From Lachnospiraceae bacterium (GTDB lineage Bacteria; Bacillota; Clostridia; Lachnospirales; Lachnospiraceae), in the NCBI GenBank assembly GCA_017460885.1, contig JAFUAB010000022.1, forward strand, positions 62,001 through 126,000: a stretch of DNA of 64,000 bases, given 5' to 3'. Positions 1 to 64,000 of this stretch are shown here, piece by piece. The notes below the pieces were generated by a model that was not told the DNA's origin, did no database searches, and saw only the letters and a list, made by a program, of their open reading frames with translations. Position 1 is the stretch's first letter. Every line of letters begins with the position of its first letter. A program made the position numbers and the translations under genes.

Positions 1-230
1 CCGATAAGCTTTCGGATATACGAGGCGAAGTCAAGGAGATAGGCTGGGGTAACCAGATACGGTCGTATTTCCTCCAGCCCTACAAGATGGTCAAGGACCT
101 GAGGACCGGAGAGGAAACTGCCAATGCGGATGCTGTTCTTGACGGTGGCATTGACCTGTTTATCAATGCTTATCTCAAATGGTTAAGCGTGGGCTGTCCC
201 GAAAGAGGAGTGGTCAATGACGAGGGCTGA
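1..230 (+). CDS. prfB: Peptide chain release factor 2, C-terminal end (partial)
   Basis: Only the last 75 codons are in the window; the reading frame starts at base 3 and stops at TGA 228-230. The translation contains [10 protein letters not shown], then [20 protein letters not shown] and [13 protein letters not shown]. This is the characteristic C-terminal tail of RF2, the factor that recognises UGA and UAA stop codons and releases the finished peptide. The catalytic GGQ loop and the usual programmed frameshift site lie upstream and cannot be inspected. The tail after the INAYL segment is longer than in many RF2 proteins and ends GVVNDEG. The next gene starts inside this one, 14 nt before the stop. 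Confidence 0.93.
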
Positions 231-570
231 TAACAGGATGTCGTCGGCTTCACTGATCCTGGGTATCATCTCATGCATCAGTGCAGCGCTGATGACGGTA
301 TATCTGCCGTTTATATTTGGCGGTCTTTCCATTATCTGTGCGATTTTGTCCCGGGACAGATCCGGGATTCCCGATCGTAATGCAAAAGCGGGCATAACCG
401 TCAGCGTGATATCGATAGTCATCAATATTGTTGTCATTTCGGTATCGGTATATACGGTTTTTAATAATCCGGAGCAGTTTGCCATGTTCAATTCCTTGTT
501 TGAAAAATTCTACGGAATGGACTTCCGGACTTATATGGATACTTATATGAATGAAGGTCTTCACATCTGA
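217..570 (+). CDS. Small membrane protein, DUF4190-like
   Basis: A 117-aa protein with two hydrophobic stretches, roughly residues 10-45 and 58-82, separated by a polar basic loop ([15 protein letters not shown]). The pattern of a first helix pair, a short loop before [16 protein letters not shown] and a hydrophilic tail resembles DUF4190-type integral membrane proteins of unknown function. Start 217 is preferred because AAGAGGAG lies six bases upstream, inside the end of prfB, so translation is probably coupled to prfB. An alternative ATG at 238 has no comparable ribosome binding site. The stop codon lies inside the stem of a terminator. Function is unknown. Confidence 0.75.
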
Positions 571-596
571 TGGGAACAGAAGACCTTTATTTTTTT
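554..596 (+). terminator. Rho-independent terminator after the DUF4190-like gene
   Basis: Perfect 9-bp stem AAGGTCTTC (554-562) with GAAGACCTT (579-587), a 16-nt loop and a run of T from 586 to 596 broken by one A. The stem begins inside the coding region and the stop codon sits in the loop. This ends the prfB transcript. Confidence 0.82.
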
Positions 597-623
597 GATG
601 ACAATATCCGGACATTGTAATAT
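595..623 (+). promoter_or_regulatory. Candidate sigma-A promoter for the metalloprotease gene
   Basis: TTGATG (595-600), a 17-bp spacer and TAATAT (618-623). The -35 box overlaps the T-tract of the preceding terminator, a common compact layout. The expected start of transcription, near 630, lies inside the inverted repeat at 615-637. Confidence 0.6.
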
Positions 624-637
624 ACTATATATTACAA
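615..637. repeat. Perfect 10-3-10 inverted repeat over the -10 box (operator candidate)
   Basis: Arms TTGTAATATA (615-624) and TATATTACAA (628-637) are exact reverse complements around the centre CTA. The repeat covers the -10 box and the likely transcription start of the metalloprotease promoter. That position and symmetry fit a dimeric repressor site. The regulator is not identifiable. Confidence 0.55.
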
Positions 638-676
638 AAGTGTCTTTTGTTATTTTTTGCGAAAGGAGGGTACCGT

Positions 677-1186
677 ATGAGCATTTCCATAGGCGGCAGA
701 CTTGGATATGGTATGTGGGGTAATTTTTCCGGAGCTGCGGGCGTGAGTCCGAATGGACAGACGCAGGGCACCGGCACGATCAAAAACCCCGGCGAAGATA
801 CCAAAGTAACTCCGGGACGTAAATCATCGCCTGCCGAATGTGAGACCTGTAAGAACCGTAAGTACCAGGACGGTTCAGATGAGATGGTATCCTTCAAGAC
901 CGCTCAGCATATGGATCCGAGTGAAGCGGCCACCAGAGTACGCGCGCACGAGCAGGAGCATGTTGCCAATGCGTACGACAAGGCGGCTCAGAATAACGGC
1001 AAGGTTCTTCAGGCCAGTGTCGCGATCCATACTGCGATCTGTCCGGAATGCGGTACTACTTATGTTGCCGGCGGACTTACGACTACCAAGATCAAATACA
1101 GCGATGAATCCAATCCTTATCAAAAGGACATGAAGGCCCGGCATGCAGATGCATTGCGCGGACAGAATGTGGATATGGCTGTATAG
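677..1186 (+). CDS. Putative metalloprotease with HEQEH motif (CJM1_0395/SprA-related type)
   Basis: A 169-aa protein. A Gly-rich N-terminus is followed by CETCKNRKYQDGSDEMVSFK, a zincin signature H91-E-Q-E-H95, and a second Cys pair in CPECGTTYVAGG. The combination of a CxxC-NRKYxDGSDE block, HExEH and CPECG is what I recall for bacterial proteins named putative metalloprotease CJM1_0395 family; their substrates are unknown. There is no signal peptide or transmembrane segment, so it is probably cytoplasmic. The start at 677 is chosen because AAAGGAGGG lies just upstream; a longer frame from TTG 647 would run across that site. The gene is monocistronic or leads the following run, behind the 615-637 inverted repeat. 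Confidence 0.78.
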   Translation: MSISIGGRLGYGMWGNFSGAAGVSPNGQTQGTGTIKNPGEDTKVTPGRKSSPAECETCKNRKYQDGSDEMVSFKTAQHMDPSEAATRVRAHEQEHVANAYDKAAQNNGKVLQASVAIHTAICPECGTTYVAGGLTTTKIKYSDESNPYQKDMKARHADALRGQNVDMAV

Positions 1187-1194
1187 CTAAGAAT

Positions 1195-1956
1195 ATGAAT
1201 AAGAAATATAATCCCCCCGCTCTGCTTAAAGGACTGGCAAGAGAGAGGCTTGCCGGCAATTTCGGAGTGACAGTCAGAGCGTATATCTGGTCGAGAGTAA
1301 TAATGGTACTCATAGCATGGCTGACTATGTCCGTTTCACTATCGGATACAGGCGGTCGTGTTTTTTATGTTGTCATCTATGTGATATCTCTTATGATATC
1401 AGGGATCTTTGATGCCGGCAGTGCCTTTCTCTATCTGCATATCATCAATGGACGTAAGGCTTATCCCGGCATGATCTTCTATTGTTTCAGACACCATACC
1501 GACAGGTCGGTTCTTCTGACAGCCTATCTTTGCGTTCTCGAAACGCTGTACAGTCTGCTTTTTGCGGTATCATATATTCTGTACGGTACCAGCGGGCAGA
1601 CGGGGTATCTCGGACTGATGATCATAGGAGCGGGTATCATGTTTGCCGGATATCTGCTTGTACATGCCTTATATCTGCCCATGTACTATCTGATGCATGA
1701 TTTTCCGGATTACAGCGCTGTAGAGATCATCAGGCTGTGTCCAAAGCTGACGATGGTTAATATCGGGAGACTTGTAAGTCTCTATATCAGCCTGATCCCG
1801 CTTAAACTGCTTGAGATCCTTTCACTCGGAGTCGGAGCACCCTGGGTGGAATCATATATCAGTGCTATCGAATCGGAGTATTATATGGATCTGATGAATC
1901 CGGTCAAGGCGGTATCCGATCCGGAACCTTCGTATCACGATGGCGTAAATTATTAA
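1195..1956 (+). CDS. DUF975 family integral membrane protein
   Basis: 253 aa with about five to six hydrophobic segments. The N-terminus (LKGLARERLAGNFGVTVRAY), the helix boundaries and the late LLEILSLGVGAPWVESYISAIESEYYMDL block match the layout of DUF975 proteins, widespread multi-pass membrane proteins of Firmicutes with no assigned function. It starts 8 nt after the metalloprotease stop with only a weak upstream purine stretch, so it is probably translated from the same message. It is followed after 11 nt by thrH. Confidence 0.8.
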   Translation: MNKKYNPPALLKGLARERLAGNFGVTVRAYIWSRVIMVLIAWLTMSVSLSDTGGRVFYVVIYVISLMISGIFDAGSAFLYLHIINGRKAYPGMIFYCFRHHTDRSVLLTAYLCVLETLYSLLFAVSYILYGTSGQTGYLGLMIIGAGIMFAGYLLVHALYLPMYYLMHDFPDYSAVEIIRLCPKLTMVNIGRLVSLYISLIPLKLLEILSLGVGAPWVESYISAIESEYYMDLMNPVKAVSDPEPSYHDGVNY

Positions 1957-1967
1957 GGAGTAATGAA

Positions 1968-2570
1968 ATGGATATAGTTTGTTTGGATCTGGAGGGAGTA
2001 CTTGTTCCCGAAATATGGATAGCTTTTTCCGAAGCGACGGGTATACCCGAACTGAAGAAAACCACAAGAGATGAGCCTGATTATGATAAGCTTATGAATT
2101 TCAGGCTGAACATCTTAAGAGAACACGGACTGGGTCTGAAAGAGATACAGGATACGATCTCGACCATTGATCCTCTCCCGGGGGCTAAAGAATTTCTTGA
2201 CACCCTCAGGGCAAGGACTCAGGTTCTTATACTGAGCGATACCTTTACACAGTTTGCTTCTCCTCTTATGCAGAAGCTGGGATGGCCGACGATATTCTGC
2301 AACACGCTTGAAGTTGCCGAAGACGGGACCATTACGGGATTTAAGATGAGGTGCGAGAAATCCAAGCTGACCACGGTCAAAGCTCTGCAGAGCATCGGAT
2401 TTGATACCATATCTGCCGGTGATTCCTATAACGATCTGGGGATGATATTGAATTCCAGGGCCGGTTTTCTGTTCAGATCCACAGATCAGATACGGCATGA
2501 TTATCCGGATCTTCCTGCATTTGAAACCTATGATGAACTGCTGGATGCCATAACAGAGGTGATCGGATAA
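1968..2570 (+). CDS. thrH: Bifunctional phosphoserine phosphatase / homoserine phosphotransferase ThrH
   Basis: A 200-aa HAD-superfamily enzyme. It opens with CLDLEGVLVPEIW, where the family's nucleophile Asp and the unusual DxE pair are present. It continues with TTRDEPDYDKLMNFRL, the phosphate-binding LILSDTF motif and the metal-binding AGDSYND loop. This matches ThrH along its full length. ThrH hydrolyses phosphoserine and can pass the phosphate to homoserine, linking serine and threonine biosynthesis. AAGGAG lies 6 nt before the ATG. Its stop codon directly abuts the start of the next gene. The downstream ridA suggests a threonine/serine-related unit. Confidence 0.93.
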   Translation: MDIVCLDLEGVLVPEIWIAFSEATGIPELKKTTRDEPDYDKLMNFRLNILREHGLGLKEIQDTISTIDPLPGAKEFLDTLRARTQVLILSDTFTQFASPLMQKLGWPTIFCNTLEVAEDGTITGFKMRCEKSKLTTVKALQSIGFDTISAGDSYNDLGMILNSRAGFLFRSTDQIRHDYPDLPAFETYDELLDAITEVIG

Positions 2571-2813
2571 ATGATAAGACCCATGGTTTTCAAAATGGAG
2601 AGGCCGGGATTACTCGCAGAGGGAGATAAGATCCATGTCAGCGAGGGCTCGCTTCCGACAAGCTACTACTATACAATAGACCCGGCATTGGCCATGTCGG
2701 GGAATATTCCGATCAGAGAGCGTATGTTTGCAAGAGACGGGGTAGTAACGGGGATCGAAGTGAACGCCAGAGGTTATTATGTAACGGCAGAATTTGAGGA
2801 GGAAGACAAATGA
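2571..2813 (+). CDS. Conserved-looking 80-aa protein of unknown function
   Basis: I do not recognise this protein. It is 80 aa, soluble and acidic at the end (EFEEEDK), with no cysteine and no membrane segment. It starts on the base after the thrH stop, and its TGA overlaps the ridA ATG, so it is locked between two metabolic genes by translational coupling. That placement argues that it is real and works with them. The pattern of VSEGSLPTSYYY and VTGIEVNARGYYVTAEF suggests a small beta-rich fold, but this is a guess. Confidence 0.7.
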   Translation: MIRPMVFKMERPGLLAEGDKIHVSEGSLPTSYYYTIDPALAMSGNIPIRERMFARDGVVTGIEVNARGYYVTAEFEEEDK

Positions 2814-3187
2814 TCAAGACGGTTTCCACGGATAAGGCACCTGCAGCTATAGGTCCTTATTCACAGGCAAAGATAGCAGGTGATTTTTTATTCGCTTCGG
2901 GACAGATCCCGATCATTCCGGAGTCCGGAGAGACAGAGGAAGGGGATATCACGGCTCAGGCACACCGCTCGATACGTAACGTGGGCGAGATCCTTAAGAG
3001 CGCCGGCGCGGATTATTCCAAGGTCGTCAAGACAACCTGCTTCCTTGCCGATATGAATGATTTCGGTGCATTTAATTCCGTATATGAACAGTATTTCACA
3101 GATAAACCCGCGAGAAGCTGTGTGGCGGTCAGGACACTGCCCAAAAATGTACTGTGTGAAGTTGAAGTTATCGCATATCTGGGATAA
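2810..3187 (+). CDS. ridA: RidA family reactive enamine/imine deaminase
   Basis: 125 aa, the usual length for the YjgF/YER057c/UK114 family. It has the N-terminal APAAIGPYSQAK signature, FASGQIPIIPESGE, the KTTCFLADMNDFGAFNSVYEQYF stretch and the PARSCVAV block carrying the conserved arginine that binds the substrate carboxylate. RidA hydrolyses 2-aminoacrylate and other enamines released by PLP enzymes such as threonine/serine dehydratase, protecting those enzymes. The start overlaps the preceding stop in an ATGA arrangement. Neighbouring thrH fits a role in serine/threonine metabolism. Confidence 0.95.
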   Translation: MIKTVSTDKAPAAIGPYSQAKIAGDFLFASGQIPIIPESGETEEGDITAQAHRSIRNVGEILKSAGADYSKVVKTTCFLADMNDFGAFNSVYEQYFTDKPARSCVAVRTLPKNVLCEVEVIAYLG

Positions 3188-3200
3188 GTACTGTTAAATA

Positions 3201-3494
3201 ATGAATGTTATTCTTTGGATAGGAATATATCTGGCAGCGGTTAATCTGCTTGGCTTTTTGATGATGGGGGTCGATAAGAGCAAGGCACGCCGCAGAGCAT
3301 GGAGAATTCCCGAAGCGCATCTGTTTCTGATCGCGCTTATCGGTGGTTCCTTCGGTACAACGATGGGTATGTTGCTGTTCAGGCATAAGACCAAACACTG
3401 GTATTTCGTATATGGCATGCCGGCAATACTGATCATTCAGTTGGTTCTGGTAGTCATTCTTTATCTGTCTCCGCTTCAGATCGCTCTTTTCTGA
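3201..3494 (+). CDS. DUF1294 small membrane protein
   Basis: 97 aa. Helix 1 is at about residues 3-22, followed by the motif GVDKSKARRRAWRIPEAHLFLIALIGGSFGTTMGM, of which the core pieces are DKSKA, RIPE and GG..G. Then come RHKTKH and a C-terminal helix. This is the DUF1294 signature, found alone or fused to cold-shock domains; function unknown. It follows ridA after 13 nt. Confidence 0.88.
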   Translation: MNVILWIGIYLAAVNLLGFLMMGVDKSKARRRAWRIPEAHLFLIALIGGSFGTTMGMLLFRHKTKHWYFVYGMPAILIIQLVLVVILYLSPLQIALF

Positions 3495-3520
3495 TTACGG
3501 AACATGATTATGGGGGAGAT

Positions 3521-4228
3521 ATGCATATTGCTGTATGTATGGATACTGCACCGGACAGGAAGCAGCTGGAACGTTTATTAGGCAGGAGTGCGGACAGAAG
3601 GATCGCAGCTGATCCCGATGTACCATATTACGTCCAGGCTTATGGCAATAAGGAAGCCTTGCTTGCCAGGCCTTTTCTTTACGATCTGTTTTTCATAGAT
3701 CTGTTACACGGTGATATGAACAGCATAGAACTGATACGTACGCTGCGCGGACAGGGCGTGACGGCAACTATCTGTCTGTGCCCCGGGGAGGTCGATCTGT
3801 CGGGGGAACTTACGGATGAGGATAAGGTTCTGATCCTGAGACAGCCTGTCAGGGTTGAGGAACTGGAGCATATACTTGATATAGCTCTGGAAGAGCAGCT
3901 TGCGCGTGAACCTAAGATCGATATCCGATCAAATACCGAAACGGTACATGTCAGGGAAGATGAATTTATGTATGCGGAGCAGCTGAAGGATATGATCGCG
4001 GTCCATCTGACTGACGGAAGAGAGATAATATGTTCTGAACTTCTGGAAAATTTCGCTGCGAGAACCGAGAGTTTTTCGAATATATTTTATCTGCCGGATG
4101 ATCTGGTCGCACACAGACAGGCAATCGGTGAGACCCGCTTTGGAAGCGTTGTGCTCACCGACGGGAAAAAATTCAAGGTTTCCCGCCGGTGGCTTAAATA
4201 CATGGAATCCGTTATCTACGGACGCTGA
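3521..4228 (+). CDS. LytTR-type response regulator with degenerate receiver
   Basis: 235 aa. Residues 1-120 look like a CheY-type receiver: acidic D8/D12 and a potential phosphoacceptor D60 in LFFIDLLHGD. The Ser/Thr expected after the fourth strand reads CLCPG, and the conserved Lys-Pro is Gln-Pro (RQP near residue 108), so phosphorylation signalling may be altered. Residues about 133-232 form a LytTR DNA-binding domain (IDIRSNTETVHVREDEF, FYLPDDLVAHR, LTDGKKFKVSRR). GGGGGAG precedes the ATG. No partner histidine kinase is adjacent. The gene ends 7 nt from the convergent argG stop with no terminator visible between them. Confidence 0.82.
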   Translation: MHIAVCMDTAPDRKQLERLLGRSADRRIAADPDVPYYVQAYGNKEALLARPFLYDLFFIDLLHGDMNSIELIRTLRGQGVTATICLCPGEVDLSGELTDEDKVLILRQPVRVEELEHILDIALEEQLAREPKIDIRSNTETVHVREDEFMYAEQLKDMIAVHLTDGREIICSELLENFAARTESFSNIFYLPDDLVAHRQAIGETRFGSVVLTDGKKFKVSRRWLKYMESVIYGR

Positions 4229-4235
4229 GGACGAC

Positions 4236-5453
4236 TTATTTGCCGTTTACCTCCTGCATCTTCATAGCTCTTACCTTGCATGAAAGACCAAAGAGATTGA
4301 TAAATCCTTCGGCATCATGGTGATCATAGAGGTCGCCCGTGGTAAAGGAAGCTATCGATTCGTTGTACAGTGAGTAGGGTGATGTGGTGCCGGCCTTGAT
4401 GATATTGCCCTTGTAGAGCTTAAACTTTACTTCACCCGTTACATACTGCTGTGTTGTCTCTATAAATGCCTGTACGGCTTCGCGAAGGGGAGTGAACCAT
4501 TTGCCCTCGTATACGATCTGGGCAAACAGATTACCCATTTCTTCCTTGACTCTGTAGGTATCTCTGTCAAGGATCAGCTCCTCGAGCTGCTGATGTGCCT
4601 CGTACAGTATGGTTCCGCCGGGTGTTTCGTATACGCCGCGGCTCTTCATTCCGACAACCCTGTTCTCTACGATATCCACGATACCGATGCCGTGCTTTCC
4701 GCCTAACTCGTTGAGCTTCCTGATGATATCGGAAACCTTCATCTTTTCACCGTTTATGGATACCGGAACGCCCTTTTCGAAGGTCATGGTCACGTACTCA
4801 CCCTCATCCGGAGCCTTGTCGGGAGTTACGCCGAGTACGAGCAGATGCTCGAAGTTCGGCTCGTTGGAGGGATCCTCCAGCTCAAGTCCCTCGTGGCTGA
4901 TATGCCAGAGATTGCGGTCGCGGCTGTAAGAGCTTGAGGCATCAAAAGGAAGATGAATGCCGTGCTGCTTACAGTATTCGATCTCTTCCTCACGAGAATT
5001 CATTGTCCACTTGTCATCACGCCATGCGGCGATTATCTTGAGATCGGGAGCAAGTGACTTGATACCAAGTTCAAATCTGATCTGATCATTGCCCTTGCCC
5101 GTGGCTCCGTGACAGATCGCCGTTGCGCCTTCCTTACGTGCTATCTCGACCAGTCTCTTGGCGATTGCGGGACGGGCCATGCTGGTGCCCAGCAGATACT
5201 TGTTCTCGTATACTGCATGTGCCTGCACACAGGGAACGATATACTCGTCGGCAAATATGTCCGTCAGATCCTCGATATAGAGCTTTTCCGCTCCGGATGC
5301 CCTGGCACGTTCATCGAGTCCGTCCAGCTCGGCACCCTGTCCGCAGTCTACGCAGACACATATAACTTCATAATCATAGTTTTCCTTGAGCCAGGGAATG
5401 ATCGCGGTGGTATCCAGACCGCCCGAATACGCCAGTACTACTTTCTCTTTCAT
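4236..5453 (-). CDS. argG: Argininosuccinate synthase
   Basis: 405 aa on the minus strand. It begins KVVLAYSGGLDTTAIIPWL, the ATP-pyrophosphatase P-loop, and contains CHGATGKGNDQIRFE and the SSYSRDRNLWHISHEGLELEDP substrate-binding stretch. The enzyme joins citrulline and aspartate with ATP to give argininosuccinate, the penultimate step to arginine. GGAGGAG sits 8 nt before the ATG. It is divergent from argC across 167 bp, so the two arginine transcripts probably share control in that interval. Length and motifs are normal. argH is not in the window. Confidence 0.97.
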   Translation of the reverse strand: MKEKVVLAYSGGLDTTAIIPWLKENYDYEVICVCVDCGQGAELDGLDERARASGAEKLYIEDLTDIFADEYIVPCVQAHAVYENKYLLGTSMARPAIAKRLVEIARKEGATAICHGATGKGNDQIRFELGIKSLAPDLKIIAAWRDDKWTMNSREEEIEYCKQHGIHLPFDASSSYSRDRNLWHISHEGLELEDPSNEPNFEHLLVLGVTPDKAPDEGEYVTMTFEKGVPVSINGEKMKVSDIIRKLNELGGKHGIGIVDIVENRVVGMKSRGVYETPGGTILYEAHQQLEELILDRDTYRVKEEMGNLFAQIVYEGKWFTPLREAVQAFIETTQQYVTGEVKFKLYKGNIIKAGTTSPYSLYNESIASFTTGDLYDHHDAEGFINLFGLSCKVRAMKMQEVNGK

Positions 5454-5551
5454 TTGAATTCTCCTCCATATATGTTATCGGGTAAAATTACGCTAAGCAA
5501 TAATATACAACAAGCGGACAGAGGTATGCAAGGAATTTCAGCCATAATTAC

Positions 5552-5580
5552 TTGAATAAAGCTATTAAATCGGATATATT
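5552..5580 (+). promoter_or_regulatory. Candidate argC operon promoter in the argG-argC divergent region
   Basis: TTGAAT (5552-5557), a 17-bp spacer and TATATT (5575-5580), with the argC ATG 40 bp further on. The region around 5543-5570 is AT-rich with TTGAATAA- and TATTAAAT-like half elements resembling an ARG box, but the match is not close enough to call an ArgR site. Confidence 0.6.
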
Positions 5581-5620
5581 TAAGAGTGGCATTTTTGTAT
5601 CGTTATGAGAGAGGAATAAT

Positions 5621-6667
5621 ATGATCAGGGCAGGAATAGTGGGAGCTACGGGATATGCCGGTGCGGAGCTCGTCAGGATACTGAGCAGACATCCCGGGGT
5701 TGAGATCGTGTTTTTGGGATCGCGGGGATTCGCGGGTCAGCGTTTTTCGGATATTTACGGCAATATGCGGGGTATCGAGGACGGTATCTGCGAGGATGAC
5801 GGAGATCCCTCTTTTATTGGAGAGCTTGCCGACAAAGCGGATGTTATTTTTACCGCGACACCGCAGGGAGTATGTGCGACGCTGGTAAATGACGAGGTTT
5901 TGCAAAAGACGCGTATCATAGATCTTTCCGCCGATTTCCGGATAAAGGATGTAAGCATTTACGAGAAGTGGTACGGGATCAGGCATGCGGCTCCCGGGTA
6001 TATAGATGAGGCAGTATACGGGCTGTGCGAGATCAACAGGAAAAAGGTTCGTGATGCACGCATCGTTGCCAATCCCGGCTGCTATACCACATGTTCCATC
6101 CTGACGGCTTATCCTCTTGTCAAAGCCGGTCTGATCGATCCCTCAACGCTGATAGTAGACGCCAAAAGCGGTACTTCGGGAGCGGGCAGAGGTGCAAAGG
6201 TTGCAAACCTGTTCTGCGAGGTCAATGAAAGCATCAAACCATACGGAGTTGCCACACACAGACATACTCCCGAGATCGAGGAACAGCTGGGATATGCCTG
6301 CGGCCGTAATATTACGATAAGCTTTACACCGCATCTGGTGCCTATGGACAGAGGGATACTGGCCACCGAATATGCCTCCCTGGTCAAAAAACCGGACGGT
6401 TCACTCCCGTCCGCAGAAGAGATACGAGAGGCTTATGAGGATGCATTCGGATCGGAGCATTTCATCAGACTTCTCGGAGACGGAGCGGTACCTGAGACAC
6501 GATGGGTCAAAGATACTAATTACACCGATATAGGTTTTAAGATCGATGAACGTACCGGGCGCATAGTTATGATGGGCGCTCTTGATAATATCGTAAAGGG
6601 CGCGGCCGGACAGGCGGTGCAGAACATGAACATAATGTTTGGTTTTGATGAAGCGATGAGCCTGTGA
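5621..6667 (+). CDS. argC: N-acetyl-gamma-glutamyl-phosphate reductase
   Basis: 348 aa. It has the N-terminal NADP-binding stretch AGIVGATGYAGAELVR, ATPQGVC, and the catalytic cysteine C154 in VANPGCYTT, followed by DAKSGTSGAGR and the catalytic-histidine region THRHTPEIEE. It reduces N-acetylglutamyl phosphate to the semialdehyde, step 3 of arginine synthesis. AGAGAGGAA lies just upstream of the ATG. The next gene begins 23 nt after the stop, and the frame upstream of its ATG overlaps argC. Confidence 0.97.
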   Translation: MIRAGIVGATGYAGAELVRILSRHPGVEIVFLGSRGFAGQRFSDIYGNMRGIEDGICEDDGDPSFIGELADKADVIFTATPQGVCATLVNDEVLQKTRIIDLSADFRIKDVSIYEKWYGIRHAAPGYIDEAVYGLCEINRKKVRDARIVANPGCYTTCSILTAYPLVKAGLIDPSTLIVDAKSGTSGAGRGAKVANLFCEVNESIKPYGVATHRHTPEIEEQLGYACGRNITISFTPHLVPMDRGILATEYASLVKKPDGSLPSAEEIREAYEDAFGSEHFIRLLGDGAVPETRWVKDTNYTDIGFKIDERTGRIVMMGALDNIVKGAAGQAVQNMNIMFGFDEAMSL

Positions 6668-6690
6668 TCATCATAAGACGGAGACAGATC

Positions 6691-7137
6691 ATGACGATCA
6701 GACCGATGACAAAAGAAGATTATGCCAGGGTAAAGGATCTCTGGATGAGTATCAGGGGCTTTGCCATCAGAAGCATAGACGATTCACGCGAGGGAGTGGA
6801 AAGATTCATAGACCGAAATCCCGGCTTGAGCGTCGTTGCGGAGGAGGAAGGCGAGATAGTCGGCGCTATACTGTGCGGACATGACGGCCGCCGGGGCTGC
6901 CTTTATCATGTGTGTGTGCGTGAGGGCTGGAGAAGACGCGGGATAGGCAAGTCCATGGTGGTCCATTGCATGGAGGCCCTGAGAAGAGAGCGTATCAACA
7001 AGGTTTCTCTTATCGCGTTCACTGTCAATGACGTGGGAAACGCATTCTGGAATGAGATCGGCTGGATGAGGCGCATGGATCTGAATTATTACGATTTTAC
7101 TTTAAATGAAGAAAATATTACCGCTTTCAACAGCTGA
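6691..7137 (+). CDS. GNAT family N-acetyltransferase within the arginine operon
   Basis: 148 aa from ATG 6691, with GGAGA upstream. A GTG at 6664 would add nine residues (IIIRRRQ) but has no ribosome binding site. The body has the GNAT acetyl-CoA signature VREGWRRRGIGKSMV after LSVVAEEEGEIVGAILCGHDGRRGCLYHV, and ends with a GNAFWNEIGWMRR segment; it resembles the YpeA-like branch. It sits where argJ stands in many clostridial argC-J-B-D clusters, which raises the possibility that it supplies N-acetylglutamate. That is inference from position; a substrate cannot be read from the sequence. Confidence 0.85.
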   Translation: MTIRPMTKEDYARVKDLWMSIRGFAIRSIDDSREGVERFIDRNPGLSVVAEEEGEIVGAILCGHDGRRGCLYHVCVREGWRRRGIGKSMVVHCMEALRRERINKVSLIAFTVNDVGNAFWNEIGWMRRMDLNYYDFTLNEENITAFNS

Positions 7138-7196
7138 TGCGATATGGGTAAAGCTCATTAAAGCGTATTGATCGCGGATTTAAGGAGACCTGGTAA

Positions 7197-8114
7197 ATGG
7201 AAAACAAGGAAATGTCACGGATAATGGCCAAGGCAGAGGTTCTTATAGAGGCACTGCCTTATATACAGCAGTTTAACCGTAAGATCATCGTGGTCAAGTA
7301 CGGCGGGTCGGCCATGGCCAACGAAGAGCTTCAGAGGAATGTCATCGAGGATGTGACCCTGCTCAAGCTGGTCGGATTTAAGCCGATCATCGTTCACGGC
7401 GGAGGCAAGGAGATCAGCCGCTGGGTAGATAAGGCGGGCATGGAAGCCAGATTCGTGAACGGTCTTCGTGTGACCGACGAAGCTACCATGGAGATAGCTG
7501 AGATGGTACTTGGCAAGGTAAACAAGAATCTGGTCCGTATGGTTGAAGAGCTTGGCGTCAGGGCAGTGGGGATCAGCGGCAAGGACGGAGGTCTGCTCAG
7601 GGTTAAAAAGCGTATGCCCGGCGGAGAGGACATAGGCTTTGTCGGAGAGGTGACGGATGTCGACCCGAAGATCCTGTACGATCTGCTCGAAAAGGATTTC
7701 CTGCCTATAGTTGCTCCCATCGGAATGGATGACGAGTTCAATACATACAATATCAATGCTGATGATGCGGCCTGTGCGGTTGCAACGGCGGTCGGAGCTG
7801 AGAAGCTTGCATTTCTGACTGATATCGAGGGTCTGTATAAGGATATAAATGACAAGTCAACATTTATTTCAAGACTCAGCGCCTCTCAGGCAGACAGTCT
7901 GATAAACGATGGGTGGATAGGAGGAGGCATGCTTCCGAAGCTTAACAACTGTACTACGGCCATCCGTTCGGGTGTCAAGAGGGTTCATATACTGGACGGA
8001 CGTATAGCCCACTGTCTGCTGCTTGAGATATTTACCAATGAAGGTATCGGAACGGCAATCGTTGCCGACGAAGACGAGATATCTGCTGCCGGATCAGTGT
8101 TAAAGAGGGGTTGA
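7197..8114 (+). CDS. argB: Acetylglutamate kinase
   Basis: 305 aa of the amino-acid kinase family. Diagnostic parts are [52 protein letters not shown] and [29 protein letters not shown]. It phosphorylates N-acetylglutamate, step 2 of arginine synthesis. AAGGAG lies 10 nt before the ATG. An N-terminal extension of about 20 residues ([18 protein letters not shown]) is like the helix present in arginine-inhibited hexameric enzymes, which hints at feedback control. It ends 2 nt before argD. Confidence 0.97.
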
Positions 8115-8116
8115 TC

Positions 8117-9319
8117 ATGAATATGAACGAATATATAGAGCAGGCAGAGCATGATCTGCTTCATACATATAACAGATATCAGATAGTTCTGGATCACGGT
8201 GACGGAGTTTATCTCTATGACATCGAGGGCAGAAAATATCTGGATTTTGTGGCCGGAATCGCGGTTTTTGCGCTGGGGTATCATTATCCGGGATATGATG
8301 AGACTCTTCATGCCCAGATAGATAAGGTGATACATACTTCGAATTATTACTATAATGTGCCGGCTGTTGAGGCAGCGCGCAAGCTAAAGGCTGCCAGCGG
8401 AATGGACAGAGTATTCTTTACCAATTCCGGAGCCGAGGCCATAGAGGGAGCGATCAAGGCAGCCCGCAAGTATGCTTATCTCAGGGACGGCACTACCGAT
8501 CATGAGATAATCGCTATGGAGCATTCCTTCCACGGACGCACGTTCGGAGCTCTGTCCGTAACGGGAAATGCTCATTACCGTGAGGCTTTTGAGCCCATGA
8601 TCGGAAATATACGCTTTGCAGGGTTAAACGATATAGAGTCCGTAAAGAAGCTGGTTAATGCCAAAACCTGTGCGATATTGCTGGAAACCGTACAGGGAGA
8701 AGGCGGACTTAGACCCGCTGATAAGGAATTCCTTAAAGAGATACGCTCGCTTTGCGATCAGAATGATATATTGCTCATACTTGATGAGATCCAGTGCGGA
8801 ATGGGACGTACGGGGTATATGTATGCGTGGCAGGAGTCCGGCGTAAAGCCGGATATCATGACCACAGCCAAGGCATTGGGCTGCGGAGTGCCTGTAGGCG
8901 CGTTCCTGATGACCGAGAGGGTCGGGGCGAATTCTCTGGCTGCGGGAGATCATGGTACGACCTATGGCGGCAATCCCCTTGCATGTGCCGCTGTCAGCAA
9001 GGTACTGGACATCTTTGATTCGGATGATATCACGGGGCATGTACGCGAGGTAGCTCCTTATCTTGAGGAGAAGCTGGATGCACTTGTGCAGAAATACGAC
9101 TTTATACAGGAAAGAAGGGGAAAGGGCCTGATGCAGGGGCTTAAGTTTGATCGCCCGGTAGCAGACGTTATTAATTCCGCGATGTCCAAAGGACTGATCA
9201 TCATAAATGCCGGGGCCGATATTCTCAGGTTTGTACCGCCGCTTATCATAGAGCGCGAACATATAGACGAGATGATCGATATTCTGTCGCAGGCTATAGA
9301 GGAGACAGCGAGTGCATAG
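8117..9319 (+). CDS. argD: Acetylornithine aminotransferase
   Basis: 400-aa class III PLP aminotransferase. Visible motifs are LDFVAGIAVFALGY, FFTNSGAEAIEGAIKAARKY, HSFHGRTFGALSVTG, LLILDEIQCGMGRTG and TTAKALGCGVPVGAFL, which carries the PLP lysine. It makes N-acetylornithine from the semialdehyde with glutamate. ATG 8117 is chosen over TTG 8111 because AGAGGGG lies 6 nt upstream. The stop overlaps the following gene's GTG start by 8 nt. Confidence 0.96.
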   Translation: MNMNEYIEQAEHDLLHTYNRYQIVLDHGDGVYLYDIEGRKYLDFVAGIAVFALGYHYPGYDETLHAQIDKVIHTSNYYYNVPAVEAARKLKAASGMDRVFFTNSGAEAIEGAIKAARKYAYLRDGTTDHEIIAMEHSFHGRTFGALSVTGNAHYREAFEPMIGNIRFAGLNDIESVKKLVNAKTCAILLETVQGEGGLRPADKEFLKEIRSLCDQNDILLILDEIQCGMGRTGYMYAWQESGVKPDIMTTAKALGCGVPVGAFLMTERVGANSLAAGDHGTTYGGNPLACAAVSKVLDIFDSDDITGHVREVAPYLEEKLDALVQKYDFIQERRGKGLMQGLKFDRPVADVINSAMSKGLIIINAGADILRFVPPLIIEREHIDEMIDILSQAIEETASA

Positions 9320-10820
9320 CTTAGGATCCAGGCTCAGCGCCGCGGTGGCAGTAATACTTGTTACGGTGCTTGTAACTGCTGCTGCCCGCAGTGGTGCTGA
9401 AATCAAATACAATGAAGAAGAGCCGGATCATATTACGACCGAATCAGCATATTCTCTCGGCAAATATACGATGCATCTGTGGTATACGGACGAAAGTCTG
9501 TCGGATTATCTGAATTATGTGGCTGTTGCCTACAATTCTTCCAACGAGGAATATCGTGTTGTTCCTGAGCTTGTGTCGGGACGTGAATACCTGGAGCACA
9601 TATCCGAGGCTTCCATGACGGACGAGGATCTGCCGGATCTGTATATAACCACCAACGATACATTGGTTAAAGCGCACCTGGCGGGCCTGGCCGATCCTAT
9701 AATTCCTCCGGTAGGTACCGATCTCAGGGATGTTTTTTCAAAGACCTCGCTCAATGCGGTTACATTTCACAGTCAGATGATAGCTTATCCTCTGTTTATG
9801 GAATGTTCTGCTCTATGCTATAATTACACCTATCTCAGGGACTGGGCGATGGCAACTCTGGAAGCCGAGAACAGTGCTGTACAGGCGGAGGCTACTGCTG
9901 TCGGAGATGGATCCACACAGACGGAGGCTGCCGATGCCGGGGATGGATCCACACAGACGGAAGCTGCCGATACAGAGGACAGTTCCGTGCCGGCGTTTAC
10001 TGTCGGAGACGAGGAGATTGATGCGTATGTTGAGGCGCATCTGCCGGATTCATATGACCGTCTGCTTGAGTTTTCGGATGCATATGATGCTCCCGAGGGC
10101 GTAGATTCAATCTTTAAGTGGGCGGTAACCGATATTTTCTATAATTATTTTTTTATAGGTGACTCGATCAGTATCGGCGGGGAATTCGGTGACGATACTT
10201 CGGCTATAGACATATATAACGAGGATGCGGTCAGTGGACTTCGCAGTTATCAGGCGCTGAACCAGTTCTTTTCGATCAACACCGATGACGTGAGCTATGA
10301 CGGTCTTATGGACGAGTTTATTGACGGTAAGCTGGTCATGACGATCGCTACCACCGATGCCGTCAAAAGACTGAAAAATGCGGCTAACGAGGGCAGACTT
10401 GAGTTTGAATACCGATTCGCGGCTCTTCCCGATATGAGTGATACGATCCCCGCACGATCTCTGTCGGTAACGGATGCGGTAGCCGTCAACGGTTATTCAC
10501 CCCGAAAGGATGCGGCCAACGATTTCGCCATGTATCTGTGCAGTGCCGACAGCAGGGAACTGTTTGACTGGACGGGCAAGGTATCGACTCTCAAGACGGC
10601 ATCATTCGGAGACGATACCGGCTTTCTGGAGGTTTTCAGGCAGGAATATGAGAGATCGGTCCCGTTGCCCAAAATGATAGAGACCAGTAATTACTGGGTT
10701 AATCTGGAAATGCTGTTTGCTTCCGTATGGAACGGAGATGATCCCGATAAGGAGCTTAAGGAGCTGAACGATCAGATACTGCTTCAGCTTCCCGGACATG
10801 CGCCTGAGGAAGAGCAGTAG
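9312..10820 (+). CDS. Secreted extracellular solute-binding-like protein
   Basis: 502 aa. The N-terminal basic-hydrophobic segment (residues 1-28, SRLSAAVAVILVTVLVTAA) acts as a signal peptide or anchor; there is no lipobox cysteine. The rest has the pattern of family 1 extracellular solute-binding proteins: a first strand TMHLWYTDESLSDYLNYVA, DLPDLYITTN, then later FKWAVTDIFYNYFF and PARSLSVTDAVAVNGYS. The ligand is not predictable. The GTG start overlaps argD by 8 nt and is supported by the signal peptide. Around residues 190-225 there is a 12-residue repeat rich in Gln, Thr, Glu, Ala and Asp. No ABC permease or ATPase is nearby, so it may be a sensor for the downstream two-component system rather than a transporter part. 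Confidence 0.72.
   Translation: MHSLGSRLSAAVAVILVTVLVTAAARSGAEIKYNEEEPDHITTESAYSLGKYTMHLWYTDESLSDYLNYVAVAYNSSNEEYRVVPELVSGREYLEHISEASMTDEDLPDLYITTNDTLVKAHLAGLADPIIPPVGTDLRDVFSKTSLNAVTFHSQMIAYPLFMECSALCYNYTYLRDWAMATLEAENSAVQAEATAVGDGSTQTEAADAGDGSTQTEAADTEDSSVPAFTVGDEEIDAYVEAHLPDSYDRLLEFSDAYDAPEGVDSIFKWAVTDIFYNYFFIGDSISIGGEFGDDTSAIDIYNEDAVSGLRSYQALNQFFSINTDDVSYDGLMDEFIDGKLVMTIATTDAVKRLKNAANEGRLEFEYRFAALPDMSDTIPARSLSVTDAVAVNGYSPRKDAANDFAMYLCSADSRELFDWTGKVSTLKTASFGDDTGFLEVFRQEYERSVPLPKMIETSNYWVNLEMLFASVWNGDDPDKELKELNDQILLQLPGHAPEEEQ
9882..9986 (+). repeat. 36-bp in-frame tandem repeat inside the solute-binding-like gene
   Basis: Two full units (9882-9917, 9918-9953) and a diverged third (9954-9986) encode QAEATAVGDGST, QTEAADAGDGST and QTEAADTEDSS. 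Each full unit carries GATGGATCCACA. The unit is a multiple of three, so copy-number changes would keep the frame and lengthen a flexible linker. Confidence 0.8.
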
Positions 10821-10849
10821 ATAAGTTAATCAAACCGCGCAGGTGGCTT

Positions 10850-10874
10850 CCCTCTTGACAAAAGAGAAAGAGGG
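10850..10874 (+). promoter_or_regulatory. Hairpin that covers the ComEA-like gene's ribosome binding site
   Basis: CCCTCTT (10850-10856) is complementary to AAGAGGG (10868-10874), giving a 7-bp stem with an 11-nt loop. The 3' arm is the Shine-Dalgarno sequence of the gene starting at 10883, so folding would hide it from the ribosome. There is no T-run, so it is not a terminator. Confidence 0.45.
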
Positions 10875-10882
10875 ACTGCGTA

Positions 10883-11683
10883 ATGAATAGATCAATTAAT
10901 ACAATATTAGTAACAGCTGTTATCTGTCTGGCTATGAGCGGCTGCGGCTCCAGAAACTCCGGTTTGTACCATCTTACCGGGGACGGTTCCACGCACAGTG
11001 TTATGTCAACCAATGGAGATGGTTCACCCGATGATGCCGTTTCAAACGGAGAAGCTGCCGCAGACAATGCAGCCTCCGGGCAGACGGAAGCTTCGGGAAA
11101 ACCGGCAGCCTCCGATGTGAGTTCTGCGGATAAAGACGTATCCGCAGCAGGAAATGTTCCGTCCTCCGATATTGCGATATATGTACATATCTGCGGGGCA
11201 GTCAGAAATCCGGGAGTTTACGAGCTTAACACCGGAGATCGCGTGATCGATGCGGTAAAATGTGCGGGCGGATTCACGGACGCTGCCGACGAAGCGTATA
11301 TCAACCTGGCTATGGCGCTGCAGGACGGAATGAAGATCACGGTTCCCACGCTTGAGGAAACGGCGGAATTTGAGCTATTGCCGGAAAAGGTCATAGAGAC
11401 TGACGGTGCATCTGAAGCGGCCGGCAACTCAATCACTCCGTCCGGGACGATGTCAACAGACAATGATACCGCTGCCGGTACGGGCGGAAGGATCAATATC
11501 AATACCGCTGACACTGCGCAGCTGATGACCGTCACCGGAATAGGACAGACCAGGGCTGCGGCTATAATAGCGTACAGAAACGAACACGGAGCATTTGCAA
11601 GCACCGAAGAGATCAAAAATGTATCCGGCATAGGCGATGCCACATACGAAAAACTCAAAGACCAGATCACAACCGGAGATTAA
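10883..11683 (+). CDS. comEA: ComEA-like lipoprotein with SLBB and helix-hairpin-helix domains
   Basis: 266 aa. A lipoprotein signal ending LAMSGC (Cys21) is followed by a Ser/Ala/Asp-rich linker to about residue 90. Next is an SLBB domain (IYVHICGAVRNPGVYELNTGDRVIDAVKCAGGF, about residues 95-150), then a second low-complexity linker. The C-terminal double helix-hairpin-helix domain is INTADTAQLMTVTGIGQTRAAAIIAYR / FASTEEIKNVSGIGDATYEKLK. ComEA binds incoming double-stranded DNA at the cell surface during competence; here it would be lipid-anchored instead of held by a transmembrane helix. comEC is not in the window. It ends 1 nt before the response regulator gene. Confidence 0.87.
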   Translation: MNRSINTILVTAVICLAMSGCGSRNSGLYHLTGDGSTHSVMSTNGDGSPDDAVSNGEAAADNAASGQTEASGKPAASDVSSADKDVSAAGNVPSSDIAIYVHICGAVRNPGVYELNTGDRVIDAVKCAGGFTDAADEAYINLAMALQDGMKITVPTLEETAEFELLPEKVIETDGASEAAGNSITPSGTMSTDNDTAAGTGGRININTADTAQLMTVTGIGQTRAAAIIAYRNEHGAFASTEEIKNVSGIGDATYEKLKDQITTGD

Positions 11684-11684
11684 A

Positions 11685-12392
11685 ATGAGCAGGATATTGA
11701 TAGTAGATGACGAGAAACTGATAGTAAAGGGACTTAAGTTTTCACTCGAGCAGGATGGCCTGGAGGTCGACTGCGCATATGACGGAGAGGAAGGTCTGAA
11801 TAAGATACGTGAAGGTTCATATGATCTGATCCTGCTGGATCTGATGCTTCCCAAGATGAACGGATATGAAGTATGTCAGGAGGTCCGCGGCTTCTCCAAT
11901 GTTCCTATCATCATGCTCACGGCCAAAAGTGAAGATATGGATAAGATCCTCGGACTCGAATACGGGGCAGACGATTATATAACCAAGCCCTTTAACGTGC
12001 TGGAGGTTAAGGCCCGCGTCAAAGCCATAATGCGCAGGGTAGAGTACAAGCCTGCCGCTACGGCTCCGGCAGAGGCACTCAGACCGGCACAGAATGACAG
12101 GCTGGAGTACGGGGATCTGAAGCTGGATACCTCCGGCAGAAGGGCTTATGTAGCGGGCAGGGAGGTCAATCTGACCGCGAAGGAATTCGAACTTCTTGAG
12201 CTTTTTGTAAAGCATCCCAATCAGGTATATACACGTGATAAGCTTCTGGAGCTTGTGTGGGGCGCGGATTATCCCGGAGACGGACGGACCGTGGACGTAC
12301 ATATCCGAAGACTTCGTGAAAAGATCGAGAGCAACCCCGGAGAGCCGGCTTATGTACGGACCAAATGGGGAGTGGGATACTATCTGGCATGA
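11685..12392 (+). CDS. OmpR/PhoB-family response regulator
   Basis: 235 aa. Receiver residues 1-115 have the acidic DDE pocket, phosphoacceptor D52 in LILLDLMLPKMNG, LTAKS and the TKPF lysine. A short Ala/Pro linker leads to a winged-helix domain (about 138-233) with VNLTAKEFELLELFVKHPNQVYTRDKLL and GRTVDVHIRRLREKIE. ATG 11685 directly follows the comEA stop. The stop overlaps the histidine kinase ATG, so the pair is translationally coupled. All phosphorylation residues are intact. The target promoters are unknown. Confidence 0.95.
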   Translation: MSRILIVDDEKLIVKGLKFSLEQDGLEVDCAYDGEEGLNKIREGSYDLILLDLMLPKMNGYEVCQEVRGFSNVPIIMLTAKSEDMDKILGLEYGADDYITKPFNVLEVKARVKAIMRRVEYKPAATAPAEALRPAQNDRLEYGDLKLDTSGRRAYVAGREVNLTAKEFELLELFVKHPNQVYTRDKLLELVWGADYPGDGRTVDVHIRRLREKIESNPGEPAYVRTKWGVGYYLA

Positions 12393-13855
12393 ACAGATTT
12401 CGTGAGCTGATCGCGTATTACAGCAAATATCTGCGCAGTATGAAGCTGTGGCTTTTTATGGGGATCGTAATCATAGGCGTTGTCCCCTGTATAGTGCTGA
12501 GTAAGATCCTGCCGAGAACCTATGTGAAACGCGCGATAGATGTACGTATTTCGGATGTTACCAATCAGCTTCATATCATTTCCGACCATCTGATAACGGT
12601 CAATTTCCTGCAGGTAAGCAGTTCCGAGGTGATAGATGCCGAACTGGCGCAGCTTTCGAACCTGTATGACGGCCGTATCCTTATAATCGATTCGGGTCTG
12701 AGGATCATCAAGGACACATATTCCATTTCACAGAACAAGACCATAATCTCTCCGGAGGTGATACGCGGTCTCAGAGGAGAGACCATATCCAGCTACAATG
12801 ATGATGACGGTTATATAGAGATCGTTGTACCTATCGTGGAGACGCTGACCGGAGCGGACGGGGAGAACATTCAGAATATCCGGGGAGTCATGCTGACGTC
12901 GGTTGCCACAGATACGATATCGGCAACCACAGAGAGACTGCGTGATGTTTCGGATCTGGTCACTTATCTGGCGGCGATCTTTGTGGTTGTGGTGGCATAT
13001 CTGCTCTGCATTGTTCTTACGAAGCCGCTTAAGATCCTGACGGCAGCGATCTCGGACGTCAAGGAGGGTTATACCAGCGAGCCTGTAATGGTCCGGGATT
13101 ATCTGGAGACGGAAAGGATATCGGAAGCCTTTAATACCGTTTATAACCGTATGAAGCTGCTGGACGATTCGAGACAGGAGTTTGTGTCCAATGTGTCACA
13201 CGAGCTCAAAACCCCCATGACGAGCATGAAGGTGCTGGCGGATTCGCTGCTGGTGGATGAGTCTACGCCACCGGAACTTTATCGTGAGTTCATGGAGGAT
13301 ATCACCAAAGAGATCGACCGTGAGAACAAGATCATTTCGGATCTGCTGAGTCTGGTAAAGATGGATAAGACATCGGCGGAGCTCACGATCACCCAGGTAG
13401 ATATCAATGCGCTGATAGAGCTTGTCCTTAAACGTCTTCGTCCGATCGCGCGCAAAAAGGACGTGGAACTTGAATTCGTTTCCATGAGGGCCGTTAATGC
13501 GTCCGTGGATGAGGTAAAGATCTCCCAGATAGTTACCAACCTGGTGGATAACGCCATTAAATACAACAGGGAACAGGGATGGGTAACAGTCACACTGGAT
13601 GCGGATCACCAGTACTTCACCATAGAGGTTAAGGATTCGGGTATGGGGATCCCGGAGGATAGCATCGGACATATCTATGAGAGGTTCTATCGCGTGGACA
13701 AATCCCACTCCCGTGAGATAGGCGGGACCGGACTGGGTCTTGCCATTACCCGCAGTGCCATACTGATGCACCGCGGAACGATCAATGTGGAGAGCAAACC
13801 TGACGAGGGCACAACCTTTACCGTCAGGATCCCTATCGTGTATATAGTGGATTAA
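12389..13855 (+). CDS. Membrane sensor histidine kinase
   Basis: 488 aa. Two transmembrane helices (about residues 19-37 and 190-210) flank an extracytoplasmic sensing domain of about 150 residues. Then come a HAMP linker, a HisKA domain with H271 in VSHELKTPMTSM, and a HATPase domain with the N-box NLVDNAIKY, the G1 box DSGMGIPEDSIGHIYERFYR and GGTGLGLAI. It is the cognate kinase of the regulator upstream, by overlap and orientation. The layout resembles WalK/ResE-type kinases of Firmicutes but lacks a clear PAS domain. Ligand unknown. Confidence 0.95.
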   Translation: MNRFRELIAYYSKYLRSMKLWLFMGIVIIGVVPCIVLSKILPRTYVKRAIDVRISDVTNQLHIISDHLITVNFLQVSSSEVIDAELAQLSNLYDGRILIIDSGLRIIKDTYSISQNKTIISPEVIRGLRGETISSYNDDDGYIEIVVPIVETLTGADGENIQNIRGVMLTSVATDTISATTERLRDVSDLVTYLAAIFVVVVAYLLCIVLTKPLKILTAAISDVKEGYTSEPVMVRDYLETERISEAFNTVYNRMKLLDDSRQEFVSNVSHELKTPMTSMKVLADSLLVDESTPPELYREFMEDITKEIDRENKIISDLLSLVKMDKTSAELTITQVDINALIELVLKRLRPIARKKDVELEFVSMRAVNASVDEVKISQIVTNLVDNAIKYNREQGWVTVTLDADHQYFTIEVKDSGMGIPEDSIGHIYERFYRVDKSHSREIGGTGLGLAITRSAILMHRGTINVESKPDEGTTFTVRIPIVYIVD

Positions 13856-13858
13856 AGG

Positions 13859-14827
13859 ATGAATCACATAGGTTTACATAACACAAAAGTATATGGCATT
13901 ATACGACTTCTCATATGTCTGGTAATGACGATAACTCTGAGCACGGGCTGCGGCAGCAGTGCTTCGTCACCTCCGGCAGATCCGGGAGTATTACAGCTTT
14001 ATTATATAACACCTGATATAGACGGCGTGGTTTCAGTGAATTCCGATATTGATATCACCGGACAGGTCGATCCCGCGACTGTGCTGAAGAGTGTGACCGA
14101 AGCGCTTAAGACGGTTCCGGTCGGAAGCGGATATCATGCGCCTCTGGATGGGAATAATGGTTTTATATCAGCTGTTATCAATGAAAATCAGGCCCTGTTT
14201 GATTTCGGAGATGAATATTCGGGACTGGACAGGATCGAATCCACATTGATCAGGGCAGCGGTGACCAGGAGCGTAACCCAGATAAGCGGTATAGATTCCG
14301 TCATCTTTACTGTAAACGGTCAGCAGCTGCTGGACGATAACGGTATGACTGTAGGTGCGCTGAGTGCGGATATGTTTATCGATAATGCGGGACTTACCAT
14401 TAATCCCGATGAGCGGACGCAGCTTACGCTGTATTTTGCCAACAAGAGCGGAGACAGGCTCGTGAAGGTCAGCAGGATGGTGGTTTATTCGGGCAATATT
14501 TCAATGGATAAGCTTGTGATGAACCAGCTTCTGCTCGGTCCCCAGGAGGGGGAAGACGCGTATCCGGTCATGAATCCGGAAACAAAAGCCATTAACGTCA
14601 CTACACAGGATGGCACTTGTTATGTAAACCTCGATGATTCCTTCCTCGCGCCTTTGTATAATGTAAGCAATGATGTGGCTATCTATTCCATCGTCAATTC
14701 ACTCAGTGAGCTTGGAAATGTTAACAGGGTACAGTTTCTTATCGATTCGGATTCCGATGCCCTGTTCAGGGAGACGGTCAGTCTGAATACACAGTTTGTG
14801 CGCAATCTGGATATAGTAGAGGAGTGA
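13859..14827 (+). CDS. GerMN-domain lipoprotein
   Basis: 322 aa. A signal peptide ends in a lipobox at LSTGC (Cys31). The mature part has two GerMN-like units: one around residues 50-150 with TVLKSVTEALKTVP and DFGDEYSGLDRIESTLIRAAVTRSVTQI, and a second around 180-310 with LTLYFANKSGDRLVKVSR, VMNQLLLGPQEG and YSIVNSLSELGNVNRVQFLID. GerMN was first described in the spore germination protein GerM but is also found in envelope lipoproteins next to two-component systems. It starts 3 nt after the kinase gene, so it is probably a membrane-surface accessory to that system. Confidence 0.86.
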   Translation: MNHIGLHNTKVYGIIRLLICLVMTITLSTGCGSSASSPPADPGVLQLYYITPDIDGVVSVNSDIDITGQVDPATVLKSVTEALKTVPVGSGYHAPLDGNNGFISAVINENQALFDFGDEYSGLDRIESTLIRAAVTRSVTQISGIDSVIFTVNGQQLLDDNGMTVGALSADMFIDNAGLTINPDERTQLTLYFANKSGDRLVKVSRMVVYSGNISMDKLVMNQLLLGPQEGEDAYPVMNPETKAINVTTQDGTCYVNLDDSFLAPLYNVSNDVAIYSIVNSLSELGNVNRVQFLIDSDSDALFRETVSLNTQFVRNLDIVEE

Positions 14828-14829
14828 AT

Positions 14830-14858
14830 TTGCATTTGTATACGATTCACGATATAAT
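14830..14858 (+). promoter_or_regulatory. Near-consensus sigma-A promoter for the NlpC/P60 gene
   Basis: TTGCAT (14830-14835), a 17-bp spacer and a perfect TATAAT (14853-14858), 45 bp before the ATG. It begins 2 bp after the GerMN stop codon. This is one of the strongest promoter-like sequences in the window. Confidence 0.75.
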
Positions 14859-14903
14859 GGACAGACGTTTCGTATGAGTCCTGATTTGTTTGTGTAAGGA
14901 TTT

Positions 14904-15953
14904 ATGAGTACAGGTAACTGTAAGAAAAAGAGAATAACGATATCCGTAACGGCAGTAATATTGGGTATATCCCTGTCATTTGGCTCTTCGACATATGCCG
15001 ATGCCAGGTCTGTTGCGGCTGCCCTGTCCGAAAGCGGCTCCGGTGCGGTGACGCTTTTCGGCAATAAGACCAGGGAGGAGTACCTCAAGGCCAGAGCCGA
15101 TGCGGAGGGAGCAAACTGGGGATATACGAATCTCGGCATATCAAATGTTTCCGATAATCTGAATATCCGTGCACTTCCGGGGGAGGATGGCAAGATAGTC
15201 GGTAAGCTCCCCAAAAACGCGGCATGTGAAGTTCTTGAGGAGGAGAAGGGATGGTCGCATATAAAGTCCGGTGAGGTTGAGGGATACGTTAAAAGCGAAT
15301 ATCTGCTTACCGGTCTTCAGGCCAAGACCAAGGTCAGGGAATTTGCGGAAGACGTTGTGAAGGTTGGCACCGACGGCCTTAATGTCAGAGAGGAACCCAG
15401 TACGGATTCCTCGATAGTTACACAGGTGGCTACCGGAGAGATCCTCGAATATGTGGGAACCGAGGACGGATGGGTATCGGTAATGATTGACGATGAGAAG
15501 GTTTATGTCAGTGCGGATTACGTAGAGGTTACCAGCGAGCTTCGTACGGCGCTGACGATGACCGAGGTGCTCTACGGAGAGGGCGTTTCGGATGTAAGAG
15601 CAGCACTCTGCAATTATGCGCTTCAGTATGTGGGCAATCCGTACGTATGGGGAGGAACCAGTCTCAGCAAAGGCGCCGACTGCTCGGGATTCGTGCTCAG
15701 TGTATTCAGGAATTTCGGTATATCTCTGCCGCATTATTCCGGCTCCCAGGCCAACAGCGGCAAATCGATCACCTTAGGACAGGCTAAGCCAGGTGATCTG
15801 GTATTCTACGGCAAAGGCAAACGTATAAACCATGTGGCTATATACCTCGGTGGCGGCAGGGTCGTCCATGCGTCAAGCCCGCGCACCGGTATCAAGGTTT
15901 CAAACGTTAATTACAGAACTCCGGTCAAGGTAGTTCGTATCCTTCAGGACTAA
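14904..15953 (+). CDS. Secreted NlpC/P60 peptidoglycan hydrolase with two SH3 domains
   Basis: 349 aa. A signal peptide (residues 1-35, cleavage near TYADA) is followed by two bacterial SH3 domains (about 75-130, ISNVSDNLNIRALPGEDGKIVGKLP, and 145-200, TDGLNVREEPSTDSSIVTQVA). The C-terminal NlpC/P60 cysteine peptidase (about 230-349) has catalytic C260 in GADCSGFV and H310 in NHVAIYLG. Such enzymes cut gamma-D-glutamyl bonds in cell-wall stem peptides; the SH3 domains bind the wall. AAGGATTT precedes the ATG. It has its own promoter, and addB begins 5 nt after its stop, so part of the addAB transcript may start here. Confidence 0.95.
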   Translation: MSTGNCKKKRITISVTAVILGISLSFGSSTYADARSVAAALSESGSGAVTLFGNKTREEYLKARADAEGANWGYTNLGISNVSDNLNIRALPGEDGKIVGKLPKNAACEVLEEEKGWSHIKSGEVEGYVKSEYLLTGLQAKTKVREFAEDVVKVGTDGLNVREEPSTDSSIVTQVATGEILEYVGTEDGWVSVMIDDEKVYVSADYVEVTSELRTALTMTEVLYGEGVSDVRAALCNYALQYVGNPYVWGGTSLSKGADCSGFVLSVFRNFGISLPHYSGSQANSGKSITLGQAKPGDLVFYGKGKRINHVAIYLGGGRVVHASSPRTGIKVSNVNYRTPVKVVRILQD

Positions 15954-15958
15954 AGAGC

Positions 15959-18900
15959 ATGTCCATTAAGTTTGTCTACGGACCTTCGGGTTCCGGCAAA
16001 AGCACATATATCCAAAATCTGATCATTGAAAGGTCTATGGCTGATCCGGCACATAAGTATCTGCTTATAGTGCCGGACCAGTTTAATATGCAGACGCAGG
16101 TCCGGATGATAGAGCTTCATCCGGATCATGCGTTTTCAGGCATCGAAGTCTTAAGCTTTTCCAGATTGAGCCACAGAATACTCGAGGAGGTCGGCGGGGA
16201 GGATATCCCTGTGCTCGATGACACCGGCAAAAACCTTATAATCCGGCATGTTGCCGGAGAGGTAGCAGATTCGCTGGAATACATGGGATCGAGGCTTGAC
16301 AGATACGGTTTCATCAGTGAGGTCAAATCCGCGATCTCGGAATTCATGCAATACGGTTACAGACCGGGAGAGGTGGATGAGCTTGCCGTCAAGGCGGGAG
16401 AGCGCAGGATACTTGCGTCGAAACTCAGAGACATAGGGGCTATATACCGGGCTTTTATGGCCTATAAGGCCGATCATTATCTGACCAGGGAGGAGACTCT
16501 GGATATAGTTGCCGATGGTTTACATAAGTCAGAACTTGTCAGAGATTCGGTGATCGTATTTGACGGATTTACAGGTTTTACCCCGATCCAGGAAAAGGTG
16601 ATCCGCGAGCTGATGCTGCTTGCCCGTGAGGTTATATTTTCTTTTACGCTGCCTGCGGAGGATGATATTTATACCGCAAGAAGCGAGGAGGATATGTTCA
16701 GCCTGCCGTCACGCTCCGTTCTCAGGCTGAAAAAGCTTGCGGAGGATACGGAAGTCGGGATCGATGAACCTGTATTATGTAAACCCGATGCTTCTTTTCG
16801 CGGAAAGATGCTTTCACATCTGGAGTCACATATATTCAGGTATCCGATGGTCGGATACGGTGGCGATCATGATGGAGGGATAGCCGTCTACAAGGCACCG
16901 ACGATCAGAGATGAGATAAGAGATACCTTCCAGCGTATCAGACGTCTTACGGTCGGATCGGATATGAGATACCGTGATATAGCGATAGTTGTCGGAGATA
17001 TGTCTGCTTACGCAGATGATATTATACATATCGCGGATGAGCTTGATATTCCGATATACATGGATTATTCCCGTAGCATTATGACTACACCGTTCGTGGA
17101 GGCGTTGTCCTCCGCGTATGACGTATTGAGATCGGACTATTCCTGCGAAAGCGTGATCAGACATATGCGTACGGGGTTCGGACCTCTCGACCGCAGTGAG
17201 ACGGATGTGCTGGAGAATTTCCTGCTCAAGACCGGGATCCGCGGCAGAGCGTCGTATGATCGTGTATGGACCCTGCGCAGGGATGACAGGGAGGATATAA
17301 CCGCCGAGGCAAGAGACTACTATCTGGCGGAATATGAACATATCAATTCAATAAGGGAAAAAGTAAGGGATCATTTTGCAAGTTTACATAATACAGATGT
17401 GACATATACCCGTGCTTTGTATGACTTCCTTGATAAAACGGGAATGTATCAAAAGCTTGAGGCCATGTCCGAAAGGATAAGAGAATCCGGAGACATTTCT
17501 TTGGGGATTGAATATGCCCAGATATATGACAGGATCATCGGTCTGCTGGATCAGATAGAAAGTCTGTGCGGAGACGAGATTAAGGATCTTGAGGAGTTCT
17601 CCGGTATCCTGGAAGCCGGACTGTCTGAGCTTAAGGTCGGAGTGATACCTCAGGAGAGTGACCAGATACAGGTCGGGGATTTCGTCAGAACAAGACTCGG
17701 ATATGTTAAGGCGTTGTTCCTGCTAGGTGCAAATGACTGCAATATACCGGGAGCCGTATCCACGGGAGGTCTGATCTCCGATGTGGACAGGGATTTTCTG
17801 ACCTCACTTGAGGATGTGGAGCTTGCTCCGACTCCCAGAGAGCAGATGTTTACCCAGAGGTTTTATCTGTATATGAATATGACCAAACCCGTGGAACAGC
17901 TGAATGTTTCATATGTTCTGACGGATTCACAGGGCAAGGACATGCAGCAGTCGTATCTGATCGGAGTGTTATGTAAACTCTTTCCGGAACTGAGACCCGT
18001 TTATTCCAATACAACACATACCTTCGCAGGCAGGGTAATGCCCGCGGACAGACCGGGGATAAAAACCGGTGCGGCTTCCATGATCAGGGAGTACACGGAC
18101 GGAAGGCTGGAAAAGGAGGATGTTCATCTGCTTACCGCGATATGCAGATCCATGGTGGAGGACGGCTTGAAGGAGTCGGTGGACAGCTTCCTTACAATGA
18201 GCCGTATGCATTATGAATCGGCCGATATCCCGGAGGAACTGGTCCGGAAGCTGTACGGAGAGGTGATCAGGGCATCTGTCAGCAGACTGGAAAAATTTGC
18301 GGGATGCGCATATTCACATTTCCTGAGCTACGGACTGAAGCTCAGAACGAGACCCGAATTCACCTTTGAGAACAGTGATATGGGAGATGTATTTCACCGG
18401 TCTCTGGAGGAATTTGCCATCAGGCTCAGGGAAGAGGGGCTGACCTGGGATGGGCTCAAAGACAGCGATGCGGATGAGTGGGTATCCGAGATCACTGACA
18501 GGATAACATCTACCTACGGGGATACGATACTTGTCTCAAGCAACAGGAATCAGGCGCTGAGCAGACGTATACGCCGCGTGATTAGACGGAGCGTCGATAC
18601 GATACGGTTTCAGGTTACACAGGGCAGCTTTGTGCCCGAGATGTTTGAGAAGGCCTTTGAATCCGAAAGAAGCGTATCTGATCCCGGAGGTACCGGACGG
18701 AAATATAAGCTTATCGGTAAGATTGACCGTGTGGATATCTGCGAGGACGACGGTAAGAAATATCTCAGGATCGTGGATTATAAGTCGGGAAACAGGGATT
18801 TTGACCTGACCGGGCTGTATCACGGCTTTATGCTTCAATTGTCGGTATATATGAGTGAAGCCCTGAGAACCGTTAAAGGAAGCATTCCCGCCGGGATGCT

Positions 18901-19387
18901 GTATTTTCATGTGTCGGATCCGATGGTGAGTATGGATAGCGACGTAAGTGACGAGGATGCCCTGAACTGTGTCAGAAGTAAGATGCGCATGAAGGGACTT
19001 GTCAATGATGATGAGAAGGTATTGGCGCTGATGGATAAGGATCTGAGGGCGGGCGAGCCTTCTGCCGTAATCCCGGTCAGGTTCAACAAAAAGGACAACA
19101 GACCGGATGCCAGATCAAAAGCCTGTTCGGCCGAAGATCTTGATACGATCATTAAATATGCCGTATATAAATCGGATGATCTGGTCAGACGCATACTGAG
19201 CGGCGATATTTCCGCCATGCCCTGTACACGTGAAAGATCGGATCTGCCCTGTAAGTATTGCGATTACAGATCCGTCTGCCGGATCGACAGCGGCATAGAC
19301 GGATATGAAAGCGTGCGTTATAAAAATGCTTCGAAAGAAGACCTGCTGGACGCTATGTCGGAGGAGCTGAGTAAGGACAATGGCTGA
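15959..19387 (+). CDS. addB: ATP-dependent helicase/nuclease subunit B
   Basis: 1142 aa. Walker A GPSGSGKS is near the N-terminus. The C-terminal RecB-type nuclease has LRIVDYKSGNR. The iron-sulfur cysteines are C783 and C1098, C1101 and C1107; the last three keep the +3 and +6 spacing of Bacillus AddB. AddB with AddA resects double-strand breaks to a Chi-like site to load RecA. The start is 5 nt after the upstream stop, and the 3' end overlaps addA by 8 nt. Length is typical. Confidence 0.96.
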   Translation: MSIKFVYGPSGSGKSTYIQNLIIERSMADPAHKYLLIVPDQFNMQTQVRMIELHPDHAFSGIEVLSFSRLSHRILEEVGGEDIPVLDDTGKNLIIRHVAGEVADSLEYMGSRLDRYGFISEVKSAISEFMQYGYRPGEVDELAVKAGERRILASKLRDIGAIYRAFMAYKADHYLTREETLDIVADGLHKSELVRDSVIVFDGFTGFTPIQEKVIRELMLLAREVIFSFTLPAEDDIYTARSEEDMFSLPSRSVLRLKKLAEDTEVGIDEPVLCKPDASFRGKMLSHLESHIFRYPMVGYGGDHDGGIAVYKAPTIRDEIRDTFQRIRRLTVGSDMRYRDIAIVVGDMSAYADDIIHIADELDIPIYMDYSRSIMTTPFVEALSSAYDVLRSDYSCESVIRHMRTGFGPLDRSETDVLENFLLKTGIRGRASYDRVWTLRRDDREDITAEARDYYLAEYEHINSIREKVRDHFASLHNTDVTYTRALYDFLDKTGMYQKLEAMSERIRESGDISLGIEYAQIYDRIIGLLDQIESLCGDEIKDLEEFSGILEAGLSELKVGVIPQESDQIQVGDFVRTRLGYVKALFLLGANDCNIPGAVSTGGLISDVDRDFLTSLEDVELAPTPREQMFTQRFYLYMNMTKPVEQLNVSYVLTDSQGKDMQQSYLIGVLCKLFPELRPVYSNTTHTFAGRVMPADRPGIKTGAASMIREYTDGRLEKEDVHLLTAICRSMVEDGLKESVDSFLTMSRMHYESADIPEELVRKLYGEVIRASVSRLEKFAGCAYSHFLSYGLKLRTRPEFTFENSDMGDVFHRSLEEFAIRLREEGLTWDGLKDSDADEWVSEITDRITSTYGDTILVSSNRNQALSRRIRRVIRRSVDTIRFQVTQGSFVPEMFEKAFESERSVSDPGGTGRKYKLIGKIDRVDICEDDGKKYLRIVDYKSGNRDFDLTGLYHGFMLQLSVYMSEALRTVKGSIPAGMLYFHVSDPMVSMDSDVSDEDALNCVRSKMRMKGLVNDDEKVLALMDKDLRAGEPSAVIPVRFNKKDNRPDARSKACSAEDLDTIIKYAVYKSDDLVRRILSGDISAMPCTRERSDLPCKYCDYRSVCRIDSGIDGYESVRYKNASKEDLLDAMSEELSKDNG

Positions 19388-22300
19388 AAATAAGGTCAGA
19401 TGGACTGACGAGCAACAGAAAGTAATAGATATAAGGAACAGCAATATCCTTGTGTCCGCAGCTGCCGGCAGCGGAAAGACCGCGGTTCTTGTGGAGCGGA
19501 TCATCCGGTTGATAACGGATAAGGATGATCCTCAGGATATTGACAGATTTCTGGTGGTGACCTTTACCAGGGCGGCCGCATCGCAGATGAAGGAGAAGAT
19601 ATCCCGTGCTCTGAATGAACGGCTGGAAAAGGATCCGAACGACGCCAATCTGCATAAACAGGCGGCACTTATACATAATGCACACATCTCCACTATAGAT
19701 TCCTTCTGTCAGTATGTGATCAAAAACTCGATCACAGAGGGAGAAAGCGATCCCGGATTCCGCATAACGGAAGAGGGTGAGAACGGGCTGCTTGAGGAGG
19801 ATGTTCTCAATGAACTGATAGAGAAACTGTTCCTTGAGGGAGATGAGGACTTTCTGGATCTTGCCGAACATATGATCACCGGATCCGATGATTCGGATCT
19901 CTCAAAGGCGATAAGCAGCCTGTATAATAAGGCGGTATCGGGACCGTGGCCGAAGGATTGGCTTGAAAAAAGATCAAAAGACTACGATTGTCCCGACGGA
20001 CGATTACCGGATGATATCGCAGCATTCCTGACGGATATGGTCAGAACATCGATGGCGGAGATCGACGATCTGTATTCCGATGCCTTTGAAGCCGCCACGG
20101 AAGGCGGTCTGGCAGAAGCCAACATTGAAATGATCCGTACTGAATACGAGGCTGTCAGGGAAATGTCCGGGATCCTTAATGATGTGCAGCAGCTGGATGA
20201 AAACACTTATGAAAGGTTACGTGGACTTGCCGGAAATATAACATTTGCGCGTTTTTCCAATAAACACGGGGAGAGCGAGGATCCTGAGTCCAGAGAACAG
20301 GCTAAGAACCTCCGTGCCATGGGCAAAGATAATCTCAAAAAACTGCGAAGCAGTCTGCTTAATACGAGTTATGTTAACCATGTCGAACATATTTCCGCAT
20401 GCAGCGGAGTGATACGTACCCTTTGTAAGGTCACGTCCAGATATATAGATGAACTTGCAGCCGTCAAAAGAGAAAGGAAGCTGATGTCTTTTTCGGATTG
20501 TGAGCATCAGGCTCTGGAAATCCTTGTCAGAAAAACGGGCGAAGATACATATGAATATACGGATACCGCAAAAGAATTCAGCAGATATTTCAGCTGTGTG
20601 TATATAGATGAGTATCAGGATTCAAACCTTGTGCAGGAACTGATCCTTTCCGCTGTCAGCGGTGAGGACAGAGGCGTATATAACCGGTTTATGGTGGGGG
20701 ACGTTAAGCAGTCCATATACAGATTCAGACAGGCCGAACCCAGGATATTTACCGACAAGTATCATGAGTATGGATATGATGACCCTGTCAGATGCAAGGT
20801 TGACTTAAACCGGAATTTCAGAAGCAGGAAAGAAGTGATCGATTCGATAAATGCACTCTTTGAGAGAGTAATGACCGAGGAAACCGGGGGAAGTGATTAT
20901 ACGGAATCCGCTGCGCTCAAAGCCGGAGCGGAATATCCCGAACCTGACGGAGATGAATATGTAACGGAGATACTTTTTGCGGACAGGGATGATCCTGATA
21001 CCGCGGAAGATTCCTCCGAACCGGAGACTCCGGACGGTGATGACGAAGAAGCAAACGGGAATCTGCTCGAAAATGCAGGAAAGGACCGTATCGAGGGAGA
21101 GGCAATAGCCAGACGTATCGAAGAACTGATGGACAGCGGCTTCAGGGTACGTGATGAGGAAAATGAGGGATACAGCCGTCCGCTTAAGTTTTCGGATATC
21201 GTGATACTGTACCGGTCCGGACTGGGATTTGCGACAACCTATAAGGCGGTCCTGGAGGAACACGGTATCCCCGCACATCTGACCGGAAGTACGGGATATT
21301 TCACGACTTATGAGATATCGTGTCTGATGAATCTGCTCCGGATACTGGTAAATCCCCTGCAGGATATATATTTCTACGGTGTAATGGAGGGAGTGTTCGG
21401 GTCATTTACCCCGGAGGAGATATCCCTGGTCAGCGTATGCTACAGAAACAGTCTTGCCGCAGGGATCCCGCTTACGGACGGATATCTGTACAGGGCGTGT
21501 GTTTATGCGGCATCGGAAGAGACTGATACAGAGCGGAAAGGCGATGGAGACGACCCTGAGGGCCGTGCGGAGGTCTCTAAGGAGCTTAAGATCAGGCTTC
21601 GAAGGTTTCTGGAGATGATAGACAGGTACAGGGAGCTGTCCGGGTATCTGCCTGTGGAGACCCTTTTGAACAGGATAATTACCGATACAGGCTACAGAAA
21701 TCTGGTCACAGCCATGCACGGAGGTGACAGGAGAGCGGCTAATGTGGATATGCTCCTCAGAAAGGCCTCCGACTATGCCTCCACCTCATATTTTGGACTT
21801 TATAATTTCATCAGATATATAGATACCCTTAGAAAGAGCGAGGCTCTGGACGCGGAGGCAGAAGTGACCGAGTCGGAAGCCGATGTTGTCAGGATCATGA
21901 CGACTCATAAGAGCAAGGGCCTTGAGTTTCCGGTATGCTTCATAGCCAGAATGGGGAATAAGTTCAATATGCAGGATGCTTATGGTTCATTTATCCTGGA
22001 TTATGAAGCAGGACTCGGTATCAGGGATCGTGACGTTCAAAGAAGACTGGAATTTGATACCTTATATCACAAATATGTTGCCGATGTTATAGAAAGAAAA
22101 ACCCTCGCCGAGGAAATGCGTATACTCTACGTAGCCATGACCAGGGCAAAGGAAAAGCTGATACTGACCTGCGCGGGGATCTCAAAGAGGAGGAAGGATG
22201 ATCCGGGGCATCTGAGCATCAGTCGCCCCAAGGGCATTTCAAGATATATAGACTGGTATTTAAACTGTATCTGCGATGAGACCGGTGAGGACCGTATCGT

Positions 22301-23222
22301 GCCCGAAAGCGAAAGATCAGTGCTGACACCTCTGTCACTTACGTACTCACGCATTCCGCTGGATGAAGCATCGCGTAAGGATGCCGAAAATGCCAGAGCG
22401 CTCGAAAAGGGATTGATGGAAAGGTTCCTTTATTCCGGGATATCGGAAATCAGTGAGGATGATGAATATCTGATGTATCTGCGAAGCCTGTTATCGGCCG
22501 TTTATCCTCATACGGATCTGAGAGGTCTGTACACCAAGACATCTGTATCGGAGATCAAGGAATCCGCTATAATAGAGTATGAAGAAGCGATGCATGAGAT
22601 GTATCCCCGCAGGGCGGCTGTACCGATGTTTGTATCGGGCAAAAAGGACACTCTTAAGGCAACGGTACGCGGATCGGCTTTTCACAGGTTTCTGGAACTC
22701 GCCGATTTTACGGAGTTATGTAACCCTGATTCCGTGATCACCAACCCCGGCAGCGTGGATCATATGCTTCGTTCTCGGATAGGCAGTTCTCTTGACCGGT
22801 TTGTGACTGAGCGAAGAATGTCGGCATATGAACGTGATATCTTCGCCGATAACAGAGAATATGACAGACTGGAGAAGTTTTTCGGATCCGGGACCGCGAT
22901 GCGGATGCGTGAAGCCCAGATCAGGGGAGATCTGAGAAGAGAAGCGCCCTTTATGATGGGGATCTCGGCCGATAAGGTGGATGCAGGATATCCGCGGGAA
23001 GAAACGGTTTTGATACAGGGTATCATAGATGTATACTGGATAGAGGACGGCAGAGCGGTCATCCTTGATTACAAGACCGACAGATCGAAGGATCCGGAAT
23101 ACTACACCGGGCATTACAAAACACAGTTGGATCTCTATGCGGAGGCGCTGGAGAAGATGAGGATCCCTGTCGGGCAGAAACTCATCTATTCTTTTGAGAT
23201 CGGAGATACCATCGTATTATGA
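19380..23222 (+). CDS. addA: ATP-dependent helicase/nuclease subunit A
   Basis: 1280-aa UvrD-like superfamily 1 helicase with a C-terminal nuclease. Motif I is SAAAGSGKTAVLVERI, motif II YIDEYQDSN, motif III GDVKQSIYRFRQAEP, motif V MTTHKSKGLEFPV and motif VI ILYVAMTRAKEKL. The nuclease core is AVILDYKTDRS near residue 1230. An acidic low-complexity insertion (DRDDPDTAEDSSEPETPDGDD) lies near residues 535-560. It is translationally coupled to addB, and its stop overlaps the start of the following CPBP gene. Confidence 0.97.
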   Translation: MAENKVRWTDEQQKVIDIRNSNILVSAAAGSGKTAVLVERIIRLITDKDDPQDIDRFLVVTFTRAAASQMKEKISRALNERLEKDPNDANLHKQAALIHNAHISTIDSFCQYVIKNSITEGESDPGFRITEEGENGLLEEDVLNELIEKLFLEGDEDFLDLAEHMITGSDDSDLSKAISSLYNKAVSGPWPKDWLEKRSKDYDCPDGRLPDDIAAFLTDMVRTSMAEIDDLYSDAFEAATEGGLAEANIEMIRTEYEAVREMSGILNDVQQLDENTYERLRGLAGNITFARFSNKHGESEDPESREQAKNLRAMGKDNLKKLRSSLLNTSYVNHVEHISACSGVIRTLCKVTSRYIDELAAVKRERKLMSFSDCEHQALEILVRKTGEDTYEYTDTAKEFSRYFSCVYIDEYQDSNLVQELILSAVSGEDRGVYNRFMVGDVKQSIYRFRQAEPRIFTDKYHEYGYDDPVRCKVDLNRNFRSRKEVIDSINALFERVMTEETGGSDYTESAALKAGAEYPEPDGDEYVTEILFADRDDPDTAEDSSEPETPDGDDEEANGNLLENAGKDRIEGEAIARRIEELMDSGFRVRDEENEGYSRPLKFSDIVILYRSGLGFATTYKAVLEEHGIPAHLTGSTGYFTTYEISCLMNLLRILVNPLQDIYFYGVMEGVFGSFTPEEISLVSVCYRNSLAAGIPLTDGYLYRACVYAASEETDTERKGDGDDPEGRAEVSKELKIRLRRFLEMIDRYRELSGYLPVETLLNRIITDTGYRNLVTAMHGGDRRAANVDMLLRKASDYASTSYFGLYNFIRYIDTLRKSEALDAEAEVTESEADVVRIMTTHKSKGLEFPVCFIARMGNKFNMQDAYGSFILDYEAGLGIRDRDVQRRLEFDTLYHKYVADVIERKTLAEEMRILYVAMTRAKEKLILTCAGISKRRKDDPGHLSISRPKGISRYIDWYLNCICDETGEDRIVPESERSVLTPLSLTYSRIPLDEASRKDAENARALEKGLMERFLYSGISEISEDDEYLMYLRSLLSAVYPHTDLRGLYTKTSVSEIKESAIIEYEEAMHEMYPRRAAVPMFVSGKKDTLKATVRGSAFHRFLELADFTELCNPDSVITNPGSVDHMLRSRIGSSLDRFVTERRMSAYERDIFADNREYDRLEKFFGSGTAMRMREAQIRGDLRREAPFMMGISADKVDAGYPREETVLIQGIIDVYWIEDGRAVILDYKTDRSKDPEYYTGHYKTQLDLYAEALEKMRIPVGQKLIYSFEIGDTIVL

Positions 23223-24142
23223 TGAATTCTTTCAAAAAGGTAATATATGTGCTGCTTCCCATTATGGCATACTATGTGGTGCATGATCTCACAAGACTGC
23301 TGATGATGTTCCTGCTTCAGTTCGCGTCAACGGGATCGACAGCTGTTTATGATTTTGTCAGAGGGAATGATGCGTTTCTGTCCGGTATAATCTCCGTTAT
23401 CGATATACTGGTTGGGGTAGCCGTTCTTCTTTTCATAATGAGAACGGACAAGGAGGAACTGTCCATATGGGATTATCTCAATGTCAACGGCCTGTCATTT
23501 TATCGCACCGACCGGATCCATGCTCCCGCCTTTTCCTGGATACTTCTGTCCTTGCAGGCTGTAAGCATGGCACTTGGGATCAACATCCTCATCAGACTTT
23601 CGGGTATAGTCGAGCACTCTGCCTATGGTGAGACGACATATACCCAGTATATGATACCCATGTGGCTGGGATTGCTGCTCTACGGTGTGATATCACCGGT
23701 AGCCGAGGAACTTCTTTTCAGGCTGATCGTGTTCGGAAGACTTAAAAGAAGATTTAATATTTATATTGCTATTCTTATGACGTCCCTTTTTTTCGGGCTT
23801 TATCACGGAAATATCGTGCAGGGTATTTACGGATTCATAATGGGGGCTCTGATGTGTATTGCCGTTGAATACGTTCACTCGGTGTATGGGTCTTTACTCA
23901 TACACAGTCTGGCCAACATCACCATCTATATACTGGGACTTAAGGGAGTGCTTGGCGAAGTAGGGGGGATCGGAACCGGACTTGCTCTTGTGTCGTTCGG
24001 ACTTGTTACGCTCTTTTTTGAGCTTTATTACTCGCACAGGACCGTTGCCGAATACGGAGATATATACGGAGTAACGTATGTGGGAGGATTTTTTACGGAC
24101 GATTATGAGTCCGATGACGATGACGCACAGGAGAATATGTGA
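23219..24142 (+). CDS. CPBP family intramembrane glutamic protease
   Basis: 307 aa with about eight membrane segments and an acidic C-terminus. The three CPBP/Abi motifs are present: E163-E164 in SPVAEELLFR, FFGLYHG, and the HSLAN histidine-asparagine pair. Family members include Rce1-like CAAX proteases and bacteriocin-immunity proteins; no substrate can be assigned. Tandem ATG codons overlap the addA stop (ATGATG); the first is used here. Confidence 0.9.
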   Translation: MMNSFKKVIYVLLPIMAYYVVHDLTRLLMMFLLQFASTGSTAVYDFVRGNDAFLSGIISVIDILVGVAVLLFIMRTDKEELSIWDYLNVNGLSFYRTDRIHAPAFSWILLSLQAVSMALGINILIRLSGIVEHSAYGETTYTQYMIPMWLGLLLYGVISPVAEELLFRLIVFGRLKRRFNIYIAILMTSLFFGLYHGNIVQGIYGFIMGALMCIAVEYVHSVYGSLLIHSLANITIYILGLKGVLGEVGGIGTGLALVSFGLVTLFFELYYSHRTVAEYGDIYGVTYVGGFFTDDYESDDDDAQENM

Positions 24143-24203
24143 TAAAATATCTCTGTGTGTGTATTATGATTTCGGGCACGTTTATTTCCATTTGTCGGTT
24201 AAA

Positions 24204-24231
24204 TCGACAGATCTTCAATAACGGATATAAC
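24204..24231 (+). promoter_or_regulatory. Candidate promoter for the sugar symporter gene
   Basis: TCGACA (24204-24209), a 16-bp spacer and TATAAC (24226-24231), 23 bp before the start codon. The -35 box lies in a small TGTCG/CGACA inverted repeat. Moderate match only. Confidence 0.4.
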
Positions 24232-24254
24232 GGTTGCTAAAGGACGGAGGGGTT

Positions 24255-25670
24255 ATGCAGGACAAGAGAAGTTTGACGGGTAAAGAAAAATTTGCCTATG
24301 GCATAGGAGCCGTTGGCAAGGATATGGTATATATGCTGTCTGCCAGCTATATACTGTATTATTATCAGGATATCATGGGTGTCAGCGCGGCTGCTATGGG
24401 AGCCATACTTTTGATAGCACGTGTTTTTGATGCCTTCAATGATCCGATCATGGGTGTGGTCGTAGCTAAGACCAGGACCAAATGGGGCAAGTTCAGACCA
24501 TGGCTGATGATCGGAACTGTCACCAATGCGGTTATTCTGTTTGTCATGTTTTCCGCTCCGCCCAGTCTGGATGGAGCCGGGCTTACGGCATATGCCGCCA
24601 TATTCTATATACTTTGGGGCGTTACCTATACCATGATGGATATTCCGTATTGGAGTATGGTTCCGGCCTTTACCGAGAGCGGCAAGGAAAGAGAGGACTT
24701 ATCGGCACTTGCCAGATCATGTGCCGGTGTCGGCTCCGCAATAATCTCCATTATTACCGTCAAGGCGGTATCGGCATTGGGACATGCCTTCGGAGGCGAT
24801 GAGACAAATTACGAGCGCATCGGCTACAGCAAGATGGCGCTTGTCGTAGCACTTATCTTTATAGTGTTCATTACGATCACCTGCGTATTTATCAAAGAAA
24901 AATCAACCGTTGATATGGAGACGGTTTCCATAGGCGATATGTTTAAGGCGCTGATATCCAATGATCAGGCCATCACGATGGTGATCGCGATCGTTATGGT
25001 CAATACGGCACTGTATGTTACGAGTAATCTTGTCATTTATTTCTTTAAATACGATTTCTCGCCTGCCAACTGGGAGGATAATTATACACTGTTTAATGTG
25101 GCCGGAGGCGGATTCCAGATCCTGGCCATGATGCTGTTCTTCCCTCTGCTCCGTAAATTCATGAATACAATGAAGATCTTCTATACCTGCTTTATCATGG
25201 CATTTGCGGGATACGGAGTGCTGCTGATCGAAGCCTTTGTGCTTAAGGATAATGTGTATTTTCTGCTTGTTCCGGCATTCCTGATCATGAGTGCCATCGG
25301 TATGCTGAATGTAGTCATCACCGTCTTTCTGGCCAATACCGTTGATTACGGTGAACTCAGGAATCACAGGAGAGACGAATCTGTCATCTTCTCCATGCAG
25401 ACCTTTGTTGTTAAGCTTGCATCCGGCGTCGCTGCCTTTGTGGCAGGTATTGTTTTGCAGGTATGCAATATCAGCAAGGATACCGAGGCGGCCGTGAGCG
25501 GCGAGATAGCAGCCGGCTCCAGAATGGGACTGCGCATGAGTATGACGATCATTCCCATAGTCGTATTGATCGTTGGTCTGGTGATCTTTGCCCGTAAGTA
25601 TATCCTTACGGACGAAAAGCTTGCCGAGATCACGGCAGAGCTTGATAGACGCAAAAATGAAAAAATCTAA
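24255..25670 (+). CDS. Glycoside-pentoside-hexuronide (MelB-type) cation:sugar symporter
   Basis: 471 aa, 12 predicted helices. The N-terminal KEKFAYGIGAVGKDMVYMLSASYILYYYQDIMG, the RVFDAFNDPIMG motif holding the cation-site aspartates, and TKWGKFRPWL are the hallmarks of the GPH family (MelB, XynP, YicJ). It would import a sugar or glycoside with Na+ or H+. The specific sugar cannot be read, and no glycosidase is adjacent. ATG 24255 follows GGACGGAGGGG. The 3' end overlaps the next lipoprotein gene by 14 nt. Confidence 0.93.
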   Translation: MQDKRSLTGKEKFAYGIGAVGKDMVYMLSASYILYYYQDIMGVSAAAMGAILLIARVFDAFNDPIMGVVVAKTRTKWGKFRPWLMIGTVTNAVILFVMFSAPPSLDGAGLTAYAAIFYILWGVTYTMMDIPYWSMVPAFTESGKEREDLSALARSCAGVGSAIISIITVKAVSALGHAFGGDETNYERIGYSKMALVVALIFIVFITITCVFIKEKSTVDMETVSIGDMFKALISNDQAITMVIAIVMVNTALYVTSNLVIYFFKYDFSPANWEDNYTLFNVAGGGFQILAMMLFFPLLRKFMNTMKIFYTCFIMAFAGYGVLLIEAFVLKDNVYFLLVPAFLIMSAIGMLNVVITVFLANTVDYGELRNHRRDESVIFSMQTFVVKLASGVAAFVAGIVLQVCNISKDTEAAVSGEIAAGSRMGLRMSMTIIPIVVLIVGLVIFARKYILTDEKLAEITAELDRRKNEKI

Positions 25671-26700
25671 GTTTTTGCTCGCACTGGCTGCGGAAACGGC
25701 AGCAGTTATCCTGACAGCCTGCGGCAGTGAGAAAACTTCATATGTACAATCCGGTATGGATGCGATCGCGGCTATGGAGATCTCGGATGCTTACGGATAT
25801 TTTGACCAGGCGGAGGAAGCAGGTGAGAATGAGCGGCTTATTCTTCGCGGCCGCGGTATGGCTCTCATGACGGAATTAAAGTATGACGAAGCCATAGAAT
25901 GCTTTACCCGGGCACTGCGGCTCAGTGACGGCATACCGGAGGATCTGGATTACGATATAAATTATTACCTTGCTTCGGCTTATTATAAGTCAGGCAGGTT
26001 TGATGAGGCCTCCGGTGTATATGATGCTATCCTTACGCTTAAGCCCTCGGAAACGGATTCATATTATCTCCGTGGGATTATCAGACTGGAAAACGGAAGC
26101 TTTGAAGACGCCAATGAAGACTTTAAGAAGGCGATCAGTCTGGCTCCGGACAATTTCGATATGGTCATCGACATATATCAGGTTATGGCAGCGGCAGGAT
26201 ACAAGGATGCGGGCCGGGAGATGATCAGTGAGTGCATTTCCTCACATTCCGATATTTCGGATTACAATATGGGCAGATTTGAGTATTATCTGGGTGATTA
26301 TGAATCCGCCAAAAGCTATCTGGAGAATTCGGACAGAGGAGATTCCGGACAGGTTACCCTTTTCCTTGGCAGGACTTATGAGGCTCTCGGAGACTATAAT
26401 TATGCGATCAGCCTCTATAATACATATCTGGATAAGAACCATGACGATTCAAATATATATAATCAGATGGGGTTATGCCAGATGAAGATGGAGAGGTACT
26501 CCGAGGCTCTCAGCTCTTTTCAGGCCGGTATGAATTCCGAAGAAAACTCCATCATGCAGACGCTGAAATATAACGAGATAGTTGCATATGAATATATGGA
26601 GGAGTTTCAGACGGCCGCAACACTGATGAAGGATTATATCAAACTGTATCCTGATGATTCGGCAGCTCAAAGAGAGTATGAATTTCTGAAAACACGATAG
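25657..26700 (+). CDS. TPR-repeat lipoprotein
   Basis: 347 aa. A lipoprotein signal MKKSKFLLALAAETAAVILTAC ends at Cys22. The mature chain is made of about eight tetratricopeptide repeats, for example YDEAIECFTRALRL, YYLASAYYKSGRFDEASGVYDAIL, FEDANEDFKKAISLAPD and YNYAISLYNTYLDKN. TPR arrays make protein-protein contacts; here it would be outside the membrane, lipid-anchored. The start at 25657 is chosen because the signal peptide begins there. It overlaps the symporter 3' end, so translation may be coupled. Confidence 0.9.
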   Translation: MKKSKFLLALAAETAAVILTACGSEKTSYVQSGMDAIAAMEISDAYGYFDQAEEAGENERLILRGRGMALMTELKYDEAIECFTRALRLSDGIPEDLDYDINYYLASAYYKSGRFDEASGVYDAILTLKPSETDSYYLRGIIRLENGSFEDANEDFKKAISLAPDNFDMVIDIYQVMAAAGYKDAGREMISECISSHSDISDYNMGRFEYYLGDYESAKSYLENSDRGDSGQVTLFLGRTYEALGDYNYAISLYNTYLDKNHDDSNIYNQMGLCQMKMERYSEALSSFQAGMNSEENSIMQTLKYNEIVAYEYMEEFQTAATLMKDYIKLYPDDSAAQREYEFLKTR

Positions 26701-26754
26701 ATTATGCCATGAGGCAATAATAACATATGAAATAATTAAATGGAGATATAATTT

Positions 26755-27693
26755 ATGATTAATAAGCTGATTTCCGGGATTAAAAAAACAGGAGCTCCGA
26801 TAGTAGTGGGTCTGGATCCGATGCTTAAGTATGTTCCCTCACAGATACAGGACAGGGCGTATCGGGATCATGGCGAGACGCTTGAGGGAGCGGCTGAGGC
26901 AATATTTCAATTTAACAAGGGGATCGTTGATGCCGTGTACGATCTGATCCCCGCAGTCAAGCCGCAGATCGCAATGTATGAGCAGTTCGGTATTCCGGGA
27001 ATGGCTGCCTATAAGAGAACTGTTGATTACTGCCATGAGCGGGATCTGATCGTGATCGGGGATATAAAGCGGGGAGATATAGGTTCGACCTCCGGTGCTT
27101 ATGCGGCGGGCCATCTGGGGCATGTGCAGGTGGGTGAGAATTCATATGCCGGCTTCGATGAAGACTTCGCCACGGTAAATCCCTATCTGGGAAGTGACGG
27201 GGTCAGACCCTTTATGGATGTATGCCGTGAGGAGCATAAAGGTATCTTTGTACTGGTTAAAACCTCCAACCCCTCCAGCGGTGAATTTCAGGACAGGCTC
27301 GTTATAGATAATGAGAGCGGAGTACAGAGGAAGCTTTATGAGCTTATCGGCGAAAAGGTTGATTCCTGGGGGTCCGAACTGATGGGAGACAGCTACAGCT
27401 ATGTCGGTGCCGTTGTGGGAGCCACCTACCCCGAGGAGGGTAAGATACTTCGCGATATAATGCCGAAGGCCTGTATACTGGTTCCGGGCTATGGTGCCCA
27501 GGGAGGCAAAGGAGCCGATCTTGTACATTTCTTTGATAAGGACGGACTCGGAGCGATAGTCAATTCCTCCAGAGGCATTATCGCCGCGTATCAGAATGAT
27601 AAATATTCCTCTTACGGGGAGGAAGCATACGCCGATGCGTCAAGGGCGGCTGTACTTGACATGATCGAGGATATACGCAGCGCTCTGAGATAA
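26755..27693 (+). CDS. pyrF: Orotidine 5'-phosphate decarboxylase (type 2)
   Basis: 312 aa, the length of the longer type 2 PyrF group. The active-site DIKRGDIGSTS (D103, K105) is intact, with VVGLDPMLKYVPSQ at the N-terminus, VKPQIAMYEQFG and a phosphate-binding PGYGAQGGK near the end. It makes UMP from OMP in pyrimidine synthesis. GGAGAT precedes the ATG. No other pyr gene is adjacent, so it seems separated from the rest of the pathway. Confidence 0.96.
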   Translation: MINKLISGIKKTGAPIVVGLDPMLKYVPSQIQDRAYRDHGETLEGAAEAIFQFNKGIVDAVYDLIPAVKPQIAMYEQFGIPGMAAYKRTVDYCHERDLIVIGDIKRGDIGSTSGAYAAGHLGHVQVGENSYAGFDEDFATVNPYLGSDGVRPFMDVCREEHKGIFVLVKTSNPSSGEFQDRLVIDNESGVQRKLYELIGEKVDSWGSELMGDSYSYVGAVVGATYPEEGKILRDIMPKACILVPGYGAQGGKGADLVHFFDKDGLGAIVNSSRGIIAAYQNDKYSSYGEEAYADASRAAVLDMIEDIRSALR

Positions 27694-27769
27694 GGCGACT
27701 GTATGCGTGACGGAATCTTTGGTATGTCGTTGTTTTTGTTTTATATGACTATGAACGGAGTAACACCTT

Positions 27770-28093
27770 ATGAATGAGAACGGTAAGGGCAAACGGATCG
27801 CGGCGATGGTCGGAGTCGTGCTGATCGCAATAATGGTGATCGCAACGTTCATCACGGCCTTTACGGATCAGACCGGGAAGTATTTCCGCAGCTGTCTGAT
27901 CGTGACGATCGCTCTGCCTATTGCGCTTTGGGTATTTATATGGTCTTACGGTGCATTGATGCATCGTCATACTATAGCAAGTTATGATATTGATTCGGAG
28001 AGTGACAGCAGCAGGATGACGGAAAACTCATCATCCGAAAGCGTTCCGGCAGACCGGGCGGATCAACCCGCAAATAAGACCGATGTCGTTTGA
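27770..28093 (+). CDS. Small two-helix membrane protein of unknown function
   Basis: 107 aa. Two transmembrane helices (about residues 10-30, AAMVGVVLIAIMVIATFITAF, and 40-62) are followed by a hydrophilic Ser/Asp-rich tail. No recognised family. CGGAGTAA lies upstream of the ATG. It overlaps the DUF3810 gene by 11 nt, suggesting the two membrane proteins are made together. Confidence 0.75.
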   Translation: MNENGKGKRIAAMVGVVLIAIMVIATFITAFTDQTGKYFRSCLIVTIALPIALWVFIWSYGALMHRHTIASYDIDSESDSSRMTENSSSESVPADRADQPANKTDVV

Positions 28094-29609
28094 GTTATTA
28101 TTAGAAGGATTAACTGATATTCCGGATATACCGGATCTGTCTGATGTGGCGGATGTCCCCGATATCGCCGATGTCGAGGCTCCGATTGACAGATCCTTCT
28201 GTTTTGATGCGGGGTTAAAGGATTCCGCAGATCCGAAAGCGGTTGACATAACTCAAAGTCGCCCCGATACCGTGACAGAATCCCGTTCCGCCGGTGAGCT
28301 GAAAAAGGTTTTTTCTCTTTTTATTCGAGCGCATAAGCTTCAGCTTATTCTGATCGCAGTCGGGTTAATAATGGTTGTCGTATATCAGATCCTCATCCAT
28401 AGCGGAGATGCTGCCCGGAGTGTTTACTTTTATGTTATACGTCCGCTGCATTCCGCGCTGGCTTCGCTGAATGACCATACTTCACTTTGCGTCGGCGAGG
28501 TGATCATCGCGGCGGCGATAATTGCCCTGATCGTATATGCATTGCTGCGACTGGTTGACAAAATATATCCGTTCCGCAGAATGATGATCAGGTTTTCCCA
28601 GTGGTTCGTTCTCTTCCCTATAAGATATAAGGTTAAACAGAAAAGAAATCCGATCGCGGAATTGACCGGATTGCATAAGATGAAAAGAACACAGGTCATA
28701 TGGAGTACATGCTCTGCATTACTGACTGTGATCATGCTGGTCTCCCTTGTATATGGCGGTTTTTGTATGCTGTGGGGATTTTATTATGCAGCGCCGGGAG
28801 TCAGTGAAATCTTCGGCTTTGATACGGATGGAGTGGAACATGATGATCTGGTCGCCGTGGACAGAGCGTTCGTAAATCTCGCCAATGAATATTCCGCACT
28901 TACTGCCCGCGGAGAGGATGGCTCCGATACGGCGGCAGTCTATTCGGATGCCCGGATGGAAGAATGGATCGAACATGCCGATGCAGGTACTTTTGTCTTT
29001 TCCGATTCATCTTTCGCACATTCCATCGCATTGTATGATGCAGTCTCACTCAGGTACCCCGGTCTTTCCGATAAACCGCATATCCCTAAGAAGGTTCATT
29101 TTTCCAGAATCGTGAGTATGCTGGATTTTACCGGCTTTTTCTTCCCGTTTACGGCGGAGGCCTGCATAAACATGGATTCTCCCGACAGTATGCGCCCGGC
29201 GACAATAGCGCATGAACTGGCGCATCAGCGTGGGATAGCCTCTGAGGATGAAGCGAATTTCGTGGGAATACTTGCTTCCCTGGAGGATGGAGATCCCGAT
29301 TATGTTTATTCCGCATCGCTGATGGCTCTGATCCATTTGCAGAATGCGCTGTATGAGAGCGGTGATATCGACACATGGCAGGAGATCAAGGATTCCTACT
29401 CGCCGCTTGTTGCCGCCGATCTGCGGGAAAACAATGAGTATTGGTCGAAATACCGCAAAAATCCGGTCAATAAGGTAAGTACAAATACGTATGATGCTTT
29501 CCTTAAATCGTATGATCAGCCTCTTGGACGTGAGACATACGGTGCATGTGTTGACTATCTGGTATGTTATTTTTCGATAGTCGAGAATTGTGATATATTT
29601 ATTGATTAA
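28083..29609 (+). CDS. DUF3810 membrane protein with zincin motif
   Basis: 508 aa. An acidic N-terminal segment has repeated Asp-Ile/Val-Pro-Asp units (IPDIPDLSDVADVPDIADV). Three transmembrane segments follow (about residues 88-110, 135-160 and 210-235), then an extracytoplasmic domain with H377-E-L-A-H381 (TIAHELAHQRGIASEDEANFVG). HELAHQRG with a downstream EDEANF is the DUF3810 signature, so a membrane-bound zinc metallopeptidase is likely. The substrate is unknown. Translation is probably coupled to the small membrane gene before it. Confidence 0.87.
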   Translation: MSFELLLEGLTDIPDIPDLSDVADVPDIADVEAPIDRSFCFDAGLKDSADPKAVDITQSRPDTVTESRSAGELKKVFSLFIRAHKLQLILIAVGLIMVVVYQILIHSGDAARSVYFYVIRPLHSALASLNDHTSLCVGEVIIAAAIIALIVYALLRLVDKIYPFRRMMIRFSQWFVLFPIRYKVKQKRNPIAELTGLHKMKRTQVIWSTCSALLTVIMLVSLVYGGFCMLWGFYYAAPGVSEIFGFDTDGVEHDDLVAVDRAFVNLANEYSALTARGEDGSDTAAVYSDARMEEWIEHADAGTFVFSDSSFAHSIALYDAVSLRYPGLSDKPHIPKKVHFSRIVSMLDFTGFFFPFTAEACINMDSPDSMRPATIAHELAHQRGIASEDEANFVGILASLEDGDPDYVYSASLMALIHLQNALYESGDIDTWQEIKDSYSPLVAADLRENNEYWSKYRKNPVNKVSTNTYDAFLKSYDQPLGRETYGACVDYLVCYFSIVENCDIFID

Positions 29610-29813
29610 GGGAATTCTGATCAAAACATTTATAAGCCAGTCTCCCGTCCGCGATTAAGACAATAGGGTATGGCAATGATGAAACGTATTCTTGACATTT
29701 CACGGGCAATGATGGAAGATGTTAAATGATCGTTTTGATCTTCAAAAAATTAATTGTTTTTTGAACCTTTTTAACAGTAACTTAAGTCTTTATGTTCAGA
29801 GGAAGTATGATTT
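29610..29813. other. Intergenic region with a 9-bp inverted repeat
   Basis: 204 bp between the DUF3810 and SEC-C genes. TTCAAAAAA (29741-29749) and TTTTTTGAA (29757-29765) form a perfect inverted repeat with a 7-nt centre; it could be a weak AT-rich terminator or a regulator site. A TTGACA hexamer is at 29692-29697 but no good -10 box lies 16-18 bp downstream. A 19-codon frame (29670-29729) lacks convincing support. Confidence 0.5.
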
Positions 29814-30326
29814 ATGGCTGCAACATTACTTAAACAGTGGCAAGACATGGCGTATTCGGAGACAGCAGACCGTGGCTCTCTCCAGAAACTTTGGCAGGAT
29901 TATTTCCTAAAAGAGAAAAACATATACGCCGAACTTCTTCAAAATCCCGATACGGTGGTAAAAGGAACCGTTAAGGAGCTTGCAGAGAAGTTTAACGTTG
30001 ACATTATGACGATGACCGGTTTCCTGGACGGTATTGATGACAGTCTCAAGGAACCCAATCCCATCGAAACCATGGATGAGGATACAGAGGTCAATCTCGG
30101 ATTCGATAAGGAGCTTCTCTATAAGCATATGGTCAGGGCTGATGCGGATTGGCTCTACCAGTTGGAGCAGTGGGATGACATCTTTGATGAGGAGAAGCGT
30201 AAGGCTCTCTATAAGGAACAGAAGTCATCCACCACTATTCGCAAAGAGGAAAAGGTCTATCCCAATGACCCCTGTCCTTGCGGAAGTGGGAAGAAGTACA
30301 AGAAGTGCTGCGGAAAGAGTGCATAA
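29814..30326 (+). CDS. SEC-C motif protein
   Basis: 170 aa. The last 20 residues form the SEC-C zinc-binding motif ([16 protein letters not shown]), best known from the SecA C-terminus where it binds zinc and SecB or ribosomes. The helical N-terminal 145 residues ([41 protein letters not shown]) are a domain common in clostridial SEC-C proteins; I know of no role. AGAGGAAG lies upstream. The gene is followed after 33 nt by the CAP lipoprotein. Confidence 0.87.
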
Positions 30327-30359
30327 GCAGCCACTATCAAGAAGGGAGAAAACGCACAC

Positions 30360-30920
30360 ATGAAAAAAGTATTATCACTTTTACTTGTAGGTGCAATGGT
30401 GATCGGCGTTGTCGGATGCGGCGCAGCTCAGGGTGAGACGTTCTCGACAGCTGCAGTACGTGAGTATTCGGAGTCGGATGCGGATCATGTCATGTTTGAT
30501 GAGGAAGCAGTTGCTCTCGCACAGTCGATTGCAACGGCTGCCGGTGAGGGAAATGCAAACATGAGAGCAACCGCTAAGGCGGCTCTTGACGGATGCAATG
30601 CTCAGAGAGCAAGTGCCGGCCTCGGTCAGCTTACCTGGAGTGATGGACTTGAGCAGGCGGCTATGGTACGTGCACAGGAGATCGTTACTACCTGGTCACA
30701 CACCAGACCGAACGGAAGCGACTGGTACACAGTCAATTCCAATCTGATGTACGGTGAGAACCTTGCCAAAGGCTACAGCACAGCCGATGCGGCAGTAGCA
30801 GCATGGATGGCATCACCTACACACAAGGAAAATATCATGTTTGGATCCTTCAAGACCTGCGGTATCGCAATTTATGAGGTTGGCGGTACATGGTATTGGG
30901 CTGAAGAGTTCGGTTATTGA
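30360..30920 (+). CDS. CAP/SCP-domain lipoprotein
   Basis: 186 aa. The signal MKKVLSLLLVGAMVIGVVGC gives Cys20 as lipid-attachment site. From about residue 70 the CAP fold follows: ALDGCNAQRASAGLGQLTWSDGLEQAAMVRAQEI, SHTRPNGSDWYTV, GENLAKGYSTADAAVAAWMASPTHKENIM and a final Trp/Tyr-rich strand. The His and Glu positions of the CAP cavity are present. Extracellular CAP proteins in bacteria are surface or envelope proteins of mostly unknown activity. AGAAGGGAG precedes the start, and a strong terminator follows. Confidence 0.92.
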   Translation: MKKVLSLLLVGAMVIGVVGCGAAQGETFSTAAVREYSESDADHVMFDEEAVALAQSIATAAGEGNANMRATAKAALDGCNAQRASAGLGQLTWSDGLEQAAMVRAQEIVTTWSHTRPNGSDWYTVNSNLMYGENLAKGYSTADAAVAAWMASPTHKENIMFGSFKTCGIAIYEVGGTWYWAEEFGY

Positions 30921-30946
30921 TATTCCTTTACCAAATGAGTTATACT

Positions 30947-30981
30947 AAAGGGTGTGTACTACCGTACACGCCCTTTATTTC
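30947..30981 (+). terminator. Rho-independent terminator after the CAP lipoprotein
   Basis: A 13-bp stem, AAAGGGTGTGTAC (30947-30959) with GTACACGCCCTTT (30964-30976) and one G-T pair, a 4-nt loop and a T-rich tail to 30981. Because of its strength, the sortase gene downstream should have its own promoter; TTGTAG (30984-30989) with TAATAT 15 bp later is a weak candidate. Confidence 0.9.
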
Positions 30982-31076
30982 ATTGTAGGACGCCAGGTAC
31001 AATTAATATTGGAAGAAGTACAGGCAAAAGAACGATCGGTCTTTTGACGGATTGGATACTGAGGTCAGATCAGGAT

Positions 31077-31967
31077 ATGAGCAGAAATAAGAAAAAAGAC
31101 ACAGGTACAGTACAGGAGAGTAAAACCGGTAAGGCAATGAAGATACTGGATATTCTGATCCCGACATTGTGTATCGGAGTCATTTTGTTCAGCGGCTTTA
31201 AGCTTTATCAGATATACAGAAACTATGCAGAGGCCGAGGCTATATATAACGGTATAGCATTGTATGTCAATGACGAGACGGCTTCTGCTTCATCGGAAGA
31301 AGCAGCTGCCATGAAGGAAGCCGGATTTCCTTATCTCGATGTCGATTATGACTCTTTGCTGGAGATAAATCCGGATTTCAAGGGATGGCTCTATTTTCCG
31401 CTGATGGATCTGAGCTACCCCGTTGTGATAGGAGACGAGGATTTCAACTATCTGCATGTGGCTTTTGACGGTACCAAATCCAGCAGCGGCAGTATTTTCA
31501 TAGATGCATGGTCAAATCCGGATCTTAAGGATATGGCTACGCTCATTTACGGACATAATATGAAAAACGGATCCATGTTCGGATGCCTGAAGAAGATCAG
31601 GACAGGCGACGTTGATGTGTCGGAGGATCCGTTCTTCTATTACTATACTCCTACCAAAGCATATAAATGTCATGTATTTGTATATTATCTGGAAAATGTT
31701 AAGGGCAAGACCTATAACTGCCCTACCGATAAAGCCACGTATGATGAGTATATGGACTATATACTTGAAAAAAACGAATATGAAGGCGGACCCGAGTCGG
31801 TTGATATCAGTCACAGACCCAAGCTTGTTACTCTGTCAACCTGTTCGGGACATAACTCCGGTAAACGTACCGTTATTCAGGCAGTTGTGGAGGATACATA
31901 CACCTACAGTGACGACCTGGTGATCGGAGACACATTTACGGTTTCCCAGAATGCTGAAGAAAAATAA
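31077..31967 (+). CDS. srtB: Class B sortase
   Basis: 296 aa. An N-terminal transmembrane anchor (about residues 20-42) precedes the sortase barrel. Class B features are DFKGWLYFPLMDLSYPVVIGDEDFNYLH near the start of the fold, catalytic H160 in IYGHNMKNGSMFG, C256 in LVTLSTCSGH and R264 in GKRTVIQAV. Sortases cleave a C-terminal sorting motif and join the protein to peptidoglycan or to another pilin. A complete predicted substrate with an SPATG motif is encoded 5 kb downstream; class B enzymes of clostridia are known to use (S/N/P)PxTG motifs. ATG 31077 is chosen because upstream codons lie in the terminator. The last 17 nt overlap the next gene. Confidence 0.94.
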   Translation: MSRNKKKDTGTVQESKTGKAMKILDILIPTLCIGVILFSGFKLYQIYRNYAEAEAIYNGIALYVNDETASASSEEAAAMKEAGFPYLDVDYDSLLEINPDFKGWLYFPLMDLSYPVVIGDEDFNYLHVAFDGTKSSSGSIFIDAWSNPDLKDMATLIYGHNMKNGSMFGCLKKIRTGDVDVSEDPFFYYYTPTKAYKCHVFVYYLENVKGKTYNCPTDKATYDEYMDYILEKNEYEGGPESVDISHRPKLVTLSTCSGHNSGKRTVIQAVVEDTYTYSDDLVIGDTFTVSQNAEEK

Positions 31968-34176
31968 CCGGGGTCTTTCTCTTGATCGTACCCAACTAAA
32001 GCTTATAGCGATCATTTCGATGGTCATCGATCATACTGCGTGGGGATTTGTGGATTTTTATTCTCCGCTCGGTCAGTTTTTGCATGTTTGCGGAAGGCTG
32101 ACGATTCCGATCATGTGTTTTTTTATTGCCGAGGGCTTCAGAAAGACCCATGATCTGCGGCAGTATATTTATCGCATGATCGCATATGCGTCAATCAGCA
32201 GTATCCCATTTTATGTTTTCTTTCATAATGAGTACGGATACAGGCAGAATATCATTTTTGATTATCTGCTTGGATTATTGATGCTGACCATTCTGGAAAG
32301 CGACAGACTGAAAAAATGGCAGAAAGCAGCTTTGACGGTACTGCTTTTTGCGGTTTCGATCGCTGTCGGAGGCTGGATCATCACTCCTGAGTTGTTTATT
32401 CTGTCGTTTTACTACGGCAGGACCTTTGCCGAAAAGGCTAAATGGTTTATTCTGGCAGATCTGGCGACTGTGTTGTTCCTTGTAGTGGCGATCATTCTCA
32501 ATCAGAAATATCATTTTTCGCATTACGACTGGGTATGGTGGGATAAATTTTATCTTCTAGGCTTTATGCTGGCCTTACCTCTGCTTAGGGCATATAACGG
32601 AGAACGCGGCAGGGATATTATCGGTAAAAGCTTTTTCTATATTTTTTATCCGGCTCATTTCCTTGTGCTTTCCGGTATACGGATCGTACTGGTCGATGAG
32701 GTTAATCTGTATTATCTCTATCTGGGGATACATGTTATAACGCTGCTAGCGACAATGGCTATGTTTTTCCGGGTGCTGACGGGCAGACCAAATAAGGGAC
32801 AGAATGCCATAAGCTTTTTCTTTATGTCGGCTGCTATATATATCCTTGGATTCATCATTGAGATCATGGGTACAACCTCACAGGGCTATTTCCTGGCCTG
32901 CGTGATCCAGTATTTCGGCGAGTTTATGATGATGGCCGCAGTTTTGATGTTTATTTCCGAAGCATCCAGGGTCAGGGTGCCATGGTTCGTGTTTGTGATA
33001 CATATTGTTATATCGATGTATCTGATGTACGGGCTGCTGCGGACTCGTTCGACAGGTTTCTTTTATTCGTATATAGGCGTGTATGCCACTGATCATATGG
33101 TTCGGCCGGATCTGGTGCATTCCACAGGATTTTTCCTTACGATCGGATATTTCGCTCTTATCTGTCTTGAGGTTATAGGTGTGGGCGTGTATACTGTCCG
33201 GACCGGCTCTGTACTGGAAAAGAAAAGGGTTCGCATGATATTCTGGGCGATGTTTTTCTGTTGGGCGCCATATCTGGTCACTCTGACCGGTATTACGGAC
33301 GGGTTTGAGATCCCTGCAGTGGGATTTCTGCTGGCCGGTGTCTGCCTTTACGAATGTCTGTTTACGTACGGTATGCTCGACTCGGTTACCCTCGCCAGCG
33401 AAAATGCTCTGGATAAGGCTCGAGAGGGAGTGCTGGTACTTGATGACAGGTATCGGGTCAGCTTTCAGAATGCGATCGTTGAAAGTATACTGGGATCCAT
33501 ACCTCTCAATACGGATGCCAGACAGATCGAAAGGATTAAGGATATTCTGGATGGCAGGCTCAACCGTGTGGAGTTAAATGACCGGATCTATGATCTGAAG
33601 ATCGAGGAACTGAAAAAGGGCAGATACACCCAGGGATATATGATATGGTTTCTGGATGTGACGGAGCACGTGGCCGATCTTAAACATATGAGTGATCTGG
33701 CATTGCATGATCCGTTGACCGGTCTGTTTAACAGGGCTCACTTTAAGGAACTTGTTGATGAGGATATAGAGCAGGGGAGAAGAGGGTGCTTCCTGATGAT
33801 GGATATGGATAATTTTAAACAGGTTAATGACCGGTACGGTCATCAAAGGGGAGATTCGATCCTCAAAAGCCTGGCGGAAATACTGTCAAAGTATCCCGAA
33901 GAGGAAGTATATTCGTGCCGTGTCGGAGGCGATGAATTCTGCGTATATCTTAGAAATACGATAAGCAGAAATGAGGTAACAAACGTTATTAATAATGTTA
34001 CGTCCTCCTTCGGACGTACCTTCAGGGCGGAAGATACGATCAAGACCACATTATCAATAGGCGCGGTGGCAAATGATCTCTCAGACCGTCTGATGAGCTG
34101 CTCGGAGATGTATTCCGTAGCAGATGACAGACTCTATGCTGCCAAAAAGTCAGGAAAGAACACCTACAGATTTTGA
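31951..34176 (+). CDS. TraX-like / 7TM / PAS-like / GGDEF fusion, putative diguanylate cyclase
   Basis: 741 aa. Residues about 8-240 look like a TraX-family membrane domain: LDRTQLKLIAIISMVIDHTAWG, CGRLTIPIMCFFIAEGF and several helices; TraX acetylates F-pilin. Residues about 270-470 add seven or so helices like the 7TM sensor of histidine kinases, followed by a PAS-like segment (480-575, REGVLVLDDRYRVSFQNAI). The C-terminal GGDEF domain has LHDPLTGLFNRAHF, DMDNFKQVNDRYGHQRGD and G659-G-D-E-F663, so cyclase activity is likely. The RxxD product-inhibition site is absent (EEEV in its place). Translation is probably coupled to the sortase by the 17-nt overlap. Confidence 0.85.
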   Translation: MLKKNNRGLSLDRTQLKLIAIISMVIDHTAWGFVDFYSPLGQFLHVCGRLTIPIMCFFIAEGFRKTHDLRQYIYRMIAYASISSIPFYVFFHNEYGYRQNIIFDYLLGLLMLTILESDRLKKWQKAALTVLLFAVSIAVGGWIITPELFILSFYYGRTFAEKAKWFILADLATVLFLVVAIILNQKYHFSHYDWVWWDKFYLLGFMLALPLLRAYNGERGRDIIGKSFFYIFYPAHFLVLSGIRIVLVDEVNLYYLYLGIHVITLLATMAMFFRVLTGRPNKGQNAISFFFMSAAIYILGFIIEIMGTTSQGYFLACVIQYFGEFMMMAAVLMFISEASRVRVPWFVFVIHIVISMYLMYGLLRTRSTGFFYSYIGVYATDHMVRPDLVHSTGFFLTIGYFALICLEVIGVGVYTVRTGSVLEKKRVRMIFWAMFFCWAPYLVTLTGITDGFEIPAVGFLLAGVCLYECLFTYGMLDSVTLASENALDKAREGVLVLDDRYRVSFQNAIVESILGSIPLNTDARQIERIKDILDGRLNRVELNDRIYDLKIEELKKGRYTQGYMIWFLDVTEHVADLKHMSDLALHDPLTGLFNRAHFKELVDEDIEQGRRGCFLMMDMDNFKQVNDRYGHQRGDSILKSLAEILSKYPEEEVYSCRVGGDEFCVYLRNTISRNEVTNVINNVTSSFGRTFRAEDTIKTTLSIGAVANDLSDRLMSCSEMYSVADDRLYAAKKSGKNTYRF

Positions 34177-34222
34177 GTAAATACCGCCGGATGCAGCTTT
34201 TCCCCGGTTCCTTAATGTTTGC

Positions 34223-34250
34223 TTGCATTTTCTGAAATAACATATATAAT
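34223..34250 (+). promoter_or_regulatory. Promoter for the amino-acid-binding lipoprotein
   Basis: TTGCAT (34223-34228), a 16-bp spacer and perfect TATAAT (34245-34250), 48 bp before the ATG. GAGGAGG lies 6 nt ahead of the start codon. Confidence 0.7.
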
Positions 34251-34298
34251 ACAAAAGTACGTTTATTCATCTCGTTTTTGTTTTGTGAGGAGGACATT

Positions 34299-35102
34299 AT
34301 GAAAAAGAAACTGCTTTCTGTGATTTTAGCTTCTGTAATGGCGCTTGGAATGACTGCCTGCGGATCTTCTGCGGATACAGGTTCTGCGTCCGATTCTGCT
34401 GCAGCATCCGAAGATGCCGCTTTTACAACGGTAACCCCCGGAACGCTGACAATGGCAACCAATGCATATTTCCCACCTTATGAATACTATGAAGGAGACA
34501 AGATCGTCGGTATAGATGCTGAGATAGCACAGGCGATAGCAGATAAGCTCGGACTCCAGCTTAAGATCGAGGATATGGAATTTGATTCGATCATAACGGC
34601 TGTCAGCACCGGAAAGGCAGATATGGGACTTGCCGGAATGACCGTTACCGAAGAACGTAAGCAGAATGTTAATTTTTCGGACACATATGCTACAGGTGTA
34701 CAGGTAGTCATTGTTCCCGAGGGATCGGACATCAAGACTATTGATGATCTGGCTGACGGCAAGAAGATAGGCGTTCAGCTTGCAACTACCGGAGATATCT
34801 ACTGTGTCGATGATTTCGGCTCGGACTTTGTGGAAGAGTATAACAAAGGAAATGATGCTGTTATGGCCCTCCTTGCCGGTAAGATCGATGCGGTCGTTAT
34901 AGATAATGAGCCTGCAAAGAGCTTCGTCGCAGCCAATCCGGGACTTATAATCCTTGATACGGAGTATGTGACCGAGGATTATGCCGCAGCCCTCAATAAG
35001 GACAATGCGGATCTGCTTGTAGCGGTCAACGGAGCTTTAAAAGAGCTCAAGGCCGACGGAACGCTGGATTCGATCATTGCAAAGTATATACCTGCTGAAT
35101 AA
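34299..35102 (+). CDS. Amino acid ABC transporter substrate-binding lipoprotein
   Basis: 267 aa. The signal ends at MTAC (Cys20) and is followed by a Ser/Ala/Asp linker. The family 3 solute-binding fold begins at GTLTMATNAYFPPYEYYEGDKIVGIDAEIAQAIADKLG, with the signature-like FDSIITAVSTGKADMGLAGMTVTEERK, then GVQLATTGDIYC and GKIDAVVIDNEPAKSFVA. It is of the polar amino acid type (GlnH/ArtJ-like); the ligand cannot be told from sequence alone. The permease gene follows 39 nt downstream. Confidence 0.93.
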   Translation: MKKKLLSVILASVMALGMTACGSSADTGSASDSAAASEDAAFTTVTPGTLTMATNAYFPPYEYYEGDKIVGIDAEIAQAIADKLGLQLKIEDMEFDSIITAVSTGKADMGLAGMTVTEERKQNVNFSDTYATGVQVVIVPEGSDIKTIDDLADGKKIGVQLATTGDIYCVDDFGSDFVEEYNKGNDAVMALLAGKIDAVVIDNEPAKSFVAANPGLIILDTEYVTEDYAAALNKDNADLLVAVNGALKELKADGTLDSIIAKYIPAE

Positions 35103-35141
35103 ATACTTTTTCCCGAACGGACGGATGACTAACCGGAAAAA

Positions 35142-35888
35142 GTGAGGGATACCCTATACGTAGAACAAATGCAATCATTTATAGATAAATTTACACAGGA
35201 CTTTATAGTACAGGACAGATGGATATTTATAGTCAAAGGCTTGGGCGTGACTCTTGAGGTCACTGCCCTTGCCCTTGTGTTTGGTATAATCATCGGGCTC
35301 TTCATCGGAGTGGTGAGATGTGTACATGACCAGCAGACTGCCGAGGAACGAAGCGGCTTTTCGGGAGTTGTGATCAATGTACTCAATTTCCTCTGTAAGA
35401 TATATGTGACCGTGATCAGGGGTACGCCTGCTCTGGTCCAGCTGCTGATCATGTATTTTATTATCATGGTATCCGCCAAATCCAAGGTTATGGTTGCGGT
35501 TGTCACATTCTCGATCAACAGCGGTGCTTATGTAGCTGAGATATTTCGCGGCGGTATAATGTCCATAGATAAGGGACAGATGGAGGCAGGCAGAAGTCTG
35601 GGCCTCAGTTATATCACTACCATGACACATGTTATTATTCCACAGGCGATCAAGGCGGTATTGCCCGCATTGGTCAATGAACTGATAACTCTGCTCAAGG
35701 AGACGTCGATCTGCGGGTATATTGGCTTAAATGAACTTACCAGAGGCGGAGATATCATCCGCGGTACCACGTTTGATGCATTGCTGCCGCTTTTTGCGGT
35801 TGCGGCTATTTACCTGGCAATGGTCATGATGCTGAGCGGAGTTTTCGGCAAATTGGAGAACAGACTGCGCGCGGGCGATAATATTTAG
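35142..35888 (+). CDS. Amino acid ABC transporter permease (HisMQ/GlnP type)
   Basis: 248 aa from GTG 35142; ATG 35169 is an alternative that removes nine residues, and neither has a clear ribosome binding site. About five transmembrane helices. VIRGTPALVQLLIMYF and the EAA loop (EAGRSLGLSYITTMTHVIIPQAIKAVLPALVNELITLLKETS) are standard for polar amino-acid permeases. A matching ATPase gene would normally follow, but the next feature is a terminator and then the giant surface gene, so the ATPase must come from elsewhere. Confidence 0.92.
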   Translation: MRDTLYVEQMQSFIDKFTQDFIVQDRWIFIVKGLGVTLEVTALALVFGIIIGLFIGVVRCVHDQQTAEERSGFSGVVINVLNFLCKIYVTVIRGTPALVQLLIMYFIIMVSAKSKVMVAVVTFSINSGAYVAEIFRGGIMSIDKGQMEAGRSLGLSYITTMTHVIIPQAIKAVLPALVNELITLLKETSICGYIGLNELTRGGDIIRGTTFDALLPLFAVAAIYLAMVMMLSGVFGKLENRLRAGDNI

Positions 35889-35992
35889 GATAAAATGGTG
35901 TATTCGGTGTTTTCTTAACTGACGTTGACTATTTGAATTTTATATCATATTGAACGTTATTTACACAATTATGAACAAAATGTGAACCTTTT

Positions 35993-36018
35993 GGACTCCT
36001 TCGGGAGTCTTTTTCTTT
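35993..36018 (+). terminator. Terminator after the ABC permease
   Basis: GACTCC (35994-35999), a TTCG tetraloop, GGAGTC (36004-36009) and TTTTT from 36010. The 3' arm and the sequence after it belong to the upstream element repeated before the second giant gene; the 5' arm is present only here. Confidence 0.85.
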
Positions 36019-36076
36019 GAGGGATTATATATAGGGCTACCATGCCCTTGCGGATTAAGACGAAAACGTTTTCCGC
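36017..36076 (+). promoter_or_regulatory. Candidate promoter and cre-like operator of giant surface gene 1
   Basis: TTGAGG (36017-36022) and TACCAT (36038-36043) form a weak promoter with a 15-bp spacer. A perfect palindrome GAAAACGTTTTC (36062-36073) follows; it matches the CcpA cre core GAAARCGYTTTC at every position, and its centre is about 25 bp after the -10 box. It is also held in a potential stem GCGGA (36050-36054) with TCCGC (36072-36076). The same arrangement stands before the second giant gene. A LacI/CcpA-type repressor acting as a roadblock is inferred. Confidence 0.55.
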
Positions 36077-36120
36077 ATTGAACATAACTTTTAGGCATAA
36101 GAGAGAATGGAGAAGTAATT

Positions 36121-39100
36121 ATGAAGAGAAGAAAAACTAAACTTTGGAAGAAACTGCTTGTGGGATTTATGTCCTTCAATATGTTTCTGGGAAATCTGCA
36201 GGCTCTGTCCATAGAAGCCTTCGCGGCGGAAGTGGATCATGACGAGGAATACGCTGAAGAGGAAGGCGGTGTTTTCCTCGGAGACAGCTTTGAGGACTAC
36301 GGCTTTACCGCCGGGACAGAAGAGGATTATTCGGAATCTGACGAGTCGGTCGTATACAATGTATCCTTCTATGATACCGAGGGAAATGAGATCAGCACAG
36401 AGGAGTATTCAAAAGGTGCTTATCTGCAGCTCCCGGCACTTGAAGGAGATATCTCGTGGGTGGACTCCAACGGGTATTCATATTACGACTCAACACAGGT
36501 TATAAGTGATCTCTCTCTCTTTGCAATTGATAATAATATTGATAGTTCCGAATCTGTTGACAGTTCGGAAGCTGCTTCGGATGATACATCCGTTTCCGAA
36601 GAGGATATGACTGCGGCTGTACCGGCAGAGGATATTGAATATAAGTACGGACTGAGCGCTCACTTCACAGATGCTGACGGAGATGTGATCCCGGGTTATG
36701 AGGAAGCTGAACTTCCCAGGTTCACGGGATTCCTTAGTCTGAGTGATGTCAAGAATCCTCCGGTTGTGATCGAAGATTATGATTATGTAGAGGCAAGGAT
36801 CGGCAACACCGTGGTAACGGCTCTCAATGCCGATGAGAACGGTGAGATCATTGAACTTACCGCAGGCAGCGAAGTTTACAATGTAGATACGGATATAGAG
36901 CTTACACTTGTTTATAAATCGGTTTATGCGGCTGTCGAATTGAAGGGAACGGTTGTAGATGAGTTTGGCGATCCTGTCGGTAATGATTATATAGATATGG
37001 ATCTGCCCGAGTTTAACGAGGACGGAATACTTATACTTGATGATGAAGAGCTTCCCCCTGTAGAAAAGGTTAAGACCAGAGCAGGGCTTTTCAGATCGGT
37101 TTCCTACACATATGTAAAAACTACTCTCAACGGAACTACTATCAAGGCACTCAAAGGTGAGGCAGCCAAGAACGGAGTTGATACATATTATTCATATACT
37201 GTGGATGGGGAGACCTGGATCCCGATCACCGAGAATGGCACGGTATACTTTGAATACACCGATGGCAGGAAGAGTGTATATACATATGAAGATTCCAAGG
37301 TTTCTGTAAAGGCAACCTTACAGCATGCAAATGCGGTACCGGATGATGCCTATTTTACGGTAACACCCGTTATCAACGGTTCGGCGTATGATGTTGATAC
37401 ATATATCGATGCCCTGAATAAAAAGGCATCGAATGACAGCGTACCGGACGGCTTCGAATATACCACGGATAATACGCTGCTGTATGATATTGCTTTCTAT
37501 ACCGACGAGAGCAGGACCGAAGAGATCCAACCCGCCGAAGGTATGGTAAAGATCGAACTCAACTTCCTTAACAATCAGCTTAAGGAAGATATTGCCGCGT
37601 CCGATGACAGCAATATGGTGGTTAACCATATGAGCGTCAGCGAGTCAAAACTCGAGGAAGCCGGAACATTGGCAGATGCAAATGTATCGGTCAAGGATAT
37701 CCGCGTGGAATCCGTGGATGCGAATGTGTCTGTTACGGGAGAGAATGTTGAGTTTTCGACAGGGAACTTCTCGATATTTACGATTACTGATACGAGTTCT
37801 TCATTTGTTATAGAGATTTCTTTCCAAAGGGCAGATGGATCGAGTGATAATGCCCCGGTGTTAGCGCGGGAATTCTTGTATTTGACAGACAATTCAGGTA
37901 AAAAAGCACTTGTGCGTCTTGATGGATCACAGGCTCAGAATGGTGTAATTGAACTAACTACGGAGAGTATTTCGGATTCAGAGTTCTCATTTAGCAATTT
38001 TACACCCTCTGAAAGTACTGTTGAATTTTTGCAGGCATTGAATAAAGATGTGGCAGATACTACAAGCCTGAATGGAAATATAAAGAACAGAGATTTTTGG
38101 AATTCCAAGATGAAACTCCTTAATCCTGATGAGGATCTCATTGGTATGTATAGGTTTACCATGCCTAATAAGGACTCAAATGGAAAGTACTCAATTGTTA
38201 ATGGGAAATTGTCGATTAATGCTAAATTATCGGATGCCGGAAGTGGTGGGTTGATATATAAAAGTGTACTAGGCAATGCTGTTAATTTTGGTATAACTGC
38301 CAATGAGTATTACCAGGAAAATGACGCTGAGACGAATTTTGCTACAAAGCTATATAGTGGAAACGCTGGACAGATAGGAGGAGATTTATCAAATAATACA
38401 GGTAGTTATTATATTGGCTCGGTAACTAACAAGCTATTGATAAAGGATGGTAAATCTGATTTTAATATTTTTGCTCCGGCTGAATACGAGTTTTCACAAG
38501 AAAAAGAGAATCAAGGACAAGGATATAAATTAAAATACACATCTAAGGGCCATTTTTATCCTACCTCAAAGAATGATGTTGATGCTTATGTTAAATCTCT
38601 TATAGATGGGGTGACTGCACCTGCGGGGACTGCTCTGAAGCTTCCCATGTCCGGATGGCAGGATGATAAGGTTCTTTTGGATTTAAAGGCGTTTGATGAT
38701 AATGCGGTGATACATATTGATCTGGATGATGCTACAAATTCAGATGGTCGTACTATTGGCGATGTTATTCAAATTAACGGTCGCTTATATATTAATAAAA
38801 AACAAAATCAAACAATCGTATTTCATTCAACAAGGTCAAGCGTTGGTATAAGCAAGTTTATGGTCTGCAACGATGGAAGTTATAGTAATTGGATAGGATC
38901 TGACACTCAAACAGCTTCTGTAATTGAGCCAATTGCCAAAAGTATCATTTTTGATTTTACTTCTTCAAATGTTTCGTATGTAAGTATGGTGGATAACGGA
39001 TCTATTTGTGGAATAATACTGGCACCGCATGCTACGGTAGAGTGGTGGAATACTTCCAGCGGATGGATCGTGGCAGATGTTGCAAAGGGTCATCAAGGTG

Positions 39101-42100
39101 AATGGCATAACGTTTATCAGGAAATGCCTCCTTATACACCTCCGACAAATGACTCTGGTACCGGCACTATCAAGATTACCAAGAGGCTTCAGGGTAAGGA
39201 TTCAGCCGAGAACGTAAAGTATCTATTCAAGATGTTCGGACAGGACAGTACGAGATATTCTGTTGGAGAATTACATGCGAATATTACCTTTACAAGCAGC
39301 AAGAACAGGAATGTTGATTATACCAAGACTGAAGAAAATATTAACGGAACGGATCGCGAAGTATTTTACTTTGAGCTATATGCAGATGAAACCATAACGA
39401 TAGCAGGTCTGCCCATTATTCCTCGCGGAATCGATTCTAATGGGAAAGAAGTATCCAACGATTTCTATATACAGGAGGTTAAGGCACAGACAGATGCAGA
39501 TGAGGTCTATGTAGAAAGTTTGGTCAACTTTGTATCCGATACTTCCAATGTTGCCAACTTTGCATTAAGTCAGAGAACACAGAATATTACAATTTATCCG
39601 GATTCATCTATTACATATGTAAACGTTTACTACAGTACTCTGACTATCGAGAAGAACATTATAGGTTATGAGAAGCCCCTTACGGATGCTCAGAAGAATC
39701 AGATCAGGTTTACGGTTACAGGTCCTGACGGTTTTAACCAGACTGTTTCGTATTCCCAGTTTACAGACAATAAGTTTACATTTGGCAAAGAGTATAAGCT
39801 TAAACGTGGAGAGTATACAGTAACAGAGTCCGGAGCGGACATCGACAAAAATTACACATATACTACAACTATAAGCAATAATGGCAAGGTTACCATTGAT
39901 GCCGCTAATCCCGGAACCGTTACCGTAACCAATACTTATACCGAGGCTCCTACGGAAGCTACGGTTAAGAAGGTGTGGGACGATAGCGATGATCAGGATG
40001 GTAAGAGACCGACCGAACTCAAGGTAACTCTCAATAACGGGACAGAAGTATTCCTTAACGAGTTCAATAACTGGACCGCTACGGTTGGCAACCTGCCTAA
40101 ATATGATAATAATGGCGACGAGATCATCTATACATGGTCTGAGCCTTCGATGCCCGCAGGGTATACCCTGACCAATACCGAAAAGAACGGTACTGTTACA
40201 ACTCTGACCAACTCATATAATACCAAAAAGACTTCCGCATCTGTAGAGAAGGTATGGAACGATGACAGTAACCGCGACGGTATCAGACCTGACGGCGTAG
40301 AAGTAGCCCTGTACAACGGCGTTGATAACGATCCTGTTAAGACGGTCACATTAAATGCCGGAAACAATTGGAGTCATACGGAAAGTGATCTTCCTGTAAA
40401 TAAGGCAAGGACAAAGCTGACATATACATGGAAAGAATTGAATACTCCGTCTGAGTATACCAAGGCAGAGACAGTAAATGGAACTCTCACCACAATTACC
40501 AATACTCATACTATTGAGTCAACGAGTGTAAGTGTAAATAAGGTATGGAATGATTCTAATGATCAGGACGGCATGAGACCTGACAACATAAGCGTCAGAC
40601 TTCTCGCCAATGGTAAATCTGCCGTACATACTAACGGTACTGCAGTTAGCAATATTGAGTTAACGAGTACCGGTAATTGGAGCGGATCTTTCACAAATCT
40701 TCCCAAGAAAGCCGGTGGAACCGATATCACATATACAATAGAAGAAGTTGGTACAACGAATGAAAAGTTCACCGTGACCAAAAACGGCAGAACGAAAGAA
40801 TATACCGTAAGCATTAACGGCTTTACGATCACCAATAGCTGCGAGACAGAGAAGACCAGTATTAGCGGGTCCAAGACATGGAATGATAATAATGATCAGG
40901 ATGGTGTGAGACCTGATTCTATTACGATCAATCTACTTGCAAACGGTACGAAGGTTGATTCACAGCCAGTATCAGCCGACAATGAAGGAAAATGGAACTG
41001 GTCTTTTGAAAATCTGCCCAAGTATAGTAATGGTATTAAGATAGCTTACTCCATAACAGAGGATCCGGTTGCCAACTATACGTCCGAGGTAAGCGGATAT
41101 AACGTAACCAATACTCACGAAACAGAGAAAACAAGTATTAAAGTTACGAAGACATGGGATGATAATAATGACCAGGATGGTGTGAGACCCCCTTCGGTGA
41201 CTCTGCAGCTCTGTGCAGACGGGGAAGAAGTCGAGGGTAAGACAGCTGAATTAAGTTCTTCCAATGCTAAATCGGAAAATATATGGGAGTATACGTTTAC
41301 CGGACTTGATAAGAAAACAAATAACGGAACCGGATCCAGGCTGATCGAATATACCGTTAAAGAGGTTACAATTCCAAATGATTATGCGATTATTGGGGGT
41401 GAGAACGGTTCCGGTAAGAATATTACCAACTATCATAAGCCCGAGACTAAAAAGCTTACTATAACCAAGAACTGGATTAATAATAGCAATACTGCCGGGT
41501 TAAATCATGACAGTATTACTGTAAATTTATGGAAGTCGGTTAACGGCAGTGATCGGGTACAGGTTGGTGAACCTATAATCATGAACGGTACCGGTAACAC
41601 ATGGACATATACTACCGAAGAGCTTCCTGTTAAGGAAAACGGACAGGATATCACATATACTGTTACCGAGGAATCGGTATCACATTATAAGACCGAGATC
41701 AACGGACTGACCATTAATAATACTTATGAAACGATATCCGTAAACGGTACAAAGATCTGGAATGACGCCAAAAATCAGGACGGAAAGAGACCGGATTCCG
41801 TTAATGTTAAACTGACAGCCAGTACCGGTGAGATTTACAGTCAGATCGTGAAAGGGGACAAAAAGGCTGATTCCTGGAATTGGAGCTTCGCCGATCTGCC
41901 CAAGTATGCCAATGCGAATGGCGATCTCGTTACCTACACGGTCAGTGAAGATCCCGTGGAAGGATATACAACTGCATATGACGGCAATACAATAACCAAT
42001 TCATATACCCCCGGCAAGACTTCGGTGACTACCACCAAGACATGGGTTGATGGAGATAATCAGGATGGCATACGGCCTGCAAAAATCAATGTAGCTTTGG

Positions 42101-45100
42101 TAAAGACCTATACGGATGACGAGAACGCTACGCATGAGACGAATGTGGAGAGTGTAGAAATCACGGCCGCAAAAGATGGTACATGGTCCTATAAATGGCC
42201 GGAGCTTCCGGATCATGAGGATGGATATCCGGTCACCTATTCCGTGCGTGAGGATACAGTCACAGGCTATACGACAACTTATGAGGGCACCAATATCACC
42301 AACACTCATACTCCGGAGGTTACCGAGGTTACGGTTACCAAGGAATGGGACGATGATGATAACCGTGACGTAGTAAGGCCTTCATCTGTGACCGTGGTTC
42401 TCAATGGTGATGATGGAAGTTCCAGAGAAGCAACCATAGCACCTGACAGTAACGGGGTGTGGTCGTATACCTTTACCGGACTTCCTAAGTTTAACAATTC
42501 GACTACTCCTATTGAGTACACTGTATCCGAAAAGAATGTTAATAAAAACTATACATCTGAAGTAGACAATGAGAGCCTGAAGATCACTAACAAGCATGAT
42601 ACAGCTAAGGTTTCCGTTTCGGGAACAAAGATCTGGGATGATGATAATAATAATGACGGCTACAGACCTGATCAGATCAAGGTCAAGCTGCTTGCGGACG
42701 GTACGGAAACAGGTAAGACCGTAACTCTTCCTGGCGAAGATGGATGGAATTATTCATTTGAAGGACTGAATAAGTTCAGGAAGGGAGAAAACGGAGCTGT
42801 TCTGATCAACTATACCGTGTCGGAAGAAATCGTATGGAACGAAAACAATTCCGGCAAATATCTTGCCCCTGTTTATGATTATTCAAAAGACAATAACGGA
42901 AACGTTACCTGTACGATCACTAATAAACATACTCCCGATACTATGGAGTTTACAGTGACCAAGACATGGTCTGACGACAATAACCGGGATAACAAGAGGC
43001 CCGCTTCGATTGTATTTACGCTTTATGCTGACGGAGCGGCTGTATTGGATAATGCAGGCAACAAGGTAACAGCTACCCTGACCGATAATGCAACTGCCGA
43101 AAATCCTAATGTATGGTCATATACCTTTACCGGACTGGCTAAATTCAAGAGAGTTGATAATGAAACAAAGGAGATCAAATACTCTGTTAGGGAGGAAACT
43201 GTTCCCGCTGGATATGAAATCACAACCACAACGGATACTAATATTATCAATAATCATGCTCCTGAAACCGTTAAGTTCAATATAACCAAGAACTGGAACG
43301 ATAATGGTAATGAGGCAGGGCGCAGACCTGAGAATATCACGGTTATACTGACAGGAAAGGTAGGAGATAGTACTGTTTCTACTGATGAGTACAGTTTCTC
43401 GGGTACAAAGGAGACTGATGTATGGACATTTGAGACTCCCGAACTGCCTAAATATAATAAAAAAAGCCTAATCAGCTATACGCTTACTGAGTCTGAGCCC
43501 GGAAACAGCTACAGACAGGTTGGAGATGTTTCATATACCGAAAAGTCGGGATTTGTTCTCACTAATGAATATGTTCCGGAATATGTAACCATAAGCGGAA
43601 CCAAGGTTTGGAATGATGAATCCAACTTTGACGGATCGAGACCCCAATCTGTAAGGATCATAGTCAACAGAGGAACCGAGAATGTGGCAGAGCAGATCGT
43701 ATCCCGCGGATCAGACGCCGACAGCTGGGACTGGACTTTCGGTACTGATTATAAACTGCCCAAGTATGATAATGGTGAGCTGGTAGAATACACTATTGTT
43801 GAAGATACTACCGGATTGGCCGGAATCTACCAGACTTCCTACGATAATGCCACACAAAAGGCTAGTGCTGATAGCAGTGCTATCACCGGAATGACGATCA
43901 CCAACACCTATGAACCCGGCAAGACCACCGTATCCGTTACCAAGATTTGGAACGACGGTGAAAACAGAGACGGATTCAGACCTACAAGCATACAGGTTCA
44001 GCTTCACAAATATGTAGGTGGTGTAGAAAAAACCAATGAGGCTAAGACGGTCGAACTGAATGCCGGTAATAACTGGACTACTGCATGGAGCGGCCTTGCA
44101 TTAAAGGAAAACAATAAGACTGTTACATATACAGTTACCGAAGATACTGCGCTTCACGCCGGATATACATCGTCGATCACTCATACCGGCGATGCATGGA
44201 CCATAGAGAACAGTTACATCCCCGAAACTATAAGCATCAGTGGAGGCAAGGATTGGGACGATGCTAATAATCAGGACGGAGCAAGACCTGAGAGTATAAC
44301 TATCCTTCTGTATAAGAACAAGACCTCCGATGGAGATAGGTCCTCCGATGAAAACAATACCTCCGATGGAAACGAAACCTCCAATGGAGATGAAACCTCC
44401 GATGAAAACAATACCTCCGATGGAAACGAGACCTCCGGTGAAAACAATACCTCCGATGGAAACGAGACCTCCAATGGAGGCGAACTCGTAGCGTCTGTGA
44501 AAACAAATGCCAATGAGGGCTGGGCGTGGAGCTTTACCGATCTGTATAAGTATGAGAATGGTAAGCCTGTTAACTATACCGTTGAAGAGGCATCGGTAAG
44601 TCCTTATAGATTAACAGCTACAACCGAAGGTACGACTGATGCTAACGGTAACAGGTCAGGTATCATATTTACCAACTCGTATACACCTTCAACTACTTAT
44701 TTAGAAGGTTCAAAGACATGGAATGATAATAATGATCAGGACGGGAAGAGACCCGGGAGCATCACGATCCAGCTTCTGGCTAACGGTAACATTGTTACCG
44801 GGAAGACCCTGAAAGTTACAGATGAGGATGGTTGGAAATGGATATTTACGGATCTTCCCAGAAAGTCTAATGGTCAGGAAATTAAGTATACCGTAAGCGA
44901 AACTCCTGTATCCGGATATGAGACTGCCTATTCCGAGAATGGAGCGAATGTTACCAATACTCATACTCCCGAGACCATCACTGTAAGCGGTACAAAGACC
45001 TGGCTTGATAATGATGATCAGGATGGTAAGAGACCTGAGAGCATTACCGTACATCTTTTCGCCGGTGGTACGGAAGTGGCTAATAAAGTTGTTACGGCGG

Positions 45101-48100
45101 GAGATGATTGGAAATATACATTTACCGGTCTTCCCAAATATGCATCAGGCACAGAGATCACCTACACCGTTACGGAAGACACTGTGAGCGGATATACCAC
45201 AGAGTATTCCGGATTTGATATCATAAACAAACATACGCCTGAGAAGATCAGCATAAACGGATCCAAGACCTGGAATGACGCTGATGATCAGGACGGTAAG
45301 AGACCGAATACTGTTACTATCAAACTCTTAAAGAACGGGGAGGAATTTAAGACCGCAAGCATATCGGAGTTCAATGATTGGAAATGGAACTTTGATGATC
45401 TTGACAGGTATGAAGACGGAAGAGGGATCGCTTATACCGTAGTAGAGTCACCGGTTGATGAGAATTATACGGTAAATCCCGAAAACGGCTTTGTTGCGAC
45501 AACCTCAGACGGTAACATTGAAAAGCTTAAGGATCTTGTGTTTGTAAACACCCACACTCCCGAGAAAGTTACCATAGAGGGTACAAAGGTTTGGAATGAC
45601 GCTGATGATCAGGATAATAAGAGACCTGAGAGTGTGACCATTAATCTGCTTGCAAATGGTGAAAAGGTTAATAGCATAACCCTTAAAGAGGAAACAGGCT
45701 GGGATTGGAAGTTTGAGAACCTGGACAAATATTCTGAGAAAAATGAGATCACGTATTCAATCTCAGAGGAATCTGTAGAGGGATATACTCCTGATTATTC
45801 CTATGATAAGGATACGGATAAGTGGACGATCACCAATTCATATACTCCCGGTGAGACTTATGTAAGTGGTGTCAAGGTTTGGAAGGATAATGAAGATCAG
45901 GATAAGATCAGACCTGAAAGCATTACCGTTAAGCTGCTTGCTGACGGAAAATACCTTAATTCAACTACCGCAAGCGAATCCGATGGATGGACATGGAGGT
46001 TTGATAACCTTCCGATAAACAAGGCAGGAGCAAAGGGACAAAAGATCAATTATACAATAAAAGAAATCTCCGTAAACGGATATACTACGGAGATCGCAAA
46101 AGCTGAGGGCAAGGATAATGAATATGTGATCACGAATTATCATACGCCTGCGGAGATCAGCATCAGCGGTAAGAAGGAGTGGAGCGATAATAATGATCAG
46201 GATGGTATCCGTCCGACCAGCATAGATATAACACTCAGTTCAGATCTGGAGGGCTTCGAGAATCAGGTATTTACTGCTGTCGCACCTGATTACGAGTGGA
46301 GCTTTACCAATCTGCCCAAGCTGAATAAAGGTAAAAAGATCAATTATACAGTGACGGAAGATCTTAAAACAGCCGGATATGTATTTGATGAGAAAGCATC
46401 GAATCTCATAGGTTCACCTGATACAGTTGGTAATGTTTCAGGTATCACATTTGTCAACAAACACGAGCCCGAGAAAATAGAGATCGGTGGCATCAAGACC
46501 TGGAATGATGCAAATAATCGGGATAACAAACGACCTGCTGAGATCACGCTTGACCTATATTCCGATAAATCCGCAGACACCACGGTTCCGGTAAAGACTA
46601 TTAATGTGAAGGCTAATGAAAAGGGTGAATGGAAATGGAGCTTCGGCCAGGTTGACAAGTACAGCGGCGGACAGGTAATCACCTATACTGTAAAGGAAAG
46701 ACTTGTTGAGGACAGCGTATATACCGTTTCACCTGAAAGTGTAACCGTGACCGGTGAGAGCGATACAAATATCACCATTGAGAACAGCTATACTCCCGAG
46801 ACTATCAACATCTATGGTTCCAAGTATTGGGATGATAACAATGACCAGGATGGCATCAGACCCGAATCCATTGATGTGATCCTCAGGGAAAGAGGTACCA
46901 ATGGTCAAATAGACAAAAAGACCGTTACAGCCGAGGATGATTGGAAATGGTCATTTACGGATCTGCCGAGAAGAAGAAGTGGCGCTGTCATTCAGTATGA
47001 GGTCGTGGAGGCACCTCTTGCTGAAGACTCCGGATACACTTTTGAAGGGGCATCCACGGAGAATATAACTGAGAATGGGAAGGTTATCACCTTCTCAGAC
47101 ATAGTATTTACCAACAAGCATGTATCTTCGACTGTAAATGTATCGGGTACCAAGACCTGGGTTGACAATGATGATCAGGATGGTTCCAGACCTGCCAGCA
47201 TTACGGTTCGTCTGTATGCGAACGGTGAGGAAATCAAAAATACTACGGTCAGCGCTGATGAGAAGGGCGACTGGAAGTACTCGTTTGATGATCTTCCTGA
47301 GAAGGAATCAGGAGAGACGATCGTCTATACCATAACAGAGGATGAGGTTCTCAGTGCTAACGGAAGCGACAAAGCATATGTCTCTTCAATTGATGGATAC
47401 AATATAACCAATACTTATGAAACAGAGACCACATCCGTAAGCGTAAAGAAGATATGGGATGATGCTGATGATCAGGATGGAAAGAGACCTGAGAGCGTTT
47501 CCGTACAGCTGACAAAGAACGGAAAGCCTTATGGTGAAGCGGTTGAGCTTGACAGTGAGAACCTTTGGAGCCATACCTTCAGCAATCTGCCCAAATATGA
47601 AGCTGGTACAGCAATAGAATACGGCGTGACGGAAGCTGCTGTTGAGGATTATTCCACCAAGATAGACGGAAACATGTCTGCCGGCTATACCATCACCAAC
47701 AGTTATACTCCCGGAAAGACCGCCGTGAGTGTAAAGAAGATATGGGATGATGCCGATGATCAGGATGGAAAGAGACCTTCATCGATCAATGTTATTCTTG
47801 CAGCTGACGGTAAGGCCAAACAAACCGCAGAACTGAGTGCTGCAAATGACTGGAATTATACCTTTGAAGATCTTGACCTGTATTCATCCGGAAATCCGAT
47901 CAGCTACAGCGTAACAGAGAATTCCAAAGATCTGCCTGACGGCTACAAGCCCGGAGCACCTGTAAAGGTTGTAGATAACAGTAATGCCTGGAGCATTACC
48001 AATACTTATGTTCCGGAAACTACGTTTGTAAGCGGATCGAAGACCTGGAAGGACAGCGGAGATCAGGATGGTGTGAGACCTGAATCGATCACTGTCAGAT

Positions 48101-51100
48101 TATTGGCTGATGGAAAAGAGATTGAATCCAGAACCGTAACAGCAGCTGATAAATGGGCATGGACATTTGATGATCTGCCTAAATACGCTGATGGACATGA
48201 GATCGTATATACGATCACAGAGGATCAGATCCCGGCGAAAGAGGGATTCAAAGCATATACACAGACAGTTGATGGATACAATGCGATCAATTCTTACGAA
48301 CCTGAGACCGTATTGATAGAAGGCTCCAAGAGCTGGAATGATGATGATGATCAGGACGGAGTAAGACCTGATAAGATAACTGTAACCCTTAAGGGCAGTG
48401 ACGGTTCCGTGATCTCCAGGGAAGTAACGGCAGAGAACGGCTGGAAGTGGTCATTCGGAAACCTGCCTAAGTACAAGAACGGAGTAGAAGTTAAATATAC
48501 ATTAGAAGAAACACCGATATTATTATCTGACGGCACAAAAGCATATGATGCACAGGTAACAGGATATGATATCATCAATACTCATGGAAGTGAGAAGGTT
48601 GATGTCAGAATTACCAAGAAGTGGAATGACGAGGGTGATCGCGACGGGATCAGACCCGACAGCGTGACAGTTCAGCTCTATGCTGACGGCGAGACCAAGG
48701 GGAGTCCCGTAGTACTTTCGTATCCCGATTGGACCTACACATTTACCGGACTTGATAAATATGCCGACGGTAAACTCATACAGTACACTGTAGAAGAGAA
48801 GAGCGTTGAGGGTTATGAAGCATCATATACCGGAACAGGCAGTTATAACCTTGTCGTAACCAATACTCATACACCCGAATATGTTACACTGACGATCAAC
48901 AAGAAATGGATCGGAAGAGCAGCTTCGGACAGTATCGGAGTTACGATCGAAGGAAAGCTGCCGAACGGAAGCACGGCATTCGGCCCCGTAGAAAAGACCA
49001 TAACCGCAGCATCTGACTGGACGCTTAAGCTGACAGAAGCAGATAAGCTTCCCAAGTATGCGGACAGGGGACAGCTTGTTACCTACTACGTAACTGAAGC
49101 TGCTTCGGAAGATGGATCATACATACAGACGAATGCAGCAGGTAAGAGGATCACCGGCTCCGTAACCGCGACTGGTACGGATTCCCTGGAAGCTGTTTTG
49201 ATCAACATACCTATGACGAAGCTGACGGTTACCAAGAACTGGCTGAACGACCTTGGATACCATGGCAATACCGATAACATAGATGTTCTGCTCATGGCAG
49301 ACGGAAGGCAGTATCAGGATGCCCTTATCAAAGCATCGGATAACTGGACGTATACATTTGAGAATCTTCCCGAATATAATGCTGACGGAAGCAAGGTTGA
49401 ATATAAGGTTGTTGAGAACAGTTCCTTCACAAAACTGGGATACAAGGCTCCTGCATATGATTACTCGCAGGCCGGAAATGTTATCATAACCAACGAAATG
49501 ACAACACTTACTCTTAATATCGAGAAGCAGTGGCTGGCCGATAATCCGGCTAACAGACCTTCGAGCATCGATGTAAATGTTCTTACCAGCGTTCAGACTG
49601 AACAGACTGCCACGTCGGTATTTACCAGGATCAAGAAGGCGCTCGGTATCGATTCCGACAGCTGGTACAGCTACAAGACCGTTACACTGACAGCCGCAAA
49701 TGACTGGAAAGCTACGCTTGATAATCTTCCGAGATATGCCAAGGTTGGTAACAGTGTAGTAGAGGTTGGATATGCGGTAGCAGAAGTAAATGTTCCTGAC
49801 GGATATACCTCGGTAGCCAATATTGATAACGGAAATGCAGTGATCATCAATACCGGCAACACATCCGTGGCAGGCTTTAAGACCTGGGATGACAACGGAA
49901 ATGCTGCAGGATACAGACCCGGATCGGCAGAGTTTGCATCAGTGATCCAGCTTTATCAGGACGGTAATAAGTATCTGACCGGATCTGACAGTAAGCATTT
50001 CAGATGGCTTGATACGACAGGTGATTCCTGGAGCTTTGAGTTCTACGACCTGCCGGTAGGATATACATATACGATCGGTGAGATCGGCGTGATCCCCGGA
50101 TATGGTGAAGGCGTTGTTGACAGCAGTACCAATACTATAAAGAATCCTTTGAAGTACACAGAGCTTAAGGTAACCAAGGTTTGGGATGATGAAAACAACG
50201 CATATCTTACCAGACCCGATACGATAAGCTTCAGACTGCTGGCTAACGGCTCTCAGGCAAGTATATCCGGATTGTCTCCGATAATAACTATCGGAAATCA
50301 GAGCGGAGCAAGCTATACATGGAAGAATCTTCCGATGCTTGATACCAAGGGTAAGGCGATCACGTATTCCGTTGAAGAAGTGTCTGTTCCTTCGGGATAC
50401 TCATCAACAATGACAGGAGGCGGAACTGCCTATACGATAACAAACAGATTCCGTCCCGATGATACTTCGATCAATGTTACCAAGATCTGGGATGACCAGA
50501 ATGACGCTGCAGGCTTAAGACCTCGTTCGATCCAGGTTGCTCTTACCAGAAACGGTACGGATATTGATACTGTAACACTGAGCAGTTCCAATAACTGGAG
50601 TTATGCATGGTCCGATCTGCCGACGATGCTTCCTGACGGAACGGGCAGCAGGGCACAGTACTCCGTAAGGGAGATCACACAGATACTCGGTTATTCTGTA
50701 ACGGTAAGCGGAAGCGGTACTTCGTACACGATAACCAACTACTACAGAGCTCCCGGCGGAGATACACCTACTCCTACACCTACACCTACCCCCGGGACAC
50801 CTACTCCTACACCGGGACCCGGAGGAGATACACCTACTCCTACACCGGGAGGAGGCAATCCTACACCTGACGAACCTACCAATACAACGCCTACACCGGA
50901 GCCTTATACGATTCCCGATGAGCCTACACCATTGGCAGGCGTTTCGCAGGTACTCGGTGCGAGACGTGCAGCAGCCGGATCGGTACTCGGCGCAAGACGT
51001 TCGCCGGCGACAGGTGACCAGTCCAATGCAGCAGCGTTTGCAGCAGCTATGGCAACGGCCGGGGCTATGATGGGAGCATGGTTCGCAATGCGCAAAAAGA

Positions 51101-51111
51101 AGAAATCATGA
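36121..51111 (+). CDS. Giant Cna_B-repeat surface protein 1 (4996 aa), sortase substrate
   Basis: The signal peptide (residues 1-38, cut near AFA-AE) is followed by an acidic segment and a beta-rich module to about residue 560. A choice-of-anchor-A-like domain follows (about 720-1004; NFATKLY, GIILAPHATVEWW, GEWHNV), then two prealbumin-like domains (1015-1277) and about 35 Cna_B repeats (1278-4875), each near 100 aa. Most repeats start T/S-K-x-W-x-D...DQDGxRP and end ITNTYTP. The Lys of KxW, the Glu of YTVTE and the Asn of TNT match the residues that form intramolecular isopeptide bonds in Cna_B folds. A Pro/Thr stalk leads to SPATG (4961-4965), a hydrophobic segment and RKKKKS. Likely role: a long, stiff cell-wall-anchored adhesin or stalk. 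GGAGAAG precedes the ATG. Codons around 37.8-39.1 kb are AT-rich compared with the rest. Confidence 0.9.
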   Translation: MKRRKTKLWKKLLVGFMSFNMFLGNLQALSIEAFAAEVDHDEEYAEEEGGVFLGDSFEDYGFTAGTEEDYSESDESVVYNVSFYDTEGNEISTEEYSKGAYLQLPALEGDISWVDSNGYSYYDSTQVISDLSLFAIDNNIDSSESVDSSEAASDDTSVSEEDMTAAVPAEDIEYKYGLSAHFTDADGDVIPGYEEAELPRFTGFLSLSDVKNPPVVIEDYDYVEARIGNTVVTALNADENGEIIELTAGSEVYNVDTDIELTLVYKSVYAAVELKGTVVDEFGDPVGNDYIDMDLPEFNEDGILILDDEELPPVEKVKTRAGLFRSVSYTYVKTTLNGTTIKALKGEAAKNGVDTYYSYTVDGETWIPITENGTVYFEYTDGRKSVYTYEDSKVSVKATLQHANAVPDDAYFTVTPVINGSAYDVDTYIDALNKKASNDSVPDGFEYTTDNTLLYDIAFYTDESRTEEIQPAEGMVKIELNFLNNQLKEDIAASDDSNMVVNHMSVSESKLEEAGTLADANVSVKDIRVESVDANVSVTGENVEFSTGNFSIFTITDTSSSFVIEISFQRADGSSDNAPVLAREFLYLTDNSGKKALVRLDGSQAQNGVIELTTESISDSEFSFSNFTPSESTVEFLQALNKDVADTTSLNGNIKNRDFWNSKMKLLNPDEDLIGMYRFTMPNKDSNGKYSIVNGKLSINAKLSDAGSGGLIYKSVLGNAVNFGITANEYYQENDAETNFATKLYSGNAGQIGGDLSNNTGSYYIGSVTNKLLIKDGKSDFNIFAPAEYEFSQEKENQGQGYKLKYTSKGHFYPTSKNDVDAYVKSLIDGVTAPAGTALKLPMSGWQDDKVLLDLKAFDDNAVIHIDLDDATNSDGRTIGDVIQINGRLYINKKQNQTIVFHSTRSSVGISKFMVCNDGSYSNWIGSDTQTASVIEPIAKSIIFDFTSSNVSYVSMVDNGSICGIILAPHATVEWWNTSSGWIVADVAKGHQGEWHNVYQEMPPYTPPTNDSGTGTIKITKRLQGKDSAENVKYLFKMFGQDSTRYSVGELHANITFTSSKNRNVDYTKTEENINGTDREVFYFELYADETITIAGLPIIPRGIDSNGKEVSNDFYIQEVKAQTDADEVYVESLVNFVSDTSNVANFALSQRTQNITIYPDSSITYVNVYYSTLTIEKNIIGYEKPLTDAQKNQIRFTVTGPDGFNQTVSYSQFTDNKFTFGKEYKLKRGEYTVTESGADIDKNYTYTTTISNNGKVTIDAANPGTVTVTNTYTEAPTEATVKKVWDDSDDQDGKRPTELKVTLNNGTEVFLNEFNNWTATVGNLPKYDNNGDEIIYTWSEPSMPAGYTLTNTEKNGTVTTLTNSYNTKKTSASVEKVWNDDSNRDGIRPDGVEVALYNGVDNDPVKTVTLNAGNNWSHTESDLPVNKARTKLTYTWKELNTPSEYTKAETVNGTLTTITNTHTIESTSVSVNKVWNDSNDQDGMRPDNISVRLLANGKSAVHTNGTAVSNIELTSTGNWSGSFTNLPKKAGGTDITYTIEEVGTTNEKFTVTKNGRTKEYTVSINGFTITNSCETEKTSISGSKTWNDNNDQDGVRPDSITINLLANGTKVDSQPVSADNEGKWNWSFENLPKYSNGIKIAYSITEDPVANYTSEVSGYNVTNTHETEKTSIKVTKTWDDNNDQDGVRPPSVTLQLCADGEEVEGKTAELSSSNAKSENIWEYTFTGLDKKTNNGTGSRLIEYTVKEVTIPNDYAIIGGENGSGKNITNYHKPETKKLTITKNWINNSNTAGLNHDSITVNLWKSVNGSDRVQVGEPIIMNGTGNTWTYTTEELPVKENGQDITYTVTEESVSHYKTEINGLTINNTYETISVNGTKIWNDAKNQDGKRPDSVNVKLTASTGEIYSQIVKGDKKADSWNWSFADLPKYANANGDLVTYTVSEDPVEGYTTAYDGNTITNSYTPGKTSVTTTKTWVDGDNQDGIRPAKINVALVKTYTDDENATHETNVESVEITAAKDGTWSYKWPELPDHEDGYPVTYSVREDTVTGYTTTYEGTNITNTHTPEVTEVTVTKEWDDDDNRDVVRPSSVTVVLNGDDGSSREATIAPDSNGVWSYTFTGLPKFNNSTTPIEYTVSEKNVNKNYTSEVDNESLKITNKHDTAKVSVSGTKIWDDDNNNDGYRPDQIKVKLLADGTETGKTVTLPGEDGWNYSFEGLNKFRKGENGAVLINYTVSEEIVWNENNSGKYLAPVYDYSKDNNGNVTCTITNKHTPDTMEFTVTKTWSDDNNRDNKRPASIVFTLYADGAAVLDNAGNKVTATLTDNATAENPNVWSYTFTGLAKFKRVDNETKEIKYSVREETVPAGYEITTTTDTNIINNHAPETVKFNITKNWNDNGNEAGRRPENITVILTGKVGDSTVSTDEYSFSGTKETDVWTFETPELPKYNKKSLISYTLTESEPGNSYRQVGDVSYTEKSGFVLTNEYVPEYVTISGTKVWNDESNFDGSRPQSVRIIVNRGTENVAEQIVSRGSDADSWDWTFGTDYKLPKYDNGELVEYTIVEDTTGLAGIYQTSYDNATQKASADSSAITGMTITNTYEPGKTTVSVTKIWNDGENRDGFRPTSIQVQLHKYVGGVEKTNEAKTVELNAGNNWTTAWSGLALKENNKTVTYTVTEDTALHAGYTSSITHTGDAWTIENSYIPETISISGGKDWDDANNQDGARPESITILLYKNKTSDGDRSSDENNTSDGNETSNGDETSDENNTSDGNETSGENNTSDGNETSNGGELVASVKTNANEGWAWSFTDLYKYENGKPVNYTVEEASVSPYRLTATTEGTTDANGNRSGIIFTNSYTPSTTYLEGSKTWNDNNDQDGKRPGSITIQLLANGNIVTGKTLKVTDEDGWKWIFTDLPRKSNGQEIKYTVSETPVSGYETAYSENGANVTNTHTPETITVSGTKTWLDNDDQDGKRPESITVHLFAGGTEVANKVVTAGDDWKYTFTGLPKYASGTEITYTVTEDTVSGYTTEYSGFDIINKHTPEKISINGSKTWNDADDQDGKRPNTVTIKLLKNGEEFKTASISEFNDWKWNFDDLDRYEDGRGIAYTVVESPVDENYTVNPENGFVATTSDGNIEKLKDLVFVNTHTPEKVTIEGTKVWNDADDQDNKRPESVTINLLANGEKVNSITLKEETGWDWKFENLDKYSEKNEITYSISEESVEGYTPDYSYDKDTDKWTITNSYTPGETYVSGVKVWKDNEDQDKIRPESITVKLLADGKYLNSTTASESDGWTWRFDNLPINKAGAKGQKINYTIKEISVNGYTTEIAKAEGKDNEYVITNYHTPAEISISGKKEWSDNNDQDGIRPTSIDITLSSDLEGFENQVFTAVAPDYEWSFTNLPKLNKGKKINYTVTEDLKTAGYVFDEKASNLIGSPDTVGNVSGITFVNKHEPEKIEIGGIKTWNDANNRDNKRPAEITLDLYSDKSADTTVPVKTINVKANEKGEWKWSFGQVDKYSGGQVITYTVKERLVEDSVYTVSPESVTVTGESDTNITIENSYTPETINIYGSKYWDDNNDQDGIRPESIDVILRERGTNGQIDKKTVTAEDDWKWSFTDLPRRRSGAVIQYEVVEAPLAEDSGYTFEGASTENITENGKVITFSDIVFTNKHVSSTVNVSGTKTWVDNDDQDGSRPASITVRLYANGEEIKNTTVSADEKGDWKYSFDDLPEKESGETIVYTITEDEVLSANGSDKAYVSSIDGYNITNTYETETTSVSVKKIWDDADDQDGKRPESVSVQLTKNGKPYGEAVELDSENLWSHTFSNLPKYEAGTAIEYGVTEAAVEDYSTKIDGNMSAGYTITNSYTPGKTAVSVKKIWDDADDQDGKRPSSINVILAADGKAKQTAELSAANDWNYTFEDLDLYSSGNPISYSVTENSKDLPDGYKPGAPVKVVDNSNAWSITNTYVPETTFVSGSKTWKDSGDQDGVRPESITVRLLADGKEIESRTVTAADKWAWTFDDLPKYADGHEIVYTITEDQIPAKEGFKAYTQTVDGYNAINSYEPETVLIEGSKSWNDDDDQDGVRPDKITVTLKGSDGSVISREVTAENGWKWSFGNLPKYKNGVEVKYTLEETPILLSDGTKAYDAQVTGYDIINTHGSEKVDVRITKKWNDEGDRDGIRPDSVTVQLYADGETKGSPVVLSYPDWTYTFTGLDKYADGKLIQYTVEEKSVEGYEASYTGTGSYNLVVTNTHTPEYVTLTINKKWIGRAASDSIGVTIEGKLPNGSTAFGPVEKTITAASDWTLKLTEADKLPKYADRGQLVTYYVTEAASEDGSYIQTNAAGKRITGSVTATGTDSLEAVLINIPMTKLTVTKNWLNDLGYHGNTDNIDVLLMADGRQYQDALIKASDNWTYTFENLPEYNADGSKVEYKVVENSSFTKLGYKAPAYDYSQAGNVIITNEMTTLTLNIEKQWLADNPANRPSSIDVNVLTSVQTEQTATSVFTRIKKALGIDSDSWYSYKTVTLTAANDWKATLDNLPRYAKVGNSVVEVGYAVAEVNVPDGYTSVANIDNGNAVIINTGNTSVAGFKTWDDNGNAAGYRPGSAEFASVIQLYQDGNKYLTGSDSKHFRWLDTTGDSWSFEFYDLPVGYTYTIGEIGVIPGYGEGVVDSSTNTIKNPLKYTELKVTKVWDDENNAYLTRPDTISFRLLANGSQASISGLSPIITIGNQSGASYTWKNLPMLDTKGKAITYSVEEVSVPSGYSSTMTGGGTAYTITNRFRPDDTSINVTKIWDDQNDAAGLRPRSIQVALTRNGTDIDTVTLSSSNNWSYAWSDLPTMLPDGTGSRAQYSVREITQILGYSVTVSGSGTSYTITNYYRAPGGDTPTPTPTPTPGTPTPTPGPGGDTPTPTPGGGNPTPDEPTNTTPTPEPYTIPDEPTPLAGVSQVLGARRAAAGSVLGARRSPATGDQSNAAAFAAAMATAGAMMGAWFAMRKKKKS
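44323..44484 (+). repeat. 18-bp in-frame tandem repeat within a Cna_B domain of giant protein 1
   Basis: Nine consecutive 18-bp units encode TSDGDR, SSDENN, TSDGNE, TSNGDE, TSDENN, TSDGNE, TSGENN, TSDGNE and TSNGGE. The array is inserted in repeat 15 between the second strand (ESITILLYKNK) and ELVASVKTN. All units keep frame, so slippage would change the length of a hydrophilic loop. Confidence 0.9.
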
Positions 51112-51161
51112 TGCGATCTGAATAAGAAGTGGTTGACATAATATTAAAATAATTCATTCTC

Positions 51162-51191
51162 AAAGGGGCTGTCGGAAGACAGCTCCTTTTT
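51162..51191 (+). terminator. Rho-independent terminator of giant gene 1
   Basis: A 12-bp stem, AAAGGGGCTGTC (51162-51173) with GACAGCTCCTTT (51178-51189) and one G-T pair, a GGAA tetraloop and TTTTT. Gene 2 therefore needs its own promoter. Confidence 0.9.
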
Positions 51192-51309
51192 GCTGACTAA
51201 TTTTATCGACAATTCGCCCAATTTGTCGAATATCTAATAAAATTTTTAAAAAATTTAAAATTTAAAACGTTTTACTGAACCGTTTAACCTTTTCCCGGAG
51301 TCTTTAACA

Positions 51310-51366
51310 TTGAGGAAAGTTTTTTTGGGCATACTATACCCTTGCACCGGATACGAAAACGTTTCC
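51310..51366 (+). promoter_or_regulatory. Candidate promoter and cre-like operator of giant surface gene 2
   Basis: TTGAGG (51310-51315), a 16-bp spacer and TACTAT (51332-51337), followed by GAAAACGTTTCC (51355-51366), one mismatch from the cre core. Its centre is about 24 bp after the -10 box, as in gene 1. A second palindrome of the same type, TAAAACGTTTTA (51263-51274), lies upstream of the -35 box. Confidence 0.5.
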
Positions 51367-51438
51367 GAAATGCAGAATCATAGATGATGATATACAAGAA
51401 CATAGCCAAAGAGTCAGATGAAAATGGAGAGTAGAACT

Positions 51439-54400
51439 ATGAAGAGAAGGAAGACCAAACTTTGGAAAAAGATGCTGGTGGGATTTATGTCCTTTACCAT
51501 GTTCCTGGGTAACTTGAGTTCACTGTCGGTCGAAGCCTTTGCCGCTGAAGAAGGCCTGTTTGATGAAACAGAGGGATCGGAGGACGGAGTTTTTATTGAC
51601 AGTGGCGATTTTGACAATGTACTTACCGTATCTGATGGTTCGGAATTGAATGCATCCGCAAATGAGGATTTTGATTCCCCTCTCTTTAATGAAGATATTG
51701 AGAATAGCCCTGAGAATGAGATTTCAGATCCGGATAATGATAACACCGATCCGGAATTAACTGTGGAAGAAGCACCGGAATCTTCTGACCTGCAATCAGA
51801 TACCGATATCACGGCCGATAACGATAATCCGGATGATAACGATGCAGCAGAAGAGCAGGTCGTTCCGGCCAGGTCTCTGTATAAATTGAACGTATCGGTG
51901 CTGGATGCGGATGGAGACCCGATTCCGGGGTACGAGGATTCCGTAATTCCCGATTTTGACGGGAATCTTGATCTGACCAATAGGCTCGATCCTCCCATCA
52001 GGGTTGAAAACTACAATTTCGTTGAAGCTAAGCTTGGCAACAATGTTATCGAGTCTCTCTGCAAAAATGATGAGGGTTATATATCAAGTCTTATATCCGG
52101 AGGTGAAACTTACACCATAGATCTGGACGTAGACCTTGACCTCTATTATGAATCGAAATATCAGGTTACCGAACTCAAGGCAACAATAGTCGATGAATTC
52201 GGTGACACTGTTGATGACAAGCTCTCAGACATGGATCTCCCCTCATTTAATGATGAGGATATCCTGGTACTTGACGATCCCGGGCTTCCCCCTGTGGAAA
52301 ATGTAAAAGTCAGAAGCGGACTGTTCAGATCCGTTAAGTATACCTATGTAAAAGCGTCCTATGACGGGAAAACCATCAAGGCCCTCAGAACTCAGCCTGC
52401 CGTAAAGGGCGAGGGGAACTATTATGCCTATACCGTTGATGGGACGGAATGGACCTATTTCGATAAAGATTCCACGATACTTTTTGAATATACAGATGGC
52501 AAAAAGAGCGTATATACCTACGAGGACAGCAAGGTTGCAGTAACCGCCACACTGCAGCATGCAAATGCCGTGCCCGATGATGCATATTTTGCGGTCACTC
52601 CTGTTGTTAAAGGATCCTCATATGACGTAGATTCATATATCGACGCGCTGAATAAGGAAGCCGTTCCCGAAAATGCTTCTGCCGGGTTCGAATACAGTAT
52701 GGACAATACACTGCTCTACGATATCGCCTTCTATACCGATGAAACCAAATCCGAGGAGATCCAGCCTGCAGATGGTATGGTTAAGATAGAAATGCAGTTC
52801 CTTAAGAACCAGCTTAAGGATGAACTGGATGCATCCGCTGATTCGGGCTTGCTGGTGAATCATCTGAGTCTTGACGAATCAGTCCTGACCGATGCCGGTA
52901 CCACAGCTGCTGCGGAGGTCAGATCGGACGATATCTCGGTTGAAACCATAGATGCAAATGTATCTGTCAGTGATGGAAGCGTTGAATTTAAGACCGAAAG
53001 TTTCTCCATCTATACCATAACAGACATAGGAGACGATATTGCGGGACAGATCGTTATTGATTATGATTTTGCACCTGACACTCTGCCATTGGGAGTTATC
53101 TTCATTTCCGGCAGCAACAATCCGAACGCTCATGTCATATTGAAACTGGCTGATTATCTTCAGGGAGATAAGGTGATGATTACCTCTGAGGGTCTTGCCA
53201 GGACGAATGTTGGGGGCTTAGAATCCGGAGTCACTTATTCCATAGAGCTTTGGAAAGCTGTTTCATCCGAGAAGTATAACAGCTTTAACCCGGATAATAA
53301 TTTTGAGAAGAATGATTTTTCACGAGTAATTTATAATTCTTATAACTTTGACAGAACCTATCAGGTGAAGGAAGGAACAGATGAATGGGGGCAGGATACC
53401 TATAGCTATTATACTGAGAACGTTACAGCTGAACCTCAGAACAGCGGCATCATTGATATGTACAGCTATTCAATGCCTGCAAGCGGTGAAGTCAGTGACG
53501 GCACGATCAGGATCACCGCTACCCGGGTTCCTGTAAATGATAAGGTCATCCCCGCAACAATTCTCAGAGATGCGGTAAACTTCGGAGTAGTTGCCAATAC
53601 ATATGAAAATGTAAATGATACCCAGTCTAATTTTGCCACCAAATTATACATCGGCGGTAACGATGTGGGAGCCGACATGTCCAATAATCCCGGAACAACT
53701 TATATTGCGGAGTTTTCGGGCACGGGACTGAATATCAGAAATAATCTTGGATCATCCGCGCTTTTGATAGGGTGTAATGTATCCCAGACGACAGAGCAGG
53801 ATACAGCCAGGTTATATACCGTACCGGATAAAGATGGTCAGCCTTATACCATATATGATAAATCAAAAAAAGCAGATGTCATAAATGTGGGTAAGGATAC
53901 GGTTAATCGTAAGATTGACAATCTGATATCAGGTGTCAGCATTCCGGCCGGGAATAAGGTTGTATTGCCTAAGGCAACCCTGGCGAGCGGAGACCCGGAG
54001 TATTATCTTGATACAACATCCCTTCCTGACGGAACCATTCATTTCGATCTGGATAATTCTACCGGAGCCGAGGGAAAGAGCCTGTATGAAGTCTGGTCGA
54101 CATCTCAAAAGGTATATATCAAAAAGAATCCTGATCAGACGCTGATCTTCCATTCCAATCAGAGTCAGATCACTCTTTGCGAGTACAACGTATACGACTG
54201 GAGCAATGGAAAATATGAAACCTCAGCTTCTCCCACTACATCCGGGGACAAAAATGAGAGATTGCTAAATAATGTCGCTTCCACAATGGTGTTTGATTTT
54301 CCCAATGCTTCCACACTTGACTTTGCCAGCGCTATAACAGGTATGGTTATTGCACCCAAAGCACATGTGACCTGGTCAACCGCATGCTGCGGATGGCTGA

Positions 54401-57400
54401 TATGTGACTATGCCGAGGGCAGAGGAGAGTGGCATTTTGTCAGTCAGGATGTGCCGAGTGTGACGGACGATCATACAACCTTGAAGCTTGATATCGTCAA
54501 GACACTGATCGATGATAACGTTCCGAGTGGGGAAACCAATATTGACAGTCTCTGGCCTGAGGAAGGATTTAAGTTCAGGATCACGAAGTATGCCGCAGGC
54601 AGCATTGAGGGTGACCAAAACGGCTATGAAGTCATGCATGATGTCAATAAGATTCCCGATCTTGACGGAATGGTTAACGGTGAGAAGATAGTTACGATCA
54701 CTAAAGATCAGGCCGGTAAGAAGGTAACTGTCGGTACGCATGATTTCACCGGATCGGAAGAGTGGGAAAAGACTTCTCTTACATATGAAGATCACAGATA
54801 TTATGCCTTTATGTACAAAGTAGAGGAATTACCCTGCGGTAACTCCGATATTGAGCCTTATCCCACCAATACCTACTTTGTGAAATTCTTTATTAATATC
54901 AGACAGGTAGTGAACGGGGATGATATTAAGTATTATGTATGGGTTGACGGACCGCATGTGTCCGGTACCGTGCTGGTATCCAATTCATGTATTCCCAAGG
55001 ATATCGAGTTTGAGAATCACTATAATCCCGAGCATCGTAATATCAATGTGACCAAGAACTGGTCCGATGGAAACAATAATCACTCCAACGATTCCGTGAT
55101 CGTACAGCTGACGGTTAAGGAGCAGGATGGTTATAAGGATGTTCCAGGTCAGACAGCTGTTCTGAATGCAGCCAACAACTGGTCCGCTACGTATTCAAAT
55201 CTGCTCTTTGATAAGGAATACAGCGTCCGCGAAGTTTCGGTGAACGGAAAAGTAGTTCAAAACTCACGGGTTATGGTGGGCTCTAAAGAGTATATAACTA
55301 ATGTATCAGGCAATGCCGTGGACGGATTTGCAGTAACGAATTCGTCTTCAGGTAACGGGACCCTTAGGATAAGGAAAGAGATATCATCTGAAGACAAGAG
55401 TCTATTTTCAAATTATTTCTATAACCTGTACTTTGAAGTATATGATGCAGACACTAAGGCTCTCGTGGCTGCCAGCAAACCCGGGAGCACCACCTCTAAA
55501 GATGCAGCATCCAGGGGGGATTATGAAGGCGGAGGATGGTTCAGGGTTAGCAACCTGCCTTATGGTAACTATTATATTGTTGAGAAAATAAAGGGCGAAG
55601 CAAACGATAGTGTGGCATGTATTGGCAATGAGGTTCTGGTCGCAACATACTATAAATCTCTAAGAGCCGGAGATAATGAAGGATTTGCAGAGGGCGGTAC
55701 TAAGAGTGACACTGCTGGAACGACAGGAACTTTTGTATTTAATCAGGATACAAGCCGCCTTAATCTCAGAAATGAGTATAAGCCGACAGGTAATCTTCGC
55801 ATACACAAGATAGTTGTTAATGACTTTGGCAGTGCAAATGTAAGGAATAAAAAAGATTCTATACTTAATAGTGTTATTTTCAGACTCACAAATACGGCGG
55901 ACAGCAATGCATATATTACTTTTAAGGGTTTTGCCACTACCAGGAAGGATCGCAAGAATGGCTATGCGGTCGGGCATGGCACGCTGAAAGGTCGTACTTT
56001 TGATGTCGAGTATAATGAAAATGCCCAGTGGACGATCTTTAATGTTCCCAAAGGTGATTATGTAGTAGACGAGGTCGCTGACGGATTTACTTTTGCATAT
56101 GACGAAGAAACAAATAAAAGCAATGTGATTTCGGAATCGACCTTCAGCAGGATCACACATTACGGAGTCACTACTGATGAGAACAGAAGTTCAACCATTT
56201 ATTGTTCTGAGGGTGATAATGTCAGGGTTAAATCTGCTGTTCAGTGTGCTCAGAATGTGAATCCTCAGATTGCGACAGTGGGAGGTGATGTGCAGACTGT
56301 ACAGGTTTGCAATTTCTATAGTAATCCATTGACACCTGTATCTGTTACAAAGAAATATCCGGGATGGAGTAACGGAACAAATCCCGATAAGACTTTTGAT
56401 TTTGAAATCATTGCCGGCAACAATACTGCTCATGATTCTGAGGGTAATCCTGTTTCGGTTTCCACACCTATGCCGACTGATACCACTGTTTCGGTTTCCG
56501 GCAATGAAAGCGGGATCGGTACGGCACATTTCGGAGATATAGTTTATAAGTTTGAGGGAACCTATGATTACACGATCAAAGAGGTGATTCCGGCTAGCGG
56601 AAAGGAAATTACAGATCCGCGAACGGGTAGAACTGCTTTTCTTGGAAATGATGGCATAATCTATGATCTTCGTGAGATAAAGGTTACGGTGAGCGTTTCG
56701 CAATGTAGAACCGAGTTTAACAAAGCGGCGAATATAAAAGGAACCTTGACCGAACTGGATGGAAAATATATAGAATATAAAGAAATATTCTATTATCTCG
56801 GTGCGGATGTTGTTTACAAAGAAAACGGGGAAACTGTCGCCACAACGTCAATGCGTCTTCCGGATAAATTTAATACGGCTGACAGCAACAGTGTAAAAAG
56901 CTATATTGAAACAACAGCATGGACGCATATGGACAGCAGAAGCTGGCTGTTCAGTAATGATGATGAAGAACTGATCTCCATCTCCGGCACCAAGGTCTGG
57001 GATGATGCCAATAATCAGGATGGTTTGAGAGACAATATTGTCTTTACCCTGACATCGAATGATCCCGGCTTTGCGACTCAGACACGTACCATAAGCAAGG
57101 ATTCAACCAATCTGAGTACCATAAGCAAGGATTCAACCGATCTGACATGGTCCTTTGAGAATCTGCCGAAGTATAACAGTGCCGGACAACTCATAAATTA
57201 TACGGTGGAAGAAACTACTCAGATTGACGGATATTCGACCACAGTAAACGATAATAACGGAAACACTATCACCGTTAACGGTGAGAACGGTAATACTTCC
57301 GAAGTTGAATTTAAAAACACTCATACTCCTCAGTCTACTTCGATCACTGTAGTGAAGAAGTGGGAGGACAAGAACAATCAGGATGGGAAACGTCCTGATG

Positions 57401-60400
57401 CTGTTATGGTTACTCTCATGGCTAATGGAACGGCCGAAGGTGATGCTGTTAAGTTGGAAGATAATAACCAATGGACACATACCTGGAAAGACCTGCCTGT
57501 GTATCAGGGTGGAGTAGCTATAGCTTATACGGTTGAGGAGTCTGCGGTAAATTCAGGAGACCTTGAAGGTTATTCACTTACTCCATCCACCGCCACCTCT
57601 AATGATGGCACTACCATAACGCTAACCAATACCTACAGTCCCGAGACAGTCAGATTAAACGGCAAAAAGATATGGAAGGACGCTCTGAATGAAGGAACGG
57701 AAAATGAGATACAGGATGCTGACCGGATCCGTCCGGACTCGGTGACCATTATCATAAAAGACGGAGATTATGTGATCGGCAGAACTACCGCTTCTAAAGA
57801 AACCGGCTGGGCATGGAGTTATCCCGCAGAGGGCGAGACTCTGGATAAATTCCGTGACGGTCAGATAATAAACTATACAATCGAGGAAGTAGCTGTACCG
57901 GAATACTCTGCCACATATGACGGCTATGATATTACCAACACGCATAATCCTGCAAGGATTGACATCCCCGTAACCAAGGAATGGAAGGACAATAATGACC
58001 AGGACGGTGTAAGGCCTGCTTTTGTTACGATCAGACTGCTCAAAAACAATGTAGATACCGGGAAGACCGTTACGCTGAATGAAGATAATCACTGGTCAGA
58101 TTCCTTTACAAATCTGGAGGAATATGAATTTGTAAGGAACACGGATGGTACTCTGGCGAAGAACACAATCACTTATTCTGTTGAGGAGGTTGGAGCAGAG
58201 TCCGACAGTATCACGTTTAATAATGCAATATACACAGTAAGCGTGAGTGTTTCTGCCGAAACGGGATTTACCGTTACCAATACCCATACTCCTGAGGAGA
58301 CGGAGAAACCGGCTGTTAAGGTATGGGATGATGATAAGGACAGGGATGGCTGCAGACCTGACAGTATTAAGCTTCAGCTGTATGCCGATACCGGTGTAAA
58401 CGGCACGGATGTTCCGGTAGGAGATCCCGTGACTGTTTCACCCGGCTCAAAGCACGGAGAGGAAAATAAAACCAAAGTTTCCTCAGATGAATCCGGAAGA
58501 GATACCTGGACATATACATTTACCGGACTTGACAAGTACCGCAGGATCCTTGGCGAGGATGGTAAGCCTGTTGGTGATCCTGTCGAGATCAGGTATACAA
58601 TCAAGGAGATCGTTGATGAGGCGACAGCCAAAAAATACAATCTTGCTGTTGTTGACGGTGAAACCATGTCCGTTGATCCGGTTTATTCAGAGGATCATCT
58701 TACCGTAACCAACATTCACATACCTGAAACTACCGAGATCGAGATCAAAAAGGTATGGGATGACGCGTCAGATCAGGATGGCATCAGACCCGACAGAGTG
58801 AAATTGCAGCTTTATGCAGATGGAGAGGCAAAGGGTGAGCCGATCGTTCTTTCTCCCGGCTCGAATGGTGTCAGTATCAGTGAGGACGGAAATACATGGT
58901 CATACAGAATCTCCGGTCTGACCAGGTTTTCCGGTAATAAACATGATAACGGGAATCCTGTTCCGATCAGCTATACCATAGAAGAGATCACCGTGGATAC
59001 CACTACGGATCCCGCTACGGATCTTCTGAAAGGATATACTCCTTCCAAAATGAATGGTCACAGCATTAAGAACAGTCATACTCCCGAAACCGTAAGTATT
59101 CCTGTAAAGAAGATCTGGAATGACGAACATAATATAGCAGGTCTCAGACCTTCCAAAATTACTATCAAACTTTGGCAGGATGAGGTTGTGGAGGATGGTA
59201 AACCTTATGAGACCCACGAATTAAGCGGCGGACTTACAGACGAAGCCTGGACATATACCTTTACGGATTTGCCAAAATATAAGACAGTTACCGAAAACGG
59301 ACAGAAGACCGGCGGACACGAGATCAAGTATATCGTAACAGAGGAGGGATACAATACCGATCATTACACAGCGAATGCATCTGAAATTGATACTCTTGCT
59401 ACAGACGGTTATTACACATTTAATAATTCCTATAAAGTAGAATATGTGTCCGTAGAAGGCAAGAAGGTTTGGAATGACAGCAGTAACGCTCATAACAGCA
59501 GACCCGGCAGTATTGAACTCAAGCTTTATAAGACTATAGGAACGTCTGAGGAGAAGCAGCTGGTAGATACTTACACTATTACGCCTTCTGCAAATGACGC
59601 TGAGCAGGATGAGTGGTCATGGACGATAGACTCATTTACAAAGACAGATAAAGATTCAGGTATAACCCATATTCTGCTCAAATACGAAAATGGAAAACGT
59701 GTACATTATTCGGTAGAGGAGACACCTGTTGATAATTACGATACACCGGTGGTCGTTTCCGGTAAGGAAGATACAGAATCCGGTAATGTTTCGGAAGTAA
59801 AGATCACAAACACATACAATCCCGGCAGCAAATCCGTAAGCGTTCATAAGACATGGGATGACAGTAATGATCAGGATGGCAAGAGACCTCAGAGCATAAC
59901 CGTATATCTGATCAAAAGATATGCTGACAGTAAGGAAACCATAGTTACGCAAAGTGAAGAGCTTAATGCCGGCAATGCTTGGTCATATACCTGGGAGAAT
60001 CTCCCGACCAGGTATTCCAACAGAGACGTGGAGTATGTGGTTGATGAAGCTCAGATCAGCGTTCCGGATAAATATACGTCAATTGTAGATGGATATGAGA
60101 TCACTAATACCTATATCCCCGAGACCATTAATATCAGCGGCACCAAGGTTTGGGATGACGATGATAACAGGGACGGTAAGCGTAGGAATGCAGTGATCAA
60201 TCTGTATAAGAATGTATATACAACCGACGAATCCGGACAGAAAACAGTTCAAAAGGTATTTGTTGGATCAGACATTGCATATATCTATGGAGCAGAGGAA
60301 AAACCTGCGGATAAACCTGTGGATACATGGGCATTCAACAACCTGCCTAAGTATGATAAGGGCGAGGAGATTGAGTACTTTGTTTCAGAGGAACCTATAG

Positions 60401-63400
60401 ACTCCTATACGACTACTGCCAATAAATCGTTTGTTTCCGAAGCCGATAAGGAGATCCGGGTTTCAGGAGAGAGCGTAAAGAATATCACATTCACCAATAC
60501 TCATGTGACATATAAGACTTCGGTTCCCGTTACCAAGATCTGGGATGATAACCGTGATCAGGATGGCAAGAGACCGGATGAGGTTACGATCAATCTCCTG
60601 GCTAATGGTAAGTTGGTTACATCACATGATCTTACAGTCGAAGATATGGAATCCGCACAGAATACCAGTGTTTGGACTTATACATTCGGTAAGACTTCTG
60701 ACGGTAAAGATACCCTTCCCATATATGAGAATGGTAAAAAGATCGAATATACCATTGAGGAAGTAATAAACGGATCCGAAGTTGATGGAGAATCAGAATC
60801 AGTCAAAAAGTATGTACTCGGTAAAGATAATGTAAAGTACTACGTAACTCAGAATGATAAAACTATTACCAACACTTATACTCCCGAGCTCATTGATATC
60901 CCCGTTACCAAGACCTGGGATGATAAAGAAAATCAAGACGGTATAAGACCCGAAAAGATCACTCTCACACTTTACGCCGGTAATGAGGAAGTACGCAGCG
61001 AAACCATCAGCGGCACCGAAGATGTATGGAGTTATACATTTAAGGATTTGCCGAAGTATGCAAACAGAACCGCAATCGTATACAGAGTTGAAGAGTCCGG
61101 ACAGAATTCCAAAGTCAGAGACGGGGAGACCGGTTATACACTTTCCTTCAAGGAGGGAAGCAAATTTAATCTGGTCAATGAGCATACACCCGAGACGACA
61201 TCGGTTAAAGGATCCAAAATCTGGGAGGATGTCGGTGATCAGGACGGAGGCAGACCGGAGAGTATTACGGTCAATCTGCTTGTCAATGGTAAAACGGTTG
61301 ATTCAAAGACTGTAACATCAGCCAACGAATGGAAGTTTGAATTTACGGGTCTGCCCAAGTATGCTAATGGCCGTCTGATCACCTATACCGTGGAAGAGGA
61401 TGGCGCAGAAGGAGGGCAGATATCGTTCGCATCCGGAAACGATCCTCAAAGACAGGTTGAGTATATCGTTACGTTAGACGGATACAATATCACAAATACC
61501 CATAAGCCCGAAACAACCGAGGTCAGCGTGACCAAGGTTTGGGAGGATGATGACAACAGAGCGGGAAAACGTCCGGATAATATAAAGGTATCTCTGTACA
61601 AAGGAAATGAGCTTGTCAGCTATAAGGCTGAGGATGCTCAGGAAGCGGTAACGGAGATAACGCTTAATGAGTCGAATCACTGGACATACACATTTACGGA
61701 TCTGCCTAAATATGACGGCGGCATTGAGATTGCCTACAGCGTCAAGGAAAAAGGAGATCTTCCCGCCGGTTATTCAAAATCTGTGACTAACGAGGGCAAT
61801 GCCTTTACCATTACCAACACTTATGCACCCGACAAGGTGTCCGTCAGCGGTGTTAAGGTTTGGAATGATTCTTATACCGATGCATTCGGCAATAAGACCG
61901 ATAATGCCGACGGCCTGAGACCGGATAAGGTGATCGTTGTACTTAAGGCCGATGGACAAACAGTAAAAACAATTGAAACAAATGCAACCAAGCACTGGGC
62001 ATGGGAGTTTACCGGGCTTGATAAGTACAAAGCGGGTTCTCATGGAGAAGAGATAGTCTATACGGTTGATGAAGAGACCGTAAGTACGGGCTACAGCAGA
62101 ACCATCGGGAACAGTATCCTAAAAGATGAGAACGGAGATGCTGTAAAAGACGATGAAGGAAATTCTGTGATCGTCCCCAACGAATGGGTGATCACCAATA
62201 CACATGTTCCCGTACGTACAAGCGTCGAGGTAGAGAAGATCTGGCAAGACAATGACGATCAGGACGGCGGAAGGCCCGGCAGTATTACGGTTCAGCTGTA
62301 TGCGGACGGACAGGCTGTAGAGGGCAGGACCGCGGAACTGAATGCCGGTAATAATTGGAAGGCATCATTTACTGATCTGAAGAAGTATTCCGACGGAGTC
62401 AGCGTACCGATCAACTATACGATCAGGGAAACCGGAACAAGTACCGAAACCGACGGAAATGAGACAAAGGAATATGTTACCTTCAGCAGGAACGATAAAT
62501 CCTATAAGTACTATGTAACAACTGACGGTGGCCTGACAGAAAGCGGAGACAGGTATGTATACAGTATTACCAATGAATACACTCCCGAGACCACATCTGT
62601 CAAGGTGACCAAGATCTGGGATGATGGGAATGATCAGGATAAGCTCAGACCGGATAGTATTGTGATTAAGCTGTTCGCCGATAATGAATTAAAGGAATCC
62701 AAAACGATCACCGGTGCAAGTATAGACGAGAACGGTAACTGGACGTGTGAATTTACGGATCTGCCCAAATATAAGACAGTTACCGAAAACGAAATAACGA
62801 CCGGCGGTCATTCGATCACTTATACCGTACAGGAGGAAAAGGTATCCGTCACCCGAAGAAATGGACAGACAGTTGATTATTCTGCTTCTGTCACAGGCAA
62901 TATGATCACAGGTTATACCATCACCAACAGCTATGAGCCTGAGAAGATCAGCATCGAGGGGATCAAGACCTGGAAAGACGGGGAAGATCAGGATGGCATA
63001 AGACCCGATTCCGTGATCATTGTTGTGACGGATAATAAATCACACAAAGAAGCGGGAAAGGTCACATCTACAAAAGAGAACAACTGGAAATGGAAGATTG
63101 AAGGACTGGACAGATATCACGACGGAGAACCTGCAAGCTATACGGTTGCCGAATACGATACCATATCCGAAAAGGTAACTGACGAAACAACCGGAGAGGA
63201 AAAGACTGTTCTCAGGGCAAAGGACAGGAACGGAAATGCTTCTTATGTTGTAAGCAGCGGCAGAACAGGTTCACTGGATACATCTTCCGGCAATATCTCC
63301 GATGTGGAATTTGTTAATACCTATGTTCCCCGAACAGTTGATCTGGCCGGAAAGAAATTCTGGGCGGATGCATCCGATCAGGATGGCAAGAGACCCGAAT

Positions 63401-64000
63401 CGATCATTATCGACATCCTGAAGGTATACGGAGAGGGCGAAAACAGAACCGAAAAGTTAGTAAAGAGCATTACAGTCAGCAAGCCCGAGGGTCAGACCGT
63501 CAATGAGTGGTCATGGGAAGAAAAGGGTCTTCCCGAGAATGAGATCCTGGAAGATGCCGATGGCAGAACCGGTGGCCATAGGATCAACTATACAGTCAGA
63601 GAGCGTATTTCGGGTAAAGATGAGAATGGCGAATACATATTCGGTAATGATTCGGCTAAATACTATGTATCACAGTCCGGAAACGATATAACCAACACTT
63701 ATACACCCACAACCGTAGATATAGAAGGAACCAAAACCTGGATCGATGATAATAACGCCGAGAATAAGAGACTCTCAAGTATCACGATCCGACTCTGGAA
63801 ACCCGACAGCACATCCGGGACCGGTATAAGTGAGGCAGCTCATAAGACTGTTACCGCAGATGATGGGTGGTCATGGAAATTTGAAAAGCTTCCGGAATAT
63901 GAGAGCGGTCAGAAGATCACTTATACGATCTCCGAGGACAGTGTTGAGGATTATACCGCAACTGTAGACGGCAGCAATGTGATCAATACCTATACACCCG
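51439..64000 (+). CDS. Giant Cna_B-repeat surface protein 2, partial at window end
   Basis: Open from ATG 51439 to the end of the window (4187 codons); frame spot-checked at 55021, 57088, 60121 and 63961. The N-terminus (MKRRKTKLWKKMLVGFMSF) and the next 560 residues parallel giant protein 1, followed by a choice-of-anchor-A-like domain (about 710-1006; GMVIAPKAHV, GEWHFV). Next come prealbumin-like domains (1014-1630), a pilin-type Spy0128/FctA-like isopeptide domain (about 1632-1835; KTFDFEIIAG, GTYDYTIKEV) and about 20 Cna_B repeats from 1848, plus one divergent copy near 1202. Repeat consensus and candidate isopeptide residues are as in protein 1. Cysteines are more frequent in its N-terminal third. 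GGAGAG precedes the ATG. The C-terminus and any sorting signal are outside the window. Confidence 0.88.
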   Translation, partial: MKRRKTKLWKKMLVGFMSFTMFLGNLSSLSVEAFAAEEGLFDETEGSEDGVFIDSGDFDNVLTVSDGSELNASANEDFDSPLFNEDIENSPENEISDPDNDNTDPELTVEEAPESSDLQSDTDITADNDNPDDNDAAEEQVVPARSLYKLNVSVLDADGDPIPGYEDSVIPDFDGNLDLTNRLDPPIRVENYNFVEAKLGNNVIESLCKNDEGYISSLISGGETYTIDLDVDLDLYYESKYQVTELKATIVDEFGDTVDDKLSDMDLPSFNDEDILVLDDPGLPPVENVKVRSGLFRSVKYTYVKASYDGKTIKALRTQPAVKGEGNYYAYTVDGTEWTYFDKDSTILFEYTDGKKSVYTYEDSKVAVTATLQHANAVPDDAYFAVTPVVKGSSYDVDSYIDALNKEAVPENASAGFEYSMDNTLLYDIAFYTDETKSEEIQPADGMVKIEMQFLKNQLKDELDASADSGLLVNHLSLDESVLTDAGTTAAAEVRSDDISVETIDANVSVSDGSVEFKTESFSIYTITDIGDDIAGQIVIDYDFAPDTLPLGVIFISGSNNPNAHVILKLADYLQGDKVMITSEGLARTNVGGLESGVTYSIELWKAVSSEKYNSFNPDNNFEKNDFSRVIYNSYNFDRTYQVKEGTDEWGQDTYSYYTENVTAEPQNSGIIDMYSYSMPASGEVSDGTIRITATRVPVNDKVIPATILRDAVNFGVVANTYENVNDTQSNFATKLYIGGNDVGADMSNNPGTTYIAEFSGTGLNIRNNLGSSALLIGCNVSQTTEQDTARLYTVPDKDGQPYTIYDKSKKADVINVGKDTVNRKIDNLISGVSIPAGNKVVLPKATLASGDPEYYLDTTSLPDGTIHFDLDNSTGAEGKSLYEVWSTSQKVYIKKNPDQTLIFHSNQSQITLCEYNVYDWSNGKYETSASPTTSGDKNERLLNNVASTMVFDFPNASTLDFASAITGMVIAPKAHVTWSTACCGWLICDYAEGRGEWHFVSQDVPSVTDDHTTLKLDIVKTLIDDNVPSGETNIDSLWPEEGFKFRITKYAAGSIEGDQNGYEVMHDVNKIPDLDGMVNGEKIVTITKDQAGKKVTVGTHDFTGSEEWEKTSLTYEDHRYYAFMYKVEELPCGNSDIEPYPTNTYFVKFFINIRQVVNGDDIKYYVWVDGPHVSGTVLVSNSCIPKDIEFENHYNPEHRNINVTKNWSDGNNNHSNDSVIVQLTVKEQDGYKDVPGQTAVLNAANNWSATYSNLLFDKEYSVREVSVNGKVVQNSRVMVGSKEYITNVSGNAVDGFAVTNSSSGNGTLRIRKEISSEDKSLFSNYFYNLYFEVYDADTKALVAASKPGSTTSKDAASRGDYEGGGWFRVSNLPYGNYYIVEKIKGEANDSVACIGNEVLVATYYKSLRAGDNEGFAEGGTKSDTAGTTGTFVFNQDTSRLNLRNEYKPTGNLRIHKIVVNDFGSANVRNKKDSILNSVIFRLTNTADSNAYITFKGFATTRKDRKNGYAVGHGTLKGRTFDVEYNENAQWTIFNVPKGDYVVDEVADGFTFAYDEETNKSNVISESTFSRITHYGVTTDENRSSTIYCSEGDNVRVKSAVQCAQNVNPQIATVGGDVQTVQVCNFYSNPLTPVSVTKKYPGWSNGTNPDKTFDFEIIAGNNTAHDSEGNPVSVSTPMPTDTTVSVSGNESGIGTAHFGDIVYKFEGTYDYTIKEVIPASGKEITDPRTGRTAFLGNDGIIYDLREIKVTVSVSQCRTEFNKAANIKGTLTELDGKYIEYKEIFYYLGADVVYKENGETVATTSMRLPDKFNTADSNSVKSYIETTAWTHMDSRSWLFSNDDEELISISGTKVWDDANNQDGLRDNIVFTLTSNDPGFATQTRTISKDSTNLSTISKDSTDLTWSFENLPKYNSAGQLINYTVEETTQIDGYSTTVNDNNGNTITVNGENGNTSEVEFKNTHTPQSTSITVVKKWEDKNNQDGKRPDAVMVTLMANGTAEGDAVKLEDNNQWTHTWKDLPVYQGGVAIAYTVEESAVNSGDLEGYSLTPSTATSNDGTTITLTNTYSPETVRLNGKKIWKDALNEGTENEIQDADRIRPDSVTIIIKDGDYVIGRTTASKETGWAWSYPAEGETLDKFRDGQIINYTIEEVAVPEYSATYDGYDITNTHNPARIDIPVTKEWKDNNDQDGVRPAFVTIRLLKNNVDTGKTVTLNEDNHWSDSFTNLEEYEFVRNTDGTLAKNTITYSVEEVGAESDSITFNNAIYTVSVSVSAETGFTVTNTHTPEETEKPAVKVWDDDKDRDGCRPDSIKLQLYADTGVNGTDVPVGDPVTVSPGSKHGEENKTKVSSDESGRDTWTYTFTGLDKYRRILGEDGKPVGDPVEIRYTIKEIVDEATAKKYNLAVVDGETMSVDPVYSEDHLTVTNIHIPETTEIEIKKVWDDASDQDGIRPDRVKLQLYADGEAKGEPIVLSPGSNGVSISEDGNTWSYRISGLTRFSGNKHDNGNPVPISYTIEEITVDTTTDPATDLLKGYTPSKMNGHSIKNSHTPETVSIPVKKIWNDEHNIAGLRPSKITIKLWQDEVVEDGKPYETHELSGGLTDEAWTYTFTDLPKYKTVTENGQKTGGHEIKYIVTEEGYNTDHYTANASEIDTLATDGYYTFNNSYKVEYVSVEGKKVWNDSSNAHNSRPGSIELKLYKTIGTSEEKQLVDTYTITPSANDAEQDEWSWTIDSFTKTDKDSGITHILLKYENGKRVHYSVEETPVDNYDTPVVVSGKEDTESGNVSEVKITNTYNPGSKSVSVHKTWDDSNDQDGKRPQSITVYLIKRYADSKETIVTQSEELNAGNAWSYTWENLPTRYSNRDVEYVVDEAQISVPDKYTSIVDGYEITNTYIPETINISGTKVWDDDDNRDGKRRNAVINLYKNVYTTDESGQKTVQKVFVGSDIAYIYGAEEKPADKPVDTWAFNNLPKYDKGEEIEYFVSEEPIDSYTTTANKSFVSEADKEIRVSGESVKNITFTNTHVTYKTSVPVTKIWDDNRDQDGKRPDEVTINLLANGKLVTSHDLTVEDMESAQNTSVWTYTFGKTSDGKDTLPIYENGKKIEYTIEEVINGSEVDGESESVKKYVLGKDNVKYYVTQNDKTITNTYTPELIDIPVTKTWDDKENQDGIRPEKITLTLYAGNEEVRSETISGTEDVWSYTFKDLPKYANRTAIVYRVEESGQNSKVRDGETGYTLSFKEGSKFNLVNEHTPETTSVKGSKIWEDVGDQDGGRPESITVNLLVNGKTVDSKTVTSANEWKFEFTGLPKYANGRLITYTVEEDGAEGGQISFASGNDPQRQVEYIVTLDGYNITNTHKPETTEVSVTKVWEDDDNRAGKRPDNIKVSLYKGNELVSYKAEDAQEAVTEITLNESNHWTYTFTDLPKYDGGIEIAYSVKEKGDLPAGYSKSVTNEGNAFTITNTYAPDKVSVSGVKVWNDSYTDAFGNKTDNADGLRPDKVIVVLKADGQTVKTIETNATKHWAWEFTGLDKYKAGSHGEEIVYTVDEETVSTGYSRTIGNSILKDENGDAVKDDEGNSVIVPNEWVITNTHVPVRTSVEVEKIWQDNDDQDGGRPGSITVQLYADGQAVEGRTAELNAGNNWKASFTDLKKYSDGVSVPINYTIRETGTSTETDGNETKEYVTFSRNDKSYKYYVTTDGGLTESGDRYVYSITNEYTPETTSVKVTKIWDDGNDQDKLRPDSIVIKLFADNELKESKTITGASIDENGNWTCEFTDLPKYKTVTENEITTGGHSITYTVQEEKVSVTRRNGQTVDYSASVTGNMITGYTITNSYEPEKISIEGIKTWKDGEDQDGIRPDSVIIVVTDNKSHKEAGKVTSTKENNWKWKIEGLDRYHDGEPASYTVAEYDTISEKVTDETTGEEKTVLRAKDRNGNASYVVSSGRTGSLDTSSGNISDVEFVNTYVPRTVDLAGKKFWADASDQDGKRPESIIIDILKVYGEGENRTEKLVKSITVSKPEGQTVNEWSWEEKGLPENEILEDADGRTGGHRINYTVRERISGKDENGEYIFGNDSAKYYVSQSGNDITNTYTPTTVDIEGTKTWIDDNNAENKRLSSITIRLWKPDSTSGTGISEAAHKTVTADDGWSWKFEKLPEYESGQKITYTISEDSVEDYTATVDGSNVINTYTP
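57088..57147 (+). repeat. 30-bp tandem duplication in giant protein 2
   Basis: Two units, 57088-57117 and 57118-57147, encode TISKDSTNLS and TISKDSTDLT. They differ at a few bases only. The duplication lengthens a loop within the first Cna_B repeat of the main array. Confidence 0.85.

Follow-up and report, generated by a model that had tools for sequence, protein, structure and literature searches.

The window (the whole stretch of DNA that was analyzed, 64,000 nucleotides) lies in contig C55 of a source genome of approximately 3.6 Mb. The closest relatives in named records were Lachnospiraceae (XBB2008 and MAGs labelled goat rumen, water-buffalo rumen, and red deer). Two adjacent genes for giant surface proteins, P1 and P2, and a presumed sortase operon were found in the window, together with the following features. 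The first ORF of the operon is presumably a SEC-C protein, the name being taken from its C-terminal motif.

29763..29791, + strand: promoter-like element GAACCTTTT-N14-GTCTTT before the SECC-CAP-sortase operon (exact pattern scan)
29814..30326, + strand: SEC-C motif protein, first gene of the presumed sortase operon
30360..30920, + strand: CAP-domain protein (PF00188), presumed sortase operon
30954..31967, + strand: class-B-like sortase, candidate anchoring enzyme (PF04203, 35.3 bits, cut-off 26.6)
31951..34176, + strand: TraX-GGDEF membrane protein, 3' of the sortase
35984..36012, + strand: the same element, GRACYNTTT-N14-GTCTTT, before P1
36121..51111, + strand: P1, giant Cna_B surface protein (ORF list, 4996 aa)
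36940..37788, + strand: conserved N-terminal core of P1, 283 aa (alignment)
38191..39120, + strand: head of P1, choice-of-anchor-A / ice-binding-like domain
39643..39942, + strand: extra isopeptide-type domain of P1 resembling DUF5979 (20.0 bits, below the cut-off of 25)
39946..50754, + strand: P1 array, 35 contiguous Cna_B domains (Pfam and iterated profile)
44317..44478, + strand: in-frame 18/54-bp minisatellite, TSDGN-type, coding within P1 Cna_B domain 15
48877..50754, + strand: wall-proximal six Cna_B domains of P1 (30-35), matching P2 26-31, P3 14-19, and congener domains 21-26
51001..51108, + strand: P1 sorting signal, SPATGD with hydrophobic stretch and KKKK tail (TIGR01167, 17.5 bits, cut-off 15.9)
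51162..51189, + strand: terminator-like hairpin 3' of P1 (-19.8 kcal/mol, z -4.1)
51277..51305, + strand: the same GRACYNTTT-N14-GTCTTT element before P2
51418..64000, + strand: P2, giant Cna_B surface protein, frame open to the window end
52174..53022, + strand: conserved N-terminal core of P2 (alignment, 64% identical to the P1 core)
53518..54447, + strand: head of P2, PF20597 pAdhesive_15 (39.5 bits, cut-off 23.8, isolated piece)
55030..55356, + strand: first Cna_B domain of P2, apart from the main array (profile)
56341..56703, + strand: FctA-type (Spy0128-like) isopeptide domain of P2 (43.3 bits, cut-off 22.1)
56968..64000, + strand: main Cna_B array of P2, domains 2 to 21 (iterated profile)

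The initial annotation had described two adjacent genes for proteins of 4996 aa and more than 4187 aa, with about 35 and at least 20 Cna_B repeats, taking up more than 40 percent of the window. The computed share was 43.1%, and P2, completed from the sequence of the same contig (stop at C55:129554), was 5378 aa long (5371 aa from its second Met). The hairpin after P1 was absent from the list of the terminator consensus scan; being terminator-like, it suggests that P2 may have its own transcript. A third giant, P3, was found on contig C5 (3388 aa, 19 Cna_B domains). Its C-terminus was similar to those of P1 and P2, and its N-terminal part was different, with Chlam_PMP-type repeats. Elsewhere in the window, a 36-bp tandem repeat (2.5 copies, 9881-9971) was seen inside a 502-aa ORF (9312-10820).

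With Pfam Cna_B (PF05738, cut-off 22.3), 35 stretches were detected on P1 (whole-protein score 2060 bits), and the parts of P2 scored 308 and 1100 bits. The iterated profile placed the 35 P1 domains at aa 1276-4878 and gave 31 domains on P2, one at aa 1205-1313 and 30 contiguous ones at aa 1851-5270. The repeat numbers given at first thus held for both proteins: 20 of the P2 domains lie wholly inside the window, and 10 further ones, followed by an SPQTGD anchor, lie beyond it. Compared to P1, P2 had approximately 540 aa extra between the first Cna_B domain and the main array, including the FctA-type domain. The minisatellite in P1 domain 15 may be a length-variable loop.

For the repeat alignment, 213 of the 216 domain matches were used, and three weak or partial ones were left out. 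Alignment A6 contained 34 of the 35 P1 repeats (all but the insert-bearing domain 15), and alignment A3 covered 45 of the 57 listed triplets. The Lys, Glu, and Asn positions, previously said to be kept in the repeats, were all three aligned in 34/35 domains of P1, 29/31 of P2, and 16/19 of P3, in register with the triad of S. aureus Cna. The fold obtained was the Cna B beta-sandwich, and the structural matches ranked below Cna included RrgB and other pilins. Judged by sequence, the Cna_B domains of the giants are probably self-locked by isopeptide bonds, which supports the initial annotation on the likely chemistry of the stalks as well as on the gene content.

The N-terminal plan was common to P1 and P2, as annotated: a signal peptide (read by eye) at the start of both, the conserved core, and a choice-of-anchor-A-type head. 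The N-terminal alignments A1 and A2 covered five of seven N-termini. A fold search with the core gave ZU5-like matches at noise level only. The PF20597 match of the P2 head was obtained with the isolated piece and was unreported when longer pieces were scanned; in one scan, the model matched one of ten head members. The P2 head had no match to TIGR04215, and the P1 head had no sequence profile match in the scans run. The structure model of the head had a mean pLDDT of 72.

At the C-termini, two VLGARR motifs preceded the sorting signal of P1, and in P2 the final SPQTGD was followed by a hydrophobic stretch and then a basic tail. VLGARR-type motifs before the sorting signal were seen in five proteins of the genome (P1, P2, P3, C47, and C20). 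The C20 protein had AQTSD where SPxTG was expected, and in the C47 protein (L040 5109-9572, - strand; 1487 aa) the SPGTGD anchor was preceded by a long run of DT dipeptides. A PF04203 search of the genome (E up to 0.001) gave two sortases, both nearest to class B: against TIGR03064, the sortase at 30954-31967 scored 136.4 bits (E 9.5e-40) and the second one 151.2 bits, both under the cut-off of 153.75. The second sortase could be the anchoring enzyme of the giants instead.

Relatives were compared at the same site. A giant was present there in all six sampled congeners, and trigger factor was the next gene in the five loci reaching it (L004-L008); the sixth (L012, G006) breaks off within the giant, at the contig end. 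Gene order (sortase, glnH, glnP, giant, trigger factor) was kept as far as the loci reach. The TraX-GGDEF gene was absent between sortase and glnH in G002 (L005/L013) and G004 (L011). In five congener loci, glnQ-like and symporter-like ORFs (by eye) were seen between glnP and the giant; at 35888-36121, between glnP and P1, they were absent. When related genomes were searched for the tandem pair, the giant itself was found at the site, but as one giant only in 5/5 congeners with a visible gene end. The source genome has two giants at this site and the third elsewhere. Four of the five congener loci had the giant as a single open frame of 4227-4535 aa. In G005 (L008 1732-14293), two overlapping frames (2534 and 1692 aa) took its place, owing either to a genuine frameshift or to faulty assembly.

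The domain-by-domain comparison covered domains longer than approximately 60 aa and alignments of at least 60 aa. The last six Cna_B domains matched in order between P1, P2, P3, and the congeners, with a weak point at P1.31/P3.15: the best P3 match of both P1.31 and P2.27 was P3.19, and the best P1 match of P3.15 was P1.24. P2.26 had no match in L005. Further up the stalk, P1 domains 18-21, 23, 28, and 29 best matched congener domains 9-12, 13, 19, and 20 in two or more of the congener proteins, and the mid-array of P2 showed scattered agreement only with the congener order. By position and repeat order, P1 is the probable ortholog of the single giant of the congeners. The core tree joined P1 and P2 as sisters (97/96) on long branches, a grouping that may reflect long-branch attraction. 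We infer from these comparisons that the tandem pair arose by duplication in the source lineage, with P2 diverging afterwards. An older duplication with loss elsewhere would be the alternative, and would also explain the congener-like mid-array order of P1.

The pattern GRACYNTTT-N14-GTCTTT was written by eye from the aligned upstream sequences of eight giants (P1, P2, P3, and L004-L008). It occurred exactly four times in the source genome, each time in gene orientation: before P1, P2, P3 (C5:97413-97441), and the SECC-CAP-sortase operon. The operon copy, 22 bp before the first gene, played no part in building the pattern. Dinucleotide shuffles of the window contained zero exact sites. Over seven genomes, 24 exact sites were found, seven of which had served in making the pattern, versus three for the reversed pattern. 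Downstream of the 24 sites were giants (8), the SECC gene (7), a C20-like gene identified by its N-terminus only (4), a small membrane ORF (3), the second sortase of G004 (1; approximately 0.5 kb past the element, behind a small ORF), and another gene (1). The element preceded the SECC gene in all seven genomes of the genus, with a sortase start further down in each. When one mismatch was allowed, the source genome had 16 sites versus seven for the reversed pattern, so exact sites alone stand out. Mismatches were two for the tail-bearing C47 gene and one each for C20 and the G005 giant. The second sortase of the source genome had five mismatches at best in 1000 bp, and the more distant loci L015-L018 had no element within two mismatches.

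The shared element before P1, P2, P3, and the sortase operon suggests that they are expressed together, as a common sortase/giant-fibre regulon. No sigma factor linked to the element was found. ECF promoters have GAAC at -35. The cGTC part and the spacing of the element resemble ECF promoters, to judge from the ECF41 promoters described in PMC3426412 (CGTC and a spacer of 16 ± 1), and the likeness of the -10 part allows a tentative ECF assignment. In L004-L008, an inverted repeat CCCTCAAT...ATTGAGGG with a T-rich tail overlapped the element upstream of the giant, and P1 had a different terminator-like hairpin at that leader position. Attenuation in the leader of the giants is possible.

Taken together, architecture, triad conservation, homology, synteny, and the shared element make it likely that P1 and P2 are each a single-chain fibrillar adhesin of giant size, anchored to the wall, with an isopeptide-locked stalk, an ice-binding-like head, and expression from a shared element. 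Both combine a long repeat stalk with a wall anchor, and in P2 an adhesive domain is present by the PF20597 match to the isolated piece. From these observations, bond formation, anchoring enzyme, adhesion, co-regulation, and duplication are inferred as follows. The signal peptide would export each giant, and the class-B-like sortase, 4 kb upstream of P1, would probably join the SPxTG signal to peptidoglycan. The head would sit at the tip of the stalk, and in each of its 30-35 Cna_B domains Lys and Asn would form an isopeptide bond spontaneously, assisted by Glu. Such a stalk would withstand pulling and proteolysis and project the head far beyond the wall. Duplication of the single giant gene seen at the site in congeners would have produced the pair; the P2 head and mid-array would then have diverged, with the wall-proximal domains and the anchor remaining similar. 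The common element would drive co-expression of the three giants and the sortase operon.

The giants might instead act homotypically or as scaffolds in the matrix of a biofilm or cell aggregate, their stalks binding each other or other cells rather than a plant or host ligand. The architecture fits this equally, and the heads diverge (32% identity between P1 and P2, 31-42% versus congener heads), as for interbacterial or strain-specific recognition. The match of the head to an adhesive family leaves the ligand unspecified, and we regard the matrix role as unlikely, though the strongest of the alternatives. A mainly protective coat (fur) against phages, predators, and proteases, with the head incidental, is less probable again. 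Locked domains kept while repeat sequences drift would suit a coat, as would the more distant L017/L018, in which the same core and head region stand on a long array, with a sortase upstream. No Cna_B domain was found in these arrays, and their stalk, read by eye, appears to consist of SpaA-like domains. The core, however, is kept (44% identical to the P1 core) despite the different stalk, which suggests a specific role at the tip.

Subunits of sortase-polymerised pili would account for the Cna_B and FctA domains, both known in pilins, and for the structural matches to RrgB and other pilins. A class C pilin sortase was not found among the two sortases; class B was the nearest class for each, and the class C model gave E 0.36 in one and left the other unlisted at E up to 0.01. 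Pilus subunits are very improbable. An artefactual tandem pair is the most doubtful explanation of all: the contamination rating of the genome is 6.64% and five congeners have a single giant at the site, but the P1 and P2 cores are 64% identical, exact direct DNA repeats of at least 40 bp were zero within 36121-64000, both flanks match congeners, and the frames are open throughout. Assembly collapse of repeats is likewise unlikely, since such exact repeats are lacking, P1 repeats are diverged (best-scoring matches to each other 30-56% identical), and the giant is a single open frame in four of five congener loci.

A wider reading may be put forward tentatively, somewhat short of an even chance. 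In it, a genus-wide surface-fibre regulon would use one alternative-sigma-type promoter for the sortase operon and the giants, so that the anchoring enzyme would be produced along with its largest substrates, and in this species the fibre set would have been enlarged by tandem duplication and a third copy with the six-domain base fixed. Since core and head region appear to stand on SpaA-like domains in a more distant relative, selection would act on length and covalent locking rather than on the type of repeat.

The giants belong to an established class, the fibrillar adhesins that have isopeptide stalks. S. aureus Cna has a sortase-anchored stalk, few B repeats, and a collagen-binding A region as its head. 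Its B region (1d2o/1d2p) shares with the giants the tandem domain family, the triad register, and the fold, whereas the giants have 35 and 31 diverged Cna_B domains and an ice-binding-like head. The tandem intramolecular isopeptide fibrillar adhesins described in PMC12617251 likewise combine an adhesive head, an isopeptide stalk, and a Gram-positive anchor. The survey models given there have an upper limit of 1280 aa, so proteins of the size of P1 and P2 would fall outside the survey. C. difficile SrtB substrates such as CD2831, as described in PMC4155245 and PMC4591827, resemble the giants in their (S/P)PXTG signal, class-B sortase, and CnaB stalk. CD2831 is described there with one CnaB-like domain and c-di-GMP riboswitch control, whereas the giants have 31-35 domains and a different promoter-like element, and a scan of the window against Rfam gave nothing at gathering level. 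A Gram-negative giant with an ice-binding domain likewise has a giant repeat stalk, described as approximately 120 identical Ca2+-dependent repeats versus the diverged, probably covalently locked Cna_B domains here; the likeness is one of working, and kinship with P1/P2 is not implied.

Size is unusual, and below the record. Cna_B was found in 141 of 397 family genomes, the source genome having the most first-look candidates (85, next 66). In G198, of the same bacterial family, an open frame of 9817 aa, a tandem Cna_B giant larger than P1 or P2, holds 61 of the genome's 63 Cna_B matches, and a 4723-aa frame carries the core module.

New here are the giant at a common site in congeners, the pair in this genome, and the element tying three giants to the sortase operon. 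The last is the most useful addition: it makes co-regulation of sortase and substrates directly testable and offers a way to find further members independently of sequence similarity. Protein engineering could draw on the 213 aligned repeats as a natural collection of domains that are diverged and probably self-locking. The locus is a natural series for stalk length and number, with three giants in one genome and one at the site in its sisters. Should the adhesin reading hold, rumen-type Lachnospiraceae would possess covalently locked protein fibres of great length, beyond the 1280-aa reach of the published survey.
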